This document shows positions 1 to 64,000 of a stretch of DNA of 64,000 nucleotides, piece after piece (positions within the stretch are counted from its first letter, which is position 1; each line of letters begins with the position of its first letter). Location of the stretch: assembly GCA_009720755.1 (NCBI GenBank), contig WNKV01000002.1, forward strand, positions 124,001 through 188,000, in the 5' to 3' direction. Below the pieces are notes generated by a model. The model saw nothing but the letters and a program-made list of their open reading frames with translations, had not been told where the DNA came from and made no database searches. Origin of the DNA: Rhodoplanes serenus (GTDB lineage: Bacteria > Pseudomonadota > Alphaproteobacteria > Rhizobiales > Xanthobacteraceae). The position numbers were made by a program, and so were the translations under genes.

Positions 1-1575
1 GACGACGCCGTCGCGCACCACCTCGGCGATCACCGGCGCGTCCAGCGGAGCGCAGTAGAACTCGTTGAGCGAGATCGCGTAGTCGGCGCCCTGCGGCTGC
101 CAGTCGGTCGGATAGTTCTTGCCGAGCGCCAGCCGCACCGGCCGCTGCGGGCCGCAGATGGCGACCTTGACCTTGTGCTCGCGCGTCGCCAGCTCGCCGC
201 GCGCCGTCAGCGCGTCGAGCAGCGCCTGTGAGGCCTGCTTGAGCGACAGGCCCCAGTAGTCGCGCATGAAGCGGCCGTCGGCCGCCTGCAAGCCGCCGGC
301 GACGGCGTTGAAGTAGGTATATTGATAGGGATGCAGCCGCACCATGCCGATCACCGCATGGGCGAGGCCGACCGCCAGCACGGCGGCGGCGATCAGCGCC
401 TTGCGTCGGGCGCTGCCGCCGAACCGCTCGGCCAGCAGGGCGCCGACCAGGCCGCCGAGCACCGCCATCGGCGGCAGCACGAACACGAAGTGGCGCAGCC
501 CGTTATACATGGCCGGCTTGGTCACCACCGTGAAGGCGATGGGGAACACCACCGAGACGGCGAGGAACACCAGGCTCGCACGGCGGTTCAGCGGGCGGTC
601 GCGCTGCACGGCGCCGGCCAGCGCCGCCACGATGCCGGCGATGCCGAAGGCCCAGAACAGCTCGGGCGTGGTCAGCGCGAACAGCTCCGGCACGTAGCGG
701 CGCGGCATCTCGGCGACCGACAGGAGCGCGCCTTCGAACAGCTCCTTCCACGGCTTCTCGAAGAAGTGCGAGAAGTACACCAGCGCCCGCAACGGATTGA
801 GCGGCGACACCACCGACCACGGCCAGATCAGCGCCATCAGCGCATAGGCGACGACCAGCGCCGGGACGAGCCGCAGCAGGAACTCGCCGGCCCGCCACAG
901 GGCGGAGCGCAGATCGCTGCGCCGCGCCTCGGCCGCGATGATCAGCAGAAAGGCGGCGGCGGCCGGCACCGCGGCGAGCGCTCCCATCACGCGGGTGCCG
1001 AACGACAGGCCGAGCCCGAGCCCGAGCAGCGCCGTCGTCGGCACCGTCGGGTGCGGATACTCCGAGAAGGCGCGCACGAAGCCGAGCGTCGCGGCCAGCA
1101 TGGCGACCGCGAAGGGCACGTCCTTCGGGTTGATGAACATGTGCCCGACATAGAGCGGGCAGGTGGCGAGCAGCGTCACCGCGACGAAGCCGGCGAGCGG
1201 GCCGCCGAGCCGGCGGGCGATCCGCCACGTCATCGCCAGGCCGGCGATGCCGATCACCGCGCCGACCAGGCGGCGCGTCTCGAACAGCGGAAACGGCAGC
1301 ACCTTGGCGGCGAGTGCGGCCAGCATGTCGAAGCCGCCGCCATAGGCGTAGAGATTGACGAAGGAGAGCGCGCGGCGGTCGGTGAAGCCGGAGCCGTAGA
1401 GGCGCAACAGCAGCCCGCCATACTCGGCGTGGGCGTAGTCGTCCCAGCCCATGCCGAAGTCGCGGAAGGTCAGCAGCGCGACCACGCAGGTCGCCGCCAG
1501 CACGATGACGGCCGCGACGTCGGCGGTGTGCAGCCCGCGGGCCGCGGCCGGGCGGGCAGGGGCGGTGGTGATCAC
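1..1575 (-). CDS. GT39-type polytopic membrane glycosyltransferase (C-terminus cut by window edge)
   Basis: The minus-strand frame is open from about 1575 to the left edge, giving 525 codons without a stop. The N-terminal part has a hydrophobic helix followed by the acidic loop GWDDYAHAEYGG, the position where GT-C (dolichyl-phosphate-mannose mannosyltransferase-like) enzymes carry catalytic acidic residues. Many hydrophobic segments follow, and a hydrophilic C-terminal part begins. Family knowledge suggests transfer of a sugar from a polyprenyl-phosphate donor at the periplasmic face; the acceptor is unknown. The GTG at 1575 is the best start I see; no convincing Shine-Dalgarno sequence precedes it and the frame stays open further upstream. 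A 78-residue minus-strand ORF (1808 to 1572) ends in a TGA that overlaps this GTG, so coupled translation is possible but unproven. Confidence 0.75.
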   Translation of the reverse strand, partial: MITTAPARPAAARGLHTADVAAVIVLAATCVVALLTFRDFGMGWDDYAHAEYGGLLLRLYGSGFTDRRALSFVNLYAYGGGFDMLAALAAKVLPFPLFETRRLVGAVIGIAGLAMTWRIARRLGGPLAGFVAVTLLATCPLYVGHMFINPKDVPFAVAMLAATLGFVRAFSEYPHPTVPTTALLGLGLGLSFGTRVMGALAAVPAAAAFLLIIAAEARRSDLRSALWRAGEFLLRLVPALVVAYALMALIWPWSVVSPLNPLRALVYFSHFFEKPWKELFEGALLSVAEMPRRYVPELFALTTPELFWAFGIAGIVAALAGAVQRDRPLNRRASLVFLAVSVVFPIAFTVVTKPAMYNGLRHFVFVLPPMAVLGGLVGALLAERFGGSARRKALIAAAVLAVGLAHAVIGMVRLHPYQYTYFNAVAGGLQAADGRFMRDYWGLSLKQASQALLDALTARGELATREHKVKVAICGPQRPVRLALGKNYPTDWQPQGADYAISLNEFYCAPLDAPVIAEVVRDGVV

Positions 1576-1647
1576 GGCGGGCAGCGGGTGGCCGGCATGG
1601 GCACGGCGGTGGGGTGGCGGAGCGGGCGGGGACGATCGGTCGGGATA

Positions 1648-1737
1648 CCGGGACTTGAAGCACCGGTACTGGAAGCACCGGGACTGGAGATGCCGGCAAT
1701 GGAGATGCCGGGAATGCAAGGACCAGGACTCGACGCA
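1648..1737. repeat. Six imperfect 15-bp tandem repeats
   Basis: Six consecutive 15-bp units share the pattern CCGGNANTGGANNNN, with units beginning at 1648, 1663, 1678, 1693, 1708 and 1723. They lie between the SOD gene and the likely start of the glycosyltransferase. On the minus strand they encode five-residue repeats of the form xxSxG in a small ORF (1808-1572); on the plus strand they would read as GLEAP-like pentapeptides. I see no family match, so they may be non-coding. Confidence 0.8.
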
Positions 1738-1823
1738 CGGGGAACCGGCAGGACGCCTCGCGTCGAGACGCACGGCGGCACCGGCCGGTGCCGATGCCGC
1801 CGCATCATCTCACACCCGAGAGG

Positions 1824-2426
1824 CTACTTGGAAGCGGCCTCGTAGAGCTCGGCCACGTAGTCCCAGTTGACCAGATGGTCGACGAACGCCTTCAGGTAGT
1901 CGGGGCGCCGGTTGCGATAGTCGATGTAGTAGGAGTGCTCCCACACGTCGGCGCCGAGGATCGGCACCGCGCCGTGCACCAGCGGGCTCTCGCCGTTCGG
2001 CGTCTTCATCACGGTGATCTTGCCGTCCTTGACGGCGAGCCACGCCCAGCCGGAGCCGAACTGGGTGACACCCGCCTGGATGAAGTCCTCCTTGGCCTTG
2101 GCGAGCGAGCCGAGATCGGCGGCGATCGCCTTCTCCAGCTTGCCGGGCAGCTTGTCGCCGCCGCCGTTCGGCTTCATCCACTTCCAGAAGTGCAGGTGGT
2201 TGTAGTGCTGGCCGGCGTTGTTGAAGAGGCCCTGGTTCTTGCCGTAAGAGCCCTTCACCACCTCCTCCAGCGACTTGCCTTCCCACTCGCTGCCCTTGAG
2301 CAGGTTGTTGCCGGTGTTCACATAGGCGAGGTGGTGCTTGTCGTGGTGGTACTCCAGCGTCTCGCGCGACATGTAGGGCGCGAGCGCGTCATGGGCGTAG
2401 GGCAGGTCCGGCAGCGAGAACGACAT
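1824..2426 (-). CDS. sodB: Superoxide dismutase, Fe-type (Fe/Mn family)
   Basis: A 200-residue protein of normal family length that dismutates superoxide to oxygen and peroxide in the cytoplasm. The four metal ligands are visible: H27 (in EYHHDKHH), H77 (in YNHLHFW), D160 and H164 (in GADVWEHSYY). Gln73 in the NNAGQ segment and a Gly where Mn enzymes carry their active-site Gln (NGESPL) favour the iron or cambialistic type; this is inferred from family rules. The ATG at 2426 is preceded by GAGGAG about 7 bases upstream, which decides this start over the long upstream extension of the same frame. The gene appears monocistronic. Confidence 0.97.
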   Translation of the reverse strand: MSFSLPDLPYAHDALAPYMSRETLEYHHDKHHLAYVNTGNNLLKGSEWEGKSLEEVVKGSYGKNQGLFNNAGQHYNHLHFWKWMKPNGGGDKLPGKLEKAIAADLGSLAKAKEDFIQAGVTQFGSGWAWLAVKDGKITVMKTPNGESPLVHGAVPILGADVWEHSYYIDYRNRRPDYLKAFVDHLVNWDYVAELYEAASK

Positions 2427-2816
2427 CGCGTGGCTCCTCGAGGGTTCGGGTGTGGATCGGGGGTGACCATCCTGGTCGCGGAACGGCATCCGACCCACCT
2501 CACCTAGAGATCGGCCGCCCCATGCGCAACCTCGCCGTGGTGCCAGGCTGCCGCGGCGATTGTCGCCGGCCGCACCCGGCCGGTGTTCCGGAGCTGCAAA
2601 ATGGTTGAGACGGGTCAACGGCCTGGATAATGTTCCGGACGAACTGGATAATGTTCCGGACGAAACGGACGAGTCCGTTCGGTGATCCGGCCGGCGTCGT
2701 GTGCACCGCCGGTCGACGCTCCGTCGGACGCCCCGCTCCGGTCGACGCCTCGCCGTCGTGCCCGGCGTCGGCCTCGTCGGGCGGATGGTGCACGGGTCGG
2801 CGTAGAGGGCGTGGCG
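2427..2816. other. Intergenic region between divergent sodB and membrane-protein gene
   Basis: This 390-base stretch separates two divergent genes and should contain both promoters. The only clear structure is the 21-bp tandem duplication at 2623-2664. I see no gene with a credible ribosome binding site here. Confidence 0.6.
2623..2664. repeat. Perfect 21-bp tandem duplication (possible operator)
   Basis: Two identical abutting 21-bp copies (2623-2643 and 2644-2664) centre on TAATGTTCCGGACG and are much more AT-rich than their surroundings. They lie in the divergent promoter region of sodB and the gene at 2817. Exactly two helical turns of spacing would suit binding of a regulator dimer to one face of the DNA; the regulator is not known. 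Confidence 0.75.
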
Positions 2817-3920
2817 ATGGTCGTGATCCTGATGGCGGTCGGCGCGGTGATGACGGTCGTCGGCCTCGCCGCCGTGGCCTACGGAATCCCGTATAACGAC
2901 TTCGGGCTCGGCAACATCCTGGTGGTCTCGGGCACCACCGCGACGGTGGCCGGGGTGATCCTGATCGCGCTCTCGGCGATCCTGCGCGAGCTTCTGGCGC
3001 TGCGCGCCACCCTGGAGGCGGGCGCCGCCGAGCGCATGATGGAGCGCCCGCTGGAGCGCCCCGCCGCGCCGGTTCCGCCACGCGGCCTGGCGGCCGAGCC
3101 GCCGCCGGAGCCGCCGTCCGCCCTCGTGGCGGCCGAGCGCCTGCGGGCCGCCCCGCCGGACCGGCTCGATGCGCCCACGCTGTCGCAGCCCTCGCCGCCG
3201 CAACCGCTGCCGCCGCAGCCGCCGCTCCGCGCCCCCCAGACCCCGCCGCCGCTGCGGCGCGCCGACCTCGACGGCGGTCCGCCGCCGGAGCCGCCGCCCG
3301 CGCCGTATCGGCCCCCCATGGTGGCGCCGCCGCCCGCGCCGGGGCCGACCTCCGACATCGGCCTGCCCGATGCGCTGCGTGGCCGACCGGCGGCGTCGCG
3401 CGGCCTTGCGGCCGAGCGTGGGCCTGAGCGTGGGCCTGAGCGTGGGCCGCCGGAAGCGGTCCCGTCACCACCCGACTGGGTGCGCGACCCCTTGGGCGAG
3501 GCGCCCTCGGCCGAGCGCAGCAAGCGCTTCTTCGGCTGGACGCGCCGGCGCCAGACCGTCAGCCCCGATGCCGAGGCGCCGCTCTCCGAAATGCCGCCGC
3601 CCGGTTTTGAGCGCTCCGAGCCGGCCGAGCCGCCCGCCGCCGCGCCGCGCGCTCCGGCGCGCCCCATCCCGCCGCCGCCCCGGGCCGGTGGGCGCACCGC
3701 GCCGCCGGCACCGCCGGCCGCCCCGGCTTCCGCGCCGCCGGCGGCAGCTCCATCGGGGGGTGGCGAGGAGGCGCCCGCGGTGCTCAAGTCGGGCGTCATC
3801 GACGGGATGGGCTACACGCTCTACACCGACGGCTCGATCGACGCCGCCTTCGGCAACGACACGCTGCGCTTCGCCTCGATCGAGGACCTGCGCCGCCACC
3901 TGGAGCAGAACGCCGGCTGA
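2817..3920 (+). CDS. Proline-rich two-helix membrane protein, conserved in Rhizobiales, unknown function
   Basis: The 367-residue protein has two N-terminal transmembrane helices (about 1-22 and 33-58) and a short charged helix. A long Pro/Ala/Arg-rich, probably disordered region (about 80-320) follows, ending in a compact C-terminal motif of about 45 residues (VLKSGVIDGMGYTLYTDGS to the end). I recognise that C-terminal pattern from hypothetical proteins of Bradyrhizobium-like bacteria but know no function. The ATG at 2817 has AGAGG at 2804-2808; the longer reading from 2682 would add an arginine-rich, unlikely leader. A scaffold or tether at the inner membrane is a guess only. Confidence 0.75.
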   Translation: MVVILMAVGAVMTVVGLAAVAYGIPYNDFGLGNILVVSGTTATVAGVILIALSAILRELLALRATLEAGAAERMMERPLERPAAPVPPRGLAAEPPPEPPSALVAAERLRAAPPDRLDAPTLSQPSPPQPLPPQPPLRAPQTPPPLRRADLDGGPPPEPPPAPYRPPMVAPPPAPGPTSDIGLPDALRGRPAASRGLAAERGPERGPERGPPEAVPSPPDWVRDPLGEAPSAERSKRFFGWTRRRQTVSPDAEAPLSEMPPPGFERSEPAEPPAAAPRAPARPIPPPPRAGGRTAPPAPPAAPASAPPAAAPSGGGEEAPAVLKSGVIDGMGYTLYTDGSIDAAFGNDTLRFASIEDLRRHLEQNAG

Positions 3921-3963
3921 GCGACGCGGCGTCGCGGCTCCCTGCGGGCGGGCCGCGGGGCGC

Positions 3964-4896
3964 CTACAGCCCGGCGAGCGCCATCAGCTCGCGCACATGC
4001 GCGTGTGACACCGCGAAGGCGGCCTGCTCCTCCGTCGTGAAGCGGCAGGCCAGGATGCGCTCGACGCCGCCGCGGCCGATCACGCAGGGCACGCTCATCA
4101 CGGCGCCGTCGACGCCGTACTCGCCTTCGAGCAGCGTGCCGACCGGCAGCACCGAGCGCTCGTTGCCGGCGATCGCCCGGATGATGCGGAACACGCTGGC
4201 CGCGATGCCGTGATTGGTGTTGCCCTTGCCGGCGAAGATGTCGAGGCCGATCCTCAGCACCCGCTCGCGCACCGCCGCCCGATCGATCGGTGGCACGCCA
4301 TTGAGGGCGCAATAGGTGTCGACGTCGAGCCCGCACACGTTGCACAGGCTCCACGGGATGAAGCCGGTGTGGCTGTGGTCGCCGAGCACCCAGCCGAAGA
4401 TGTTCTTGGGGTCGATGCCGACATGGTCGCTGACGATGCGCATCAGCCGCGCCGTGTCGACGATGGTGCCGAGGCTGATGACGCGGTGCTTCGGGAACGA
4501 CGAGCGGGCGAGCGCCACCTGCGCCATCACGTCGACCGGGTTGGTCACCATCAGCACGATGGCGCCGGGCGAGGTCGCGGCGGTGCGGGCGATCAGGTCG
4601 GCGACCACGCGGCTGTTGATCCCGACGAGAGAGTCGCGATCGTCACCCTGCTTGAGCTGGGCACCGGCGGTGATCACCACCACGTCGCTGCCGGTGGTGT
4701 CGGCCCAGTCGCCGGCGACGAGACGCGGATTCTTGGCGTAGATGAACGAGGTGGTGTGGGCGAAGTCCCAGATCTCCGCCTGCGCCTTGGCGGCGTTCTG
4801 ATCCACCGCGACGATCTCGCTGGCCGCCGTGCTGGCGATCAGATGCGCCACCACCTCGGTGCCGACGGCACCCATGCCGATCACGGATATCTTCAT
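3964..4896 (-). CDS. LDH/MDH-superfamily L-2-hydroxyacid dehydrogenase, non-standard specificity residue
   Basis: A 310-residue NAD-dependent dehydrogenase of the lactate/malate family. It has the Rossmann motif GMGAVG (7-12), Asp32 for NAD ribose, Arg87, Asn119 (TNP), Arg150 (DTARL) and the catalytic pair Asp173-His174 (LGDHSHTGF). The residue that separates lactate (Gln) from malate (Arg) dehydrogenases is Leu81 here, in AGAQLKQGDDR. It is therefore neither standard type and may act on a bulkier 2-oxo acid, as L-2-hydroxyisocaproate dehydrogenases do; this is inference. The gene stands alone, convergent with the membrane-protein gene. Confidence 0.85.
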   Translation of the reverse strand: MKISVIGMGAVGTEVVAHLIASTAASEIVAVDQNAAKAQAEIWDFAHTTSFIYAKNPRLVAGDWADTTGSDVVVITAGAQLKQGDDRDSLVGINSRVVADLIARTAATSPGAIVLMVTNPVDVMAQVALARSSFPKHRVISLGTIVDTARLMRIVSDHVGIDPKNIFGWVLGDHSHTGFIPWSLCNVCGLDVDTYCALNGVPPIDRAAVRERVLRIGLDIFAGKGNTNHGIAASVFRIIRAIAGNERSVLPVGTLLEGEYGVDGAVMSVPCVIGRGGVERILACRFTTEEQAAFAVSHAHVRELMALAGL

Positions 4897-5123
4897 CCCG
4901 AGCCCCCGCGCCTGCGGCGGTTATGCCGCGGCCGAATGCGCGGAGATTACCGCCGGTCCGACGAAATGTCCGGGCGAGTTGCAGGCCCGGCGCAGAACAC
5001 CGCGCCGCCTGCGAGGGGTGTGGACGATCGAGAATTGCGGCTGTCGCGCAGACCGGGGCACCGGGCTCGGCGCACACCGGCGCGCCGGCCGTCCCGGTGG
5101 AGACGGCCGACCGCGTCGCGCGA

Positions 5124-6608
5124 TCACGGATCGCCGAAATGCGCCATGTCGTGGGCGCGCGTCACCGCCGGCGGATTCCACTTGCCGGACAGCGCGGCGG
5201 AGCGCGGCGCGTAGAGACGCATCAGCAGATTGAAGGCGCCCTTCGGGGCCGGCAGCCAGTTGGACTCACGACCGGGACCCGGGCTGGTGTTCTGGATGTA
5301 GAGGTCGAGCGAGCCGTCCGCATTGTAGGCGAGCGGCATCCAACTGCTCAGCGCGAAGCGATCGAGCGGGTTCGGCACCTGAAAGCCCTGCGCGTCGTAG
5401 AGCGTCAGCGACCAGAAGGCGTCGACCGGCGGCAGCGCCTCCTTGTCGAAATGCAGAACATAGCGGTTGCCGCCGTCCAGCGGCTGCCCCGCGGCGTCGG
5501 CCAGGTTCATGGGATAGACGGCGTCCTCCGGCAGGTTGGCGCCGAGGCCGAGCTGCGCCACGATGGCGCGCTTTAGGTAGTAATTGCCGTACACCCCCAT
5601 GGTGTCGGTGTTCATCGACCAGCCGTTCACGACCCGCGCCAGCGTCGGCACCTTCCAGTCCATCAGCCGCTGCGCCTCGGCCGGAACCTTGGCGAGCGCG
5701 GACCGCACCGCCGGCGCCGCCTTGTCGAGATCGAAGCTCTTGCCGGGCTCGAAGCCGATCCGCTTCAGCCGCGCCACCATGGGCTGGTCGGTGATGTGGG
5801 GCGGGTTGCTGCGCAGCAGCTCGGCGGCGAGCGCGAAGAAGCGATCGGCCGGCATGGTGTCGACCTGCACCTTGGGCGGCGTCTTCATGTCGATGGTGGG
5901 ATCGATGGTCACGGCGGGTGGCGGCGCCGGCGGCTTGCCCCATTGGGACAGCGGCGTCACCTTGAAGCCGTCCTGGATGGTGTGGACGGCCGCGTAGTCG
6001 GCCGGCCCGTCGGTCTTGGTGCGTCCGATCACCCAGACGAGCGCTGTCGGTGCTGCAATGTGGGTCGTGTCGGCAGGCACCGTGCCGGTCCAGCCGGGCG
6101 GCGTCACCAGGAAGCTGGCCGGGCGGGTTCCCGTGGTGCGCCAGCCCGGCGAGGCGAACACGTCGGTCCACATGTCGAGCATCGGCAGCAGATAGTAGCG
6201 GCCGCCGGCGTCGGGAGCGGAGATCACCATCGGCTCCTTGCCGAGGTCCAGCCAGGCGCTGGAGTACAGCGTGTCGAAGTTGGGCCGCACGACGATGCGG
6301 AAGTCTGCCGCCGGATAGGTGCGAACGTGATTGAACTGATTCATCGGGCCGCGGCCGGGCTCCTTGCCGGGCGGGACATTGGTGGCCTGGCGGCGGGTGA
6401 TCTCCATGGTGACGAGCGGATAGAAGTACAGGTAGGCGTCGAGGCCGATCGCCTGTGCCTCCTGCTCGCCGACCGGCGTCGGCGCCGATGCGCCCGCCCG
6501 AGCGGACGCCGGAGCCGAAGCCGGCGTCTGGGCGGCTGCCGGCAGCGCCAACGCGGCGGCCAGGAGGGTCGAACCGACAAGTCGTCCGAAACCGTTCCAA
6601 TCAGTCAT
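5124..6608 (-). CDS. Exported DUF1254/DUF1214 domain protein
   Basis: The 494-residue product starts at the ATG at 6608, with GGAG about 8 bases upstream; an in-frame upstream ATG (6632) would only extend the leader. A signal peptide (about 1-26, ending near AAAQ) is followed by an Ala/Pro/Ser linker. The N-terminal DUF1254 domain follows (YFYPLVTMEITRRQATN, FNHVRTYPAADFRIVVRPN, FDTLYSSAWLDL), then the C-terminal DUF1214 jelly-roll (YVLHFDKEALPPVDAFWSLT, NPLDRFALSS). The family is widespread and its biochemical role is not settled. No partner gene is adjacent. Confidence 0.9.
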   Translation of the reverse strand: MTDWNGFGRLVGSTLLAAALALPAAAQTPASAPASARAGASAPTPVGEQEAQAIGLDAYLYFYPLVTMEITRRQATNVPPGKEPGRGPMNQFNHVRTYPAADFRIVVRPNFDTLYSSAWLDLGKEPMVISAPDAGGRYYLLPMLDMWTDVFASPGWRTTGTRPASFLVTPPGWTGTVPADTTHIAAPTALVWVIGRTKTDGPADYAAVHTIQDGFKVTPLSQWGKPPAPPPAVTIDPTIDMKTPPKVQVDTMPADRFFALAAELLRSNPPHITDQPMVARLKRIGFEPGKSFDLDKAAPAVRSALAKVPAEAQRLMDWKVPTLARVVNGWSMNTDTMGVYGNYYLKRAIVAQLGLGANLPEDAVYPMNLADAAGQPLDGGNRYVLHFDKEALPPVDAFWSLTLYDAQGFQVPNPLDRFALSSWMPLAYNADGSLDLYIQNTSPGPGRESNWLPAPKGAFNLLMRLYAPRSAALSGKWNPPAVTRAHDMAHFGDP

Positions 6609-6770
6609 CACGTCTGCTCCATGCGCGCGCAACGGCGGCCCGATCGGGGGCGGTATCAGGGAGCAGCTTCGCGAAACCGATGCAAGCCAGGACGTGTATG
6701 TTTCGCCGTCCTCACGCGAGAGTGAACCGGCCGGCCGGCGACAGCGCGCCGGAGTGCCGACCGCGGCGCC

Positions 6771-7697
6771 TCATCCTTGCCGGATCAGCCGCATGGCCGC
6801 GCTGCCATAGGTCGCCTGGGCGTCGGCGAGAAGCGGCGCGACGGCGTCCACGAAGGTCGCGTGCTCGGCCGCGGTCGGGGTGATCAGCGTGCAGCCGGCC
6901 GCCGCGATGGCGCCGCGGGCGTCGTCGTCCTCCTCGGCCGTCAGGACGCGCTGCGCCACGACCGCCTCCCGCACGGCGGCCCGCATGGTCTCGCGCAGGG
7001 CCGGGGGCCAGCCGTCGAACTGATCACGACAGACGAACACCGGCCGCGACACGTAGAAGTGTCCGGTGAGAGTGTGGAACGGATGGAAGCGGTGCACCCC
7101 GTAGGTCACCGTGTTGGCGAGCGGGTTCTCCTGGGCGTCGAGGGTGCCGGCCGCGATGCGGGCGATCGCCTCGGTGAGATCGAGCCGCAGCGGCGTGGCG
7201 CCGAGCAGCGCGAAGCTGCGGGCATGCACGTCGCTCGGCAGCACCCGGATGCTCATGCGGGCGAGGTCGGCGGCGCTGTGCACCGGCCGCAGCCGGTTGG
7301 AGACGTGGCGGAAGCCGTTCTCGAACCAGCCGAGGATGCGGTAGCCGCACTGCGCCTCGATGCGGCTCGTCATCCAGTCGCCGAGGGCGCCGTCCATGGC
7401 GGCGCGCGCCGCGTCGTTGTCGGCGAACAGGAACGGCAGGTCGGCCAGTCCCAGCTCCGGCACCCGGTCGGTGAGATAGCTGGACGACTGGTAGCCGAGA
7501 CTCAGCACGCCAGACTCGACCAGCCACAGGATGTCCTCGGCGCGGTAGCCGAGATCCATGATGTTCCACACATAGTGGACCCGCACGGCGTCCCCGAACG
7601 CCGCCTCGACGCGGTCGCCGACGAGCTTCAGAGCCTTGCTGAAGCAGGTGGTGGACGGACCGTAGCCACCCATCCGGATCTCGATCGGTCTGGTCAT
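6771..7697 (-). CDS. TRAP-type (DctP family) solute-binding protein lacking a signal peptide
   Basis: The 308-residue protein matches the DctP/TAXI-like periplasmic receptor fold: an early beta strand IEIRMGGYGPSTT, PFLFADNDAARAAMDG, GYRILGWFENGFRHVSNRLRPV, MSIRVLPSDVH and ENPLANTVTYGVHRFHPFHT. Such receptors normally deliver organic acids to DctQM permeases. Here the protein begins directly at what looks like the mature N-terminus. No Met, Val or Leu start that would add a signal peptide is present in the open frame upstream of 7697, and no dctQ or dctM is nearby. It may be a cytoplasmic derivative, a decayed receptor, or have an upstream sequence lesion. Confidence 0.85.
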   Translation of the reverse strand: MTRPIEIRMGGYGPSTTCFSKALKLVGDRVEAAFGDAVRVHYVWNIMDLGYRAEDILWLVESGVLSLGYQSSSYLTDRVPELGLADLPFLFADNDAARAAMDGALGDWMTSRIEAQCGYRILGWFENGFRHVSNRLRPVHSAADLARMSIRVLPSDVHARSFALLGATPLRLDLTEAIARIAAGTLDAQENPLANTVTYGVHRFHPFHTLTGHFYVSRPVFVCRDQFDGWPPALRETMRAAVREAVVAQRVLTAEEDDDARGAIAAAGCTLITPTAAEHATFVDAVAPLLADAQATYGSAAMRLIRQG

Positions 7698-7946
7698 GCA
7701 GGTGTTCGGGCTCAGGTTGTCGGTGGATGCCGGGGCGGGACCGTGCAGGTGGGGCGAGCTTAGCGGCCCGGTCGCCGGGTGTCGAACCGCGCCGCGCGTT
7801 CCGTCCTGCGATACGAGACGGCGCGCTGCGGCCGCTTGTGTTTCACCATCGGCGGCGTCACTCTCGTGCGTGGTGGTTCTTCATATACAAAACAATGCGC
7901 CGCCGGCTTTGCGGCGCGTCGCCGATCAACACGGACGGGGAAACCA

Positions 7947-8936
7947 ATGACGAGGGTTCTGACAGCCGTGGCGGTGGCCGCGGCGATGGTGGTGGGTGTG
8001 TCACCGGCCGTCGAGAGTGCCCGCGCACAGGGCTTTCCGACGCGCCCGGTCACCATGGTGGTGCCGCTCGGTCCCGGCGGCTCGACCGACGTGATCGCCC
8101 GCGTCGTCGCCGAAGGCATGCGGGCGGCGCTCGGCCAGCCGGTCATCGTCGAGAACACCACCGGGGCGGGCGGCACCGTCGGGGTCGGCCGGGTCGCCCG
8201 CGCGGCGCCCGACGGCTACACCATCGGCATCGGCCACTCCGGCACCAACGTGGTCAACGGCGCCATCTATCCGCTGTCCTACGACCTGATGGCGGACTTC
8301 GAGCCGATCGGCCTGATCTCGACGCAGCCGTTCCTGATCGTCGCCCGCAAGTCGATGGCGGCCGGCACGCTCGGCGAGCTGGTCGCCTGGATCAAGACCA
8401 ATGCGGGCAAGGTCAGCGAAGGCACCTCGGGGGTCGGCACGCCGAGCCACATCTCGGGCGTGCTGCTCCAGAACACCCTCGGCGTCAGCTGGACGATGGT
8501 GCCGTATCGCGGCGCCGGCCAGTCGATGCAGGATCTGATCGCCGGCAACCTGGACATCCAGCTCGACACCCCGGCGACCTCGCTGCCGCACATCCGCTCG
8601 GGGCTGATCAAGGTCTACGCCGTCACCGCCAAGGAACGGCTGGCGGTGGCGCCCGACATCCCGACCACCGACGAGGCCGGCCTGCCGGGCTTCTACTACA
8701 CGTTCTGGCACGGCCTGTGGGCCCCGAAGGGCACCCCCAAGGAGGTGGTGGCGAAGCTCTCCGGCGCGCTGCGCACCGCGCTCGCCGATCCGGCGACCAA
8801 GCAGAAGCTGGTCGAGCTGTCGCAGGTGATCTTCCCGGCCGACCAGCAGACCCCCGAGGCGCTGCGCGCCTACCAGAAGGCCGAGATCGACAAGTGGTGG
8901 CCGATCGTCAAGGCGGCCGGCATCAAGGTGGAGTGA
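7947..8936 (+). CDS. TctC-family (Bug) tripartite tricarboxylate-type solute-binding protein
   Basis: The 329-residue protein has a signal peptide (about 1-28, cleaved near ARAQG). The mature part starts FPTRPVTMVVPLGPGGSTD, the typical Bug-receptor N-terminus with the GGSTD ligand loop, followed by TGAGGTVG and MVPYRGAGQSMQDLIAG. The family binds carboxylates or related small molecules in the periplasm. No tctA or tctB permease gene is near, so it is one of the orphan receptors common in Burkholderiales and Rhizobiales; the ligand is unknown. The ATG at 7947 follows GGACGGGG. It is divergent from the TRAP receptor gene and convergent with ilvD. Confidence 0.93.
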   Translation: MTRVLTAVAVAAAMVVGVSPAVESARAQGFPTRPVTMVVPLGPGGSTDVIARVVAEGMRAALGQPVIVENTTGAGGTVGVGRVARAAPDGYTIGIGHSGTNVVNGAIYPLSYDLMADFEPIGLISTQPFLIVARKSMAAGTLGELVAWIKTNAGKVSEGTSGVGTPSHISGVLLQNTLGVSWTMVPYRGAGQSMQDLIAGNLDIQLDTPATSLPHIRSGLIKVYAVTAKERLAVAPDIPTTDEAGLPGFYYTFWHGLWAPKGTPKEVVAKLSGALRTALADPATKQKLVELSQVIFPADQQTPEALRAYQKAEIDKWWPIVKAAGIKVE

Positions 8937-8959
8937 CGGACCGGCTGGCCGAGAACGCG

Positions 8960-8983
8960 AACGGCCGGGCGTGCCCGGCCGTT
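8960..8983. terminator. Bidirectional rho-independent terminator between tctC-like gene and ilvD
   Basis: A perfect 11-bp stem (AACGGCCGGGC with GCCCGGCCGTT) around a GT loop is followed by TT on the plus strand and preceded by an A-rich edge that gives U residues on the minus strand. It lies between the convergent stops at 8936 and 9009. Confidence 0.85.
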
Positions 8984-9008
8984 TTGGTGGGTGATACGGG
9001 CGCCGCGG

Positions 9009-10862
9009 CTACGACCGCCGCACCTGGGTGACGTCGCGCACGGCGCCGCGCGCCGCGCTGGTCGTGAAGGCCGCATAGGCTCGCAGCGCCGCCGAGACCT
9101 TGCGGTCGCGGTTCTCCGGCTGCCACGCCTTGGCGCCCTTGGCCACCATGGCGTCGCGCCGGCGCTTCAGCTCGTCGTCGGAGACGACGAGGCGGATCGT
9201 GCGGTTGGGAATGTCGATGGCGATCGTGTCGCCGTCTTCCACCAGCCCGATGGCGCCGCCCTCCGCCGCCTCCGGCGAGACGTGGCCGATCGACAGGCCC
9301 GAGGTGCCGCCCGAGAAGCGCCCGTCGGTGATCAGCGCGCAGGCCTTGCCGAGGCCCTTCGACTTCAGATAGCTGGTCGGATACAGCATCTCCTGCATGC
9401 CGGGGCCGCCGCGCGGCCCCTCGTAGCGGATCACCACCACGTCGCCGGCCTTCACCTTGCCGGTGAGGATGCCGGACACCGCATCGTCCTGGCTCTCGAA
9501 CACCACCGCCGGGCCGGTGAAGGTGAGGATCGAGGCGTCGACGCCCGCGGTCTTCACGATGCAGCCGTCCTCGGCGATGTTGCCGGTCAGCACCGCGAGG
9601 CCGCCATCGGTCGAGAAGGCGTGCTGGGCGTCGCGGATCACGCCCTTGGCGCGATCGAGATCGAGATCGTCCCACCGCCGGTCCTGGCTGAACGCGCGGG
9701 TCGACGGCACGCCGCCCGGCGCGGCACGGAACAGGGTGCGGACGTTGTCGCTGTTGCTGCGGGCGACGTCCCAGCGGTCGAGCGCGTCGCCGAGCGTCGC
9801 GGCATGCACGGTCGGCACGTCGCGGTCGATCAGCCCGGCGCGGTCGAGCTCGCCGAGGATCGCCATCACGCCACCGGCGCGGTGGACGTCCTCGACATGC
9901 ACGTCGGCGACCGACGGGGCCACCTTGCACAGGCACGGCACCCGCCGCGACAGCCGGTCGATATCCTCCATCGTGAAATCGACCTCGCCCTCGTTCGCCG
10001 CGGCGAGCAGGTGCAGCACCGTGTTGGTCGAGCCGCCCATGGCGATGTCGAGCGCCATGGCGTTGGCGAAGGCGGCGCGCGTCGCGATCCTCCGCGGCAG
10101 TGCCGTGGCGTCGTCCTGCTCGTACCAGCGCCGGGCGAGATCGACGATCAGGTGGCCGGCCTCGACGAACAGCCGCTCGCGGTCGGCGTGGGTGGCCACC
10201 AGCGTGCCGTTGCCGGGCAGCGACAGGCCGAGCGCCTCGGTCAGGCAGTTCATCGAGTTGGCGGTGAACATGCCGGAGCACGAGCCGCAGGTCGGGCAGG
10301 CGGAGCGCTCCACCGCGGCGACCTCGGCGTTGCTGCGGTTGGGGTCGGCCGCCATCACCATGGCGTCGATCAGGTCGACCGCGCGGGTCTTGCCGTCGAC
10401 CACCACCTTGCCGGCCTCCATCGGGCCGCCGGAGACGAACACCGCCGGAATGTCGAGGCGCATCGCCGCCATCAGCATGCCGGGGGTGATCTTGTCGCAA
10501 TTGGAGATGCACACCATGGCGTCGGCGCAGTGCGCGTTGACCATGTACTCGACCGAGTCGGCGATGATCTCGCGCGACGGCAGGCTGTACAGCATGCCGT
10601 CGTGACCCATGGCGATGCCGTCGTCGATCGCGATGGTGCCGAACTCCTTGGCGACGCCGCCGGCGCGGGCGATCTCGGCGGCGACGAGCTGCCCGAGGTC
10701 CTTGAGGTGGACGTGGCCCGGCACGAACTGGGTGAAGGAGTTGACGACCGCGATGATCGGCTTGCCGAAGTCGGCATCCGTCATGCCGGTCGCCCGCCAG
10801 AGCCCGCGCGCGCCCGCCATGTTGCGGCCATGCGTCGTGGTCCGTGAGCGATACTGCGGCAT
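9009..10862 (-). CDS. ilvD: Dihydroxy-acid dehydratase
   Basis: The 617-residue enzyme dehydrates 2,3-dihydroxy-isovalerate and its methyl homologue to the 2-oxo acids in valine and isoleucine synthesis. It closely follows the long E. coli-type IlvD over its full length, from [18 protein letters not shown] and NCDKITPGM (Cys122) to [18 protein letters not shown] (Cys195 region), [12 protein letters not shown] and [20 protein letters not shown]. The cysteines hold the catalytic Fe-S cluster. The ATG at 10862 starts the conserved [12 protein letters not shown]; the frame extends further upstream only as shadow. Confidence 0.98.
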
Positions 10863-11001
10863 TGCGAAACCTCGGATGGAGGGGGAAGGGGCCGGAGACG
10901 GCCGACGGCCGCCGCGGATGACCAAGGTCCTTCTAGCGCGGCGCGGGGCGGCTGGAAACCCGCGGCGGCGTCGCGGCGCCTCTGCCGGTTTGGCGGGCCG
11001 T

Positions 11002-11679
11002 CTACCAGATCCCCGGCACCAGGCGGAAGCGCACCTGCTCGCGATAGGCCGCATAGCCGGGCAGGTGGGCGACGAGATAGCGCTCCTCGACCAGGAGCCG
11101 GGCCACCATGCTGGCCAGCACGGCGGCGGCCGGCACGAACGCCCACCACGAGCCGAGCGCCAGCGGCCCGAACAGCACCAGCGACACCGCGCTCGCATAC
11201 ATCGGGTGGCGCACCACCCCGTAGGGGCCGGTCGCGATCACCGCCTGGCCCTCCTCCACGGCGATCGTGCCGGCCGCGTAGCTGTTCTCGCGGAACACCA
11301 GGAAGCACAGCCAGTAGCCGGCCAGCACCCCGAGATTGCCGACGATCACCAGTGCGGGCGGCATGGTGGACCAGCCGAACTGATGGTCGAGGCCGGGCAG
11401 CCCCATCAGGGCGGCCCCGAACAGGCCGGCGGCGGTCTGGATGCGGCGCTGCACCGGGTCGCGCTCGGCCGCCGGGCCGACGGCGAGGCGGCGTTCCAGG
11501 AGTGCGCGGTCGTGGCGCAGCATCCACACGGCGATCGCCGCGGTGGCGGTGAGCGATCCGGCGAGGAACAGCCAGCCCGGCCAGAAACGCCAGGTGCCGG
11601 CGGGCCCGATCACCAGCAGGACCATGAAGACGGTGAGCTTGAGGAAGCCGAAGGCGGTGCGGCGGGCGAGGTCGGTCAT
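11002..11679 (-). CDS. Isoprenylcysteine carboxyl methyltransferase-like (ICMT/NnrU-type) membrane protein
   Basis: The 225-residue protein has about five transmembrane helices and ends with the ICMT signature: [14 protein letters not shown], a hydrophobic helix, then [28 protein letters not shown]. The RHPxY motif binds S-adenosylmethionine in this superfamily. Bacteria lack prenylated proteins of the eukaryotic kind, so the true methyl acceptor is unknown. The ATG at 11679 opens [11 protein letters not shown]. It lies downstream of the divergent DUF559 gene and its repeats. Confidence 0.85.
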
Positions 11680-11761
11680 GCGGGGCCGACCATACGATGC
11701 CGGCGGGGAAGGGGGAACGGGATCATCGGACCCTTGTGTCGACGCTTGCCCCTCACCCTGA

Positions 11762-11787
11762 CCCTCTCCCCGCGGGCGGGGAGAGGG
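11762..11787. repeat. REP-like palindrome
   Basis: A near-perfect 26-bp inverted repeat with arms CCCTCTCCCCGC and GCGGGGAGAGGG, adjoining a CCCTCACCCTGACC segment. The same core recurs at 11845, 12378, 20830 and 22485 in this window, so it is a dispersed intergenic element. Confidence 0.85.
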
Positions 11788-11844
11788 AGCGCGGGCGCCG
11801 TGCCCCGCCACCAGATCTCCCGGTTCCTGCTTGCGCGGGAGTTC

Positions 11845-11870
11845 ACCTTTCCCCGCTGGCGGGGAGAGGT
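11845..11870. repeat. REP-like palindrome upstream of DUF559 gene
   Basis: Inverted repeat ACCTTTCCCCGC / GCGGGGAGAGGT with one mismatch in the outer arm, paired with the element 60 bases upstream. It ends 50 bases before the DUF559 start codon. Confidence 0.75.
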
Positions 11871-11920
11871 CGGTTCGGCAATGCTCGGCATTGTCGAACC
11901 GAGTGAGGGGGACACGTTCC

Positions 11921-12283
11921 ATGCGTGGTGCCGATCTCGTCAGCACCCGGCGGGCGCGTCACCTCCGCCGCGCCGGCACTGACGCCGAAGCGGTGCTGTG
12001 GCGACAGCTGCGGGCACGCAGTCTCCAAGGCTTCAAGTTTGTCCGGCAAGAGCCGATCGGCCCTTACGTGGTGGACTTCGTCTGCCGCGAGAAGCGGCTG
12101 ATCATCGAGGTGGACGGTGGCCAGCATGCCGGCGATCCGCACGATCGCATTCGCGACGCCTGGCTGGCGGAGCGGCAGTACCGCGTGCTGCGGTTCTGGA
12201 ATAACGACGTTCTCGGTAACACCGCCGGCGTGCTGGAGCGGATCGTCGCCACGTTGCGCGACGACGGCAGGCGCACGACGTGA
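11921..12283 (+). CDS. DUF559 (Vsr/restriction-endonuclease-like fold) protein
   Basis: The 120-residue protein is a full-length DUF559 domain: TDAEAVLWRQLRARSLQGFKFVRQEPIGPYVVDFVC, then LIIEVDGGQHA (the E-x-D-x2-Q/H active-site-like block), then a C-terminal YRVLRFWNNDVLGNT segment. The fold resembles very-short-patch repair endonucleases; its activity has not been generally demonstrated. The ATG at 11921 lies just after REP-like repeats, and more repeats follow the stop. DUF559 genes framed by such palindromes are frequent in Rhizobiales, which suggests movement with the repeats (inference). Confidence 0.85.
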   Translation: MRGADLVSTRRARHLRRAGTDAEAVLWRQLRARSLQGFKFVRQEPIGPYVVDFVCREKRLIIEVDGGQHAGDPHDRIRDAWLAERQYRVLRFWNNDVLGNTAGVLERIVATLRDDGRRTT

Positions 12284-12377
12284 GGGGGCGCTTCCATAGC
12301 GACGGGACTTTCTTCGATCATCGGAACCTTGGCGCGATGCTGGCCCCTCACCCGTCTCGCCTCTTCGAGGCGAGCCA

Positions 12378-12403
12378 CCCTCTCCCCGCTCGCGGGGAGA
12401 GGG
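12378..12403. repeat. REP-like palindrome downstream of DUF559 gene
   Basis: Arms CCCTCTCCCCGC and GCGGGGAGAGGG enclose TC. A second, degenerate GCGAG-rich palindrome lies at about 12440-12480, just before the cyclase stop codon. The interval 12284-12487 holds only these repeats. Confidence 0.8.
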
Positions 12404-12487
12404 AATGCGGGTGCCGTGCCCCGACCGATGTCTTTCCACTCCCGCCTGCCGTCTCGCCAGGGGCGAGAGGGAGCGCGGGCGCTCGCC

Positions 12488-14650
12488 TCACTTCCCCTCC
12501 AGCGTGAACACCGGCTCCCAGTCCGGCCCGGGCGGCTGCGCCGCGAGGGCTCGCGCCCGCTCGCGGAACAGCGCGGCCGGCGGATCGACCGCGGCGATCC
12601 GGTCGAACGCCACGCTGGCGCCGGCGAAGTCGCGGGCGCGGAAGCGGGCGAGGCCCTCCGCATAGGTGGCCGCGCAGTCGGCCTGCGCCGGTGTCACCCG
12701 GCCGGCCTCGGCGATCGGCTCCAGGATCTTCACCGGCTGCACGCGGCCCTTGACCCGGATGGCGTCCAGCTCGCGCCACACGAAGGCGTCGCCGGTGCGC
12801 CCCACCGTCGTCTCCGACGCCATGATGGACGTGCCGAAATACTTGTTGGCGCCTTCGAGCCGCGACGCCAGGTTCACGGCGTCGCTCATCACCGTGTAGT
12901 TGAAGCGCCGGCGCGAGCCGATATTGCCGACCAGCGCCTCGCCGGAGTTGAGGCCGATGCGGTGGGCGATCCGGTGGCCCTGGAACGCCGCGGTCTCGTT
13001 GAGGACGGCGAGCCGCTCGCGGCAGCGCAGCGCCGCCGTGACGGCGCTGCGCGCGTGGTCGGGATCGTTCGCCGGGGCGCCGAACACCGCGACGATCGAG
13101 TCGCCGATATACTTGTCGACGTAGCCGCCGCACGCCTCGATGATGTCGGTCATCTCGGACAGGTAGGCGTTCATCCAGGCGACCAGCGCCTGCGGCGTCA
13201 TCGTCTCGGCGATCGACGAGAAGCCGGCGATGTCGGAGAAGAACACGGTGACGTCGCGCATCTCGCCGCCGAGCGCCGGCGGCTCGTCGGCGTCGAGCAT
13301 GCGGTCGATCACCTGGGGCGCCAGATAGAGCGCGAAGCTTCTGCGCAGGAAGCGATCCTCGCGGTCGGCGGCGACCAGGCGCCAGCCGATGGTGCCGCCG
13401 GTGGCGGCCAGCGCCGCGAGGCCGGGACCGACGAGCGGGCAGGCGAAGCCGTACAGCATGGCGATGGCCGCGGCGCCGGTGACGAGGACGCCGAGCCCGA
13501 CGATGGTGAGCACCGCGACCAGCGGCGAAAGCAGGAAGGCGGCGACGGCTGCCACCGACGCGGCGCCGACCGCGATCGCGGTGGCGCCGATGCGGCCGGG
13601 CTCCCGCAGCACGTCGCGGCGCAGGAGATCGTTCACCGCGGTGGCATGGATGTAGACCCCCGGGATGGAGCGCCGGACCGGCGCCTCGGCGTCGGCGTCG
13701 GCGCCGGGCGGCGGCAGCGCGCAGCGTGGCGCCCGGGCGCCCTCCGGCCCGGTGGCGAAGCGCTTGGAGGTGACCTTGCGGTCCTCGATGTCGAGCAGCG
13801 TGCCGAACAGCACCACCTTGCCGGCGAAGTGCTGCCGGAAGAACGCCGTGTCCCCCCTGTCGAGGCAGGCTCTGAGATCCGCGAACGAGAAGGTCGGCAC
13901 GTCGTCGGCGCCGCCCTCGAAGGCGAGCATCTGGGTGTTTGGCACCGCGGCCGGGATGCGCCAGCCGGCCAGCCGGGTGCTGCCATCGGGCTCGCGCACC
14001 GGCGCCTCGCCGAGTGCGCGGGCGGCCAGCTCCAGCGCCATCGACGGCATCGGCTGGTCGCCGACCGTGAACCACAGCGGCAGCCGGCGCACCACGTCGT
14101 CGGGGTCCGCATGGGTGTTGAGGGCGCGGATGTTGGCCCCGTGCCCCACCGCCACCCGCTGGGCCGGCGCCGGCCGCACCGGGTTGGCGTGATGCAGCAC
14201 CTCGCCGAGCACCAGCTTGCCGTCGCGGGCGGCGCCCGCCAGCGCCCGCAGGAAGTCGCGATCGAAGCCGCGCAGCCGGGTGCCCAGGGGAGCGTCGCCG
14301 AACGGGATCTCCGACTGCTCTATCGAGGCCGGGAAGACGATGTCGAAGCCGACCACGCGGGCGTCGGCCTCGACCACGGCGGTGAGCACGCGGCCGATCT
14401 CCCGCGTCCAGGCGAGCGTCGGCGAGCCCGCGAAAGGCGGGGTCTGGAAGGTCTGCTCGTCGATCACCACGACGACGGAGGGGGAGGTCGCCGGATCGTG
14501 TCGCGGCCCGAGCAGATGGAAGCGCAGCGCCGTCAGGAGATCGACCGAGACGCCGGCGAGCGGATCGAGCAGCGGTGATGCGAAGACGAGCCCGGACAGC
14601 ATCGCGACGAGGGTGACGGCCAGCACGTCGCGTTTCCGGAACCGCCTCAT
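12488..14650 (-). CDS. CHASE2-domain class III adenylate/guanylate cyclase
   Basis: The 720-residue membrane receptor cyclase has an N-terminal helix, a periplasmic CHASE2 sensor domain (about 30-350, with SVVVVIDEQTF, RVVGFDIVFP and GKVVLFGTLLDIEDRKVT), a cluster of about three transmembrane helices (about 350-430), and a C-terminal class III catalytic domain from about 460. The metal-binding aspartates are visible in VFFSDIAGFSS (near 470) and DKYIGDSIVAVFG. RRRFNYTVMSDAVNLASRLEGANK matches the nucleotide-contact helix region. It should make cAMP or cGMP in response to an unknown periplasmic cue. The gene lies 51 bases after the exported-protein gene, so they probably form one operon. Confidence 0.92.
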   Translation of the reverse strand: MRRFRKRDVLAVTLVAMLSGLVFASPLLDPLAGVSVDLLTALRFHLLGPRHDPATSPSVVVVIDEQTFQTPPFAGSPTLAWTREIGRVLTAVVEADARVVGFDIVFPASIEQSEIPFGDAPLGTRLRGFDRDFLRALAGAARDGKLVLGEVLHHANPVRPAPAQRVAVGHGANIRALNTHADPDDVVRRLPLWFTVGDQPMPSMALELAARALGEAPVREPDGSTRLAGWRIPAAVPNTQMLAFEGGADDVPTFSFADLRACLDRGDTAFFRQHFAGKVVLFGTLLDIEDRKVTSKRFATGPEGARAPRCALPPPGADADAEAPVRRSIPGVYIHATAVNDLLRRDVLREPGRIGATAIAVGAASVAAVAAFLLSPLVAVLTIVGLGVLVTGAAAIAMLYGFACPLVGPGLAALAATGGTIGWRLVAADREDRFLRRSFALYLAPQVIDRMLDADEPPALGGEMRDVTVFFSDIAGFSSIAETMTPQALVAWMNAYLSEMTDIIEACGGYVDKYIGDSIVAVFGAPANDPDHARSAVTAALRCRERLAVLNETAAFQGHRIAHRIGLNSGEALVGNIGSRRRFNYTVMSDAVNLASRLEGANKYFGTSIMASETTVGRTGDAFVWRELDAIRVKGRVQPVKILEPIAEAGRVTPAQADCAATYAEGLARFRARDFAGASVAFDRIAAVDPPAALFRERARALAAQPPGPDWEPVFTLEGK

Positions 14651-14701
14651 CGCACCCGCACGCTCCGCCGCGGTCCTCCCCGCGTTTCTCCTTCGACGTC
14701 G

Positions 14702-15457
14702 TCAGTCGAACCGCACCAGCCGGCCGATCGCCGGGGTGGCGCCGGCCCGCGCGTCCGGAGCGATCCGGAACGCCACCTTGCGGCCGCCGAGGCTGGCCAC
14801 ATAGGTGCCGCCGGCCGCGAGCGCGGTGTCGCTCTTGGCGAGATCGTAGAAGCGGCCGCGCACCAGGGTCTTGCCGCGCAGCGCGATGGCCCGGCGCTCG
14901 CCCACCTTGTCGGTCCGCTCGATGACGAGCGTGTCGGGCTCCTTCACCTCGAACACCGGCGAGAGGCCGTAGAGAACCGGCGGCTGCGGCCCCTCGGCGC
15001 CCGGCGCCTGGCCGGGCGCCATGCCGCGGAACACGGTGGCGGCGCTCTCGGTCGCCTGGCGGCTGCCGAGCGTCGCCGCCGGATCGCAGGCGACCTTGAC
15101 GCGGTCGATGGTGCCGAGATGGACGAGGCTGCTCTCGGTGCCCACCACCACGGTGCCACCCGTGATGGTCTCGCGCCAGCAGGACTTCAGATAGCCGAGC
15201 ACGACCGTGTCCTTGGTGCCGAGCTTGATGACCCGCCCGGCCTCGACATAGTCCATGAACTCGAGGCCCGAGACCTTGCCCTTGACGTCCTCGACCACCG
15301 CGGCCGGGACGCCGGCGAGCGGCACGCCGGCGGCGCTCTGCGCGGCCGCGGGCGGCGGCGCCGCGACGCCGAGCCCGAGAAGCAGCGCGGCACCCGCCGT
15401 GACGGCGGAGGGGGCCGCGAGCCAGGCAAGCCATTTCGTCGACGTCAACCGTTTCAT
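14702..15457 (-). CDS. Exported protein of unknown function, cyclase operon partner
   Basis: The 251-residue product has a signal peptide (about 1-39, cleavage near PAAAQS) and a soluble periplasmic part with beta-rich segments: VVEDVKGKVSGLEFMDYVEAGRVIKLGTKDTVVLGYL and, later, GGTYVASLGGRKVAF. The ATG at 15457 follows GGCGAGGG. Genes of this type stand upstream of CHASE2 cyclase genes in related bacteria, to my recollection, and the 51-base spacing to the cyclase here supports a joint role. It might be a ligand or surface partner for the CHASE2 sensor; this is inference. Confidence 0.7.
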   Translation of the reverse strand: MKRLTSTKWLAWLAAPSAVTAGAALLLGLGVAAPPPAAAQSAAGVPLAGVPAAVVEDVKGKVSGLEFMDYVEAGRVIKLGTKDTVVLGYLKSCWRETITGGTVVVGTESSLVHLGTIDRVKVACDPAATLGSRQATESAATVFRGMAPGQAPGAEGPQPPVLYGLSPVFEVKEPDTLVIERTDKVGERRAIALRGKTLVRGRFYDLAKSDTALAAGGTYVASLGGRKVAFRIAPDARAGATPAIGRLVRFD

Positions 15458-15727
15458 GGCGTGACCCTCGCCCGACCGCCGATCCCGTGCTTCACTGGAT
15501 CGGTCGCGAACTCCATCGGCCGGACCTTGTTGGTCGCGACTATATCGGTCGCGCCTCGGATTGGAACCCGTTGGTCGTTTCACGCCCGGCTCGCGTTCAC
15601 GAGCCGCACCGACTTTCGTCTCGGACCATGCCATTCTAGGTGGTGACCGGCCCGGGATATTGATTTGGATCAGCCCCATCGGGGCCGCGGCCCGCGATGC
15701 TGCCGGTCTCGCTCGAAGTGCATCGCC

Positions 15728-17245
15728 ATGTTCGAATCCGCCAATCTCCGTCACCACGTTCCCAAGCCCGCCTACAAGCGCGAGGTGAGCGCCCTGCGCG
15801 AGGCGCTGCTCGAGGCCCAGTTCGAGCTGGCGGCGCAGCGCCGCTTCGCCGTGCTGATCCTGATCGCCGGGGTCGAGGGGGCCGGCAAGGGCGAGACCGT
15901 CAATCTGCTGAACGAGTGGATGGACCCGCGCCGCATCCACACCCGCGCCTTCTTCCAGCCGACCGACGAGGAGCGCGGGCGGCCGGACCACTGGCGGTTC
16001 TGGCGGGCGCTGCCGCCCAAGGGCGACATCGGCATCTTCTTCGGCGCCTGGCACACGGTGCCGATGGTGCGCCGGGCGCTGGGCGAGATCGACGATGCCG
16101 CCTTCGGCCAGGCGATCGGCGACATCCGCCGGCTCGAGACGATGCTGTGCGACGAGGGCGTGCTGCTGCTGAAGTACTGGCTCCATCTGTCCAAGAAGCA
16201 GCAGAAGCAGCGGCTGCGCGAGTTGGAAAAGAACCCGGCGACGCGCTGGCGGGTGACCGAGCACGAGTGGGAGTTCCACCGCCGCTACGACGACTTCGTC
16301 ACGGTGAGCGAGCCGTTCCTGCGCGAGACCTCGACCGGCCCGGCGCCGTGGATCGTGGTGCCGGGCGCCGATCCGCGCTTCCGCGCCCTCACGGTCGGCC
16401 GTCACCTGCTCGCCGCCCTGCGCGAGCGCCTCGACCAGAAGCCGCCCAAGCGGCTGCCCGACAGGACGCCGCCGCTGCCGGCGCCGAGCGACCGGGTGAC
16501 GGTGATCAGCGCGCTCGAACTCGACCAGGCGATGACCCGCGAGGTCTACGAGCGCGAGCTGGAGACCTGGCAAGGACGCCTCGCCGTCGCGGTGCGCGAC
16601 GAGCGCTTCAAGTCGATGTCGGTGGTGGCGGTGTTCGAGGGCAACGACGGCGCCGGCAAGGGCGGCGCGATCCGCCGCGTCACCGGGGCGCTCGACGCGC
16701 GCCGCTATCAGACCGTGTCGATCGCGGCACCGAGCGAGGAGGAGCGGGCGCAGCCCTATCTGTGGCGGTTCTGGCGCCATCTGCCGGGCCGCGGCGGTCT
16801 CGTCATCTTCGATCGCTCGTGGTACGGCCGGGTGCTGGTGGAGCGGGTGGAGGGCTTCTGCTCCGAGGCCGACTGGATGCGCGCCTATGGCGAGATCAAC
16901 GATTTCGAGAACGCCATGGTGCGCCACGGCACCGTGGTGGTGAAGTTCTGGCTGGCGATCAGCAAGGCCGAGCAGCTCCGCCGCTTCAAGCTGCGCGAGA
17001 AGGTGGCGTTCAAGCGCTTCAAGATCACCGACGAGGACTGGCGCAATCGCGACAAGTGGGGTGTCTACGAGACGGCGGTGTGCGACATGGTGGACCGCAC
17101 CTCGACGGCGGCGGCGCCGTGGACGCTGATCGAGGCCAACAACAAGCTGTTCGCCCGCATCAAGGTGCTGCGCACCCTGTGCGGTGCCATCGAGACCGCG
17201 CTGGAGCAGCAGGGCGGCAGCAAGCGCTGCAAGGCGAAGGCGTGA
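15728..17245 (+). CDS. pap: Two-domain polyphosphate kinase 2 (polyphosphate:AMP phosphotransferase type)
   Basis: The 505-residue protein consists of two tandem PPK2 domains, the architecture of class II enzymes that use polyphosphate to phosphorylate AMP to ADP. Walker A motifs occur in both halves: GVEGAGKGE (about 47-55) and GNDGAGKGG (about 304-312). The C-terminal half has the lid and catalytic block VIFDRSWYGRVLVERVEGF. The matching N-terminal block reads IFFGAWHTVP, lacking the Asp and Arg, so only the C-terminal domain should be catalytic. The ATG at 15728 fits the start of homology; the Shine-Dalgarno is weak. It is divergent from the cyclase operon. Confidence 0.9.
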   Translation: MFESANLRHHVPKPAYKREVSALREALLEAQFELAAQRRFAVLILIAGVEGAGKGETVNLLNEWMDPRRIHTRAFFQPTDEERGRPDHWRFWRALPPKGDIGIFFGAWHTVPMVRRALGEIDDAAFGQAIGDIRRLETMLCDEGVLLLKYWLHLSKKQQKQRLRELEKNPATRWRVTEHEWEFHRRYDDFVTVSEPFLRETSTGPAPWIVVPGADPRFRALTVGRHLLAALRERLDQKPPKRLPDRTPPLPAPSDRVTVISALELDQAMTREVYERELETWQGRLAVAVRDERFKSMSVVAVFEGNDGAGKGGAIRRVTGALDARRYQTVSIAAPSEEERAQPYLWRFWRHLPGRGGLVIFDRSWYGRVLVERVEGFCSEADWMRAYGEINDFENAMVRHGTVVVKFWLAISKAEQLRRFKLREKVAFKRFKITDEDWRNRDKWGVYETAVCDMVDRTSTAAAPWTLIEANNKLFARIKVLRTLCGAIETALEQQGGSKRCKAKA

Positions 17246-17316
17246 CGTGTGACGAGGTGACGGCGTGACGAGGTGACGCTCGCCCCGCCCATGGAGAATG
17301 TCGTCGTCGAGAGGTC

Positions 17317-18357
17317 GTGGTGACGTCCGAGAGTTCTACCGGGAAAAAGTCCGTCGCGCTCGCCCTGCCGGGCGGTGGCTCGCACGGCGCCTTCACCTGG
17401 GGCGTGCTCGACGCCCTGCTGGAGGACGGGCGGCTGATCGTCGAGGCGATCACCGCGACCAGCGCCGGTGCCATGAACGCCGTCGCCTTCGCGGACGGGC
17501 TCGCGGAAGGCGGCCCCGCGGGCGCGCGCGAGAAGCTCGCGTCACTCTGGCACGAGGTGTCGCGCATGGAGGCGCTGTTCGGCCTGTTCTGGGCGCCGCT
17601 CGACCGCTTCGCCCAGGCGATCGGCCTGCCGCCCGAATACATGCCGTCGCATGCCGCCGTGCATGCGCTGACCCACAGCCTGCCGCCCGACCTCATCAAT
17701 CCGTTCCGCCTCAACCCGCTGCGCAAGCTGCTCCTCGACACCATCGACTTCGATCGGGTGAACCGCGAGACGCCGGTCGCGCTCTATCTCGGCGCCACCA
17801 ATGTGCGCACCAGCAAGCTCGCGGTGTTCTCGACCCCCGACATCACCGCCGACACGGTGCTGGCGGCCTCCTGCCTGCCGCCCTACTTCCCGACCGTCGA
17901 GATCGCCGGCGAGCACTATTGGGACGGCGGCTTCCTCGGCAATCCGGCGATCTTCCCGGTGGTCTACCGCGACGGCACCCGCGACGTGATCGTCGTGCAG
18001 GTCGGCGCCATCGCGCGGCCGGAGCTGCCGCGCACTGCCGCCGAGGTGATGCATCGCATGGCCGAGATCGCCTTCAACTCGTCGATGATGCGCGAGATGC
18101 GGGCGATCGCCTTCGTGACCCGGCTGATCGACGCCCACGAGCTGGACGCCGAGCGCCATCACCGCATGTTCATGCACTGGATCGGCGACGACGACGTGAT
18201 GGCGAAGCTCGATGCGGTGAGCCTGTTCCATCCGGCCTGGGACTTCCTCTGCCGCCTGCGCGATCAGGGCCGCGCCGCCGCGCGGGCGTGGCTCGCCGCC
18301 CATTTCGACGACATCGGCCACCGCTCGACTCTCGACATCACCGGCAAGTTCCTTTGA
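17317..18357 (+). CDS. Patatin-like phospholipase/acyl hydrolase
   Basis: The 346-residue protein has a complete patatin active site: the oxyanion loop PGGGSHGAF (about 18-26), nucleophile serine in ATSAGAMNAV (about 46-55), and the Asp of the dyad in YWDGGFLGNPA (about 206-216). No signal peptide is seen, so it acts in the cytoplasm or on the inner leaflet. The start is GTG at 17317 or, more likely by spacing, GTG at 17320 after GAGAGG. It sits 71 bases after the PPK2 gene on the same strand and may be co-transcribed. The substrate could be phospholipid or stored polyhydroxyalkanoate-linked lipid; the sequence does not decide. Confidence 0.9.
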   Translation: MVTSESSTGKKSVALALPGGGSHGAFTWGVLDALLEDGRLIVEAITATSAGAMNAVAFADGLAEGGPAGAREKLASLWHEVSRMEALFGLFWAPLDRFAQAIGLPPEYMPSHAAVHALTHSLPPDLINPFRLNPLRKLLLDTIDFDRVNRETPVALYLGATNVRTSKLAVFSTPDITADTVLAASCLPPYFPTVEIAGEHYWDGGFLGNPAIFPVVYRDGTRDVIVVQVGAIARPELPRTAAEVMHRMAEIAFNSSMMREMRAIAFVTRLIDAHELDAERHHRMFMHWIGDDDVMAKLDAVSLFHPAWDFLCRLRDQGRAAARAWLAAHFDDIGHRSTLDITGKFL

Positions 18358-18496
18358 GGCGCGCGGCGCACCTGTTGCGCTTTGCGGCCGCGCATGACAT
18401 CTCAAGGGACCTGGCCGTGCCGCCCGCCGTGCCGCTCCCGGCGCCGCCGCACTGCTACCCCCAGCGGCCCAGCCGCCACGCCGGTCCGAGAGCCCC

Positions 18497-18979
18497 ATGT
18501 CCGATCCCGTGCCGTTCTGGAAGCGCAAGGCGCTCGCCGAGATGACCGCGGCCGAGTGGGAGAGCCTGTGCGACGGCTGCGGTCGCTGCTGCCTCAACAA
18601 GCTCGAGGACGAGGAGACCGGCGCCATCTACCACACCGATGTCGCCTGCCGGCTGCTCGACGACGTCACCTGCCGGTGCCGCGACTATGCGGACCGCCAG
18701 CGCCGGGTCGACAACTGCGATCGCCTCACGCCCGACAACGTGCCGCGGCTGAAGTGGCTGCCGAAGACCTGTGGCTATCGGCTGGTGGCGGAGGGGCGCG
18801 ATCTCTACTGGTGGCACCCGCTGGTGTCGGGTGATCCGGAGACTGTGCATGCGGCCGGGGTCTCGGTGCGCGGCCGCGTCGGCCTGTTCGAGGACTCCAT
18901 GGGAGCCGACGAGCTGGAGGACCGCATCGTCACCTGGCCGACCCGCATCCCGCCGCGCGCCCGCCACCGGGCGGGGTAG
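18497..18979 (+). CDS. YcgN-family (UPF0260) cysteine-cluster protein
   Basis: The 160-residue protein carries the family cysteine pattern [15 protein letters not shown] (about 24-38), then [20 protein letters not shown] and KTCGYRL. The eight-cysteine pattern suggests metal, probably Zn or Fe-S, binding. [18 protein letters not shown] block and a basic tail complete the typical family sequence. The function is not established. The start at 18497 ([11 protein letters not shown]) matches the family start. Confidence 0.93.
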
Positions 18980-19060
18980 GGCGCCGGGCGGGGCGCCGGG
19001 CCGGGCTCCGCCAGGCGGTCGGCCAACGTTTGTGACTTTCATCCTCGTATCGGATTTTAA

Positions 19061-19127
19061 TCCTTGACAGCGTCGCGCTGCCGAGGTACCTTTCAGGCAC
19101 GCTCCCAAATTGCGTCGAGGCCCGGCG
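19061..19127. repeat. Direct repeat copy A flanking the Type IIL RM gene
   Basis: This 67-bp block matches 22414-22481 with only a handful of substitutions and a one-base length difference. It includes a short hairpin (CAGCG-TCG-CGCTG), GGTACC and CAGGCACGCTCCCAAA. The copies bracket the restriction-modification gene in the same orientation. They could be duplicated attachment or insertion ends, or a genome-wide repeat through which the gene was captured. Confidence 0.85.
19064..19092 (+). promoter_or_regulatory. Near-consensus sigma70-type promoter in repeat A
   Basis: TTGACA (19064-19069), a 17-base spacer and TACCTT (19087-19092). Transcription would run rightwards, antisense to the 3' end of the RM gene. 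Confidence 0.5.
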
Positions 19128-19183
19128 AGGCGGCGAGGCCGAAAGGCTCCGGCCAGGATGAGAGATTTGGCCGGACCTGCCCG

Positions 19184-22100
19184 TCAGGCGTCCTCGTCCG
19201 CTTCGATCTCGGGCTCCTCGGCGGGCTTCGGTGCGGCGCCGCCTGCCGCGGCGCGGGCGAGATTGAGCGCGAGCAGCCGCGCCAGGGCGTCCTCCTCGGC
19301 AATGTCGGCCGGCCAGCCATAGGCGGCGGCGACCGCCGCGTTGAGGTCGCGATGGGCATCGGCGAGCCACTGCGGCCGCTCGTTGTAGAGGTTGGTCAGC
19401 GTCCGCTTCTTCAGGATCGCGGCCGCCTGCGTGTCCCGGGGCAGGATGCGGTCCGGATAGCCAGGCACCACCTCAGGCTCGATCCGGACGAGGTCCGGCG
19501 GGTTGAGCCAGGCGTTGCGCAGCTCATCGAGTCGCTTGGCCGCCGCCGCGATAGCTTTCGCCCGCGGGTCGTCGGCATAGTCCTCCGCCGGAATGTTCGG
19601 CGTCAGGCCCTCGGGGAATGGGAAGGTTTCGAACGTGGTGGTCGGGGTGTAGCGGGGATCGTTGCCGACGCCGAGCCAAGTGCACAGTCGAAGCGACCAC
19701 GCCTCGTGGAACCGCGAATGCAGGATGCCGAAGGTGGTGTCGTCATCGCGGGCGATGGCGACAAGTTGATGGTCTGGATGAATACGCGAATCGAGCCAAG
19801 CAAACAGCCTATGCTTCGCAACCGTCGGCGTCACGAGGTAGCGTGAGTGCTTTCCGATCTCCTTCCGCATCTTTGCGCATGGTTCGGCAAAAAGCCACCA
19901 GTAATCGCGGTACCGTTTTCGTCGGACCTGGTCCCGGAGTGGTTTCACGAACTTCAGGACGTGCTCGAAAGGCGTCTCGTACAGGGTGGCCTGATCAAGC
20001 GGCATCATTGAACCGAAATCGACCACCCAAACATCTCTGGGGCGTCGGACGATGTCGAGGGTGTTTACCCAGGGCACCAGGACATCTGAGTTTGGCCTCG
20101 CATTGGGGTTCCACTTGGTCGCGAGCCAGTTTCTGGCCGTCGAGCCTGGGATATCAAACCGTCCTGCTTTGACAGTGCCAACGAATCCGACCGATGAATT
20201 CTCCGAGAGGCGCTCAGCTCTCGTTAGGTCTGCTGAGTTCGATCCGTCGTTCGGGGTGAGATCCGAAAAGATCCGTGGAACGTGCTTGCCGTTCAGTATG
20301 GCCTGCTGGCTATCGTCTTTGCTCGTGAAGCAGATAAGCGACACTCGCACCGATGCGCCGTCGACAACCCACGGCTCGTCCGACCACGCCTCGAAGATGG
20401 TGAGTTCGCGGACGATATCCTCGAGGACGCGGCGGTTCTTTCCACCTCGAATCGAGTTTGTCGCGACCAGTCCAGCGCGGCGTGCTCTTCCGCAGAGGAC
20501 GTGCTCCGCGGCCTTCTTGAACCACCAGCATACCAAATCTGAGAACCGCGAAACGCGATCGTCGTAAATGGTTCGGATTGTTTCGACGTAGTCCTCCCCC
20601 AGTCCCCCGATCAGCTTCTTGGTTCCCAAAAACGGCGGGTTGCCGACGATGAATTCCGCCGCCGGCCATTCGGCCTCGACATAGTGCTCTGGTTCACCTC
20701 TCCCCTGTGGGGTCGCGGCACTTGCCGCGACAGAGAGGTCGGAGCCGGCGCGCAGCGGCGGCTCCGGGTGAGGGGGCGCTGGCGGATCGAGAGGGCGGCT
20801 CCCCCTCACCCCGACCGCTTCGCGGTCCGACCTCTCCCCTGTGGGGAGAGGTGAAGAGGGCGCCGCGTCCGGGGTCGACGGCGGAGCGGGGACCGCCGCC
20901 GGTGCGACCTTGGTGATCAGCGCGTCGCGGCATTCGATGGCGTCGAGGGTGCGCAGGATCGGCTCCGGCCGCGCGTAGATGCCATTGCGGATGCCCCACT
21001 GGATGTCGCCGATCCAGATGGTCGTGCGGGCGAGCTCGGCAGCGAGCGGGTTGATCTCGATGCCGCGGACGATCTCGGGGCCGACGGCGGGCGCCCGCGG
21101 CGCCAGGCCGAGTGCTTCGCATTCCAGATTGGCGCGCAGCTCGAGGTCCTTCACGGCCTGCAAGGCGAGATACAGGAAGTTGCCGGAGCCGCAGGCGGGA
21201 TCGAGGACCGTCACCGCCCGCAGCCGTTCGAGATAGCGCGAGCGCACCTCCTCGGCGGCCTCCACGGGGCTCATGGCGCGGCCCGTCCTGGCGCGCTTGG
21301 GCGGCTTCTGTTGTCGCGTCAACAGCGCCTCGATCTCGGTGCGCGCCGCGTCCCACTCCGCCGTCAGCGGCCGCACGATCACCGGCTCGACGATCATCAT
21401 GATCTTCTCGGCGTCGGTGTAGTGGGCGCCGATCTGGCCGCGCTTCTCAGGATCGAGGAAGCGCTCGAACAGGGTGCCGAAGATGGTCGGGTCGATCTGG
21501 CTCCAGTCGAGGCCGGCGGCCGCCACCAGCAGGCCGCAGTCGCCCGCGTCGAGGGGCAGGGCGCGGCGTCCGTCGAACAGGCCGCCGTTGAAATGGGCGA
21601 TGTCGGTGAGGTCGTACTCGCCGCCCTTTTCCATCGCGGCAAAGAGCCCGTCGAAATAGCGCTTGGCGTTCTCCGGCTTCTGCCCCGCGCGCTCGAGCAG
21701 CTTCGGGAAGAACCCGTTCGGCAGCAACTTCACGCTGTGGGCGAAGAAGCAGAAGACGAGCTGGTTGACGAAGTGGGCGACCTCCTCCGGGGTGCCGCGG
21801 CCTTGCAGGCGCAGCGCGATGGTGGAGAACTTGTCGGCCGCTTCCTTGGTGACGGCGGCGCGCGTGCGGGTCGGCCGCAGCTTATGCGGCTCGAAGAAGA
21901 CGGCCCGCAGGATCTCCAGCGTCCTCGGCTCGGTAAGGTCGTCGAGGGAGAACTCGTAGGTCTTGGGGACCGCATTGGTCCACGCGGTACGGACCAGGAA
22001 GCGGTCGGTGTCGCACGCCACCTGGAGGGGCGGATTCTCCAGCGCCGCCGCGTAGCGGACCAGCTGTGCCATCGCGTCGTCGAGGTTGCGCTTCTTCTTC

Positions 22101-22327
22101 TTGTACTCCCAGGCGAAGAAGCCCCTTTTCCAGACATCGGCGAAGCCGTCACCCCCGCCCGTCTTGGTGACCCCCTTCTCGAACGCGAACCACTCTCCGG
22201 TAGGGTCTGCCGAGATCGGGTCGTCGTGGCCCACGAGCGCGCATAGATCGAGGAAGTGGGGCTGGGCCGCGGCTCGCTCGGTGAGGGCGACCGACTTCCA
22301 CTTGGTGATGAACTGCTGCGGTGTCAT
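19184..22327 (-). CDS. Type IIL (MmeI-like) fused restriction endonuclease-methyltransferase
   Basis: The 1047-residue protein combines cleavage, N6-adenine methylation and target recognition. The N-terminal PD-(D/E)xK nuclease block (Asp60/Asp64 and EYKKKK, with Glu74 and Lys76) is followed by a helical linker. The gamma-class methyltransferase has motif I DPACGSGNFLYL (about 375) and motif IV NPPFLG (about 563). A target-recognition domain and a C-terminal helical part with FETFPFPEGLTP follow. Such single-chain enzymes serve as anti-phage defence. Between the motifs, residues about 492-544 are encoded by a REP-like element, an insertion absent from a typical member. Codon use in 19.8-20.6 kb is visibly less GC-rich than the neighbours, suggesting transfer. 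The gene has flanking direct repeats. Confidence 0.93.
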   Translation of the reverse strand: MTPQQFITKWKSVALTERAAAQPHFLDLCALVGHDDPISADPTGEWFAFEKGVTKTGGGDGFADVWKRGFFAWEYKKKKRNLDDAMAQLVRYAAALENPPLQVACDTDRFLVRTAWTNAVPKTYEFSLDDLTEPRTLEILRAVFFEPHKLRPTRTRAAVTKEAADKFSTIALRLQGRGTPEEVAHFVNQLVFCFFAHSVKLLPNGFFPKLLERAGQKPENAKRYFDGLFAAMEKGGEYDLTDIAHFNGGLFDGRRALPLDAGDCGLLVAAAGLDWSQIDPTIFGTLFERFLDPEKRGQIGAHYTDAEKIMMIVEPVIVRPLTAEWDAARTEIEALLTRQQKPPKRARTGRAMSPVEAAEEVRSRYLERLRAVTVLDPACGSGNFLYLALQAVKDLELRANLECEALGLAPRAPAVGPEIVRGIEINPLAAELARTTIWIGDIQWGIRNGIYARPEPILRTLDAIECRDALITKVAPAAVPAPPSTPDAAPSSPLPTGERSDREAVGVRGSRPLDPPAPPHPEPPLRAGSDLSVAASAATPQGRGEPEHYVEAEWPAAEFIVGNPPFLGTKKLIGGLGEDYVETIRTIYDDRVSRFSDLVCWWFKKAAEHVLCGRARRAGLVATNSIRGGKNRRVLEDIVRELTIFEAWSDEPWVVDGASVRVSLICFTSKDDSQQAILNGKHVPRIFSDLTPNDGSNSADLTRAERLSENSSVGFVGTVKAGRFDIPGSTARNWLATKWNPNARPNSDVLVPWVNTLDIVRRPRDVWVVDFGSMMPLDQATLYETPFEHVLKFVKPLRDQVRRKRYRDYWWLFAEPCAKMRKEIGKHSRYLVTPTVAKHRLFAWLDSRIHPDHQLVAIARDDDTTFGILHSRFHEAWSLRLCTWLGVGNDPRYTPTTTFETFPFPEGLTPNIPAEDYADDPRAKAIAAAAKRLDELRNAWLNPPDLVRIEPEVVPGYPDRILPRDTQAAAILKKRTLTNLYNERPQWLADAHRDLNAAVAAAYGWPADIAEEDALARLLALNLARAAAGGAAPKPAEEPEIEADEDA
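20697..20852. repeat. REP-like palindrome pair inside the RM coding sequence
   Basis: At 20830-20852 ACCTCTCCCC and GGGGAGAGGT form a perfect stem around TGT. At 20697-20740 a variant has outer arms ACCTCTC / GAGAGGT and an inner hairpin CGCGGC-ACTT-GCCGCG. Between them lie CCCTCACCCCGACC and GGGTGAGGGGGCGC segments typical of the intergenic copies elsewhere. The reading frame of the RM enzyme passes through all of it without a stop. Confidence 0.85.
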
Positions 22328-22413
22328 GGCTCCGACCTATCAAGGATTCGCCATGAGCGGAATCTCGGAAGAGGCAGGCCTCTGACGACGAAGATCCTTT
22401 TATAAGAATATAT

Positions 22414-22481
22414 TCCTTGACAGCGTCGTGCTGCCGAGGTACCTTTCAGGCACGCTCCCAAAACTGCGTCGACGCCCGGCG
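22414..22481. repeat. Direct repeat copy B flanking the Type IIL RM gene
   Basis: Matches copy A at 19061-19127. In the hairpin CAGCG-TCG-TGCTG one base differs from copy A, which leaves a G-U pair if the plus strand is transcribed. Confidence 0.85.
22417..22445 (+). promoter_or_regulatory. Near-consensus sigma70-type promoter in repeat B
   Basis: TTGACA (22417-22422), 17-base spacer, TACCTT (22440-22445). It points toward the small membrane-protein gene at 22714 and the portal gene at 22951, so it could drive the GTA head block. Confidence 0.5.
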
Positions 22482-22484
22482 TCA

Positions 22485-22573
22485 CCTCTCCCCGCCGGGC
22501 GGGGAGAGGGGGCACCCGTGCCCCCGCTTCCGGGATGGCACCCGGCGTCACCTCCCCGCCAGCGGGGCGGGGG
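22485..22573. repeat. REP-like palindrome pair
   Basis: CCTCTCCCCGC / GCGGGGAGAGG at 22485-22509 and a second element CCTCCCCGCC / GGCGGGG at 22551-22570, with a GGGGGCA / TGCCCCC hairpin between them. The promoter in repeat B would transcribe through these, so they may act as attenuator or terminator. Confidence 0.75.
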
Positions 22574-22713
22574 AAGCACCGGCGCCGGCTCCCCGGCCGG
22601 AACACCGATCGCGCATGCCGCGTTGGTCGGCAGGCAGGTCCCGGCCGCGGCAGCCGTGCACCGCCTCCGTGCCGCTGCGGAGCCGGGACCCGGACAGGGA
22701 GAGCGACGGCGCA

Positions 22714-22869
22714 ATGGCAGCACCGCACGACGACACCGTGATCGAGAAGCCGGCCACCGAGGCGCGGCAGGGCACCACCGGGCACAATGTCCGCTGGGTG
22801 CTGGCCACCAGCCTGGCCGCCGCCGTCGTCCTGATGGCCTTCGTCTGGTTCCTGTTCTTCTCGGCCTGA
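22714..22869 (+). CDS. Small single-helix membrane protein
   Basis: A 51-residue product with a hydrophilic N-terminus (HDDTVIEKPATEARQ) and one transmembrane helix (about 29-50, WVLATSLAAAVVLMAFVWFLFF). A GGGAG sequence lies somewhat far upstream (about 14 bases). It lies 82 bases before the portal gene on the same strand. I know no family; it could be host or GTA associated. Confidence 0.55.
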   Translation: MAAPHDDTVIEKPATEARQGTTGHNVRWVLATSLAAAVVLMAFVWFLFFSA

Positions 22870-22950
22870 GGCGACGGCGCGGCGCGGGGCATCCGCGAGC
22901 GAACCGCCGGGCCGCACCCGACGTCTTCGCATCCACCGGAAACCACCGCC

Positions 22951-24174
22951 ATGCTGAACCTCACGCGCCCGTGGCGCGCGCTGCGGCGCGCTCCGCCGTC
23001 CACCGCGTCTGCCTCTGCCACACCCGGGACGCCTCCCATCCATCACAAGGCGTCGCGGACGGCGCGGCTGATCCAGCTCGACAGCGGCGGCATGGCACGG
23101 TGGACGCCGCGCGACTACGCGGCGCTCGCCCGCGAGGGCTTCGTCGCCAACGCGGTCGCCCACCGGGCCGTCAAGCTGGTCGCCGAGAACATCGCGGCGC
23201 TGACCTTCCTGGCGAGTGCCGGCGGCACGCCGCTCGACCACCATCCGCTGCTCGATCTGCTGGCTCGCCCCAACCCGCGCCAGGACGGCGCCGCGCTGCT
23301 GGAGGCGCTGGTCGCGCATCTGCTGATCAGCGGCAACGGCTATGTCGAGGCGGTCGGCCTCGATGGCCGGGTGCGCGAGCTGCATGTGCTGCGGCCCGAT
23401 CGCATGCGGGTGGTGCCGGGGCCGGACGGCTGGGCGGCCGCCTACGACTACACGGTCGCCGGCCGCACGGTGCGCTACGCCCAGCAGGGCACGCCGCCGC
23501 CGATCCTGCATGTCGCGCTGTTCCATCCGCTCGACGATCATTACGGCCTCGGCGCCATCGAGGCGGCGGCGGTCGCCATCGACATTCACAACGCCGCGGC
23601 GCGCTGGAACAAGGCGCTGCTCGACAATGCGGCGCGGCCCTCCGGCGCGCTGGTCTACGCGGCGCCCGACGGCGCCGTGCTGGCCGAGGACCAGTACGAG
23701 CGGCTGAAGAGCGAGCTGGAGGCGAGCTACCAGGGCGCCGCCAATGCGGGCCGGCCGCTGCTGCTGGAAGGCGGGCTCGACTGGAAGGCGATGTCGCTCA
23801 CCCCCAAGGACATGGACTTCCTGGAGGCGAAGAACGGCGCGGCGCGCGAGATCGCGCTCGCTTTCGGGGTGCCGCCGATGCTGCTCGGCATCCCGGGCGA
23901 CAACACCTATGCGAATTTCCAGGAGGCCAACCGGGCGTTCTGGCGCCACACCGTGCTGCCGCTGGCGACGCGCCTTTGCGGCGCGCTCGCCCACTGGCTG
24001 GCGCCGGCCTTCGGGGACGACGTGCGGCTGGAGGTCGACACCGACCGGGTCGATGCGCTCGCCGCCGACCGCGACGCGCTGTGGGAGCGCGTCACCGCGG
24101 CGCCCTTCCTGACCGTCAACGAGAAGCGCGCCATGATCGGCTTCGGTCCGGTCGACGACGGCGACCGCCTGTGA
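22951..24174 (+). CDS. GTA/HK97-type portal protein (g3-like)
   Basis: The 407-residue protein has the HK97-family portal pattern: an N-terminal arm, FVANAVAHRAVKLVAENIAAL, HPLLDLLARPNPRQDGAALLEAL, HLLISGNGYVEAV and ELHVLRPDRM. It continues with HVALFHPLDDHYGLGAIEAAAVAI, EIALAFGVPPMLLGIPGDNTYANFQEANRAFWRHTVLPLA and EKRAMIGFGP. It forms the dodecameric vertex through which DNA enters the head. The 407-residue length and the lack of a phage-like lysogeny module nearby fit GTA. It is followed within 30 bases by two short genes. It heads GTA block 1, but the terminase genes that normally precede it lie 8 kb downstream. Confidence 0.95.
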   Translation: MLNLTRPWRALRRAPPSTASASATPGTPPIHHKASRTARLIQLDSGGMARWTPRDYAALAREGFVANAVAHRAVKLVAENIAALTFLASAGGTPLDHHPLLDLLARPNPRQDGAALLEALVAHLLISGNGYVEAVGLDGRVRELHVLRPDRMRVVPGPDGWAAAYDYTVAGRTVRYAQQGTPPPILHVALFHPLDDHYGLGAIEAAAVAIDIHNAAARWNKALLDNAARPSGALVYAAPDGAVLAEDQYERLKSELEASYQGAANAGRPLLLEGGLDWKAMSLTPKDMDFLEAKNGAAREIALAFGVPPMLLGIPGDNTYANFQEANRAFWRHTVLPLATRLCGALAHWLAPAFGDDVRLEVDTDRVDALAADRDALWERVTAAPFLTVNEKRAMIGFGPVDDGDRL

Positions 24175-24202
24175 GGCGGTGCGCGCTGCCAAGGAGCCCG
24201 CC

Positions 24203-24391
24203 ATGACCGAGCTGGTCGCCACCGTGGTCGAGCGCGGCGACCTCGCGCATCTCGCGCTGTTCCTGTGGGCGTCCTCGTCGAGCGCGCTCGCCGCCTATGC
24301 GCTGCGCGAGCTGGCGGCGGCGGCGCGCCGCTTCGACGGCTTCGTCCACGCCGTCGCCCACCTCAACGACCGCCTGCGGAGACGATCCTGA
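24203..24391 (+). CDS. Small GTA-associated membrane protein (g3.5 position)
   Basis: A 62-residue product with a central hydrophobic helix (about 16-40, LAHLALFLWASSSSALAAYAL) and a basic C-terminal end. The ATG at 24203 follows AAGGAG at about 24190-24196. It occupies the position of the short gene between portal and protease in GTA clusters. The stop overlaps the next start (TGATG), so the two are translationally coupled. The function is unknown. Confidence 0.7.
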   Translation: MTELVATVVERGDLAHLALFLWASSSSALAAYALRELAAAARRFDGFVHAVAHLNDRLRRRS

Positions 24392-24564
24392 TGGATACGC
24401 TGCATGCCGTGCTGCGCAGCCTGCGCGGCGAGACCAAGTCGCGGCCCGATCCGGTCGCGGTGTTCCGCGAGTTCGTCGATCATCTCGACCGCTTGGGTCG
24501 TCGCGAGCGCCAGGGGCCGCCGGCCCGCCGCGCCAGGCCGCGCCCGCGCCGCCGCGCCAAGTAG
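24391..24564 (+). CDS. Small arginine-rich protein coupled to the g3.5-like gene
   Basis: A 57-residue product whose ATG shares its A with the TGA of the preceding gene. It has an amphipathic N-terminal half (MDTLHAVLRSLRGETKS, VAVFREFVDHLDRLGRRER) and a very basic tail. It could bind nucleic acid or the prohead interior, but no family is recognised. Confidence 0.6.
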   Translation: MDTLHAVLRSLRGETKSRPDPVAVFREFVDHLDRLGRRERQGPPARRARPRPRRRAK

Positions 24565-24597
24565 TGCCGCGCCAAGTAACGCCGCGGCGCGACCGGC

Positions 24598-25209
24598 TCA
24601 GGCGCTGAGCGCCTGATCGAGGCCGCCGACGGTGACGCCGAGGTCGTTCACCAGCCCGGTGGCGAGCGAGTAGACCCAGCCGTGCACCCACAGCGGCTGG
24701 CCCCGCGCCCATGCCTCCTGGACGAAGATGTCGGAGGCGACGTTGCGCACCTGACGGATGACGTTCAGCTCGCACAGCCGGTCGAGGCGGGTGCGCTCGT
24801 CGGCGATGGCGGTCAGCTCGGTGTGGTGGTCGTGCCAGACCTCTCGGATCGGATGCAGCCAGTGATCGACGAGGCCGCGGCGGATACCGTCCACCGCGGC
24901 CCTGACGCCGCCGCAGCCGTAATGACCCACCACCATGATGTGCTTCACCTTCAGCACGTCGACGGCGAACTGGAGCACCGAGAGGTAGTTCGCGTCCTGC
25001 GGCGGCGCCAGGTTGGCGACGTTGCGGTGGACGAACAGCTCGCCGGGATCGAGATCGACGATCTCGTTGGCCGGAACGCGGCTGTCCGAGCAGCCGATCC
25101 ACAGGTACTCGGGCGCCTGCTGGCGCTCGAGCCGCCGGAAGAAGTCCGGGTCCTGCTCGACCATGCGCTGCGCCCAGGCGCGGTTGTTGGCCTTCAGATG
25201 TCTCAGCAT
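24598..25209 (-). CDS. can: Beta-carbonic anhydrase
   Basis: The 203-residue enzyme interconverts CO2 and bicarbonate in the cytoplasm. The zinc ligands are Cys40, His96 and Cys99, with the Asp42-Arg44 dyad (WIGCSDSRVPANEI, VVGHYGCGGVRAAV). The Val-x-His-Arg-Asn block LFVHRNVANLAPP is present. The ATG at 25209 follows GGGAG. The gene is inserted on the opposite strand between the GTA small genes and the prohead protease and is intact, so it is a functional cellular gene lodged inside a virion operon. The last codons form a perfect palindrome (24598-24616). Confidence 0.95.
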   Translation of the reverse strand: MLRHLKANNRAWAQRMVEQDPDFFRRLERQQAPEYLWIGCSDSRVPANEIVDLDPGELFVHRNVANLAPPQDANYLSVLQFAVDVLKVKHIMVVGHYGCGGVRAAVDGIRRGLVDHWLHPIREVWHDHHTELTAIADERTRLDRLCELNVIRQVRNVASDIFVQEAWARGQPLWVHGWVYSLATGLVNDLGVTVGGLDQALSA

Positions 25210-25389
25210 GACGCGGCTCCCGGCGCGGGGCAGGGCGGGGTGGTTCGTCGTTCGAGACGCCTCGCCCACGGGGCGTTGTAGCGCCTCTGCGCGTCCCCCG
25301 AAAGGCCCGTCCGCCGATCGACGGCCGTTTCGCGATCCGACTTTCGTCCCACGTTCGTCCGCCCTCACATAGGTTCCGACGGAGCCGCC

Positions 25390-25884
25390 ATGCTCGCGCC
25401 CGCGCTCTCGCCCCGTGCCGTCACCACCATCGACGCCGACGGCGTCGTCGAAGGCTATGCGTCGCTGTTCGGCGAGGTCGACCAGGCGCGCGACATGGTG
25501 ATGCCGGGCGCCTTCGCGCAGACGCTGCGCACCCGCGGGCTGCGCCGCATCCCGATGCTGTTCCAGCACGATCCGGCCGAGCCGATCGGCATCTGGCTGG
25601 AGCTGGTCGAGGACTTTCGTGGCCTCAAGGCACGCGGGCGGCTGATCCCCGACGTGGCGCGGGCCCGCGAGGTGCTGGCGCTGGTCAGGGCCGGCGCCGT
25701 CGACGGGCTGTCGATCGGGTTTCGCACCGTGAGAGGCCGGATCGATCCGCGCACCCGCATCCGCAAGCTCGACGCCGTCGACCTGTGGGAGATCTCCATC
25801 GTCACCTTTCCGCTGCTCGCCGGCGCGCGGGTGCGCGCCGTGCCGCCGGCGCCGGCCGTGCGCGGCTCTCACCGAGCGTCCTGA
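25390..25884 (+). CDS. GTA/HK97-type prohead protease (g4-like)
   Basis: A 164-residue U35/HK97-family serine protease that trims capsid protein during maturation. The catalytic triad is visible: His60 (MLFQHDPAEPIG), Ser108 (GAVDGLSIGFRT) and Glu134 region (LWEISIVTFP). GYASLFGEVDQARDMVMPGAF is the classic N-terminal segment. It is followed 74 bases later by the capsid gene, as in all HK97-type clusters. Confidence 0.95.
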   Translation: MLAPALSPRAVTTIDADGVVEGYASLFGEVDQARDMVMPGAFAQTLRTRGLRRIPMLFQHDPAEPIGIWLELVEDFRGLKARGRLIPDVARAREVLALVRAGAVDGLSIGFRTVRGRIDPRTRIRKLDAVDLWEISIVTFPLLAGARVRAVPPAPAVRGSHRAS

Positions 25885-25958
25885 TCACGTCCACACCGGC
25901 ACCGCGATGACGCGGCACCGCGCCGGCATGCATTCATCCCCACCAGCCAGGAGACACC

Positions 25959-27215
25959 ATGGACATCGATCTCGACCGTGGGCGCGCCGCGCCGGAGACC
26001 AAGGCCGGGCCGGAGGCCCGTGCCGGGTTCGACGAGCTGATGCGGACCTTCGAGACCTACAGGCAGGTCAACGACGCCCGGCTCGATCAGATCGAGCGGC
26101 GCGGGGCCGCCGATCCCCTCACCGACGACCGGCTCGCCCGCATCGATGCGGCGCTCGGCGATCAGCAGCGGCGGCTCGACGAGATCGCGCTGCGCGGCGC
26201 GCGGCCGGCGCTCGGCGGCGACCCGCCGGCCGATCCGGCCGGGCGCGAGCACAAGGCGGCGTTCGACGCCTATGTCCGGCGCGGCGACGCCAGTGGCCTG
26301 CTCGCCATCGAGCGCAAGGCCCTGTCGGTCGGCTCGGCGCCGGACGGCGGCTATCTGGTGCCGGCCGAGGTCGAGCGCGACATCGGCCGCCGTCTCGTCG
26401 ACGTGTCGCCGATCCGTGCGCTCGCCACCGTCCGCACCGTCAGCGCCAGCGTCTACAAGAAGCCGTTCATGACCTCCGGACCGGCGGTCGGCTGGGTCGG
26501 CGAGACGGCGGCGCGACCGCAGACCGACACGCAGACGCTGGCCGAGCTGAGCTTCCCGACCATGGAGCTCTACGCCATGCCGGCGGCGACCGCGACGCTG
26601 CTCGACGACGCCATGGTGGATGTCGACCAGTGGCTCGCCGCGGAGGTCGACCAGGTCTTCGCCGAGCAGGAGGGCGTCGCCTTCGTCAGCGGCGACGGCA
26701 TCAACAAGCCGAAGGGCTTTCTCGTCTACACGGCGGTCGCCAATGCCTCGTGGAGCTGGGGCAGCATCGGCTATGTGGCCACCGGGACGGCCGGGGCGTT
26801 CCCGGCCAGCAATCCGGCCGACGTGCTGATCGATCTCGGCTATGCGCTGCGGGTCGGCTATCGCCGCAACGCCACCTTCGTGATGAACCGCAAGACCGAG
26901 AGCGTGATCCGCAAGTTCAAGGATCAGAACGGCCAGTATCTGTGGAGCCCGGGCGTCGCCGCCGGCGCTCCGCCGACGCTCCTCGGCTACCCGGTGGTGT
27001 GCGACGACGCCATGCCGGACATCGCGGCGAACGCGCTGTCGGTGGCCTTCGGCGACTTTCGCCGCGGCTATCTGGTGGTCGATCGCGCCGGCGTGCGGGT
27101 GCTGCGCGATCCCTACACCGCCAAGCCCTACGTGCTGTTCTACACCACCAAGCGGGTGGGCGGCGGCGTGCAGGACTTCGACGCCATCAAGCTGCTGAAG
27201 TTCGCCGCGAGCTGA
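25959..27215 (+). CDS. GTA/HK97-type major capsid protein (g5-like)
   Basis: The 418-residue protein has an N-terminal delta/scaffold region (about 1-125: helical, charged, FDELMRTFETYRQVNDARLDQIERR), probably removed by the protease. The HK97-fold capsid body follows: APDGGYLVPAEVERDI, VGWVGETAARPQTDTQTLAELSFPTMELYAMPAAT, VFAEQEGVAFVSGDGINKPKGFL, TFVMNRKTESVIRKFKDQNG, LGYPVVCDDAMPDI, and a C-terminal DFRRGYLVVDRAGVRVLRDPYT. AGGAGACACC precedes the ATG. Confidence 0.96.
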   Translation: MDIDLDRGRAAPETKAGPEARAGFDELMRTFETYRQVNDARLDQIERRGAADPLTDDRLARIDAALGDQQRRLDEIALRGARPALGGDPPADPAGREHKAAFDAYVRRGDASGLLAIERKALSVGSAPDGGYLVPAEVERDIGRRLVDVSPIRALATVRTVSASVYKKPFMTSGPAVGWVGETAARPQTDTQTLAELSFPTMELYAMPAATATLLDDAMVDVDQWLAAEVDQVFAEQEGVAFVSGDGINKPKGFLVYTAVANASWSWGSIGYVATGTAGAFPASNPADVLIDLGYALRVGYRRNATFVMNRKTESVIRKFKDQNGQYLWSPGVAAGAPPTLLGYPVVCDDAMPDIAANALSVAFGDFRRGYLVVDRAGVRVLRDPYTAKPYVLFYTTKRVGGGVQDFDAIKLLKFAAS

Positions 27216-27249
27216 TCCGCCGTCGGCGGTGCGAGGCAAGCGAGAAGGA

Positions 27250-27275
27250 GAGCGGCGGTACCGGCGCCGCCGCTC
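27250..27275. terminator. GC hairpin after the capsid gene
   Basis: A 9-bp stem, GAGCGGCGG / CCGCCGCTC, with an 8-base loop sits between the convergent capsid gene and the minus-strand gene at 27309. No T tract follows, so termination is a guess from position. Confidence 0.45.
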
Positions 27276-27308
27276 CGGCTCGGAGAGTCAGCCCGGTTCG
27301 AGCGGCCG

Positions 27309-27893
27309 TCATTGCTGCACGTAGGTCTCGGTGCAGCTCAGCGAACCCCAGAAGCTGCGGGCGCAGACGCGCTCGGTGTTGTAGGCGGTGCGTCCCGGCA
27401 TCACCTCGCGCTCCGGCACGGTGGTGCCTTTGGCGGCCGCATCGGCCTGGGCGGCGACGCCGCCCTGCGGCGGCACCGGATTGGGGCCGGGCGTCTGGGC
27501 GGCCTTCGGGGCGGCGACGGCGCTGTCCTGCACCGGGCCGGTCGCGGGAGCCGGAGCCGCGGGCGCCGGGGACGCGGGAGCTGGGGCCGGCGCGGCCGCC
27601 TGCTGCTGGGGCGGCGTGGGTGTCTGCTGCTGCTGCTGCGTCGCCTGCTGATGCTGCTGGACGGGAGACTGGGCGGGCTGCGCCGGCGCAGGCTGCTGCG
27701 CCTGCTGGCCTTGCGCCGATTGAGCTTGGGTTGGCTGAGCTTGCGTCGGCTGAGGTGCGGCCGGAGTCGTCTGGCTCGGCGCCGAGGCGACCGTCGGCCG
27801 GGTGTTCATGTCGTTGTCGTCGAACGGGCTGAGCCGGCCCGAGAGGACCAGCACCAGCACGCCGAGCACGGCGGCGAGCAGAATGGCCTGCAT
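27309..27893 (-). CDS. Membrane-anchored Gln/Pro/Ala-rich protein with C-terminal Cys-pair motif
   Basis: The 194-residue protein has an N-terminal transmembrane anchor (about 2-20), a long Gln/Pro/Ala low-complexity periplasmic linker (about 35-150), and a conserved C-terminal end with CARSFWGSLSCTE. The last 25 residues match the C-terminus of the small protein at 30688 (CVRSPFGSINCKE), so both belong to one unnamed family defined by C-x-R-S-x2-G-S-x2-C-x-E. The two cysteines could form a disulfide. AGGAG precedes the ATG at 27893. The gene follows the capsid gene tail to tail. Confidence 0.7.
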   Translation of the reverse strand: MQAILLAAVLGVLVLVLSGRLSPFDDNDMNTRPTVASAPSQTTPAAPQPTQAQPTQAQSAQGQQAQQPAPAQPAQSPVQQHQQATQQQQQTPTPPQQQAAAPAPAPASPAPAAPAPATGPVQDSAVAAPKAAQTPGPNPVPPQGGVAAQADAAAKGTTVPEREVMPGRTAYNTERVCARSFWGSLSCTETYVQQ

Positions 27894-27952
27894 GACAGTC
27901 TCCTGTACGTCCGGGCCGAAGGGGTCGCGGCTCCAACCGGCCGTGGCCTTCG

Positions 27953-28282
27953 TCAGTTCCGATGGGCGGCAGCGGGTCGCAGGCGCCGCGCCGGCGACCG
28001 CTTGGCGGGCCGGCGCTTGGGAGTGGCTGGCGGGGCGGTGGAGCCCGCGGACGCCGCCGCATGACGCCGGGCGTCGTCGCGGCGCGGGGCACCGTCGTTG
28101 GCGGCCGCGCGGCGCAGGCTCTGCCGCAACTCGTCCCGCAGACCGACCGGCCGGTGATGCTTCTTCAGGAGATCCGCGAACGCTTCGTCGGCCAGCTCCT
28201 GAAAGTCCTTCATGCTGTCGCGGCCGAGCAGCACCAGGGCTTGCCACGTCTCGTCGTCGATCTGGACGCGCTTGCCCGGCAT
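27953..28282 (-). CDS. Ribbon-helix-helix-like small protein with basic tail
   Basis: A 109-residue product. The N-terminal half (KRVQIDDETWQALVLLGRDSMKDFQELADEAFADLLKK) resembles a ribbon-helix-helix DNA-binding strand-helix-helix. The C-terminal half is rich in Lys, Arg, Pro and Ala and could contact DNA non-specifically. Similar proteins are conserved in Bradyrhizobium-like genomes without an assigned role. It might be a DNA-associated regulator. The stop at 27953 lies 60 bases before the start of the Cys-motif gene, on the same strand. Confidence 0.6.
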   Translation of the reverse strand: MPGKRVQIDDETWQALVLLGRDSMKDFQELADEAFADLLKKHHRPVGLRDELRQSLRRAAANDGAPRRDDARRHAAASAGSTAPPATPKRRPAKRSPARRLRPAAAHRN

Positions 28283-28355
28283 GCTTCGGCCTTCGTCTCG
28301 AGACGCGCAGCGAGCCGGCGCCGTGGCGCCGGCCCGAGATCTCCGGGGAGCAACG

Positions 28356-30191
28356 TCAGTTGCGGCCGCCCGGACCGCCGGCACCACCGCCGCCGGCACC
28401 ACCACCACCGGCACCGCCAGGGCCGCCGCCCGGACCGCCGGCTCCTCCGGCGCCGCCCGGCGAAGCCCCGGTGGTGGCGCCGCCGCGGCCACCGCCGCGC
28501 TCGGCAGCCCCGCCGCTCTGACCTCCGCCGGGAGCACCGCCGCGACCGGCCGACGAACCGTCACTACCGCCGCGCCCGGCGCTCGCGCCCGCAGGCTCGC
28601 GACCACCGCGCTCGCTCGCGCCCCGCTCGGGGCCGCCGCGCTCGGGGCCGCCCCGCTCGCTGCCGGGAACGCGCGCGCCGGGGGCCCGGTCCGCCGTCGG
28701 CCCGCCGCGCTCGGCGCCGCCTCGCTCGGCGCCGGACCGCTCCGCGCCCTGCCGGTCGCTGCGCTCCGGCTGGCGCTGATCGCGGCGCTCGGCGGCACCG
28801 TCACGGCGCTCCTGCTGGCGCTGATCGCGGCGCTCGGCCGCATCGTCGCGGCGCTCCTGCTGGCGCTGATCCCGGCGCTCGGCGGCACCGTCGCGCCGCT
28901 CCTGCTGGCGCTGATCACGACGGGCGGCGGCATCGTCCGGCCGCTCCTGCTGGCGTTGATCACGACGGGTGGCGGCATCGTCCGGCCGCTCCTGCTGGCG
29001 CTGATCACGACGCTCGGCGGCGTCCTCGCGCCGCTGGTCCGGCCGATCGCCCGGCGCCCGCTCGCCTGTCGTCGGGCCGCGCTCGGTCGGGCCGCGCTCG
29101 CCGGGGCGACGCTCGGCCGGCGCGGTCGCGGTGCCCGGCGCCGCATCGCCCGGACGGGTCTCGCCCGGCCGCGTGTCGGCCGGCTGCCGACCCGCCGCGC
29201 CCGGAGCTGCATCGCGGGCGCCATCGCGTCCGCCGTCCCGCGCCGCTGCCCGCGGCGGGGTGTCGCCGAGGCGGCCACGATCGCCGGCGGCCAGCGGCTC
29301 CGGCCGCGGCACGGTGCGGGCCGGCTCGATGGTCGTGCGGCTCTCGCGGATATAACTGGTGTCGCGGATCACCCGGCTGCGCCGGTCGCGCAGATCGTCG
29401 ACCCGTACCTCGACGGCACCCGGCACCATGCCGAAGCCGGCCAGCACTCGCGGCTGTACCGACCAGGTGCGGATCGGCCGGCCATAGGCGGCCGCGATGT
29501 AGGCCGGCGGGATGCCCGGATTGACCGCGAAGCGCGGCCCGCGGTCGTCCACCAGCACGGTGCGGTTCACCACCACGGTCTCGCGGATGAACACGTCGCG
29601 CTCGCGCGGCGGCAGGATCACGCTGGTGACCCGCTCGGCGACCAGATCGCGCGGCCGCACGAACACCCAGTAGTCGGGCCGGTCGCGCACCTCGACGACG
29701 ATCTCGTCCGGCGGCAGCGGGGCCCAGCCGACCGCGCGCTCGCCGCGCCGCCAGTCGACCCAGGCCGGCCCCCATTCGCGGCCCGGCACCCACGCCCAGC
29801 CGATCTCGGTGTCCTGCACCCAGCGGCCATAGTGATAGACCACCAGGCCCCACGCGGCCTCCTCGTCGGCGGCGTTCCAGTACCAGCCGTAATCGTCCGA
29901 GTAGACCCAGCGGCCGTTGCGGTAGGGGCGCCAGTCACGCCCGGCATTGGCGGGCACCCAGACCTCGCCCCAGCGCTGATGCCGATGCCACTTGCCGTGC
30001 GGATCGAGGGCGCCGCGGAACTCCGCCGAGACCTCCACGCGCTCCTGCGCCGTGGCCATCCCGCTCCCGATCACCGGAAGCGCGACGAGCGGGGCCGCGA
30101 CCGTGAGGACGGCCGCCAGGGCGGTCGAGCCGAGCAGGCGGACGCCGGCGGAGCATGCCCGGCCGGCGCGCGGGGAGGGGGACGAACGCAT
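28356..30191 (-). CDS. Exported DUF6600-like repeat protein with long disordered tail
   Basis: The 611-residue product has a signal peptide (about 1-48, ending ATAQE). A Trp/Tyr-rich domain (about 55-170) follows with repeated WxxYxxGxWVYSDDYGWYW and YHYGRWVQDTEIGWAWVPG segments typical of DUF6600, where each ~25-residue unit has a GxW core. After a further folded part to about 290, the C-terminal half is disordered: six 15-residue RRDQRQQER repeats (about 387-477), then GAERG/PERGG runs and a Gly-rich end. It is probably an envelope or cell-surface protein. Length variation in the repeat tract is likely between strains. Confidence 0.8.
   Translation of the reverse strand: MRSSPSPRAGRACSAGVRLLGSTALAAVLTVAAPLVALPVIGSGMATAQERVEVSAEFRGALDPHGKWHRHQRWGEVWVPANAGRDWRPYRNGRWVYSDDYGWYWNAADEEAAWGLVVYHYGRWVQDTEIGWAWVPGREWGPAWVDWRRGERAVGWAPLPPDEIVVEVRDRPDYWVFVRPRDLVAERVTSVILPPRERDVFIRETVVVNRTVLVDDRGPRFAVNPGIPPAYIAAAYGRPIRTWSVQPRVLAGFGMVPGAVEVRVDDLRDRRSRVIRDTSYIRESRTTIEPARTVPRPEPLAAGDRGRLGDTPPRAAARDGGRDGARDAAPGAAGRQPADTRPGETRPGDAAPGTATAPAERRPGERGPTERGPTTGERAPGDRPDQRREDAAERRDQRQQERPDDAATRRDQRQQERPDDAAARRDQRQQERRDGAAERRDQRQQERRDDAAERRDQRQQERRDGAAERRDQRQPERSDRQGAERSGAERGGAERGGPTADRAPGARVPGSERGGPERGGPERGASERGGREPAGASAGRGGSDGSSAGRGGAPGGGQSGGAAERGGGRGGATTGASPGGAGGAGGPGGGPGGAGGGGAGGGGAGGPGGRN
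28761..29030. repeat. Six 45-bp in-frame tandem repeats
   Basis: Units are exactly 45 bp apart (CTGGCGCTGAT-type cores at 28770, 28815, 28860, 28905, 28950 and 28995) and encode 15-residue Arg/Gln/Asp/Glu-rich repeats. They lie in the disordered tail of the DUF6600-like protein. Abutting units with no spacer rule out CRISPR. Confidence 0.9.
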
Positions 30192-30392
30192 GACGACACT
30201 CCTTCGATGTGATGTGCCGCGCGGGCGGCCGTTCCGGTTGGGTGTTTGGGCACGCGACGTTTTGGGTCAGGCGACGGTGACCGGCTCCGGGTGGGACGCC
30301 GGTGCTCCGCCGGGCCAACGTGGCGGATCGGGGTCGGTTCCGTGACGGGCCGGGTCCCGGGGCGCAGGCCGATGGGGGCGGCGCGCGCGGCC

Positions 30393-30467
30393 TCAGCGCA
30401 GGCCGAAGAACGACAGGATCGCCAGGACCACCACCACCAGACCGACCAGGTAGATCACGCTGTTCAT
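30393..30467 (-). CDS. 24-residue single-helix membrane peptide
   Basis: A tiny ORF encoding MNSVIYLVGLVVVVLAILSF plus four residues, almost entirely a transmembrane helix. A strong GGAGG lies 7 bases before the ATG at 30467, which supports real translation. I recognise near-identical small peptides annotated in other Rhizobiales. It may be a regulatory or membrane-stress micropeptide, but no function is known. It sits alone between the DUF6600 gene and the plus-strand Cys-motif gene. Confidence 0.7.
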   Translation of the reverse strand: MNSVIYLVGLVVVVLAILSFFGLR

Positions 30468-30687
30468 GCTCGCCTCCAGCATAGGATCACCGCCCTCGGC
30501 GGCGTTGGCTCAACCGGAGCGCCTGCCCGAAGTTCCAGGTCGCCGCGTCGACCGGCACGCGCCGCTCTTGACCACGGCGGATCACCCGGCTACGCCGAAT
30601 CCGGAGTTGCTCGAACTTTTTTTCAAGGCGGCCGGCCGCGACCTGTCGCTATCCTGATTGAGCCGGACGCCCCTTTTGGAGAGTCCC

Positions 30688-30924
30688 ATGCGCGCATTGT
30701 TTGCTTTGCTGGTCGTCGTCGTGATGCTCTTCGTTCTCGGCAAGCTGCCCTTCCCGGCCAAGCCGCAGTCGACCCCGGTCGTCCGCCAGGCCGCCGTGGC
30801 GAAGGCGACCGGCGCCGGCACGGCCGCCGAGGCGCCGCGCCCCACCTATGTGTCGACCCGCGAGTGTGTCCGCAGCCCGTTCGGCAGCATCAACTGCAAG
30901 GAAGTCACCACGCTGAAGCCGTGA
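30688..30924 (+). CDS. Small anchored protein with C-terminal Cys-pair motif
   Basis: The 78-residue product has an N-terminal transmembrane anchor (about 2-20, ALFALLVVVVMLFVLGKLPF), a short Ala/Thr linker and the C-terminal motif RECVRSPFGSINCKEVTTL. The motif matches the C-terminus of the 194-residue protein at 27309, which suggests two paralogues with different linker lengths. GGAGA precedes the ATG at 30688. It is on the same strand as the GTA terminase genes 300 bases downstream, but no GTA role is known. Confidence 0.7.
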   Translation: MRALFALLVVVVMLFVLGKLPFPAKPQSTPVVRQAAVAKATGAGTAAEAPRPTYVSTRECVRSPFGSINCKEVTTLKP

Positions 30925-31224
30925 CGGCGGCGCGGTCGCGACCCGGCCGGTGCAGCCGGGTCCGCACGACCGCCGCCTGATCGTGCCGTGTTGCCGCCGG
31001 GGATGGGCCATGCGCCCTGCCGGCTGGTCCGACTGGAGCCGGCGCACCGCCCATGCGGCGCCGGGACGCGATGTTCGTCGCCACCGCTCCTCATCGATCG
31101 TCATCGTCCATCATCATCGTCCATCATCGACATCGTTTGCTCGTCGAGAGCATTTTCCGGCGAAGCGGACTCCGGTTCGCCGTCGAAAATGCGGTCACGC
31201 AACGACGTCCAGAGCGGAGCCGTC
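30925..31224. other. Intergenic region before the terminase genes
   Basis: Contains a low-complexity CATCGTCCATCATC stretch (about 31088-31135) and the dispersed repeat at 31147-31217 that ends 7 bases before the small terminase start. No gene or recognisable promoter consensus is seen. Confidence 0.6.
31147..31217 (+). repeat. Dispersed Rhizobiales-type intergenic repeat, copy 1
   Basis: This 71-bp element (from AGAGCATTTTCCGGCGAAG to GTCCAGAGCGGA) matches the reverse complement of 35962-36032 over its length. It abuts the start of the small terminase gene, so the 5' untranslated region of the terminase block consists of repeat sequence. Confidence 0.85.
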
Positions 31225-31911
31225 ATGCCGGACCGAACCCGACCGCGTCGCCGCGGGCGGCGCCGACGCCCCCTCGCGGCGGCGGACCGTGATGTGCTGC
31301 GCCGCCGCTACGAGGCGGCCGAGGAGACCGTCGCGGCGCTGGCGGCGGCCTTCGGCCTGTCGCGCGACGCCGTCGCCGGGCTCGCCCGGCGCAACGGCTG
31401 GGTGCGCCCGCCGCGGACTGCCGTCCGCAAGCCCGCTCGCTCGTCCGCCGGCCCGGCGCTGTCGGATGCTGCGCCGCCGGATGCCGGAGCTGCGCCGGAG
31501 GTTGCGGTGCCGGATGCGGCCGTGGCCTCCGCCGATCCGCCGCCACCCCGCGCGCCCCGACGCCCGGCCGCCCGCCGGGCGGCGCGTCCGCTGGCCGAGC
31601 GGCTGGAGCGGGCGGTGGCGCGCGAGATCGCCGCCATCGAGCGGGCGCGGCGGGCCACCTCGCGAAAACCCGCCGCCGCGGCCGAAACCGAGCGCACCGT
31701 CCGCAGCCTGGAGCGGCTCACCGACACGCTCGCCAAGGTGCGGCGCCTGCGCGACCCCGCTGCCGCGAGCGATCCCGATGACGACCTGCCCCGAGACATC
31801 GACGAGTTCCGTCGCGTGCTTGCGCGCCGCATTGAGGAGCTTGTGCGGAGCCGATCTGACGACGGCAGCGATGACGGCGCTGCCGCCGACGGCGCTGCGG
31901 CGGCTGGCTGA
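31225..31911 (+). CDS. Putative GTA small terminase / HTH protein (g1-like)
   Basis: The 228-residue product has a basic N-terminus and a helix-turn-helix (about 18-55: ADRDVLRRRYEAAEETVAALAAAFGLSRDAVAGLARRNGWVR), an Ala/Pro-rich linker, and a C-terminal coiled-coil-like region (about 130-215: LAERLERAVAREIAAIERARR, ERTVRSLERLTDTLAKVRRLR). This layout and the overlap with the large terminase gene fit a small terminase subunit. The start at 31225 follows the repeat element and only a weak ribosome binding site. The end overlaps the TerL start by 41 bases. Confidence 0.7.
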   Translation: MPDRTRPRRRGRRRRPLAAADRDVLRRRYEAAEETVAALAAAFGLSRDAVAGLARRNGWVRPPRTAVRKPARSSAGPALSDAAPPDAGAAPEVAVPDAAVASADPPPPRAPRRPAARRAARPLAERLERAVAREIAAIERARRATSRKPAAAAETERTVRSLERLTDTLAKVRRLRDPAAASDPDDDLPRDIDEFRRVLARRIEELVRSRSDDGSDDGAAADGAAAAG

Positions 31912-33148
31912 CGATTTCGCCCTGTTCGCCCATCCGCACCAGGAGCACGCCGAGGCCGGCAACGACGGCGGCCCGTGGACCACCTGGCTGGTGCTGGGCG
32001 GCCGCGGTGCCGGCAAGACCCGGCTCGGCGCCGAATGGGTGCGGGCGCTGGTGCACGGCACCGCGCCCTATGCGGCGCATCGCTGCGGTGCGCTGGCCCT
32101 GATCGGCGAGAGCGAGCGCGACGCTCGCGACGTGATGGTGGAGGGGCCGTCTGGCCTGCTGCGCGTCGCCCCGCCGCACGAGCGCCCCCTGTGGGTGCCG
32201 AGCCGGCGTCGCTTGCAGTGGCCGAACGGCGCCGTCGCCCAGGTGTTCTCGGCCGACGATCCGGACTCTCTGCGCGGGCCGCAGTTCGATGCGGCCTGGT
32301 GCGACGAGCTGGCCAAGTGGCGTTATGCCGAGCAGGCGTTCGACATGCTTCAGTTCGGTCTGCGGCTGGGACCGCGGCCGCGCCAGATGGTGACCACGAC
32401 GCCGCGGCCGATTCCGCTGATCCGGCGGCTGATCGCCGATCCACACACGCGGGTGACGCGGGCCGGCACGGCGGCCAACCGGGCCAACCTGTCGCCAGCC
32501 TTTCTCGACACCGTGGTGGCGCGCTACGCCGGCACCCGGCTCGGCCGCCAGGAGCTCGACGGCGAGCTGATCGAGGATCGGCCCGACGCGCTGTGGTCGC
32601 GTGATCTGCTGGAGCGCTGCCGCGCGCGGGCGGCGCCGCCGCTCGGCCGCATCGTGGTCGGGCTCGATCCGCCGGGCTCGTCGCGCCGCGGTGCCGATGC
32701 GTGCGGGATCGTGGCGGCCGGCCGCGACGCGAGCGGCATCGTCCATGTGCTGGAAGATGCGACGGCGGCGGGGCTCACCCCGGCCGCCTGGGCGGCGCGC
32801 GCCGTCGCGCTGCTGCGCCGCCTCGACGGCGATGCCGTGGTGGCGGAGACCAACATGGGCGGCGAGATGGTGAAGACGGTGCTGCGCGAGGTCGATCCGA
32901 CGGTGCCGGTGACGGCCGTTCACGCCACCCGGGGAAAATGGCTGCGGGCCGAGCCGGTGGCGGCCCTCTACGAGCAGGGCCGGGTGAAGCATGTCGGCGC
33001 CTTCCCGGCGCTCGAAGACGAGATGTGCGACTTCGGTCTCGACGGCCTGTCGTCCGGCCGCTCGCCGGATCGCCTCGACGCCCTCGTGTGGGCCGTGACC
33101 GCGCTGATGAGCGGGCACCGCGGCGCCCCGCGGGTGCGGACTCTGTGA
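31871..33148 (+). CDS. GTA/phage large terminase (g2-like)
   Basis: A 425-residue packaging motor. The ATPase domain has Walker A LVLGGRGAGKTRLGAEW (Gly43-Thr50 core), ALIGESERDARDVMVEGPSGL, the Walker B-like FDAAWCDELAKW, and coupling motif QMVTTTPRPIPLIRRLI. The nuclease domain has IVVGLDPPGSSRRGADACGIVAAG, AVVAETNMGGEMV and SPDRLDALVWAVTAL with acidic metal ligands. The sequence is close to RcGTA g2. The ATG at 31871 lacks a clear ribosome binding site; a TTG at 31841 in the same frame is an alternative. The terminase pair lies downstream of the capsid block, not upstream of the portal as in standard order. Confidence 0.95.
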   Translation: MTALPPTALRRLADDFALFAHPHQEHAEAGNDGGPWTTWLVLGGRGAGKTRLGAEWVRALVHGTAPYAAHRCGALALIGESERDARDVMVEGPSGLLRVAPPHERPLWVPSRRRLQWPNGAVAQVFSADDPDSLRGPQFDAAWCDELAKWRYAEQAFDMLQFGLRLGPRPRQMVTTTPRPIPLIRRLIADPHTRVTRAGTAANRANLSPAFLDTVVARYAGTRLGRQELDGELIEDRPDALWSRDLLERCRARAAPPLGRIVVGLDPPGSSRRGADACGIVAAGRDASGIVHVLEDATAAGLTPAAWAARAVALLRRLDGDAVVAETNMGGEMVKTVLREVDPTVPVTAVHATRGKWLRAEPVAALYEQGRVKHVGAFPALEDEMCDFGLDGLSSGRSPDRLDALVWAVTALMSGHRGAPRVRTL

Positions 33149-33166
33149 TCGTGCTTCCGGGGAGCA

Positions 33167-33314
33167 GTTCGCTGTCGTTCCGGGGCGTGGCACCCGGATC
33201 GGCGCTTCGCGCCGTCCGGGCGCCGCGAACCCGGAACCCCGCGGCACACTTCGAACGCTCGGCTGGATTCCGGACAGCCGCTTCGCGGCTTCCGGAATGA
33301 CCGCCGAATTGATC
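33167..33314 (+). repeat. Dispersed intergenic repeat, copy 1 of an inverted pair
   Basis: About 148 bp (GTTCGCTGTCGTTCCGGGGC at the start, AATTGATC at the end) are highly similar to the reverse complement of 42922-43078. It contains hairpin-forming segments such as CCGGATCGGCGCTTCGCGCCGTCCGG and AGCCGCTTCGCGGCT. Lying between the convergent terminase and kinase genes, it may also terminate transcription. Confidence 0.9.
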
Positions 33315-33356
33315 GGCCGGATCGCGTCCGGCACGAGGTCGGCCGGCGGCAGGGCG

Positions 33357-35804
33357 CTACATTTCCTCGTCGCGGCGGCCGCGGCGGGCCTCGTCGAGCC
33401 GCACCAGATTTGAAGCGTCGCCGCGCGCCCGCCGGACTGCCGTCGCCACCGCGCGGTTCAGCTCGGCGAGATCGAACGGCTTGCGTAGCAGCGTGAACTC
33501 GGCATCGGCGCGAGCCGCCGCTTCGCTGTAGCCGGTGACCAGGAGGAGCGGCAGCCCGGGGCGCCGGTCGCGCAGCGCGCGGGCGAGCGCGAAGCCGTCC
33601 ATGTCGCCCGCCATCACCACGTCGCTGACCACGAGCGCGAACTCCCGGCGCGCCGTCGCGTCCAGCGCGCCGGCGGCGTTGCTCGCCGTCTCGACCAGAT
33701 AGCCGAGCTCGGCCAGCATGGCGGCGCTGATCTCGGCGACCTCTGGATTGTCCTCGACCAGAAGCACGGTGCCCTGGACATGATGCGCGGCGCGCGCCGG
33801 CTCACGGGCTTCCGGCGCGTCGTGGGAGCGCGGCAGATAGATGGTCACCGTGGTGCCGGCGCCGAGCCGGCTGTCCACCGTGACGGTGCCGCCCGACTGG
33901 TGGGCGAAGCCGTGCACCTGCGACAGGCCGAGCCCGGTGCCCTGCTGGGCCTGCTTGGTGGTGAAGAAGGGATCGAACACCTTGGGCAGGATGTCGGGCG
34001 CGATCCCGGTGCCGGTGTCGGTGACCGACAGCGCCACGAAGGCCCCGGCGAGCGTCGGGCCGTCACCCGGCGCCGTCTGCACATTCTCGCAGACGATCGT
34101 GATCATGCCGCCGTCCGGCATGGCGTCGCGGGCGTTGACCGCGAGGTTCACCAGCGCCAGCTCCAGCTCGCTGACATCGACCCGGACCGGCCACACCTCG
34201 CGCCCGACGTCGATGGCGAGCATCGCGGCGCCGCCGACCGAGCTTTCCAGCATGGTGCGGAAGCCGTCGAGATGATCGTCCAGCCGGATGGTCACCGGAT
34301 TGAGCGTCTGGCGGCGCGAGAAGGTGAGGAGCTGGCGGGTGAGCGCCTCGCCGCGCCGGGTCGCCAGGGTGATCGCCTCGACGGCCCGCATGGCCTTGGG
34401 GTCGCCCTCGGCGATCCGGTGCAGGGTCTTCAGATGGCCGCCGACGATCATCAGCAGATTGTTGAAGTCGTGGGCGACGCCGCCGGTGAGCTGGCCGAGC
34501 GCCTCCATCTTGTGGGCGCGGGCGCGCTTCGCCTCGGCCTGCTGCAACGCCTTCTGGGCCTCGCGCCGCTCGGTGATGTCGCGGGTGATCTTGGCGAAGC
34601 CGATCAGCGTGCCGCTCTCGTCGTGGATCGGATCGATCACCACATGGGCCCAGAACAGCCGGCCGTCGCGGCGCACCCGCCAGCCCTCCGCCTCGTAGCG
34701 GCCCTCGGCCGCGGCGGTCTGGAGGGCGCGGGCCGGCAGGCCGGCGGCGCGCTCCGGATCGGTGTAGAAGCGCGAGAAGTGCTGGCCGACGATCTCGTCG
34801 GACCGATAGCCCTTGATCGCCTCCGCCCCGGTGTTCCAGTTGGTGACGATGCCGTTGGGATCGAGCATGAACAGGGCGTAGTCGGAGACGCCCTTGACCA
34901 GCAGACGGAACTGCCGCTCGCTCTCGCGCAGCGCCTCCTGGGCGGCGCGCCGCTCGGTGACGTCGCGGGTGATCTTGGCGAAGCCGACCAGCGTGCCGTC
35001 GGTGTCGCGCACCGGCTGCACCACCACCAAGGCCCAGAACCGGCTGCCGTCCTTGCGGACACGCCAGCCCTCGGCCTCGTAGCGGCCCTCGCGCGTCGCC
35101 GTATCGAGGACCCGCACCGGCAGGCCGGCGAGGCGATCCTCGCGGGTGTAGAAGCGGGAGAAGTGGTGGCCTAGAATCTCCGCCTCGGTCCAGCCCTTCA
35201 GCCGCTCGGCGCCGGCATTCCAGTGCGTGACGCTGCCGCTCGGATCGAGCATGTAGATGGCGTGGTCCGAGATGCTGTCGAGCAGCAGCCGATAGCTGCG
35301 CTCGCTGGTGTCCGTCGTCGTCTCGGTTCCGTCGTGTGCGGCGCGCTCGTGTCCGGTGTGGTCGCGTCCGACGTGATCGAGGGTGACGACCGCGAAGCCG
35401 ATCGGCCGGCCGGCGTCGTCCGCCAGCGCGCGCACCCGGGTGGTCGCACGAAAGCGGCGGCCATGCGGGTGGAGACGCCAGCTCTCGGCGGCCGCCTGGC
35501 CGGTGCGCCGCGCCTCCTCCAGCAGCCGCTCGGGCAGGCCCTCCTGGCGTTCCTCGGGGGGGAACAGTCGAGCGAAAAGAAGTCCCTGCGCGGCGCCCGA
35601 TGGGAGACCCGACTGGCGGGCGGCGCCCGCGTTCCACCCGGTCACCACGCCGCCGACATCCAGGATGGCGATCGCCTGCTCGGGAAGGGCATCGATGAGC
35701 TGGCGCAAGAGGTCGTCCTGCCGGCGAGGGCGCGCGGAGTCTGGGCTCGATGTCATCATCCGGACGGCGTTGGACTCGGGACCTGTGGCGGGACGGAGTG
35801 GCAT
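33357..35804 (-). CDS. Soluble triple-PAS hybrid histidine kinase with receiver domain
   Basis: The 815-residue protein has no transmembrane helix. It has three PAS domains (about 28-145, 175-290 and 300-415), the last two nearly duplicated with GRYEAEGWRVRKDGSRFWA and FAKITRDVTERR. A HisKA with phospho-His in GGVAHDFNNLLMIVGG (about 441) and a HATPase with NLAVNARDAMPDG, DTGTGIAPD and GTGLGLSQVHGF follow. The C-terminal receiver domain has Asp near 726 (LVVSDVVMAGDMDG) and LRKPF. It is a cytoplasmic sensor, perhaps of redox, light or ligand. Start choices are ATG at 35804 or at 35759; neither has a clear ribosome binding site. The output regulator is not adjacent. Confidence 0.92.
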   Translation of the reverse strand: MPLRPATGPESNAVRMMTSSPDSARPRRQDDLLRQLIDALPEQAIAILDVGGVVTGWNAGAARQSGLPSGAAQGLLFARLFPPEERQEGLPERLLEEARRTGQAAAESWRLHPHGRRFRATTRVRALADDAGRPIGFAVVTLDHVGRDHTGHERAAHDGTETTTDTSERSYRLLLDSISDHAIYMLDPSGSVTHWNAGAERLKGWTEAEILGHHFSRFYTREDRLAGLPVRVLDTATREGRYEAEGWRVRKDGSRFWALVVVQPVRDTDGTLVGFAKITRDVTERRAAQEALRESERQFRLLVKGVSDYALFMLDPNGIVTNWNTGAEAIKGYRSDEIVGQHFSRFYTDPERAAGLPARALQTAAAEGRYEAEGWRVRRDGRLFWAHVVIDPIHDESGTLIGFAKITRDITERREAQKALQQAEAKRARAHKMEALGQLTGGVAHDFNNLLMIVGGHLKTLHRIAEGDPKAMRAVEAITLATRRGEALTRQLLTFSRRQTLNPVTIRLDDHLDGFRTMLESSVGGAAMLAIDVGREVWPVRVDVSELELALVNLAVNARDAMPDGGMITIVCENVQTAPGDGPTLAGAFVALSVTDTGTGIAPDILPKVFDPFFTTKQAQQGTGLGLSQVHGFAHQSGGTVTVDSRLGAGTTVTIYLPRSHDAPEAREPARAAHHVQGTVLLVEDNPEVAEISAAMLAELGYLVETASNAAGALDATARREFALVVSDVVMAGDMDGFALARALRDRRPGLPLLLVTGYSEAAARADAEFTLLRKPFDLAELNRAVATAVRRARGDASNLVRLDEARRGRRDEEM

Positions 35805-35961
35805 GACGGACAGGGCGCCGGCATGTGGAGCGAGTGTGGCCAGGACCCCAACGCATCGCCCGGGTGCCGGTTCCGTCGGGCGCAACGGGATTGCGCCCCC
35901 CGAACCACCACGGCGGCACTCCGATGCCGCTGGAGCGGAATCCGATCCAATTGGATCGTGT

Positions 35962-36032
35962 TCCGCTCCAGAAGTCCTTGCGTGATCGCATTTTCCACGG
36001 CGAACCGGGTCCACTTCGCCGGACAATGCTCT
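35962..36032 (-). repeat. Dispersed Rhizobiales-type intergenic repeat, copy 2 (inverted)
   Basis: Reverse-complement match to 31147-31217. A perfect palindrome GATCCAATTGGATC lies alongside at 35944-35957 and is part of the fuller version of this repeat as I remember it from related genomes. It ends at the stop codon of the trypsin-like protease gene. Confidence 0.85.
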
Positions 36033-36841
36033 TAAGGCGACAGCGCGACGCCGAGGCGTTGCGCCGAATCCACGATCCAGGCGCGGTAGCGGACGAGCGG
36101 CGTCACGCCGGTGAGCCCGCCGCAGCCCGCTGCGAGCTTCGGCCCGGTCGACCAGCTCACGACTCCCGCGACGGCGGCGCGGCCGTTCTCGTCCCGGAAG
36201 GCCGGTGCGCCCGAATCGCCGGTGCAGGCGCCGCGGCCCGGCCGCTCGCCCCCGGCGGCCGGATCGACGAGCCGTAGCTGGAGCGAGCCGGGCCGGCCGG
36301 TGGCGGCAAGCGTCGCCATGCGGGCGGTGCCGCCGCTGCGGCCGTCGCCGCGCACCGCGACGCCGAGCCCGACGACGGTGACCGGATCGCCCACCGCGAT
36401 CGCATCGGTGCGGCCGAGAGGCGCGGCCACGAAGGGTGCCGGCAGCGGCGCCGTCGCGTGCAGCAGCGCCACGTCGGCGGTGGCGCGATGGCCGAGCAGG
36501 GCCGCCATGTCGAAGCCGGGATGGCGCAGCACCGCGGCGACGTCGAGCAGCGTCGGCCGGCGCGCCGCATCGAAGCTGACCAGCTTGTAGTCGGCGCCGG
36601 GCTGCACGCAGTGCGCCGCGGTGAGCACCAGCGTCGGCGCCAGCACGGTGCCGGTGCAGGAGCTGCCGCGCGAGCCGACGATCAGCACGACGTGGCGCGC
36701 GAGCGCCGGCGCCGCCGCCGGGCTGTCGCCCACCAGGGCAGCGGCCGGCCCCGGCCACGAGGCGAGGGCGGCCGCAACGGTCGCAAGACCGGCCGGCACG
36801 ATTTGGACGGCCGAGAGGGCGGCGGCGAGGAGACGGCGCAT
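36032..36841 (-). CDS. Exported trypsin-like (S1) serine protease
   Basis: The 269-residue protein has a signal peptide (about 1-36) and a complete catalytic triad: His77 (LTAAHC), Asp123 (ADVALLH) and Ser210 (CTGDSGAP). The SSCTGTVLAPTLVL strand before the His and the GVVSWSTGP strand after the Ser are typical of chymotrypsin-fold enzymes. A cysteine pair (Cys62 and Cys78) would close the usual His-loop disulfide. It is probably periplasmic or secreted; the substrate is unknown. It is divergent from the connector gene, with only 51 bases between the two starts. Confidence 0.9.
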   Translation of the reverse strand: MRRLLAAALSAVQIVPAGLATVAAALASWPGPAAALVGDSPAAAPALARHVVLIVGSRGSSCTGTVLAPTLVLTAAHCVQPGADYKLVSFDAARRPTLLDVAAVLRHPGFDMAALLGHRATADVALLHATAPLPAPFVAAPLGRTDAIAVGDPVTVVGLGVAVRGDGRSGGTARMATLAATGRPGSLQLRLVDPAAGGERPGRGACTGDSGAPAFRDENGRAAVAGVVSWSTGPKLAAGCGGLTGVTPLVRYRAWIVDSAQRLGVALSP

Positions 36842-36892
36842 CCGCGCGACAAGCCGCAGCGTCACAGGATTGTCAACCGAGCGGAGATCGCG

Positions 36893-37453
36893 ATGTCCTC
36901 CATGCTTCTCGTGGCGCCGGCGGCCGAGCCGCTGTCGCTCGTCGAGGCGAAGCAGTTCCTGCGCGTCGATCACGACGACGACGACGCGCTGATCGCCGCG
37001 CTGATCGCGGCGGCGCGCCGGCTGGTCGAGACCGCGACCCGCCGCGCCTTGATCACCCAGACCTGGCGGATCGTCCGCGACGCCTGGCCGGCCGGTGGCC
37101 GCATCCGGGTGCTGCCGGCGCCGTTGCGCACGCTGGTGGCGGCGCGCATCCACGATGCCGACGGGATGCCGCGTCCGATCCCGGTCGGCGCCTTCGCGCT
37201 CGACACCGCCGCCGCACCGGGCGTCATCGCGGCCGCACCGGGCACGCTGCCGGCGCCGGGCCTGCGCGTCGCCGGCATCGCGCTCGATGTCACGGTCGGC
37301 TACGGCGCCGCCGCCGACGTGCCGGCCCCGCTCGTCCAGGCGGTGCGGCTGTGGCTCGCACATTTCTACGAGGCGCGCGGCGTCGATGCGGCGGCCGGCC
37401 CGCCGCCGGCGGTCGCCGCCCTGATCGCGTCCTATCGGGTGCTGGCGCCATGA
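36893..37453 (+). CDS. GTA head-tail connector (g6-like, gp6/YqbG family)
   Basis: A 186-residue adaptor that sits below the portal. The N-terminal helical bundle PLSLVEAKQFLRVDHDDDDALIAALIAAARRLVETATRRALITQTW is the diagnostic pattern for phage gp6-like connectors. A beta-rich middle and a C-terminal helix (PLVQAVRLWLAHFYEARG) follow. GGAG precedes the ATG at 36893. The stop overlaps the next start (ATGA). It opens GTA block 3. Confidence 0.93.
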   Translation: MSSMLLVAPAAEPLSLVEAKQFLRVDHDDDDALIAALIAAARRLVETATRRALITQTWRIVRDAWPAGGRIRVLPAPLRTLVAARIHDADGMPRPIPVGAFALDTAAAPGVIAAAPGTLPAPGLRVAGIALDVTVGYGAAADVPAPLVQAVRLWLAHFYEARGVDAAAGPPPAVAALIASYRVLAP

Positions 37454-37776
37454 CGCCCGATCCCGGACGCCTGCGCTGCCGCCTGGTGATCGAGGCGCCG
37501 GCCGAGACCGCGGACGGCGCCGGCGGTGTCGTCCGCAGCCACGTCGCGGTCGCCACCGTGTGGGCCGCCATCGAGCCCCGCGCCGGGCGCGACGACGTCG
37601 CCGCCGATATGGCGGCGGCCGTGGTCAGCCACCGGATCGTGCTGCGGGCCGGGCCGGTGATCACGCTGCGGCACCGGCTGCGCCTCGGAGACCGCCTGTT
37701 CCGCATCGTCGCGCTGCGCGGCCTCGATCCGGCCGGCCGCTTCGTCGTGGTCGATGCCGAGGAGCGCATCGTCTGA
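37450..37776 (+). CDS. GTA head closure / head-tail adaptor (g7-like)
   Basis: A 108-residue SPP1 gp16/HK97 gp10-like head closure protein: LRCRLVIEAPAETADGAGG, VATVWAAIEPRAGRD, SHRIVLRAGPVITLRHRLRLGDRLFRIVALRGLD. It is translationally coupled to the connector gene by ATGA overlap. Confidence 0.9.
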   Translation: MTPDPGRLRCRLVIEAPAETADGAGGVVRSHVAVATVWAAIEPRAGRDDVAADMAAAVVSHRIVLRAGPVITLRHRLRLGDRLFRIVALRGLDPAGRFVVVDAEERIV

Positions 37777-37800
37777 TATCCGCCCACCGGAGACGCCGAC

Positions 37801-38208
37801 ATGACCACCGCCGCCGCGGCGCTGCGCAGCGCCGTCCGCTCCGCTCTCGTGGCCGACGGCGCCCTCGTGGCGCTGCTCGGCGGCGCCCGCGTCTACGACG
37901 AGCCGCCGCGCCACGTCGCCCATCCGTATGTGACGCTCGGCGAGGCGCGCAGCACCGCCCATGCGCCGGGCGACGACGGCGGCGAGGAGCATCAGCTCAC
38001 CCTGCACGCCTGGTCGAACCAGGGCGGCCACCGCGAGGCGCATCTGATCGCCGGCGCACTGCTCCAGGCGCTCGACGACGCGCCGCTGACGCTCGCCGGC
38101 CACCGCCTCGTCAACCTGCGCTTCGCGCTCGCCGACGTGCGGCGCGAGAGCGACGGCCGCACCTATCACGCCCTGGTGCGCTTCCGCGCCGTCACCGAGC
38201 CGGCGTGA
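37801..38208 (+). CDS. GTA tail terminator-like protein (g8-like, DUF3168)
   Basis: A 135-residue DUF3168 protein. ALRSAVRSALVADGALVALLGG, RVYDEPPRHVAHPYVTLGE and HAWSNQGGHREAHLIAGALLQAL are the family hallmarks. In HK97-like particles this fold caps the tail tube. It lies 24 bases after the closure gene. Confidence 0.93.
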   Translation: MTTAAAALRSAVRSALVADGALVALLGGARVYDEPPRHVAHPYVTLGEARSTAHAPGDDGGEEHQLTLHAWSNQGGHREAHLIAGALLQALDDAPLTLAGHRLVNLRFALADVRRESDGRTYHALVRFRAVTEPA

Positions 38209-38244
38209 GCCCACCCGCTGCCCGCATCATCGGAGGACGACGAG

Positions 38245-38652
38245 ATGGCCGCCCAGAAAGGCAAGGACCTGCTGCTCAAGGTGCATGACGGCACCGGCTT
38301 CGTCACGGTGGCGGGGATGCGCTCGCGCCGACTCGCCTTCAATGCCGAGACGGTCGACATCACGCATGCCGAGTCGGCCGATCGCTGGCGCGAGCTCCTC
38401 GACGGCGCCGGCGTCAAGCGCGCCGCGGTGGCGGGGCGCGGCCTGTTCAAGGACGCGGCGTCCGATGCGTTGCTGCGTCAGATGTTCTTCGACGGCGCGG
38501 TGCGGAGCTGTCAGCTCGTGATTCCGGACTTCGGCACCATGACCGGACCGTTCCAGATCACCAGCCTCGAGTTCGCTGGCGAGCACGACGGTGAGGTCAC
38601 CTGGGAGCTGGCGCTCGAGTCGGCCGGCGCGCTCGCCTTCGCGGCGGTGTGA
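38245..38652 (+). CDS. GTA major tail tube protein (g9-like, TP901-1 family)
   Basis: The 135-residue tail tube subunit starts AAQKGKDLLLKVHDGTGFVTVAGMRSRRLAFN and continues VDITHAESADRWRELLDGAGVKRAAVAGRG, with QLVIPDFGTMTGPFQITSLEFAGEHDGEVTWELALESAGAL. It is the last gene of GTA block 3. The tail chaperone genes that normally follow lie 7.4 kb downstream. Confidence 0.95.
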   Translation: MAAQKGKDLLLKVHDGTGFVTVAGMRSRRLAFNAETVDITHAESADRWRELLDGAGVKRAAVAGRGLFKDAASDALLRQMFFDGAVRSCQLVIPDFGTMTGPFQITSLEFAGEHDGEVTWELALESAGALAFAAV

Positions 38653-38657
38653 CGAGA

Positions 38658-38679
38658 GCCGCGGCGCGGGCGCCGCGGC
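38658..38679. terminator. GC-rich hairpin between convergent genes
   Basis: Arms GCCGCGGCGC and GCGCCGCGGC are perfectly complementary with only two bases between. The hairpin lies between the tail tube stop and the DUF992 stop. No T tract is present. Confidence 0.45.
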
Positions 38680-38700
38680 GATCGGGTCGGGGCCGCAGCC

Positions 38701-39168
38701 TTACCGCAGCGTCAGGCCGGACACACCGAGCGCGACGTTGACGCCGACATAGTTTTGCAGCATCGCCGGCTGCAAGGTGATCGAGCGATAGGGGCCGCCG
38801 ACCAGGACGTTGCTGCCCAGCCCGATGCCGACGGCGAGCGAGCTGCTGGCGCCGGTGTAGCTGCCGGCGAGGGCGCGGCGCGGCAGGCGCGGCGTCGGCG
38901 CCCAAACCGACCACACGATCGGGCCGCCCTGGCTGACGCCGACATCGAGGCCGACGCGCGAGACGGCGCCCACATAGGCGGTCTGCTTGCGGCCGCGATA
39001 CGGCTTGAACACGCAATGCGCCTGCTGGGTCGAGCCGACCACCATGCCGATGGTCGGGGAGACCTGGCAGGCGAGCGTGCCGACATTGACGAGCGGCTGG
39101 GCCGCGGCGGGAACGGACGCAAACACGGCGCTGCCCGCGAGCAGGAGCGCCACCTTCAGTCGAGACAT
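38701..39168 (-). CDS. Exported DUF992 protein
   Basis: A 155-residue protein with a signal peptide (about 1-23, cleaved near AAAQP) and the DUF992 core: VNVGTLACQVSPTIGMVVGSTQQAHCVFKPYRGRKQTAYVGAVSRVGLDVGVS, ending NVALGVSGLTLR. The two cysteines (34 and 52) probably form a disulfide. The family is confined largely to Rhizobiales and has no known role. The gene is convergent with the GTA tail tube gene. Confidence 0.9.
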   Translation of the reverse strand: MSRLKVALLLAGSAVFASVPAAAQPLVNVGTLACQVSPTIGMVVGSTQQAHCVFKPYRGRKQTAYVGAVSRVGLDVGVSQGGPIVWSVWAPTPRLPRRALAGSYTGASSSLAVGIGLGSNVLVGGPYRSITLQPAMLQNYVGVNVALGVSGLTLR

Positions 39169-39229
39169 CGAGTCCTCCAGTAGTCCAGGCGGCCGCGGTG
39201 CGGGAGGCGCGACGCAGCGAATCCCGACA

Positions 39230-39257
39230 CCGCGACTCGCGAGATCGCGAGTCGCGG
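39230..39257. repeat. 13-bp perfect inverted repeat
   Basis: CCGCGACTCGCGA and TCGCGAGTCGCGG surround GA. It lies between the stop of the chemoreceptor gene (39380) and the start of the DUF992 gene (39168), both on the minus strand, so it may be a terminator for the first or an operator for the second. Confidence 0.7.
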
Positions 39258-39379
39258 GGCCGCAGCCGGCCGCCGACCATAGAGAAGCCTCGTGTCGGTG
39301 AGTCAACCGCACGGCGTGGTTGCGGCACCCGCGCGTCCCGCGCGGGTCCGGTGGTGGGCGGCACCGACGCGACGTCGCG

Positions 39380-40732
39380 TCAGCTCGCCCGCACAGTGGC
39401 GACGAAGCGGGAGGCCGCGGCTCTGAGGCGCTCGCTCTCGCCGGCGAGCGACTGCGAGGCGTCGCTGACGGCCGCGGAAGCATTGCCGGTCTCGACCGCG
39501 CGGGCATCGACCTCGGCGATGGTGACGGCGACCTGGCTGGCGCCGGCGGCGGCCTGCTGGATGTTGCGGGCGATCTCGCGCGTGGCGCCGCCCTGCTGCT
39601 CGGCCGCCGCCGCGATCGCGCCGACGATCTCCGAGATGCGCTCGATGGTGGTGCCGATCTCCTTGATGGCGGCCACCGAGTCGGCGGTCGCCGCCTGCAT
39701 GCCGGAGACGTGGGCGCCGATCTGCTCGGTCGCCTCGGCGGTCTGAGCGGCCAGCGCCTTCACCTCGTGGGCGACGACCGCGAAGCCCTTGCCGGCCTCC
39801 CCGGCGCGCGCCGCCTCGATGGTGGCGTTGAGCGCCAGCAGATTGGTCTGGCTCGCCACCGTGTTGATCAGCTTGACGACGTCGCCGATGCTGGCGGCCG
39901 CCTGCGACAGGGCCGCGATCCGCTGGTCGGTGCGGGCCGCCTGTGCGACCGCCTCGGCCGCGATGCGGTTGGAGCTCTCGACCTGGCGGCCGATCTCCTG
40001 CACCGAGCACGACAGCTCCTCGGCGGCGGCGGCGACCGAGTCGACATTGGTGGAGGCCTCCTCGGAGCCGTGCGCCACGGTGCGGGCCAGGCCCTGGGTG
40101 CTGGTGGCGGTGCGTTCGAGCGACTGGGCCGCCCCGGCGAGATCGCCGGCGGTGCGCGACACCGTCTCGACGATGCCGCCGATGTCGGCCTCGAAGGCGC
40201 CGGCGATGCGGGCGAGCGCCTGCTCCTTCTCGCGCCGGCTGGCGTCGAGATAGACCGAGATGGCGAAGTCCATGTCGAGCATCGCGGCCTTGCACAGGGC
40301 GCCGAGCAGCTTGGCCTTGCGGGTCGCCGCCGCGCCGCCACCGCGCCAGCCGACGCCGATCTGGCGCTCGATCACCTCGACGAGGCGCACCATGACGAAG
40401 CTGTAGCCGCCGATATACCAGCGCGGTTCGAGCCCGAGCCGGCTGTGCGCCTCGCCGATGCGCCGGACCGACGACACGTAGGCGTCGCTGAACTCCGCCG
40501 CCGCGATCGTGTCCCAGTGGGCGAGCTGCTTGGTCTTGGCGTGCTGGATGTGATGCGGATCGGAGAACATCCGGTGTGTTTCGGGGAACCTGACGACCTG
40601 CCGATAGAAGTCGTCGAGAATTCCGGGCAGGTGCTCTGCGATCACAGGACGGAGGCTTCGAAGGAGAGACCGAGTCTCGTCATCGATCTGGACGAACGCG
40701 ATGCGTGCACTCACGGCGGTGTCATCACTCAT
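39380..40732 (-). CDS. Globin-coupled methyl-accepting chemotaxis-type sensor (HemAT-like)
   Basis: The 450-residue soluble protein has an N-terminal protoglobin domain (about 10-165) with the proximal heme His96 in [21 protein letters not shown] helical linker and an MCP signalling domain follow, whose tip [31 protein letters not shown] binds CheA/CheW. No transmembrane helices are present, so it senses oxygen (or NO/CO) in the cytoplasm and steers motility or another Che pathway. No che genes are in this window. It is divergent from the caspase-SUMF1 gene. Confidence 0.95.
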
Positions 40733-41032
40733 GCGGCATCTCGCTCAATCATCGCGAACAGAACGTATCTTCTTCGCGCATTAGGATGGGTCGCGAGTTA
40801 ACCCGTTCTTAAGCGGGCGATCCGCTGTTATACTGATATCGACTTCGGCTATGCTTTCGGACGAGGCGTCGGCAGGCGGTCGCTCCGGCCCGGCCGCCCC
40901 TTGAGCGCCATCCTCCGCGTGCCTACGGAGTTGCAGAGGCGAGGCGATCCACCAAAGTCTTGGCAGGCTCGCCCGGGTACACCGCCGGACCGTGCGGGGC
41001 GAGCGGAGATTGGCGTTCGGGAAGTGACCGGC
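40733..41032. other. Divergent promoter region
   Basis: A 300-base region between the chemoreceptor and caspase-SUMF1 genes. It has an AT-richer centre (about 40760-40850) with CCCGTTCTTAAGCGGG and CTGTTATACTGATATC stretches that could hold promoters. No gene is evident; a TTG at 40901 in frame with the caspase gene is not favoured. Confidence 0.5.
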
Positions 41033-42907
41033 ATGACATGCCCCCTTGTTCGGCACGGGTTACCGCGGGTTGCCGCGCCGCGGGGTGCCTCTCCGAGCAT
41101 ACGGCGGAGGCGCGGTGCCGGCGCGCTCGCGGGCCTCGTCGTCGCCGTCACGCTGGGGCTGGCGGCGCTGCTCGCACACGTCCCGCCCGCGGCCGCCGAG
41201 GGCCGATACGCCCTGGTGATCGGCAACGACATCTACGCTCATCTCGGGCCGGAGCGGCAGCTCCGCAACGCCGTGCGCGACGCCCGGCTGATGCGCGACA
41301 CTCTCGCGGGGCTCGGCTTCGCGGTGGTCTACGGCGAGAACCTCGACCGCCGCGCCATGATCGATCGGCTGTCCGATGTGGCGGCGCGGCTCGGCCGCGA
41401 CGACATCGCCTTCGTGTACTTCGCCGGCCACGGGGTGGCGCTCGGCGGGGCCAACTATCTGCTGCCGTCCGACATCCCGGAGCCGCGGGCCGCCGGACGC
41501 GGCGAGGAGGCGCGGCTCGCCGAGCATGCGCTCGCCGAGGCGGCGCTGGTCGAGCGGCTGGCCGCGGCCGGCGCCCGCGTCGCCGTGCTGGTGCTCGACG
41601 CCTGCCGCGACAATCCCCTGCAGGGCAGCGACCGCCGCGCTCTCGGGAGCGCCCGCGGGCTGGCCCAGAGCACGCCGCCGCACGGGCTGTTCGCGATCTA
41701 CGCGGCCGGCTTCGGCCAGGCGGCGCTCGATCGTCTCGGCCCCGACGATCCGCATCCGAACTCGGTGTTCACCCGGGTGTTCGCCGAGACGTTGGCGACG
41801 CCGGGGCTGGACCTGAAGGCGGTGGCGACGCAGACCCGCCGAAAGGTGGTGGCGCTCGCCCGTGCGGTCGGCCACGAGCAGGTGCCGGCCTATGACGATC
41901 AGCTCCTCGGTCCCGACGTGTATCTGGCGGACGCGGCACCGGCCGCGCCGGCGGAGCCGCGCACCGCGCCGTCTCAGCCCGCGCCGCCTCCGCCGGTGCC
42001 GCCTCGGCCCGCGCCGCGGAGCGGGACCGGCGAGGCGGAACCGCGGATCGGCGAGGTTCTGCGCGATTGCGAGAGCTGCCCCGCGATGGTGGTGCTGCCG
42101 GCCGGCGCCTTCACCATGGGGTCGCCCGACCACGAGCCGCTGCGCATCGCCAACGAAGGGCCGCAGCACCCCGTGGTGGTGCCGCGCGCCTTTGCGATGG
42201 GCCGCTTCGAGGTGACGGTGGGGGAGTTCGCCGCCTTCGTGGCGGAGACCGGCCACGACACCAGCGGCCGCTGCTACACCTACGAGAACGGTCTCGTCGA
42301 GGAGCGGGCAGGGCGCGACTGGCGCAATCCCGGCTATCCGCAGACGAGCACCCACCCCGTGGCCTGCGTGTCGTGGCGCGACGCCGACGCCTATGTGGAC
42401 TGGCTCTCGCGCAAGACCGGGCACGACTACCGGCTGCCCAGCGAGGCCGAGTGGGAATATGCGCTGCGCGGCGAGAGCCGCCCGGGCCCGGCGTCACGCT
42501 ATCACTTCGGCGACGACCAGACGGCGATGTGCGGCTACGGCAACGGCGCCGACCTGTCGCTGCGCAGCGCGCTGGCGGCGCACGGTCCGTCGCTGATCTT
42601 CCCGTGCCGCGACGGCTTCGTGCACGCGGGGCCGGTCGGCCGGCTGGCGCCGAACGCCTTCGGCCTCTTCGACATGCACGGCAACCTCGCCGAGTGGACG
42701 GCGGATTGCTGGTCCGACAGCCATGCGGGCGCGCCGGCCTCGGCCGCGGTGGCACGGCGCGACGGCGACTGCACCCGGCGGGTGCTGCGCGGCGGCTCGT
42801 GGGTCGACGACCAGCGCCGGCTGCGCGCCGCCTACCGCACCATGCTGGGCACCGGCGACCGCAGCGCCATCGTGGGCTTCCGCGTGATGCGGACGCTCGA
42901 CCGCTGA
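41033..42907 (+). CDS. Caspase-like (C14) peptidase fused to SUMF1/FGE-type domain
   Basis: The 624-residue protein has an N-terminal hydrophobic segment (about 28-48). A metacaspase/p20-like domain (about 55-290) follows, with YALVIGNDIYAHL, catalytic His133 (YFAGHGVALGG) and Cys191 (LVLDACRDNPL). After an Ala/Pro linker (about 305-335), a C-terminal formylglycine-generating-enzyme-like domain (about 340-622) shows CESCPAMVVLPAGAFTMGSP, RLPSEAEWEYALRG, NAFGLFDMHGNLAEW and RVLRGGSWVDD. It is probably anchored with the domains in the periplasm. Such fusions recur in Rhizobiales and may be stress or defence effectors; activity is unproven. The ATG at 41033 follows GGAAG. Confidence 0.9.
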   Translation: MTCPLVRHGLPRVAAPRGASPSIRRRRGAGALAGLVVAVTLGLAALLAHVPPAAAEGRYALVIGNDIYAHLGPERQLRNAVRDARLMRDTLAGLGFAVVYGENLDRRAMIDRLSDVAARLGRDDIAFVYFAGHGVALGGANYLLPSDIPEPRAAGRGEEARLAEHALAEAALVERLAAAGARVAVLVLDACRDNPLQGSDRRALGSARGLAQSTPPHGLFAIYAAGFGQAALDRLGPDDPHPNSVFTRVFAETLATPGLDLKAVATQTRRKVVALARAVGHEQVPAYDDQLLGPDVYLADAAPAAPAEPRTAPSQPAPPPPVPPRPAPRSGTGEAEPRIGEVLRDCESCPAMVVLPAGAFTMGSPDHEPLRIANEGPQHPVVVPRAFAMGRFEVTVGEFAAFVAETGHDTSGRCYTYENGLVEERAGRDWRNPGYPQTSTHPVACVSWRDADAYVDWLSRKTGHDYRLPSEAEWEYALRGESRPGPASRYHFGDDQTAMCGYGNGADLSLRSALAAHGPSLIFPCRDGFVHAGPVGRLAPNAFGLFDMHGNLAEWTADCWSDSHAGAPASAAVARRDGDCTRRVLRGGSWVDDQRRLRAAYRTMLGTGDRSAIVGFRVMRTLDR

Positions 42908-42921
42908 CACGAGATCCGGCT

Positions 42922-43078
42922 GATCAATTCGGTGGTCATTCCGGAAGCCGCGAAGCGGCTGTCCGGAATTCAGCCGAGAGCTCCGAGTTTACCGCTGGAT
43001 TCCGGGCTCGCCGCGGAGCCTGCGCCCGGACGGCGCGAAGCGCCGATCCGGGTGCGGCGCCCCGGAACGACGGCGAAC
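42922..43078 (-). repeat. Dispersed intergenic repeat, copy 2 of an inverted pair
   Basis: Reverse-complement counterpart of 33167-33314, slightly longer because of a small internal insertion around 42985-43020. It lies between the convergent caspase-SUMF1 and otsA genes. Confidence 0.9.
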
Positions 43079-43110
43079 CGATCACCCGAAAACAGTATGA
43101 GAGCGGCGCG

Positions 43111-45393
<2,283 letters not shown>

Positions 45394-46013
45394 CGTTCGT
45401 CTCCTCTCGCGCCGAGACGGCAGCCGGCAGGGCGTCGCGCACCGCGGCCATTGTGGCCACGGAGGTCGCGGTCCCGGCGGTCGTCGCCGCGACGGGCGGC
45501 GCGTGTCGATGGGTCAAGGATTGCGGCGCGCGGGCACGGTGGCGCCGCGAGGCCGGTGCAGCGGGGCTGTGATGGACGCGGTGACGCCGGCCTTCGATGC
45601 ACGCGCCCATGTCGGCGCGCGGCTCCTGCGTCGCAGCAGATGTCCAGGTGAATCGGCAGCGGGTCTGCCGACCGTCGGGTCGCGGGCATCCGTTCGCGGC
45701 CCGCGATCAGCCTCTTCTGCCAGAGGAGAGGGGCGACGTGTTCGCGATCATGCGTCGCGGTGCCGTGGGGCACGTCGTCATGACTGGCGCGACGTGACGA
45801 AACAGCATGTCCGTGCCGGCGGCCGGATCAGGATGCGCGCAGCGTGTGATGATCTGCATCGGTATCTCCCCAGTCCCCATCCCTGGCAGACCATCCGAGC
45901 GACGCTTTGTCAATGTTCCACGACGTGCGGTGCGTGCGGCGACGGTGGCAGGAGACCGCCGAAGGGTCGCATCGGCGCGCCGGACACGGCGCATGAACTG
46001 ATCAGGAGGCGTG
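45394..46013. other. 620-base intergenic region before the GTA tail block
   Basis: It lies between the divergent otsA and tail chaperone genes. Open frames here are short, without ribosome binding sites or recognisable products. A small CCTCT-TCTGCC-AGAGG hairpin occurs at about 45712-45728. The length suggests room for a regulated promoter of the tail block or a decayed gene. Confidence 0.55.
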
Positions 46014-46385
46014 ATGCCCAATCCATATCGTGGCGAAATCGAGGCGGAGATCGGCGGCACGCACCGGCGTCTCGTGCTGACGCTCGGCGCGCTCGCCGAG
46101 CTGGAGGCGGCGTTTGCGGCCGATGATCTGGTGGCGCTCGCCGAACGCTTCTCCGGCGGACGCCTGAAGGCGGCCGATGTCCTGCGCATCGTCGCCGCCG
46201 GGCTGCGCGGAGCCGGCGAGCGCGTCAGTGACGAGGAGGTCGCCGCGATGGCGACACCGGGCGGCGCCATCGGGTTCGTGCGCATCGCCGCCGATCTGCT
46301 CGCCGCGACGTTCGGGAACGACGACGTGATCACGACGGCGGCGCCGGGCCTGCAACGCCCTCGGGCGCCGCAGGACGCACGGTGA
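46014..46385 (+). CDS. GTA tail assembly chaperone-like (g10-like)
   Basis: A 123-residue product with RGEIEAEIGGTHRRLVLTLGALAELEAAFAADDLVALAERFSGGRLKAADVLRIVAAGLRGAG, the GTA gp10 pattern. AGGAGG at 46004-46009 favours the ATG at 46014 over the GTG at 46011. Its stop overlaps the next start (GTGA). It opens GTA block 4. Confidence 0.93.
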   Translation: MPNPYRGEIEAEIGGTHRRLVLTLGALAELEAAFAADDLVALAERFSGGRLKAADVLRIVAAGLRGAGERVSDEEVAAMATPGGAIGFVRIAADLLAATFGNDDVITTAAPGLQRPRAPQDAR

Positions 46386-46591
46386 CGGCGCGCGCTGCCG
46401 CCGTCTCGCCGTTTCCCTGGAACGAGGCGATCGGCATCGGCCTCGGCGTCCTGCGGCTCGCACCCGATGCGTTCTGGCGGATGACGCCGCGCGAGCTGGC
46501 GCTGGCATTGCGCGCCCGCGGCATCGGCGTCGCGGCGCCGCTCGGCCGCGCCGCCTTCGCGGATCTGATGAGGAGATATCCCGATGGTTGA
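46382..46591 (+). CDS. GTA tail assembly chaperone, second part (g10.1-like)
   Basis: A 69-residue protein starting with GTG: FPWNEAIGIGLGVLRLAPDAFWRMTPRELALALRARG. This is the small DUF2376-like chaperone found between g10 and the tape measure. It overlaps both neighbours (GTGA with g10, 8 bases with g11). In phages this pair is often made by a programmed frameshift; here separate starts are visible. Confidence 0.9.
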   Translation: MTARAAAVSPFPWNEAIGIGLGVLRLAPDAFWRMTPRELALALRARGIGVAAPLGRAAFADLMRRYPDG

Positions 46592-47186
46592 TCCCGGCGA
46601 TCCCGGCGGCCTCACCGCCAGCTTCGACGAGACCGAGCGCAGGGCGGAGGCGCTGTCAGGGCGGCTGCTCGATCTGCGGCTCGAAGCCGATGCCTTCTCG
46701 CGCACCATGAGCCGGGCGCTGACCGGCGCGGTCGTGGGCGGCCGCCAGCTCGACGACGTGCTCAAGTCGCTGGTGCTGCGGCTCTCCGACATGGCCTTGA
46801 AGGCAGCGCTCACGCCGCTCGGCAACGGCCTCGCCGGGGGACTTCAGAGCCTGCTCGGTGGCCTGCTCGGCGGCGCCTCCGGCCCGGGGGCGGGCGGGAT
46901 GCCGACCGTCACGCCGTTCGCCACCGGCGGCGTCATCGGGGCGCCGACCTGGTTCCCGCTCGCCGCCGGCGGGCTCGGGCTCGCCGGCGAGGCCGGCCCC
47001 GAGGCGATCGTGCCGCTCGCGCGCGGCGCCGACGGCCGCCTCGGCATCGCGGGCGGCACTGGCGAGGCGGCCGTTCGCGTCACCGTCAACATCACGGCGC
47101 AGGACGCCGCGAGCTTCCGCGCCTCCGAGGTCTATCTCACCGGCCAGATCGCCCGCGCGGTGGCGCGCGGCCGTCGCGGCCTGTGA
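46584..47186 (+). CDS. GTA tape measure-like tail protein (g11-like)
   Basis: The 200-residue protein has an N-terminal helical part (TASFDETERRAEALSGRLLDLRLEADAFSRTMSRALTGAV), a small hydrophobic section (about 75-100), and a Gly-rich end with TPFATGGVIGAPTWFPLAAGGLGLAGEAGPEAIVPL. The C-terminal motif is typical of tail length proteins. The very short length matches GTA g11 and predicts a short tail. Confidence 0.92.
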   Translation: MVDPGDPGGLTASFDETERRAEALSGRLLDLRLEADAFSRTMSRALTGAVVGGRQLDDVLKSLVLRLSDMALKAALTPLGNGLAGGLQSLLGGLLGGASGPGAGGMPTVTPFATGGVIGAPTWFPLAAGGLGLAGEAGPEAIVPLARGADGRLGIAGGTGEAAVRVTVNITAQDAASFRASEVYLTGQIARAVARGRRGL

Positions 47187-47213
47187 TCACGTCGCATCCG
47201 ATCGGGCATCGCC

Positions 47214-47858
47214 ATGGCGGCTTTCCACGAGGTCCTGTTTCCGCTCGACGTCGCGCTGAAGAGCGCCGGCGGTCCCGAGCGCCGCACCGAGATCGTCACG
47301 CTCGCCTCCGGCCGCGAGGAGCGCAACGCCCGCTGGGCGCATGCGCGCCGCCGCTGGGATGCCGGCTACGGGGTGCGCAGCTTCGCGGCGCTCGCCGTCG
47401 TGGTGGCGTTCTTCGAGGAGCGCCGCGGCCGCCTGCACGGCTTCCGCTGGCGCGATCGGCTCGATCACTCCTCGGCGCCGCCGGGCGTCGCGGCACCGCG
47501 GCCGGTCGATCAGCAGATCGGCATCGGCGACGGCACCACGGCGGATTTCGATCTCGTCAAGCTCTACGGCGGCGTTCACGCGCCGTATCGCCGACCGATC
47601 GGCAAGCCGGTGGCCGGCAGCGTGCGGGTCGCGGTCGGCGGCGTCGAGCGCACCGCCGGCACCCATTTCGTCTGCGATGTCACCCGCGGCCGCGTGACGT
47701 TCCTGGCCGGCCACCAGCCGCCGCCCGGCGCCGTCGTCACCGCGGGATTCCTGTTCGACGTGCCGGTGCGCTTCGACACCGATTACCTGGAGGTCGATCT
47801 GTCGGCCTTCGAGGCGGGCGCCATCCCCAAGATTCCGCTGATCGAGATCCGGCCGTGA
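47214..47858 (+). CDS. GTA distal tail protein (g12-like, DUF2460)
   Basis: The 214-residue protein carries all DUF2460 hallmarks: FHEVLFPLDVALKSAGGPERRTEIVTLASGREERNARWAHARRRWDAGYGVRS, FFEERRGRLHGFRWRDRLDHSS, and a C-terminal RFDTDYLEVDLSAFEAGAIPKIPLIEIRP. It begins the baseplate. Confidence 0.95.
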   Translation: MAAFHEVLFPLDVALKSAGGPERRTEIVTLASGREERNARWAHARRRWDAGYGVRSFAALAVVVAFFEERRGRLHGFRWRDRLDHSSAPPGVAAPRPVDQQIGIGDGTTADFDLVKLYGGVHAPYRRPIGKPVAGSVRVAVGGVERTAGTHFVCDVTRGRVTFLAGHQPPPGAVVTAGFLFDVPVRFDTDYLEVDLSAFEAGAIPKIPLIEIRP

Positions 47859-47888
47859 CGGCGGGGTCGATGTGACGGGAGCGATCTC

Positions 47889-48740
47889 ATGCGACAGGTT
47901 CCGCCCGCCCTTCAGGCGCGGCTCGATGCGGGCGTCACCACGCTGTGCCGCTGCTTCGTGCTGCGCCGGCGTGACGGCGTCGTGCTCGGCTTCACCGATC
48001 ACGACGAGGACGTGAGGCTCGACGGCACCGTGTGCCGCGCCGGCACCGGGCTCGATGCCTCGGAGGCGACGAGCCGCTTCGGCTTCCAGGTCGACGGCGC
48101 CGAGGTGTCGGGCGCGCTCGCCGACGACAGCCTGACCGACGCCGATCTCGCGGCCGGCCGCTTCGACGGCGCCGCGGTGGAGACCTGGCTGGTCGACTGG
48201 AGCGAGCCGGCCCTGCGCGTGCTCGTCGCCACCGCGACGGTCGGCGAGGTGCGGCGCGAGGGCGCCGCCTTCACGGCGGAGCTGCGCTCGCTCGCCGATC
48301 GGCTCGCCCAGGAGAGCGGGCGGCTCTACACGGCGGCCTGCGATGCCGATCTCGGCGACGCGCGCTGCGGCGTCGATCTCACGGCGCCGTCCCGGCGGGC
48401 GAGCGGCACCGTGGCGGCGCTCGTCGGCACCTCGGTGCTGCGGGTGACGGGCTGCGACGGCTTTGCCGACGGCTGGCTCACCGGCGGGCGGCTCCTCTTC
48501 ACCGGCGGCGCCAATGCGGGCCTTGCTAGCGAGGTGAAGATCCACACCGCCGCGGCGGACGGCGTGACGCTGGCGCTGTGGCGGGCGATGCCCGAGCCGA
48601 TCGCGCCGGGCGACGCCTTCACGGTCACGGCCGGCTGCGACAAGAGCTTCGCCACCTGCCGCGACCGCTTCGCCAACACGGCGCGCTTCCGCGGCTTCCC
48701 ACACATTCCCGGCAACGACTATGTGATCGGCCATCCGTGA
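47889..48740 (+). CDS. GTA baseplate hub-like protein (g13-like, DUF2163)
   Basis: A 283-residue DUF2163 protein. LQARLDAGVTTLCRCFVLRRRDGVVLGFTDHDEDV opens it, AACDADLGDARCGVD and GCDKSFATCRDRFANTARFRGFPHIPGNDYVIG close it. The C-terminal conserved cysteines may bind a metal or Fe-S cluster, as seen in the RcGTA structure to my knowledge. The next gene starts 7 bases later. Confidence 0.95.
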   Translation: MRQVPPALQARLDAGVTTLCRCFVLRRRDGVVLGFTDHDEDVRLDGTVCRAGTGLDASEATSRFGFQVDGAEVSGALADDSLTDADLAAGRFDGAAVETWLVDWSEPALRVLVATATVGEVRREGAAFTAELRSLADRLAQESGRLYTAACDADLGDARCGVDLTAPSRRASGTVAALVGTSVLRVTGCDGFADGWLTGGRLLFTGGANAGLASEVKIHTAAADGVTLALWRAMPEPIAPGDAFTVTAGCDKSFATCRDRFANTARFRGFPHIPGNDYVIGHP

Positions 48741-48747
48741 GGACGCC

Positions 48748-49185
48748 ATGGTGATCGAGCGCGCGACGATCGTGGCCGAGGCGCGGAGCTGGATCGGCAC
48801 GCCCTACCGGCATCAGGCGTCGGTGAAGGGCGTCGGCTGCGACTGCCTCGGCCTCGTGCGCGGCGTCTGGCGGGCGCTGCACGGCGACGAGCCGGAGCCA
48901 TTGCCCGCCTACACGCCGGACTGGGCCGAGGCGACCGGGCGCGACACGCTGCTCGCCGCCGCGGGGCGCCATCTGATCACGATCGCGCCGGACACGGCGC
49001 GGCCCGGCGACGTGCTGCTGTTCCGCTGGCGCGCCGGCCTGCCGGCCAAGCATGCCGCCATCGTCACGGCACCCGACCTGATGGTGCATGCGCACGACGG
49101 CGCGCGCGTCGCCGAGGTGGTGATCGCGCCCTGGTGGCGCCGCCGCATCGCCGGCACCTTCGCGTTCCCGGACGTGATCGCCTGA
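48748..49185 (+). CDS. GTA NlpC/P60-family tail peptidase (g14-like)
   Basis: The 145-residue cysteine peptidase has Cys33 (GVGCDCLGLVRGVW), a His in LPAKHAAIV (about 95) and a downstream polar residue, forming the NlpC/P60 triad. In the GTA tail it is thought to cut peptidoglycan stem peptides during DNA delivery. It is tightly packed between g13 and g15. Confidence 0.95.
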   Translation: MVIERATIVAEARSWIGTPYRHQASVKGVGCDCLGLVRGVWRALHGDEPEPLPAYTPDWAEATGRDTLLAAAGRHLITIAPDTARPGDVLLFRWRAGLPAKHAAIVTAPDLMVHAHDGARVAEVVIAPWWRRRIAGTFAFPDVIA

Positions 49186-49236
49186 TCACGTCCGCCACGC
49201 CAGCTCCGACATCGGCCGTCGACTCGAGGCTTTCCC

Positions 49237-52200
49237 ATGGCGTCGCTCGTCTTCTCCACCGCCGGCGGCCTGCTCGGCGGCGCCCTGTTCGGCCCCCTCG
49301 GGGCGATCGCCGGGCGGCTCGCCGGCGCCCTGGTCGGCGGCGCCCTCGACCGGGCGCTCGTCGGCGACGGCGCCGAGCGCACCCGCGAGGGACCGCGCCT
49401 CGCCGATCTCGACGTGATGGCGTCGACCGAGGGGGCCCCGATCCCGCGCGTCTACGGCCGCGCTCGCCTGGCCGGCCAGGTGATCTGGGCGACCCCGATC
49501 GAGGAGGTGGCGACCACCACGACGACGCCCGAGGAGGGCGGCGGCAAGGGCATGGGCGGAGGCGGCGGCGGCACCACGACCACCACCTACAGCTACTTCG
49601 CCAATCTCGCGGTGGGCGTCTGCGCCGGCCCGATCGGCCGCATCGGCCGCATCTGGGCGGATGGCGCGCCGCTCGATCTCGCCGGCCTCGCGGTCCGCCT
49701 CTACCGGGGCGACGAGGCGCAGGCCGCCGATCCGCTGATCGTGGCCAAGCAGGGGGCCGCCGGCGCGCCGGCCTATCGCGGTCTCGCCTATGTGGTGTTC
49801 GAGCGGCTGCCGCTCGCCCGCTTCGGCAATCGCATCCCGCAGCTCGCCTTCGAGGTGGTGCGGCCGGTCGGGGCGCTGGAGCGGATGGTGCGCGCCGTCA
49901 CCCTGATTCCGGGCGCGACCGAGTTCGGCTATGCGCCGGACGCCGTGGTGCGCCAGATCGAGCGCAGCCAGTGGGGGGCCGAGAACCGGCACGTCGCGAC
50001 CGCGGCCGCCGACGTGGAGGCGGCGCTCGACGATCTCCAGGCGGTGTGCCCGAACGTCGCTCGCGTCGCCGTGGTGGTCTCCTGGTTCGGCACCGACCTG
50101 CGGGCCGGCGTCTGCGAGGTCCGGCCGGCGGTCGATTCCGCCATCAAGCGCACCCATCCGGTCGCCTGGTCGGTGGCGGGCCTGACGCGCGCCGCCGCGC
50201 CCCGCGTCTCCGAGATCGACGGCCGCCCGGCCTATGGCGGCACGCCGTCGGACGCGAGCGTGCGCGCGCTGATCGCCGAGCTGAAGGCGCGCGGTCTCGC
50301 CGTCACGCTCTACCCGTTCGTGATGATGGACCTGCCGCCCGGCAACGGCCGTCCCGATCCGTGGACCGGCGCGGCCTCGCAGCCGGCCTATCCGTGGCGC
50401 GGCCGCATCACCTGCGATCCGGCGCCGGGACGGCCCGGCTCGCCGGACGGCACCGCCGCGGCGGCCGCTCAGGTCGATGCCTTCTTCGGGGCCGGGGCGC
50501 CGGGCGCCTGGCGCTATCGCCGCATGGTGCTGCACTACGCCCAGCTCGCGCTGGCCGCCGGCGGCGTCGATGCCTTCGTGATCGGCTCGGAGCTGATCGG
50601 CCTCACCCGGGTGCGCAGCGCGTCCGGCGTCTATCCGGCCGTCACGGCGCTGGCGGCGCTCGCGGCCGAGGTGAAGGCGATCCTCGGTCCCGGCACCCGC
50701 ATCACCTACGCGGCCGACTGGACCGAGTACGGCGTCCATGTGGTCGATGCCGCGGCCACGGAGGTGCGCTTTCCGCTCGATCCGCTGTGGGCGTCGCCCG
50801 CCATCGATACCATCGGCATCGACTGGTACGCGCCGCTCGCCGACTGGCGCGACACCGCCGACCACCTGGACCGCGGGCTCGCCGACGCGATCCACGATCG
50901 TGCGTACCTCGCCCGCCATCTCCGCGCCGGCGAGGCCTTCGACTGGTTCTACGCAAACGCCACCGCCCGCGCGGCTCAGCTCCGCACCCCGATCACCGAC
51001 GGGCTCGGCAAGCCGTGGGTGTTCCGCCAGAAGGACATCTGGAGCTTCTGGTCCAGTCCGCATCACGAGCGGGTGGGTGGCGTCGAGCTGGCGGCGCCGA
51101 CCGCCTGGGTGCCGCGATCGAAGCCGATCTGGCTGACCGAGGTCGGCTGCCCGGCGGTCGACAAGGGCGCCAACCAGCCGAGCATCTTTCCCGATCCCAA
51201 GTCGTCGGACGGCGGCCGGCCGTGGTTCTCCACCGGACGCCGCGACGACCTGATGCAGCGCCGCTTCCTCGAAGCGGTGCTGACCCGCCTCGATCCCGCG
51301 CTCGGCGCCGTCGAGGCCGACAACCCGGTGTCGCCGCTCTATGGCGGCCGCATGATCGATCCGGCGGCCATCCATCTGTGGACCTGGGACGCGCGGCCGT
51401 GGCCGGTGTTCCCGGCCGCCGCCGACATCTGGAGCGACGCCGCCAACTGGGAGACCGGGCACTGGCTCTGTGGCCGGCTGGGCGGTGCTCCGCTCGATGG
51501 CTTCGTCGCCGCGATGCTCGCCGATGCCGGCGTCGCCGGCTGCGACAGCGGCCGGCTCGGCGAGGGGCCCGACGGCTATGTGATCGACCGGCCGATGACG
51601 GTGCGGGCCGCGCTGGAGCCGCTCGCCGCCGCCTATGCGTTCGACGCCGTCGCCGAGGGCGCCACCCTGGCGTTCCGGCACCGCGGCGGCGCGCCGGTGG
51701 CGGAGCTCTCGGAGGACGATCTGGTGCTGCCCGAGCGCGGCGCCCCCGTCCGCCTGGTGCGGGCGCAGGAGACCGAGCTGCCGCACGCGGTGTCGCTCGG
51801 CTTCACCGATGGCGCCGCCGACTATCGTCGCGCCGCCGTGCAGTCGCGCCGCATGGTCGGCGGGGCCGCCCGGGTGCTGCACGCCGATCTCGCCGCCGTC
51901 GTCGAGCGGGCCGAGGCGGAGCGCCGGGCCGAGATCCGGCTCCAGGATCTGTGGGCCGGCCGCGAGCGGGCGAGCTTCGCGCTGCCGCCGTCGCGGCTGG
52001 CGCTGATGCCGGGCGACGTCGTCGCCCTGACGGTCGCGGGCCGCCGCCGCCTCGTCGAGATCGGCGAGCTCGTCGACGGCGCGGCGCGGGCCGTGACGGC
52101 GCGATCGATCGATCCGGAGGTGTTCGCCCTGCCGCTGCGGCCGCGGCCGCGCGAGGCCCCGCCGATGCCCGATCCGGTCGGGCCGGCCGCCGTCGCGGTG

Positions 52201-53115
52201 CTCGACCTGCCGGGCCTGCCGGCCGACACCGCGCCGGTGCTGGCCCGCATCGCGGTCGTCGCCTCGCCGTGGCCGCGCGCCATGGCGGTGTGGCGTTCCT
52301 TCGACGGCGAGACCTTCGAGCGCGTCGCGGTGATCCCGGCGCCGGCCCTGATGGGCGAGACGCTGGACCCGGTGCCGGCCGGCCCCACCGGCCGGCTCGA
52401 TCGCCGCACCGCCTTCCGGGTCCGCCTCGCCGGCGGGATGCTCGCGGCGGTCTCCGACGCGGCGCTGCTCGGCGGCGCCAACGCGGCGGTGCTGCAAGGC
52501 GCGGACGGCCGTTGCGAGGTGATCCAGTTCGCCGCCGCCGAGTTGGTGGACACGCGGACCTGGCGGCTGTCGCGGCTTCTGCGTGGCCAGGCCGGCACCG
52601 AGCACGCGGTCACGGCATCGCTGCCGGCGGGCGCTGGCTTCGTGATGCTGGACGCCGCCGTCACGGCGGTCGCCCAGAGCATCGATCTGCTCGGCCGTCC
52701 GATGACGCTGCGGGTGGCGGCGGCCGATCGCCACCACGGCGATCCGAGCGCCGTCACGGTGGATCTGACGGCGCAGCCGACGGCGCTGCGGCCGCTCTCG
52801 CCCGTGCATCTGCGGGCGCGGCGGAGCGTCGCCGGCGTGCATCTCTCTTGGGTTCGCCGCACCCGCCGCGACGGCGACTCGTGGGAGGCCGCCGAGGTGC
52901 CGCTCGGCGAGGAGCGCGAAGCCTACCGGATCGACATCCTGGCCGGTGCGGCGGTGCGGCGGTCCCTGGCGACCGACACCCCCGCGGTTCTCTACCCGGC
53001 CGCCGACGAGATCGCCGACTTCGGTGCCCCGCAGGCGAGCCTGACGGTGCGTGTCGCCCAGCTCTCGGCGACGGTCGGCGCCGGTGTCCCCACCACCGCG
53101 ACCCTCGCGGTGTGA
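49237..53115 (+). CDS. GTA host-specificity / megatron tail protein with TIM-barrel-like domain (g15-like)
   Basis: A 1292-residue protein. The N-terminus is a glycine-zipper helix pair (about 5-45), followed by a hub domain. A glycosidase-type TIM-barrel-like section (about 240-720) shows GSELIGLTRV (about 450), DWTEYG (about 494), GIDWYAPL (about 527) and TEVGCPAVDKGANQPS (about 632). The C-terminal beta-rich part (about 900-1290) matches the Rcc01698-type C-terminal region. It forms the tail tip. A GGGGGG-TTTTT linker (about 105-125) marks a flexible loop. Its length is close to RcGTA g15, and no frame breaks are seen. Confidence 0.95.
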   Translation: MASLVFSTAGGLLGGALFGPLGAIAGRLAGALVGGALDRALVGDGAERTREGPRLADLDVMASTEGAPIPRVYGRARLAGQVIWATPIEEVATTTTTPEEGGGKGMGGGGGGTTTTTYSYFANLAVGVCAGPIGRIGRIWADGAPLDLAGLAVRLYRGDEAQAADPLIVAKQGAAGAPAYRGLAYVVFERLPLARFGNRIPQLAFEVVRPVGALERMVRAVTLIPGATEFGYAPDAVVRQIERSQWGAENRHVATAAADVEAALDDLQAVCPNVARVAVVVSWFGTDLRAGVCEVRPAVDSAIKRTHPVAWSVAGLTRAAAPRVSEIDGRPAYGGTPSDASVRALIAELKARGLAVTLYPFVMMDLPPGNGRPDPWTGAASQPAYPWRGRITCDPAPGRPGSPDGTAAAAAQVDAFFGAGAPGAWRYRRMVLHYAQLALAAGGVDAFVIGSELIGLTRVRSASGVYPAVTALAALAAEVKAILGPGTRITYAADWTEYGVHVVDAAATEVRFPLDPLWASPAIDTIGIDWYAPLADWRDTADHLDRGLADAIHDRAYLARHLRAGEAFDWFYANATARAAQLRTPITDGLGKPWVFRQKDIWSFWSSPHHERVGGVELAAPTAWVPRSKPIWLTEVGCPAVDKGANQPSIFPDPKSSDGGRPWFSTGRRDDLMQRRFLEAVLTRLDPALGAVEADNPVSPLYGGRMIDPAAIHLWTWDARPWPVFPAAADIWSDAANWETGHWLCGRLGGAPLDGFVAAMLADAGVAGCDSGRLGEGPDGYVIDRPMTVRAALEPLAAAYAFDAVAEGATLAFRHRGGAPVAELSEDDLVLPERGAPVRLVRAQETELPHAVSLGFTDGAADYRRAAVQSRRMVGGAARVLHADLAAVVERAEAERRAEIRLQDLWAGRERASFALPPSRLALMPGDVVALTVAGRRRLVEIGELVDGAARAVTARSIDPEVFALPLRPRPREAPPMPDPVGPAAVAVLDLPGLPADTAPVLARIAVVASPWPRAMAVWRSFDGETFERVAVIPAPALMGETLDPVPAGPTGRLDRRTAFRVRLAGGMLAAVSDAALLGGANAAVLQGADGRCEVIQFAAAELVDTRTWRLSRLLRGQAGTEHAVTASLPAGAGFVMLDAAVTAVAQSIDLLGRPMTLRVAAADRHHGDPSAVTVDLTAQPTALRPLSPVHLRARRSVAGVHLSWVRRTRRDGDSWEAAEVPLGEEREAYRIDILAGAAVRRSLATDTPAVLYPAADEIADFGAPQASLTVRVAQLSATVGAGVPTTATLAV

Positions 53116-53140
53116 CCCTCCCTCGTTCCTGGATCACCCG

Positions 53141-54232
53141 ATGACCGACACGCCCCATCTCGGCCTGCCGACGCTCGCGGCCGCGCAGGCCCAGAAGCAC
53201 ATCACCCACAACGAGGCCCTGCACCGGCTCGATGCGCTGGTGATGCTGGCGGTCGCCGACCGCGACCTCGCCGCGCCGCCGGCGGCGCCCGCCGAGGGCG
53301 ACCGCTATCTCGTTCCGACCGGGGCCGCCGGCGACTTCGCCGGCCGGGCCGGGCAGATCGCCCACCGGACCGATGGCGGCTGGGACTTCTACGCGCCGCG
53401 GCCCGGCTGGCTGTGCTGGGTGGCCGACGAGGGCGTGCTGCTCGCCTGGACCGGCGCGGTGTGGCGCCCGGTGGTGGAGACCGGGCTGACCGGCGCGGCG
53501 CTCCAAAACCTCGGGCGCGTCGGCATCGGCACCAGCGCGGATGCTGCCAATCCGCTCGCCGTGAAGGCCGACGGCGTGCTGCTCTCGCACAACGACGTGA
53601 CGCCGGGCAGCGGCCATATAAGGATCGCCGTCAACAAGGCGGCTCCCGGCCGTGACGCGGCCTTCGTGTTCCAGGACAGCTGGAGCGCGCGTGCGCTGTT
53701 CGGATTGCTCGGCGAGGACGACTTCACCATCAAGGTCTCGCCCGACGGATCGGCCTTCAAGACGGCGGTCGTGGTCGACAAGGACGACGGTGCGGTGCAC
53801 CACTCGGAAGGATCGAAGTTCTCGGCCTATCTGAACTTCGGCCAGGACTACGCGGCGGGAGCCTGGCGCGATCTCCTGTTCAACAACTTCCGGCACAACG
53901 ATCAAGCCGATGCGGCGCTCGCCGCCAACGTGCTGACCTTCACGGCGCCGACAGCCGGCTACTATCTGTTCGGCCTGTCGGCCACCTACGAGGCCGGCAG
54001 CGGCCCGACCAAGATGCAGGTCGGGATCGCCGTTGGTGCGGCGCAGCCGACCCCGGACACGATCGGCACGACCGGCGACGCCACCGTGGTGTCCGGCGAG
54101 ACCCAGTGCCGCGCGACCGCGCTGCTGAAGCTCGCCGCCGGGGACACGGTTCGCCCGAAGATCTTCTTCACCGGCGCCAACGGTCGCGTGCTCGCCAACG
54201 AGAACACGTTCTGGGGCGTGCGCATCGCCTGA
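53141..54232 (+). CDS. DUF2793 protein with C1q-like C-terminal domain (tail fibre-like)
   Basis: The 363-residue product has an N-terminal DUF2793 domain (about 1-120: TPHLGLPTLAAAQAQKHITHNEALHRLDALV, GDRYLVPTGAAGDFAGRAGQIAHRTDGGWDFYAPRPGW), a middle linker and a C-terminal C1q/TNF-like jelly-roll (about 225-363: VLTFTAPTAGYYLFGLSATYEAG, ALLKLAAGDTVRPKIFF, FWGVRIA). It lies 25 bases after g15 on the same strand. The C1q end probably trimerises and contacts the cell surface, so it may be the GTA head or tail fibre; this is inference from architecture. Confidence 0.88.
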   Translation: MTDTPHLGLPTLAAAQAQKHITHNEALHRLDALVMLAVADRDLAAPPAAPAEGDRYLVPTGAAGDFAGRAGQIAHRTDGGWDFYAPRPGWLCWVADEGVLLAWTGAVWRPVVETGLTGAALQNLGRVGIGTSADAANPLAVKADGVLLSHNDVTPGSGHIRIAVNKAAPGRDAAFVFQDSWSARALFGLLGEDDFTIKVSPDGSAFKTAVVVDKDDGAVHHSEGSKFSAYLNFGQDYAAGAWRDLLFNNFRHNDQADAALAANVLTFTAPTAGYYLFGLSATYEAGSGPTKMQVGIAVGAAQPTPDTIGTTGDATVVSGETQCRATALLKLAAGDTVRPKIFFTGANGRVLANENTFWGVRIA

Positions 54233-54327
54233 CCGATCATCCCGGTCTCCCGCCCGGCAGGCAAGCGACCCGGCGCTGCCGGCGCGGCCGAGCCGGCTCC
54301 CCTTGTCCCGCACCTGCGGAGATCCCC

Positions 54328-55095
54328 ATGGCCACGCACACCTACGACGAGGCGCTGCGGCGCCTGCTCGTCCACGAAGGCGGCTACACGAACCATCCGT
54401 CCGATCCGGGCGGGCCGACCAAGCACGGCATCACCATCCACGACTATCGCCGCTTCATCGATCCCGGCGGTACCGCGGCCGATGTCCGCGCCATGACGGT
54501 CGATCAGGCCAAGGCGATCTACCGGGCGCGCTACTGGGACGCGCTGCGCTGCGAGGACCTGCCGGCCGGCGTCGATTACGCGGTGTTCGACTACGGGGTG
54601 AACTCCGGCATTGGCCGGGCGGGGCGCGTTCTGCGCCGGCTGCTCGGCCTGCCCGACCGCGAGCACACCGTCACCGCGACCGTGATCGCGGCGGTGGCGC
54701 GGCGTGATCCCGCCGCCCTGGTGGCGGCGATCTGCGACGAGCGCCTCGCGTTCCTGCGGCGGCTGAAGACCTGGCCGGTGTTCGGCCGCGGCTGGGGTCG
54801 ACGGGTGGCCGAGGTGCGGGCCACGGCGCTCAGGATGGCGTCCGGACGGAGCGATCCGCCGCGGCGAGGCATCACCGGGGCGGCGGCGGCCGGCGGCCTC
54901 GCCGCTGCCGGTGGCGCCGCTGGTGCGGCGGGCGCGGCCGGATGGCTCGCCGATGCGCCGCCCTGGGCGCTCGCCGGGCTGGCGGTCGCGCTCGTGCTGG
55001 TCGCCGTGGCGATCGGGGTGGCGCTGCATTGGCGTCGGCGCGGCCGGCCGGCGGTCGCCGGGGTACCCGCCGCGGCGCCTGGAATCGACGGCTGA
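54328..55095 (+). CDS. GH108-type lysozyme with C-terminal membrane helix (endolysin)
   Basis: The 255-residue enzyme has the N-acetylmuramidase motif HEGGYTNHPSDPGGPTKHGIT with catalytic Glu17, then YWDALRCEDLPAGVDYAVFDYGVNSGIGRA and a peptidoglycan-binding part to about 165. A Gly/Ala-rich linker precedes a transmembrane helix (about 215-235) and a basic tail. The C-terminal anchor is unusual for a soluble endolysin and may hold it in the membrane until release. It is followed 16 bases later by the holin gene. Confidence 0.92.
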   Translation: MATHTYDEALRRLLVHEGGYTNHPSDPGGPTKHGITIHDYRRFIDPGGTAADVRAMTVDQAKAIYRARYWDALRCEDLPAGVDYAVFDYGVNSGIGRAGRVLRRLLGLPDREHTVTATVIAAVARRDPAALVAAICDERLAFLRRLKTWPVFGRGWGRRVAEVRATALRMASGRSDPPRRGITGAAAAGGLAAAGGAAGAAGAAGWLADAPPWALAGLAVALVLVAVAIGVALHWRRRGRPAVAGVPAAAPGIDG

Positions 55096-55111
55096 GAACG
55101 GGAGGAGTGGC

Positions 55112-55726
55112 ATGGACTGGCGCGATCTCGGCGGAGCCCTGGTGAAGGCGGGGGCACCGATCATCGGCACCGCCCTCGGCGGGCCGCTCGGCGGGCTCAT
55201 CGGGCAGGCGATCGGCGGCGTGGTGGCGGAGGCGCTCGGCGTCGAGCCAACCCCCGCGGCGGTCGACACGGCGTTGCGCACCACGCCGGGGCCGGCCCTG
55301 GAGGAGAGGCTCGCGGCGGCGGACGACGCCGTGCAGGCGCGCTGGCCGGCGCTCGCCGCCATCGTCCGGGCGGAGGCCGAGGCGCAGGCCGCCGCGGTCG
55401 CCGCCACCAACGCCACCATGCGGGCCGAGCAGGCGGCCGGCGATGTGGTGCAGCGGTGGTGGCGACCGCTCTACGCCTTCGAGCTGACCCTCGAATGCGC
55501 GGCCTTCTGGCTCGTGCTGATCGGGGCGCTCGCCCGCGGTGACGTCGCCCCGCTCAACGCCGCCATCAATGCCACCGGCCTGCTGACGCTATATTGGGGC
55601 GCCCGCTTCGCGGTGCTCGGCGTCTATGTCAACGGCCGCTCGCGCGAGAAGCAGGCGCTGCTCACCGGCGAGCCGGTGCCGACCGTGATCGAGCGGATGG
55701 CGCGCACCGTGCAGCGCCGCCGCTGA
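55112..55726 (+). CDS. GTA holin-like protein (3TM holin family)
   Basis: The 204-residue protein has a Gly-rich N-terminal hydrophobic segment (about 10-45, APIIGTALGGPLGGLIGQAIGGVV), a charged alanine-rich middle and two C-terminal transmembrane helices (about 123-145 and 155-175: FELTLECAAFWLVLIGALARG, TGLLTLYWGARFAVLGVYVNGR). This matches the GTA 3TM-holin family. GGAGGAG precedes the ATG. With the lysozyme it makes a lysis cassette directly behind the tail genes. Confidence 0.9.
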   Translation: MDWRDLGGALVKAGAPIIGTALGGPLGGLIGQAIGGVVAEALGVEPTPAAVDTALRTTPGPALEERLAAADDAVQARWPALAAIVRAEAEAQAAAVAATNATMRAEQAAGDVVQRWWRPLYAFELTLECAAFWLVLIGALARGDVAPLNAAINATGLLTLYWGARFAVLGVYVNGRSREKQALLTGEPVPTVIERMARTVQRRR

Positions 55727-55964
55727 GCTCGACCGCCTCGCGGCCCGCCCGCCGCCGGGTCACCGCGGTGCCGTTCACGGCCTTGTGTCCATCCGGGATC
55801 GTCTCCATTGCGGACGACGGTGCCGTACCTACATCCTCCCGGTAGGGTGGAGCGACGCGGCGCCCACCGTAATGTTGACGCGGATCGGGCGCAGACCGGC
55901 TCCGGCGAGTCCCCGGCCGGAGAGGCAGACATGACGCGGCGACCAGTATGACGCGGCGAACAGC

Positions 55965-56381
55965 ATGACGCGGCAGACAATCCCGGTGGCGTTCGGCATC
56001 GTGCTCGCAGCAGTGGGCGTGGGACTGGACCCCGCCGGTGCCGCCGATCCGGTGGGAGCCGCCGATCCGGAGGCGCGCACCCAGGCGGCCGCCACGCCGG
56101 GGGCTGCGACGCCGGCCAGCGGGGCGGAGGCGGCGGTCGGCTCGGCCGGCCTGCGCTGCCTCAGCCGTGCCGAGCAACGCACCCGCAGTGCCGCCAACAC
56201 GGTGGTGCCGCTCGCCAAGGCGGCCGAGGCCGTCAAGGCGCGGCGCGGCGAGCTCCTGCGGGCGCGCCTGTGCGAGCAGAACGGCCGGCTGGTCTACATC
56301 CTCACGGTGCTGCCGCGCGGCGGCAAGCTGGTGCGGGCGACCGTCGATGCCGGTACCGGGACGCTCGTCTCGGCCAAATGA
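55965..56381 (+). CDS. Exported PepSY-like small protein
   Basis: The 138-residue product has a signal peptide (about 1-27), an Ala-rich linker and a C-terminal PepSY-like unit (LRCLSRAEQRTRSAANTVVPLAKAAEAVKA, then RLVYILTVLPRGGKLVRATVDAGTG). PepSY domains often inhibit or sense envelope enzymes and are encoded beside two-component systems, as here (270 bases before feuP). The ATG at 55965 lies among several in-frame Met options, so the exact start is uncertain. Confidence 0.75.
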   Translation: MTRQTIPVAFGIVLAAVGVGLDPAGAADPVGAADPEARTQAAATPGAATPASGAEAAVGSAGLRCLSRAEQRTRSAANTVVPLAKAAEAVKARRGELLRARLCEQNGRLVYILTVLPRGGKLVRATVDAGTGTLVSAK

Positions 56382-56652
56382 CGGCGGCCCCCGATGACGA
56401 GCACGCGGCGGTGACCCGAGAAGCCATGACGCGAGCCGGATCACCACCGCGCCCGGACTTATCGAGCCCGCCGAACCCGCGACTGAACGCGGACCGGCCG
56501 CCCGGCCACCAAGACCCGGCCACCAAGATTTGGACAGGTGCGTCCCTTCGTCCTAAAAATGCGCCAGCCGCCCGCCGGGTCGCGGGCTGTGGCGCCGATC
56601 CTCCGGCGGAACGCCGAACCGGCTGACAGACGCCGAACGGACAGACACGACC

Positions 56653-57324
56653 ATGCGGCTCCTCGTCGTCGAGGACGATCCCGACCTCAACCGCCAGCTC
56701 GTCACCGCGCTGACCGACGCGGGTTACGCGGTCGACCGCGCCGCCGACGGCGAGGAGGGCCACTATCTCGGCGAGACCGAGCCGTACGACGCCATCATCC
56801 TCGATATCGGCCTGCCCAAGATGGACGGCCTCTCGGTGCTGGAGTCGTGGCGGCGCTCCGGCCGCACCATGCCGGTGCTGATGCTGACCGCCCGCGACCG
56901 CTGGAGCGACAAGGTGCAGGCGTTTGACGCCGGCGCCGACGACTACGTCGCCAAGCCGTTCCATCTGGAGGAGGTGCTGGCCCGCATCCGGGCGCTGCTG
57001 CGCCGCTCGGTCGGCCATGCCAAGTCCGAGTTCCTGTGTGGGCCGGTGCGGCTCGACTCGCGGACCGGGCGGGTGACCGTCGATGGTGATCCGGTCAAGC
57101 TGACCTCGCACGAGTACCGGCTGCTCTCCTACCTGATGCACCACACCGGCCGGGTGGTCTCCCGCACCGAGCTGGTCGAGCATCTGTACGACCAGGACTT
57201 CGACCGCGACTCCAACACCATCGAGGTGTTCGTCGGGCGCATCCGCCGGAAGCTCGGGGTCGACGTGATCCAGACGGTGCGCGGCCTCGGCTACCTGCTG
57301 GCCCCGCCCGGCGAGACCCGCTGA
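56653..57324 (+). CDS. feuP: OmpR-family response regulator, FeuP-like
   Basis: The 223-residue protein has a receiver domain with acidic pocket VVEDDPDLNR, phospho-acceptor Asp51 (ILDIGLPKMDG) and VAKPF Lys. A winged-helix effector domain (about 125-220) shows LTSHEYRLLSYLMHH and DRDSNTIEVFVGRIRRKLG. The strong resemblance to FeuP of Rhizobium/Sinorhizobium, and the position by the cycHJK genes, support the name. There FeuP controls envelope functions such as cyclic glucan export; the regulon here is not known. It is followed 5 bases later by the kinase gene. Confidence 0.85.
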   Translation: MRLLVVEDDPDLNRQLVTALTDAGYAVDRAADGEEGHYLGETEPYDAIILDIGLPKMDGLSVLESWRRSGRTMPVLMLTARDRWSDKVQAFDAGADDYVAKPFHLEEVLARIRALLRRSVGHAKSEFLCGPVRLDSRTGRVTVDGDPVKLTSHEYRLLSYLMHHTGRVVSRTELVEHLYDQDFDRDSNTIEVFVGRIRRKLGVDVIQTVRGLGYLLAPPGETR

Positions 57325-57329
57325 CCCCG

Positions 57330-58703
57330 ATGCGCGCCAACTCGCTCGCGCTGCGGCTGTTCCTCTCCGCCACCGCATGGACCGTGGTGATCCTGCTGGC
57401 GACCGGCATCAGCCTGTCGTCGCTGTACCGGCAGGCGGTGGAGCGCTCCTTCGATCGCCGGCTCGGCGTCTATCTGCGCACCCTGGTGGCCGAGGTCGCG
57501 GCCCCGGAGGAGGGGAACGAGCGCGGCCCGCTGTGGCTCGGCGAGCCGCTGTTCGAGCTGCCGCTGTCCGGCTGGTACTGGCAGATCTCACGGCTCGGCG
57601 CCCCGAAGCCGGAGACCCGCTCGTCGCGCTCGCTGTGGGACTCGACGCTGCCGCATCTGGCCGACCAGGCGATCGTGCCGGGGGCGGACGGTAGCCGCCG
57701 CGCCTATGTGGGCGGCCCCGAGGAGCAGCGCCTGCGGCTGGTCGAGCGCACCGTCGATCTCGGCGAGGAGGGGCGGTTCCTGGTGTCGGTCGCCGGCGAC
57801 CCGCAGGAGATCGACGAGGAGACCCGCTCGTTCGACAAGGCGCTCGGCATCACCTTCGTGATGCTGGCCGCCGTGCTGCTGCTGATCACCATGTTCCAGG
57901 TGCGCTTCGGCCTGGCGCCGCTCAAGCGCATCTCGGAGAGCCTGGCGGCGATCCGGGCCGGGCGCAGCGAGCGCCTCGAAGGCGACTTCCCGCACGAGAT
58001 CGCGCCGCTCGCCCGCGAGACCAACGCGCTGCTGGAAGCCAACCGCGAGATCGTCGAGCGCGCCCGCACCCATGTGGGCAATCTCGCGCACGCGCTGAAG
58101 ACACCGCTCTCGGTGATGGTCAACGAGGCGGCCGGCCGCGACGACCCCTTCGCTCGAAAAGTGCGCGAGCAGGCCGCCATCATGCGCGATCAGGTCACCC
58201 GCCATCTGGAGCGGGCGCGCCTGTCGGCCCGCCTCACCGTGGTCGGCACCGTCACCGAGGTGCGGCCGGTGGTCACCGCGCTCGCCCGCACCATGGAGAA
58301 GCTGCACCACGATCGCGGTCTCGTCATCGATGCCGAGGTGCCCGACACGCTGCGCTTCGTCGGCGAGCGGCAGGACCTCGAGGAGATGGTCGGCAACCTG
58401 GTCGACAACGCCTGCAAATGGGCGGAGGGGCGGGTCTCGATCGAGGTGAGGCCGGCGCCGCCGCCCGGCCCGCGCGCCCGCGCGGGCCTGCTGATCGTGG
58501 TCGACGACGACGGGCCGGGCTTGTCGGAGGACGAGCGCGAGCAGGTCGCCCGTCGGGGCCGGCGGCTCGACGAGTCCAAGCCGGGCTCCGGTCTCGGCCT
58601 CTCCATCGTCACCGAGCTGGCCGGGCTCTACGGCGGCAAGCTGACACTCTCCAACGCGCCGATCGGTGGCCTGCGGGCCGAGCTGGTGCTGCCGGCCGGG
58701 TAG
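57330..58703 (+). CDS. feuQ: Sensor histidine kinase, FeuQ/PhoQ-like
   Basis: The 457-residue membrane kinase has transmembrane helices about 8-30 and 173-193, a ~140-residue periplasmic sensor, and a HAMP-like segment (APLKRISESLAAIRAG). The HisKA has phospho-His254 in VGNLAHALKTPLSVMV. The HATPase shows LVDNACKWAEG, DDDGPGL and PGSGLGLSIVTELAGLYGG. The LAHALKTPL H-box is the PhoQ-type form. It phosphorylates the adjacent response regulator. Confidence 0.88.
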   Translation: MRANSLALRLFLSATAWTVVILLATGISLSSLYRQAVERSFDRRLGVYLRTLVAEVAAPEEGNERGPLWLGEPLFELPLSGWYWQISRLGAPKPETRSSRSLWDSTLPHLADQAIVPGADGSRRAYVGGPEEQRLRLVERTVDLGEEGRFLVSVAGDPQEIDEETRSFDKALGITFVMLAAVLLLITMFQVRFGLAPLKRISESLAAIRAGRSERLEGDFPHEIAPLARETNALLEANREIVERARTHVGNLAHALKTPLSVMVNEAAGRDDPFARKVREQAAIMRDQVTRHLERARLSARLTVVGTVTEVRPVVTALARTMEKLHHDRGLVIDAEVPDTLRFVGERQDLEEMVGNLVDNACKWAEGRVSIEVRPAPPPGPRARAGLLIVVDDDGPGLSEDEREQVARRGRRLDESKPGSGLGLSIVTELAGLYGGKLTLSNAPIGGLRAELVLPAG

Positions 58704-58839
58704 GGGGGCCGGCGCGCCGCGGCGTCGCGGGACGAGCGCATCGGCCGCAGGATCGGCCCATTTTCGGCCTAGTTCTCGGGGCAGACGGAAAGTGGGGCGC
58801 TGCGCCCGGATCGGGTGCGCGCGGAGGAGCGGGGAATCC

Positions 58840-59334
58840 ATGACACCGTTGTCGAAGGTGGCCGCGTCGGCCGCCATTGTGGTCGCGTTGGGGCTGGCGG
58901 GGTGTGCCGGCGATCCCTACGGAGCGGGGCCGCGGGAGAACACCGGGACCATGCTGGGGGCGCTCGGCGGTGCCGCGCTCGGGGCCGCCGTCACCGGCGG
59001 CGGGGCCGGCTCGAAGATCGCCGGCGGCATCGCGGGCGCCGCCATCGGCGGCCTGATCGGCAACCGCATCGGCGCCGCGCTCGACGACGAGGACCGCCGC
59101 CGCGCCTACGAGGCCCAGATGGCGGCCCTGGAGACCGGGCGCTCCGGCGCCCCGGTGAGCTGGCGCAATCCCGATTCGGGCCGCTACGGCACCATCGTGC
59201 CGGGCCCGGCCTACGACCAGGGCGGGATGAACTGCCGCCAATTCACCCACACGATCTATATCGACGGCCGGCCGCAGACCGCCCGCGGCACCGCCTGCCG
59301 CAACCCCGATGGATCTTGGACGCCGGTCGGGTGA
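58840..59334 (+). CDS. 17-kDa-antigen-like glycine-zipper lipoprotein
   Basis: The 164-residue product has a lipoprotein signal (VVALGLAGCAGD, lipidated Cys22). A glycine-zipper hairpin (about 37-80: LGALGGAALGAAVTGGGAGSKIAGGIAGAAIGGLIGNRIGAAL) follows, then a C-terminal domain with NCRQFTHTIYIDGRPQTARGTACRNPDGSW. It belongs to the outer-membrane surface antigen family. The ATG at 58840 follows GGAG some 9 bases upstream. Confidence 0.9.
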   Translation: MTPLSKVAASAAIVVALGLAGCAGDPYGAGPRENTGTMLGALGGAALGAAVTGGGAGSKIAGGIAGAAIGGLIGNRIGAALDDEDRRRAYEAQMAALETGRSGAPVSWRNPDSGRYGTIVPGPAYDQGGMNCRQFTHTIYIDGRPQTARGTACRNPDGSWTPVG

Positions 59335-59456
59335 TCCGGGTCGGCTGATCGCGACCCCCTGCCGGCGCGGCGAGCCCGCTCCGGCAGCGCTTAACAGGTT
59401 CTTCAGACCGCGCTTCTATACCCGAGCCAGGACAGTCCGTTCGGCAAGGTGCGTGG

Positions 59457-60875
59457 ATGGCGGGCGAGGAGCAAGCCTCCGAGAAGTTGCGTGCGTATCT
59501 CCGGGCTCTCTCGCCCCAAGCCCGCGCCATGCTGATGGCCGAGGTGGAGCGGGGCTTGCAGAACGGCCATGACCACTTGCCCGCTCCGGACCTGCTGCTG
59601 ACCCATCTGCGCGAGGTGCTGCGCGACGAGGACCCGGTGCCGGATCGCACCGGCAGCCCGGCGCGCCTGTTCTTCGCCCCGGTCGAGCCGTTCATCGTCG
59701 ACGACGAGCCGGAGATCGCCCACGAGGGGCGGCTGCCGCGCGCCGCCCTCGGCCCGATGTGGGAGTGGATCACCGGCGACATCGCGCCCGACGAGGCCAA
59801 GACCTACCTGGCCGAGGTATCCCGCCATCTCGCCGCCAAGGATGCCGGCCGGGCCGAGCAGGCCGCGCGCGCCTTTCAGGACCATGTGGTGCGCCGCCTC
59901 GACGAGGCCCTCCAGGCCGCCGGCCGCGACGACAAGGCGCGCCGCCGGATCGCCTTTCGGGTCGGCACCCCGCGGGCCGAGGACGATGTCCGGGAGGTTC
60001 ACGGCATCCTGCGCCACCGCGACGCCATCGCCACCATCGGCGGCCGGCTGCCGTCGCGCATCCGCTCGTTCTCGGGCGATCAGCTCGACCAGATCGTCGC
60101 CGCGCTGGACGGCGCCCAGGCGCGTAGCAAGGAGCTGTTCCGCTTCGCCCTGGTGCTGACGATGAACCGCGTCGGGGCGCCCTGGCAGCTCGTCCGGGTG
60201 GCGGTGCGGGCGGTGCAATCCGACAAGGCCGACCGCATCGCCGAGAGCCCCTATGGGCTGGCGCTCACCATGGTGCTGGCCGACACCGAGCGCATGGTGC
60301 GCGATCTCGTGCGCGAGTTCCGGCGCGGCCACATGGACCGTGCCATCGAGCGCCTCAAGGAGATCCACGAGGCGGTGCGCGGCCTGCGCAGCGAGGTCAA
60401 CATGGTGTCGGGCTCCGGGCCGGCGCGCCAGCTCGCCGCCGTGCGGGCCGGGGTGGCGGACACCTTCAAGTCCGAGCTGGAGACCATTCCGGGCCGGGTC
60501 CGCCGCGTCATCCGCATCGTGCCCGGGAAGCATCTTCCGCGCGGCGCCACCGTCGACCAGGGCGAGGTGAGCGAGATCGAGGACCTGCTTCGCTTTCTCT
60601 CGGCCTGCAAGAACTCCGCAAGCGAGCTCGCCCTCAACGAGATTACCCTGCGGGTGCTGTCCGAGCTGCAAACTCAGCTCGACAACGGCTCGCGCGCCAT
60701 CCTGGACGTGCTGCGCGCCTGCGATGCGGCCGAGCTGCCGTACCGCCAGGCCCAGATGGACGCCGCCACGCGCTTCTGCGCCAAGATCCTCGGCGAGGAC
60801 TACGCCGTGCTGCTGGGGCGTGCCGCCGAGGTGGCGGTCGACAGCGAGCGCAAGGCCAAGACGGCGAAAGCCTGA
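59457..60875 (+). CDS. Conserved unknown helical protein
   Basis: The 472-residue cytoplasmic protein has no membrane segments or recognised catalytic motif. It is almost wholly helical with several conserved-looking blocks: LSPQARAMLMAEVERGLQNG, FFAPVEPFIVDDEPEIAHEGRLPR, MWEWITGDIAPDEAKTYL and SFSGDQLDQIVAALDGAQARSKELFRFALVL. It ends with LNEITLRVLSELQTQLDNGSRAILDVLRACDAAELPYRQAQMDAATRFC. I recall similar proteins in Rhizobiales without an assigned role. The next gene is 450 bases away, so it is probably a single-gene unit. Confidence 0.75.
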   Translation: MAGEEQASEKLRAYLRALSPQARAMLMAEVERGLQNGHDHLPAPDLLLTHLREVLRDEDPVPDRTGSPARLFFAPVEPFIVDDEPEIAHEGRLPRAALGPMWEWITGDIAPDEAKTYLAEVSRHLAAKDAGRAEQAARAFQDHVVRRLDEALQAAGRDDKARRRIAFRVGTPRAEDDVREVHGILRHRDAIATIGGRLPSRIRSFSGDQLDQIVAALDGAQARSKELFRFALVLTMNRVGAPWQLVRVAVRAVQSDKADRIAESPYGLALTMVLADTERMVRDLVREFRRGHMDRAIERLKEIHEAVRGLRSEVNMVSGSGPARQLAAVRAGVADTFKSELETIPGRVRRVIRIVPGKHLPRGATVDQGEVSEIEDLLRFLSACKNSASELALNEITLRVLSELQTQLDNGSRAILDVLRACDAAELPYRQAQMDAATRFCAKILGEDYAVLLGRAAEVAVDSERKAKTAKA

Positions 60876-61324
60876 GCGGCTGCCGGCCGCCGCAAGCCCG
60901 CCCCGGGCCGGCGTTCCTGGCGCACGATCATCTCGTCCGCCGGACCTGCCTGCCCCTCGCGGCTCGGCCTCCCTCCTGCGTCCTCCCTCTACGTTCTCCC
61001 CTTTGCGTCCTCCCCCCCCCCTGGGTCCTCGCGACGGCTGGTCTCCCCGCCGTCGTCGCCCGCCCCGTCGAGCCTCCCCGCCGTCTCCTCCTGCCGCCTT
61101 CTGCCTCGTCCTTTGCCTCCTCCGTCTCGCGCCACGCCCAGCTCCGCCCGGACCCTGATGCCGCTCGCTCGCCGGGTCCCCGGTCGGCGTTCCGTCATCC
61201 CCCATTTTCGCCGCCTTCCCGCCCTATCGGGCGGCGCCCACCGCGGCCGGTCTGTTTGACATTTCCCAAGGTTGCGACCGGGCTCGTCATGGTCAATGAC
61301 GACACCACCGGCTAGGGTCCCGCC
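60876..61324. other. Intergenic region with long pyrimidine-rich strand bias
   Basis: From about 60,950 to 61,180 the plus strand is strongly C/T-rich, with repeated CCTCC blocks and a run of ten C at 61012-61021. Purines are scarce over about 230 bases. No gene is seen. It precedes the ccm operon and may contain its promoter near the ATTTCCC and TTTGAC patches at about 61250-61270. Confidence 0.6.
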
Positions 61325-62803
61325 ATGACGTTTCCGTTCTTGCTCGCGTTGATGACCACGGTCGCGCTCGGTGCGGCGCTGTGGCCGCTGCTGCGGCGCC
61401 CGGCGCCGCCGCGCGCCGGCGACGACGTGGCGGTCTATCGCGACCAGCTCGACGAGATCGAGCGCGACCTCGCGGCCGGCGTGCTGGCGCCCGCCGAGGC
61501 CGAGGCGGCCCGCGTCGAGGTGTCGCGTCGGCTGATCGCCGCCGCCGAGGCGGCCCCGCCAGACAGCGCAGCCCCGCCGCGCGCCGCGCCGCTCGTCCGC
61601 CGGATCGCCGCCGCCGTGCTGGTGGCGCTGCCGCTCGCCGGCCTCGGCTACTATCTCGCCACCGGCTCGCCCGAGCTGCCCGGCCAGCCGTTGGCCGAGC
61701 GGCTCGCCCGGCTCCAGGCCGGGCAGGGGTCGGCCACCGACGAGAACGCCGCGATGGCGGCGATGATCCCGCGGGTGGAGGCGCATCTGCGCAGCAACCC
61801 CGACGACGGCCGCGGCTGGGCCGTGCTGGCCCCCGCCTACATGCGGCTGGAGCGCTTCGACGACGCCGCCAAGGCGTATCGCAACACCATCCGGCTCCTG
61901 GGCGAGACCGGCGACCGCGTCGCCGATCTCGGCGAGGCGCTGGTCGGCCAGGCGGGCGGCACCGTGACGGCCGCCGCCAAGCAGCAGTTCGAGCGCGCCC
62001 TGGTGCTCGACCGCGAGCACGTCTCCGCCGCCTACTATCTCGGCCTCGCCGCCAGGCAGGAGGGCCGGCCCGACGAGGCGCGGCGGATATGGGAGGGGCT
62101 ACTGGCCCGCGCCCCGGCCGACGCGCCGTGGACCGGCTTCGTCCGCACCGCGCTCGCCGGTCTCGACGGCGCCGAGGAGGACGTGCCGCGCGCCCTGACC
62201 GACGAGCAGCGCGCCATGGTGCGCGGCATGATCGATCAGCTCGCCGCCAAGCTGCGCCAGAACGGCGGCGACGTCGACGGCTGGCTGCGGCTGGTGCGCG
62301 CCCATATGGTGATGCGCGAGCCCGACAAGGCCCGTGCCGCGCTGGCCGAAGCCCGCAAGGCGCTGGCCGATGCGCCCGACAAGCTGGTCCGTCTCGATGC
62401 CGAGGTGCGGTCCTTGCGCATCGAACCAGCCGCCCCCGCCGCACCGGCCGGTCCGCGGGTCGCGGCGCCCGCGGGCGCCCCCGCCGGCCTCGCCTTGCCG
62501 GCGCTGCCGGGTGGCGCGCCCGCCTCCGCCACCGCCTCGGCCGACCCGTCCGCCGACCACGACGCCGGCATGCGTGGCCTGGTGGCGCGGCTCGCCGACC
62601 GCCTCGCCGCCGACGGCTCCGACGTCGAAGGCTGGATTCGGCTGGTGCGCAGCCACGTCGCGCTCGGCGACCGCGAGCGGGCGACCGCCGCCGTGGTCGA
62701 TGCCCGCCGGGCGCTGGCCGGCGCGGCCGACAAGCTCGCCCGTCTCGACACCGTCGTGAAGGAGCTGGGATTGCCTCTTGGATCGTCTGGAGACGCTCGA
62801 TGA
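61325..62803 (+). CDS. ccmI: Cytochrome c maturation protein CcmI (CycH)
   Basis: The 492-residue apocytochrome chaperone has an N-terminal transmembrane helix (about 4-23) and the ccmI signature [40 protein letters not shown] second helix (about 97-115) and periplasmic TPR repeats (about 140-270: [26 protein letters not shown]) follow. The C-terminal part carries two similar ~55-residue units ([29 protein letters not shown] and [33 protein letters not shown]). It presents apocytochrome to the heme ligation complex. Its stop overlaps the ccmE start (ATGA). Confidence 0.95.
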
Positions 62804-63318
62804 CCCGTAAGCAGCGCCGCGTCGCTCTCCTGGCCGGCGGCCTCGCCGTGCTCGCGGTCGCGGTCGGCCTGGTGCTCACCGCGCTCAACGACACCATCGT
62901 GTTCTTCAACTCGCCGACCGACGTGGTGGAGAAGAAGGTGCAGGCCGGCACGCGGCTGCGGATCGGAGGGCTCGTGGCGCCCGGCTCGGTGGAGCGCGGC
63001 GACAATCTCGCGGTCCGCTTCCAGGTGACCGACGGGGCCAATACCATCGCGGTGGCGTATCGCGGCATCCTGCCCGACCTGTTCCGCGAGGGGCAGGGCG
63101 TGATCGCCGAGGGCGTGCTCGACGGCACCGGCGTGAAGGCCGACAGCGTGCTCGCCAAGCACGACGAGAAGTACATGCCGCGCGAGGTGGCCGACGCCCT
63201 CAAGAAGCAGGGGCACTGGCAGAGCGACTACGACAAGAAGGCATCGGAGGGCGGCGCTTCGCCCTCGTCCGCCGGCAGCGCCGCGGCGCCGCCGGCCCGC
63301 GCGGGAGCGACGCCATGA
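62800..63318 (+). CDS. ccmE: Cytochrome c maturation heme chaperone CcmE (CycJ)
   Basis: A 172-residue membrane-anchored protein with helix about 8-28 and an OB-fold. The covalent heme-binding residue is His121 in [10 protein letters not shown], with the conserved Tyr125. [15 protein letters not shown] and [21 protein letters not shown] are family blocks. It carries heme from CcmC to CcmF. The ATGA overlaps at both ends show translational coupling with ccmI and ccmF. Confidence 0.97.
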
Positions 63319-64000
63319 TCGCCGAGCTCGGCCACTATGCCCTGGTGCTGGCGCTGGTGCTTGCAGTGGCGCAGGCGACGGTACCGCTCATCGGCCTGCG
63401 CAGCGGCGACCCGGCTCTGCTCGGCGTCGCCAAGCCGGCCGCATTGGTGCAGTTCGCCTTCGTGACGCTGTCCTTCGCGGCGCTCACCGCCTGCTACGTG
63501 CAGTCCGACTTCTCGGTCCTCAACGTCGCCGAGAACTCCCACTCGACGATGCCGCTGATCTACAAGATCACCAGCGTCTGGGGCAACCACGAGGGCTCGA
63601 TGCTCCTGTGGGTGCTGATCCTGGCACTGTTCGGCGCGCTGCTGGCGCTCCTCGGCCGCAACGTGCCGGCGGCGCTGCACGCCGCCGTGCTGTCGATGCA
63701 GGCGATCATCGCCATCGCGTTCTATCTCTTCATCCTGCTCACCTCGAACCCGTTCGCGCGGCTGGCGCAGGCGCCCGTCGAGGGTCGCGATCTCAATCCG
63801 CTGTTGCAGGACATCGGCCTCGCCATCCATCCACCGCTGCTCTATGTCGGCTATGTCGGCTTCTCGGTGTCGTTCTCGTTCGCGGCGGCGGCGCTGCTGA
63901 CCGGCCGCATCGATGCCGCCTGGGCGCGCTGGGTGCGGCCGTGGACGCTGATCGCCTGGATCTTCCTCACCCTCGGGATCTCGATGGGCTCGTACTGGGC
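63315..64000 (+). CDS. ccmF: Cytochrome c heme lyase subunit CcmF (CycK), cut by window edge
   Basis: The first 228 residues are present. [22 protein letters not shown] and further transmembrane helices lead to [43 protein letters not shown] and the start of a [15 protein letters not shown] block, all typical CcmF. It joins heme to the CxxCH cysteines in the periplasm. The start overlaps the ccmE stop. The C-terminal half, including the WWD-type heme-handling motif, is outside the window. Confidence 0.95.

What the first reader, a model, noticed from the sequence alone, without database searches (positions are those of the whole stretch)
22951..55726. A complete GTA-like particle gene set split into four permuted blocks among cellular genes
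Every core GTA structural gene I would expect (small and large terminase, portal, protease, capsid, connector, closure, terminator, tube, chaperones, tape measure, distal tail, hub, NlpC/P60, megatron) is present, intact and on the plus strand. They occupy 22.9-27.2, 31.2-33.1, 36.9-38.7 and 46.0-55.7 kb instead of one ~15 kb run, and the terminase pair lies after the capsid. The separators are intact cellular genes, mostly on the opposite strand. Known GTA clusters are usually contiguous and co-transcribed from one promoter; here at least four transcription starts would be needed. The intact frames imply selection for function despite fragmentation. No integrase, repressor or replication gene is seen, which argues against a recent prophage.
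Basis: partly seen in the sequence, partly recalled or inferred. Interest (0 to 1): 0.85.

Follow-up and report, generated by a model that had tools for sequence, protein, structure and literature searches.

The report
Split gene transfer agent, swapped packaging motor
A bacterium carries what looks like a complete, domesticated virus particle for exporting its own DNA, and the genes look scattered and out of order because ordinary genes moved in between them and its DNA-packaging motor was replaced by a second, related copy.

Summary
The order is shared with independently assembled Rhodoplanes relatives, so it is not a misassembly. The core genes are open and under purifying selection. The interpretation changes in two ways.

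(1) Fragmentation is not special to this genome. GTA clusters across this family have taken up cellular genes (complete clusters fetched span 16.6-38.3 kb; a compact outgroup 14.6 kb; this one 30.2 kb).

(2) The cluster is not permuted by block moves. Only the terminase pair is out of place, and it is not the ancestral pair. Its TerL belongs to a second lineage, 'copy 2' (38 rows, support 100/99), made up of displaced in-cluster pairs and solo TerS-TerL pairs elsewhere in the genome. Eight fetched relatives keep both kinds in one cluster. Here the ancestral pair in front of the portal gene appears lost.

Copy-2 TerS carries a predicted N-terminal helix-turn-helix, which published GTA small terminases are said to lack; a 24-row clade of standard TerS lacks it. 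My searches found no report of a second GTA terminase lineage. Particle production is untested.

The parts
22714..22869 (+). Small ORF 'x' (51 aa, hydrophobic C-terminal half); precedes TerS in a number of standard clusters; here 81 nt from the portal gene
   Evidence: reading as a scar of terminase loss is inference; dN/dS above 1 in 2 of 3 pairs
22951..24174 (+). g3 portal protein
   Evidence: PF04860 3e-93; TIGR01537 235 bits
24203..24564 (+). two small ORFs (24203-24391, 24391-24564) conserved after portal in the family
   Evidence: tblastn in relatives; no Pfam match
24598..25209 (-). separator: carbonic anhydrase
   Evidence: PF00484 2.7e-52; start estimated; seen in G001, G002, G004, not in the G003 stretch
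25390..25884 (+). g4 prohead protease (S78)
   Evidence: PF04586 5.8e-39
25959..27215 (+). g5 HK97 major capsid protein
   Evidence: PF05065 1.1e-89
27309..27893 (-). separator: Gln/Pro/Ala-rich protein, no family
   Evidence: no Pfam match; sequence read
28356..30191 (-). separator: DUF6600 protein
   Evidence: PF20245 2.7e-33
30688..30924 (+). separator: 78-aa ORF, no family
31225..31911 (+). g1 small terminase, copy-2 type, with predicted N-terminal helix-turn-helix (about residues 19-57)
   Evidence: phrog_1206 2.6e-6; AlphaFold2 helices 19-31, 36-42, 47-57; own HMM 46.0 bits against 8.4 best of 1760 shuffles; no Pfam match at E <= 1
31871..33148 (+). g2 large terminase, copy-2 lineage, only match of its kind in the genome
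   Evidence: PF03237 1.2e-27, PF17289 5.5e-24; tree; 1 match in own genome
33357..35759 (-). separator: PAS histidine kinase with receiver domain
36032..36841 (-). separator: trypsin-like protease, kept at this site in the family
   Evidence: PF00089 2.3e-19; 17 of 17 family genomes mapped; start
36893..37453 (+). g6 head-tail connector
   Evidence: TIGR02215 7.9e-44 (on 36884-37453); start
37450..37776 (+). g7 head completion protein
   Evidence: PF05521 1.1e-22
37801..38208 (+). g8 tail completion gp17
   Evidence: PF11367 2.1e-37
38245..38652 (+). g9 tail tube
   Evidence: PF06199 3.9e-46
38701..45393 (.). separators: DUF992 (-), globin-coupled MCP (-), caspase-FGE (+, 41216-42907), GT20 (-, 43111-45393)
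46014..47186 (+). g10 GTA-gp10, TAC chaperone (46382-46591), g11 short tape measure (46584-47186)
   Evidence: PF11836, PF09550; PHROG tape-measure families
47214..49185 (+). g12 DUF2460, g13 baseplate hub, g14 NlpC/P60 peptidase
49237..53115 (+). g15 megatron baseplate protein
   Evidence: PF13547 9.2e-138; NF048004 1790.6 bits
53141..55726 (+). DUF2793 protein, GH108 endolysin (54328-55095), GTA 3TM holin (55112-55726)

Best explanation
This is the RcGTA-type gene transfer agent of a Rhodoplanes species. How it came about: an ancestral contiguous cluster took up cellular genes at several joints (shown by comparison). A second terminase pair, copy 2, sits in the cluster between capsid and connector. 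The original pair in front of the portal gene was lost, so copy 2 is now the only GTA terminase found in the genome (shown: one TerL match, copy-2 by the tree, and eight relatives with both kinds in the cluster; the loss itself is inferred from position). How it would work: GafA (DUF6456, elsewhere in the genome) switches on the plus-strand genes in a few cells; RNA polymerase reads through, or restarts at, the separators; capsid, portal, connector and tail assemble; TerS, which has a predicted helix-turn-helix, recruits TerL to chromosomal DNA; TerL fills heads by the headful mode; endolysin and holin release the particles. All of these working steps are inferred from family knowledge. Copy 2 arose either by duplication inside the family or by transfer from a relative; the tree does not settle which.
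For: Gene identity. Same order in relatives. TerL tree of 89 rows: 18 displaced in-cluster rows form one clade (100/95); 20 solo rows form another (99/96); together a 38-row clade (100/99); the 50 rows labelled standard lie outside. Two of these 50 (L035, L038) have no portal on their short contigs and got the label by default. One row labelled solo, L012, is on a 4.1-kb contig and also lies outside. Both kinds in one cluster: G030, G041; G135, G210, G161, G172, G088, G252. Census (places typed): 102 of 145 TerL places standard (portal 50-5802 nt downstream, median 496), 16 displaced with the portal 7.2-20.5 kb upstream, 27 other. Purifying selection: NG86 dN/dS in pairs of the window with G001-G004 is below 1 for every g1-g15 gene compared (0.14-0.70; TerL 0.16-0.20). 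GafA-type gene: 1 in own genome. Over 80 genomes TerL and DUF6456 are both present in 56, both absent in 13, discordant in 11 (Fisher 4.7e-7, no correction for kinship). Side-chain carbon of g12-g15 is lower than in the genome's own prophage homologues in 4 of 4, the direction reported for GTAs (PMC7360931, start of abstract in a listing).
Against: No expression or particle data exist. NG86 dN/dS is rough at 72% GC, and TerS (0.55-0.65), g7 (up to 0.70) and DUF2793 (up to 0.90) are only weakly constrained. A single clade of the 42 standard TerLs of the family part tested is only weakly rejected (p-AU 0.04), so duplication versus transfer stays open. The scar marker x is short, has dN/dS above 1 in two of three pairs, gave no hit in G004 and a hit on the opposite strand in G002. 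The place of copy 2 is not the same everywhere: before the protease in G041 and between protease and capsid in G252. g12 of the window has more side-chain carbon than the other GTA copies compared (G059 about equal) and than one of two prophage copies on aligned parts.
Confidence: 0.77

Rival explanations
1. The terminase pair simply moved from in front of the portal gene to behind the capsid gene by a local rearrangement; no second lineage is involved.
For: One TerL match only in each of G000-G004.
Against: The displaced TerL groups with displaced and solo copies of other genera (100/99), not with standard copies; eight relatives hold both kinds in one cluster.
Confidence: 0.05
2. The cluster is a decaying remnant: fragmentation is a step toward loss, and no particle is made.
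For: Some relatives show only TerS-TerL-portal and the 3' end (L023, L047, L078); separators differ between species; TerS and DUF2793 evolve fast.
Against: Window frames are open; no stop inside the TerL, portal, tube and megatron matches of G001-G004 that are full GTA homologues; dN/dS well below 1 for portal, protease, TerL, tube, g12, megatron.
Confidence: 0.15
3. Copy 2 came from a phage related to GTAs and was recruited into the cluster.
For: Exchange between phages and GTAs is described (PMC7947584, results part 1 of 2).
Against: The best phage-collection TerL is 60% identical and lies in a GTA-like cluster (MW091529); in the 103-row tree the five phage-collection TerLs fall outside all family GTA copies, joined only by one 48%-identical TerL of G010:C32. 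241 phage records matched and only five were put in the tree.
Confidence: 0.07
4. Each segment has its own GafA-dependent promoter, so fragmentation is tolerated by duplicated control sites rather than by read-through.
For: Long gaps and one large co-oriented separator; AT-rich stretches before TerS and before g10.
Against: No 4+4 dyad was shared by more than 2 of 5 segment upstreams, and the four shared ones are GC-only words; some relatives' start positions were estimated, so the test is weak.
Confidence: 0.35

Closest known systems
RcGTA-type gene transfer agents (Rhodobacter capsulatus and relatives; viriform GTAs of Alphaproteobacteria)
   Same: Gene content g1-g15 in the same relative order except the terminase; megatron equivalog above its curated cut-off; GafA-type regulator elsewhere; no integrase, repressor or replication family among the 40 proteins scanned
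   Different: Five segments with cellular genes between; terminase pair of another lineage placed after the capsid; TerS with a predicted helix-turn-helix; endolysin and holin directly behind the tail genes
RcGTA gp1 small terminase (PMC6854486, passages and section 10)
   Same: Gene directly upstream of TerL; fast-evolving; conserved C-terminal stretch
   Different: [quoted passage not shown] here 228 aa with a predicted helix-turn-helix
Replacement of the g7 head completion gene in Sphingomonadales GTAs (PMC9765227, passage)
   Same: One functional part of a GTA replaced while the rest stays
   Different: There a different gene; here a related second terminase lineage with surviving intermediates
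Caulobacter GTA with GafY/GafZ activation and anti-termination (PMC11150451, passages)
   Same: Likely type of control
   Different: 14-kb compact cluster

Membership tests
RcGTA-type gene transfer agent | Head-tail gene set with GTA-specific megatron, hub and gp10 families | tested here: met
RcGTA-type gene transfer agent | At least six GTA genes with gaps no larger than 8 kb (published clustering rule, PMC6821227 passage) | tested here: met
   largest gap in the window is about 7.4 kb (38652-46014); the machine-learning classifier itself was not run
RcGTA-type gene transfer agent | Contiguous cluster read from one promoter (usual, but not part of the published clustering rule, so I do not treat it as defining) | tested here: not met
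   contiguity fails (five segments); co-transcription not testable here
RcGTA-type gene transfer agent | Inherited in the lineage with open frames under purifying selection | tested here: met
RcGTA-type gene transfer agent | GafA-type activator in the genome | tested here: met
   DUF6456 2.9e-49; name GafA = DUF6456 from PMC9765227, passage
RcGTA-type gene transfer agent | Reduced side-chain carbon against phage homologues | tested here: inconclusive
   lower in 4 of 4 tail genes than in the own prophage, in 3 of 4 than in the G037 prophage (aligned parts)
RcGTA-type gene transfer agent | Particles that carry and transfer host DNA | not testable with these tools
   needs culture
GTA-type small terminase as described in PMC6854486 | Short (92-125 aa in its table) and without N-terminal helix-turn-helix | tested here: not met
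   228 aa, HTH predicted
Temperate prophage | Integrase, repressor or replication genes with the structural genes | tested here: not met
   none among the 40 proteins scanned with Pfam over 18.5-59.3 kb; 0-18.4 kb and 59.4-64 kb not scanned

The most novel reading that the evidence does not exclude
The family keeps two kinds of GTA packaging motor. One has a small terminase without a DNA-reading domain, mostly with a lysine/alanine-rich, histone-like tail, and packs anything. The other (copy 2) keeps a DNA-reading helix-turn-helix, two in Rhodopseudomonas and its near relatives, and packs with a preference. Replacing one motor by the other, or running a solo motor from a host locus, would change which chromosomal DNA the particle exports. 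In Rhodoplanes the replacement is complete.
Probability: 0.15. Interest if true: 0.88.

Novelty: new variant of a known kind. Interest (0 to 1): 0.62.

Why it matters
The random packaging of GTAs has been put down to a small terminase that lost its DNA-binding domain (PMC6854486, passages). Here one family shows both states, with natural intermediates carrying two or three terminase pairs. That makes a direct test possible: remove one pair at a time and sequence the packaged DNA. It also suggests that a domesticated particle can survive dispersal of its genes and replacement of its motor, which bears on how GTAs stay functional over long times.

Tried and rejected
Misassembly: rejected by G001 and G004. 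Second GTA cluster with this one as paralogue: not seen for portal, tube and TerL (one match each in the own genome). A weak Terminase_6N hit on C16 (23.1 bits, just over the 22-bit cut-off) was not matched by the TerL protein query; that region holds a GH108 homologue (45%) and was not followed further. Contig C7 has prophage-like g12-g15, DUF2793 and GH108 homologues at 36-52% identity. Overlapping genes (carbonic anhydrase over protease, trypsin over connector): artefacts of long antisense ORFs. Shared promoter word before the segments: none found, weak test. Strand bias of inserted genes (on gene calls that miss some genes, the window's trypsin and carbonic anhydrase among them): in Rhodoplanes 11 of 12 inserted families antisense (binomial 0.006), in other genomes 30 of 65 with 2 ties set aside (0.62); the Rhodoplanes set includes neighbouring genes that probably came together, so families are not independent. 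GTA-specific TerL residues P282/C292 of PMC7947584: my column search for P or C did not recover a phage-distinct cysteine (C278 is near-invariant in the 89 rows); only five phage-collection rows, one of them GTA-like, so left open. Residues specific to copy 2: none at the thresholds used. Foldseek of the TerS model: no match at E <= 0.001; many of the top rows are helix-turn-helix proteins at E 0.8-5, which is not evidence. TerS Pfam: the window protein matched nothing at E <= 1. LypABC-type lysis genes of PMC13236601 (abstract, passages): the family trypsin gene shows only trypsin domains above cut-off in Pfam and I did not search the genome for LypABC.
Full report
What the window is. The window is G000:C22:124001-188000 of a 5.5-Mb genome in 51 contigs, 99.7% complete, about 72% GC. 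By identical TerLs the tool's family f1 also holds Tardiphaga robiniae (G030), Nitrobacter vulgaris (G023), a Pseudolabrys (G038), a Rhodopseudomonas MAG (G010) and a Variibacter MAG (G033). That genus g28 (G032, G135, G182, G210) is Rhodopseudomonas is inferred from its place beside L006 and L007 in the tree.

Observation. A GTA gene set is present, open and on the plus strand. It falls into five segments: portal with two small ORFs; protease-capsid; TerS-TerL; connector to tube; g10 to holin. Two long antisense ORFs that appear to overlap GTA genes are frame artefacts: the overlapping parts match relatives where the sense GTA gene is, including G059, which lacks the separator genes.

Comparison of clusters. 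I fetched and mapped clusters of 18 relatives, 17 of them in family f1, and seven more of f1 later. G059, from another family, is compact: 14.6 kb from first to last core gene. Spans by the same measure in f1: window 30.2, G032 34.9, G030 38.3, G016 28.0, G042 27.4, G010 21.9, G038 21.6, G029 20.9, G023 20.6, G037 17.7, G033 16.6 kb (clusters cut by fetch limits or contig ends left out). So dispersal is a family trend with this genus among the wider cases. A trypsin-like gene lies antisense before the connector in 17 of 17 f1 genomes, and not in G059; it is also in Microvirga, Xanthobacter and Ancylobacter loci and not seen in Cohaesibacter or Methylocystis loci. Other separators are lineage-bound: the carbonic anhydrase domain is seen in G001, G002, G004 and the window but not in the G003 stretch; GT20 only in the window among the stretches fetched.

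The terminase pair. In most relatives TerS-TerL sits directly before the portal. In the window, G001 and G004 it sits after the capsid; in G002 and G003 it sits before trypsin and connector on a contig without the portal. G030 and G041 have a pair in both places, and so do G135, G210, G161, G172, G088 and G252 (for G041 and G172 no TerS was matched beside the standard TerL by tblastn, though an ORF is there). The second place is after the capsid in six of these eight; in G041 it is before the protease, in G252 between protease and capsid. In a tree of 103 TerLs the displaced copies and a set of solo pairs grouped apart from standard copies. A careful tree of 89 rows gave displaced 18 rows (100/95), solo 20 rows (99/96), both together 38 rows (100/99), and 50 standard rows outside. 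For it I left out 36 of the 103 rows (30 of other genera such as Microvirga, Methylocystis, Xanthobacter and Ancylobacter; five phage-collection rows; one distant TerL) and offered 24 new ones, of which two were duplicates. Labels follow the neighbouring genes seen. Weak labels: L035 and L038 are standard by default (no portal on short contigs); L050, G120 and L013 are solo with only about 1 to 3.5 kb of DNA downstream; L012, labelled solo, is on a 4.1-kb contig and falls outside the clade.

Census. In 291 family genomes of at least 90% completeness, TerL (E <= 1e-40) is found in 176 and portal (E <= 1e-60) in 157. Both listings of places were cut by the tool. Of these 145 places, 102 are standard, 16 displaced with the portal upstream, 22 on another contig, the other strand or far away, and 5 in genomes without a typed portal row. 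Some 'other contig' places (for example G002, G003, G223) may be contig breaks rather than solo pairs. Because the listing was cut, G172 and G088 showed no standard copy there but were later found to have one.

Solo pairs. ORFs around 19 solo loci were compared and five loci were gene-called. Ten share a neighbouring gene that reads as a fumarylacetoacetate hydrolase, with thi genes on the other side in two of the three gene-called; six share a gene that reads as murC, with murG and murB nearby in the two gene-called; three share neither. These gene names are my reading of the sequences, not a family search. Shared neighbours in several genera suggest stable host loci rather than mobile elements. 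G088 and G252 each hold a standard, a displaced and a solo pair; G016 and G174 a standard and two solo pairs. One solo copy (G042) lacks about its first 42 residues, no TerS was found with it, and it looks decayed.

Origin of copy 2. Holding 42 standard TerLs of the family as one clade (Xanthobacter and Ancylobacter rows counted as outgroup) costs 28.5 log-likelihood units, p-AU 0.04. That weakly favours an origin inside the part of the family that holds Pseudolabrys, with later transfer into Rhodopseudomonas and Tardiphaga, but does not settle it. The small ORF x stands before TerS or TerL in 10 of the 80 named loci and in G030, G038, G029, G252, G172, G161 and G174. In the window it lies 81 nt before the portal, and about 90 to 250 nt before it in G001, G003, G032 and G182 (estimated); G002 gave a hit on the other strand and G004 none. 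I read this as the site where the ancestral pair was lost.

Small terminase. [quoted passage not shown]). The window TerS is 228 aa. AlphaFold2 gives three helices at 19-31, 36-42 and 47-57 with block pLDDT 92-96 for residues 21-60, in a model of mean pLDDT 74.8 and pTM 0.37. An HMM made from displaced TerS proteins and iterated on the whole set finds the domain in 17 of 18 displaced, 17 of 20 solo-labelled and 25 of 50 standard TerS; the best of 1760 shuffles scored 8.4 bits in the last round. Searching three frames of up to 2 kb upstream of all 89 TerLs gave 17 of 18, 17 of 21 and 25 of 50. Four of the five displaced and solo misses have under 600 nt upstream on their contig; the fifth is the decayed G042 copy. 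The 25 standard misses are all 24 rows of the Nitrobacteraceae-plus-G043 clade, and G041 (925 nt available). Of those 24, 21 have a 60-residue stretch with at least 13% lysine, but some helix-turn-helix TerS have that too; one (G210) matches a histone H1-like family at 1.6e-5, below that family's cut-off (25.5 against 40 bits). Six displaced TerS of Rhodopseudomonas and g28 have two domains; one of them (G135) passes the Pfam HTH_23 cut-off (26.2 against 24.6 bits). Because the HMM was iterated on this same set, the scores are not independent evidence. So the published rule does not hold across this order: helix-turn-helix TerS are also predicted in the standard clusters of Microvirga, Xanthobacter, Cohaesibacter and others in the set. 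A helix-turn-helix does not prove sequence preference.

Selection and control. NG86 dN/dS between the window and G001-G004 is below 1 for all g1-g15 genes compared; not every gene was available in every genome. GafA-type DUF6456: one gene, contig C51; co-occurrence with TerL over 80 genomes Fisher 4.7e-7, with no correction for kinship. In Caulobacter the GafZ protein acts as an anti-terminator, and GafZ is homologous to the C-terminal part of GafA (PMC11150451, passages), so one transcript through the separators is possible; it is not shown.

Novelty. Library searches for GTA with Methylobacterium, Rhodoplanes, synteny and split, DUF6456, Rhodopseudomonas and terminase, machine-learning classification, TerL second copy, small terminase and helix-turn-helix, and two copies with terminase (listings) and passages of PMC9765227, PMC6854486, PMC11409702, PMC10883770 and PMC6821227 showed no report of a second GTA terminase lineage or of solo pairs. 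Extra genes inside Rhodopseudomonas clusters are mentioned (PMC11409702, passage). One paper reports GTA clusters in one copy per genome (PMC6821227, passage). Most subscription papers are not held and supplements were not open, so this is a limited statement. PMC7947584 was read as abstract, results part 1 of 2 and section 3.4; it reports one origin of GTA TerL and does not, in what I read, discuss paralogues.

Verdict. An RcGTA-type system, dispersed but probably functional, whose odd gene order is best explained by terminase replacement. New variant of a known kind.

Noticed in passing
36032-36841 (-): A trypsin-like protease gene is kept antisense before the connector in 17 of 17 family genomes mapped and in many Microvirga, Xanthobacter and Ancylobacter loci.
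   Followed up: partly
56653-58703 (+): A response regulator and histidine kinase pair follows the holin; the regulator is 84-95% identical in several other genomes next to the GTA end.
   Followed up: no
41216-42907 (+): A caspase-FGE protein (PADLOC caspase 1.4e-8) is the one large co-oriented separator; also seen in G001 and, cut by the contig end, G002.
   Followed up: no
19184-22327 (-): A type IIG restriction-methylation enzyme lies beside the portal gene here and in G001, G002, G004.
   Followed up: no
L127 (G000:C7:78000-97999): A separate prophage-like region carries g12-g15, DUF2793 and GH108 homologues (36-52% identity), with a second copy of the megatron N-terminal part.
   Followed up: partly
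L136 (MW091529.1): A record deposited as a sewage bacteriophage shows the standard GTA gene order and looks like a GTA cluster.
   Followed up: no
L023, L047, L078: Clusters that show only TerS-TerL-portal followed by the holin end, one of them a Rhodoplanes piscinae MAG with a standard-type TerL.
   Followed up: no
L145:2395-3348 and other standard TerS of the Nitrobacteraceae clade: Standard small terminases without the helix-turn-helix, mostly with a lysine/alanine-rich N-terminal tail, one of them histone-H1-like.
   Followed up: partly
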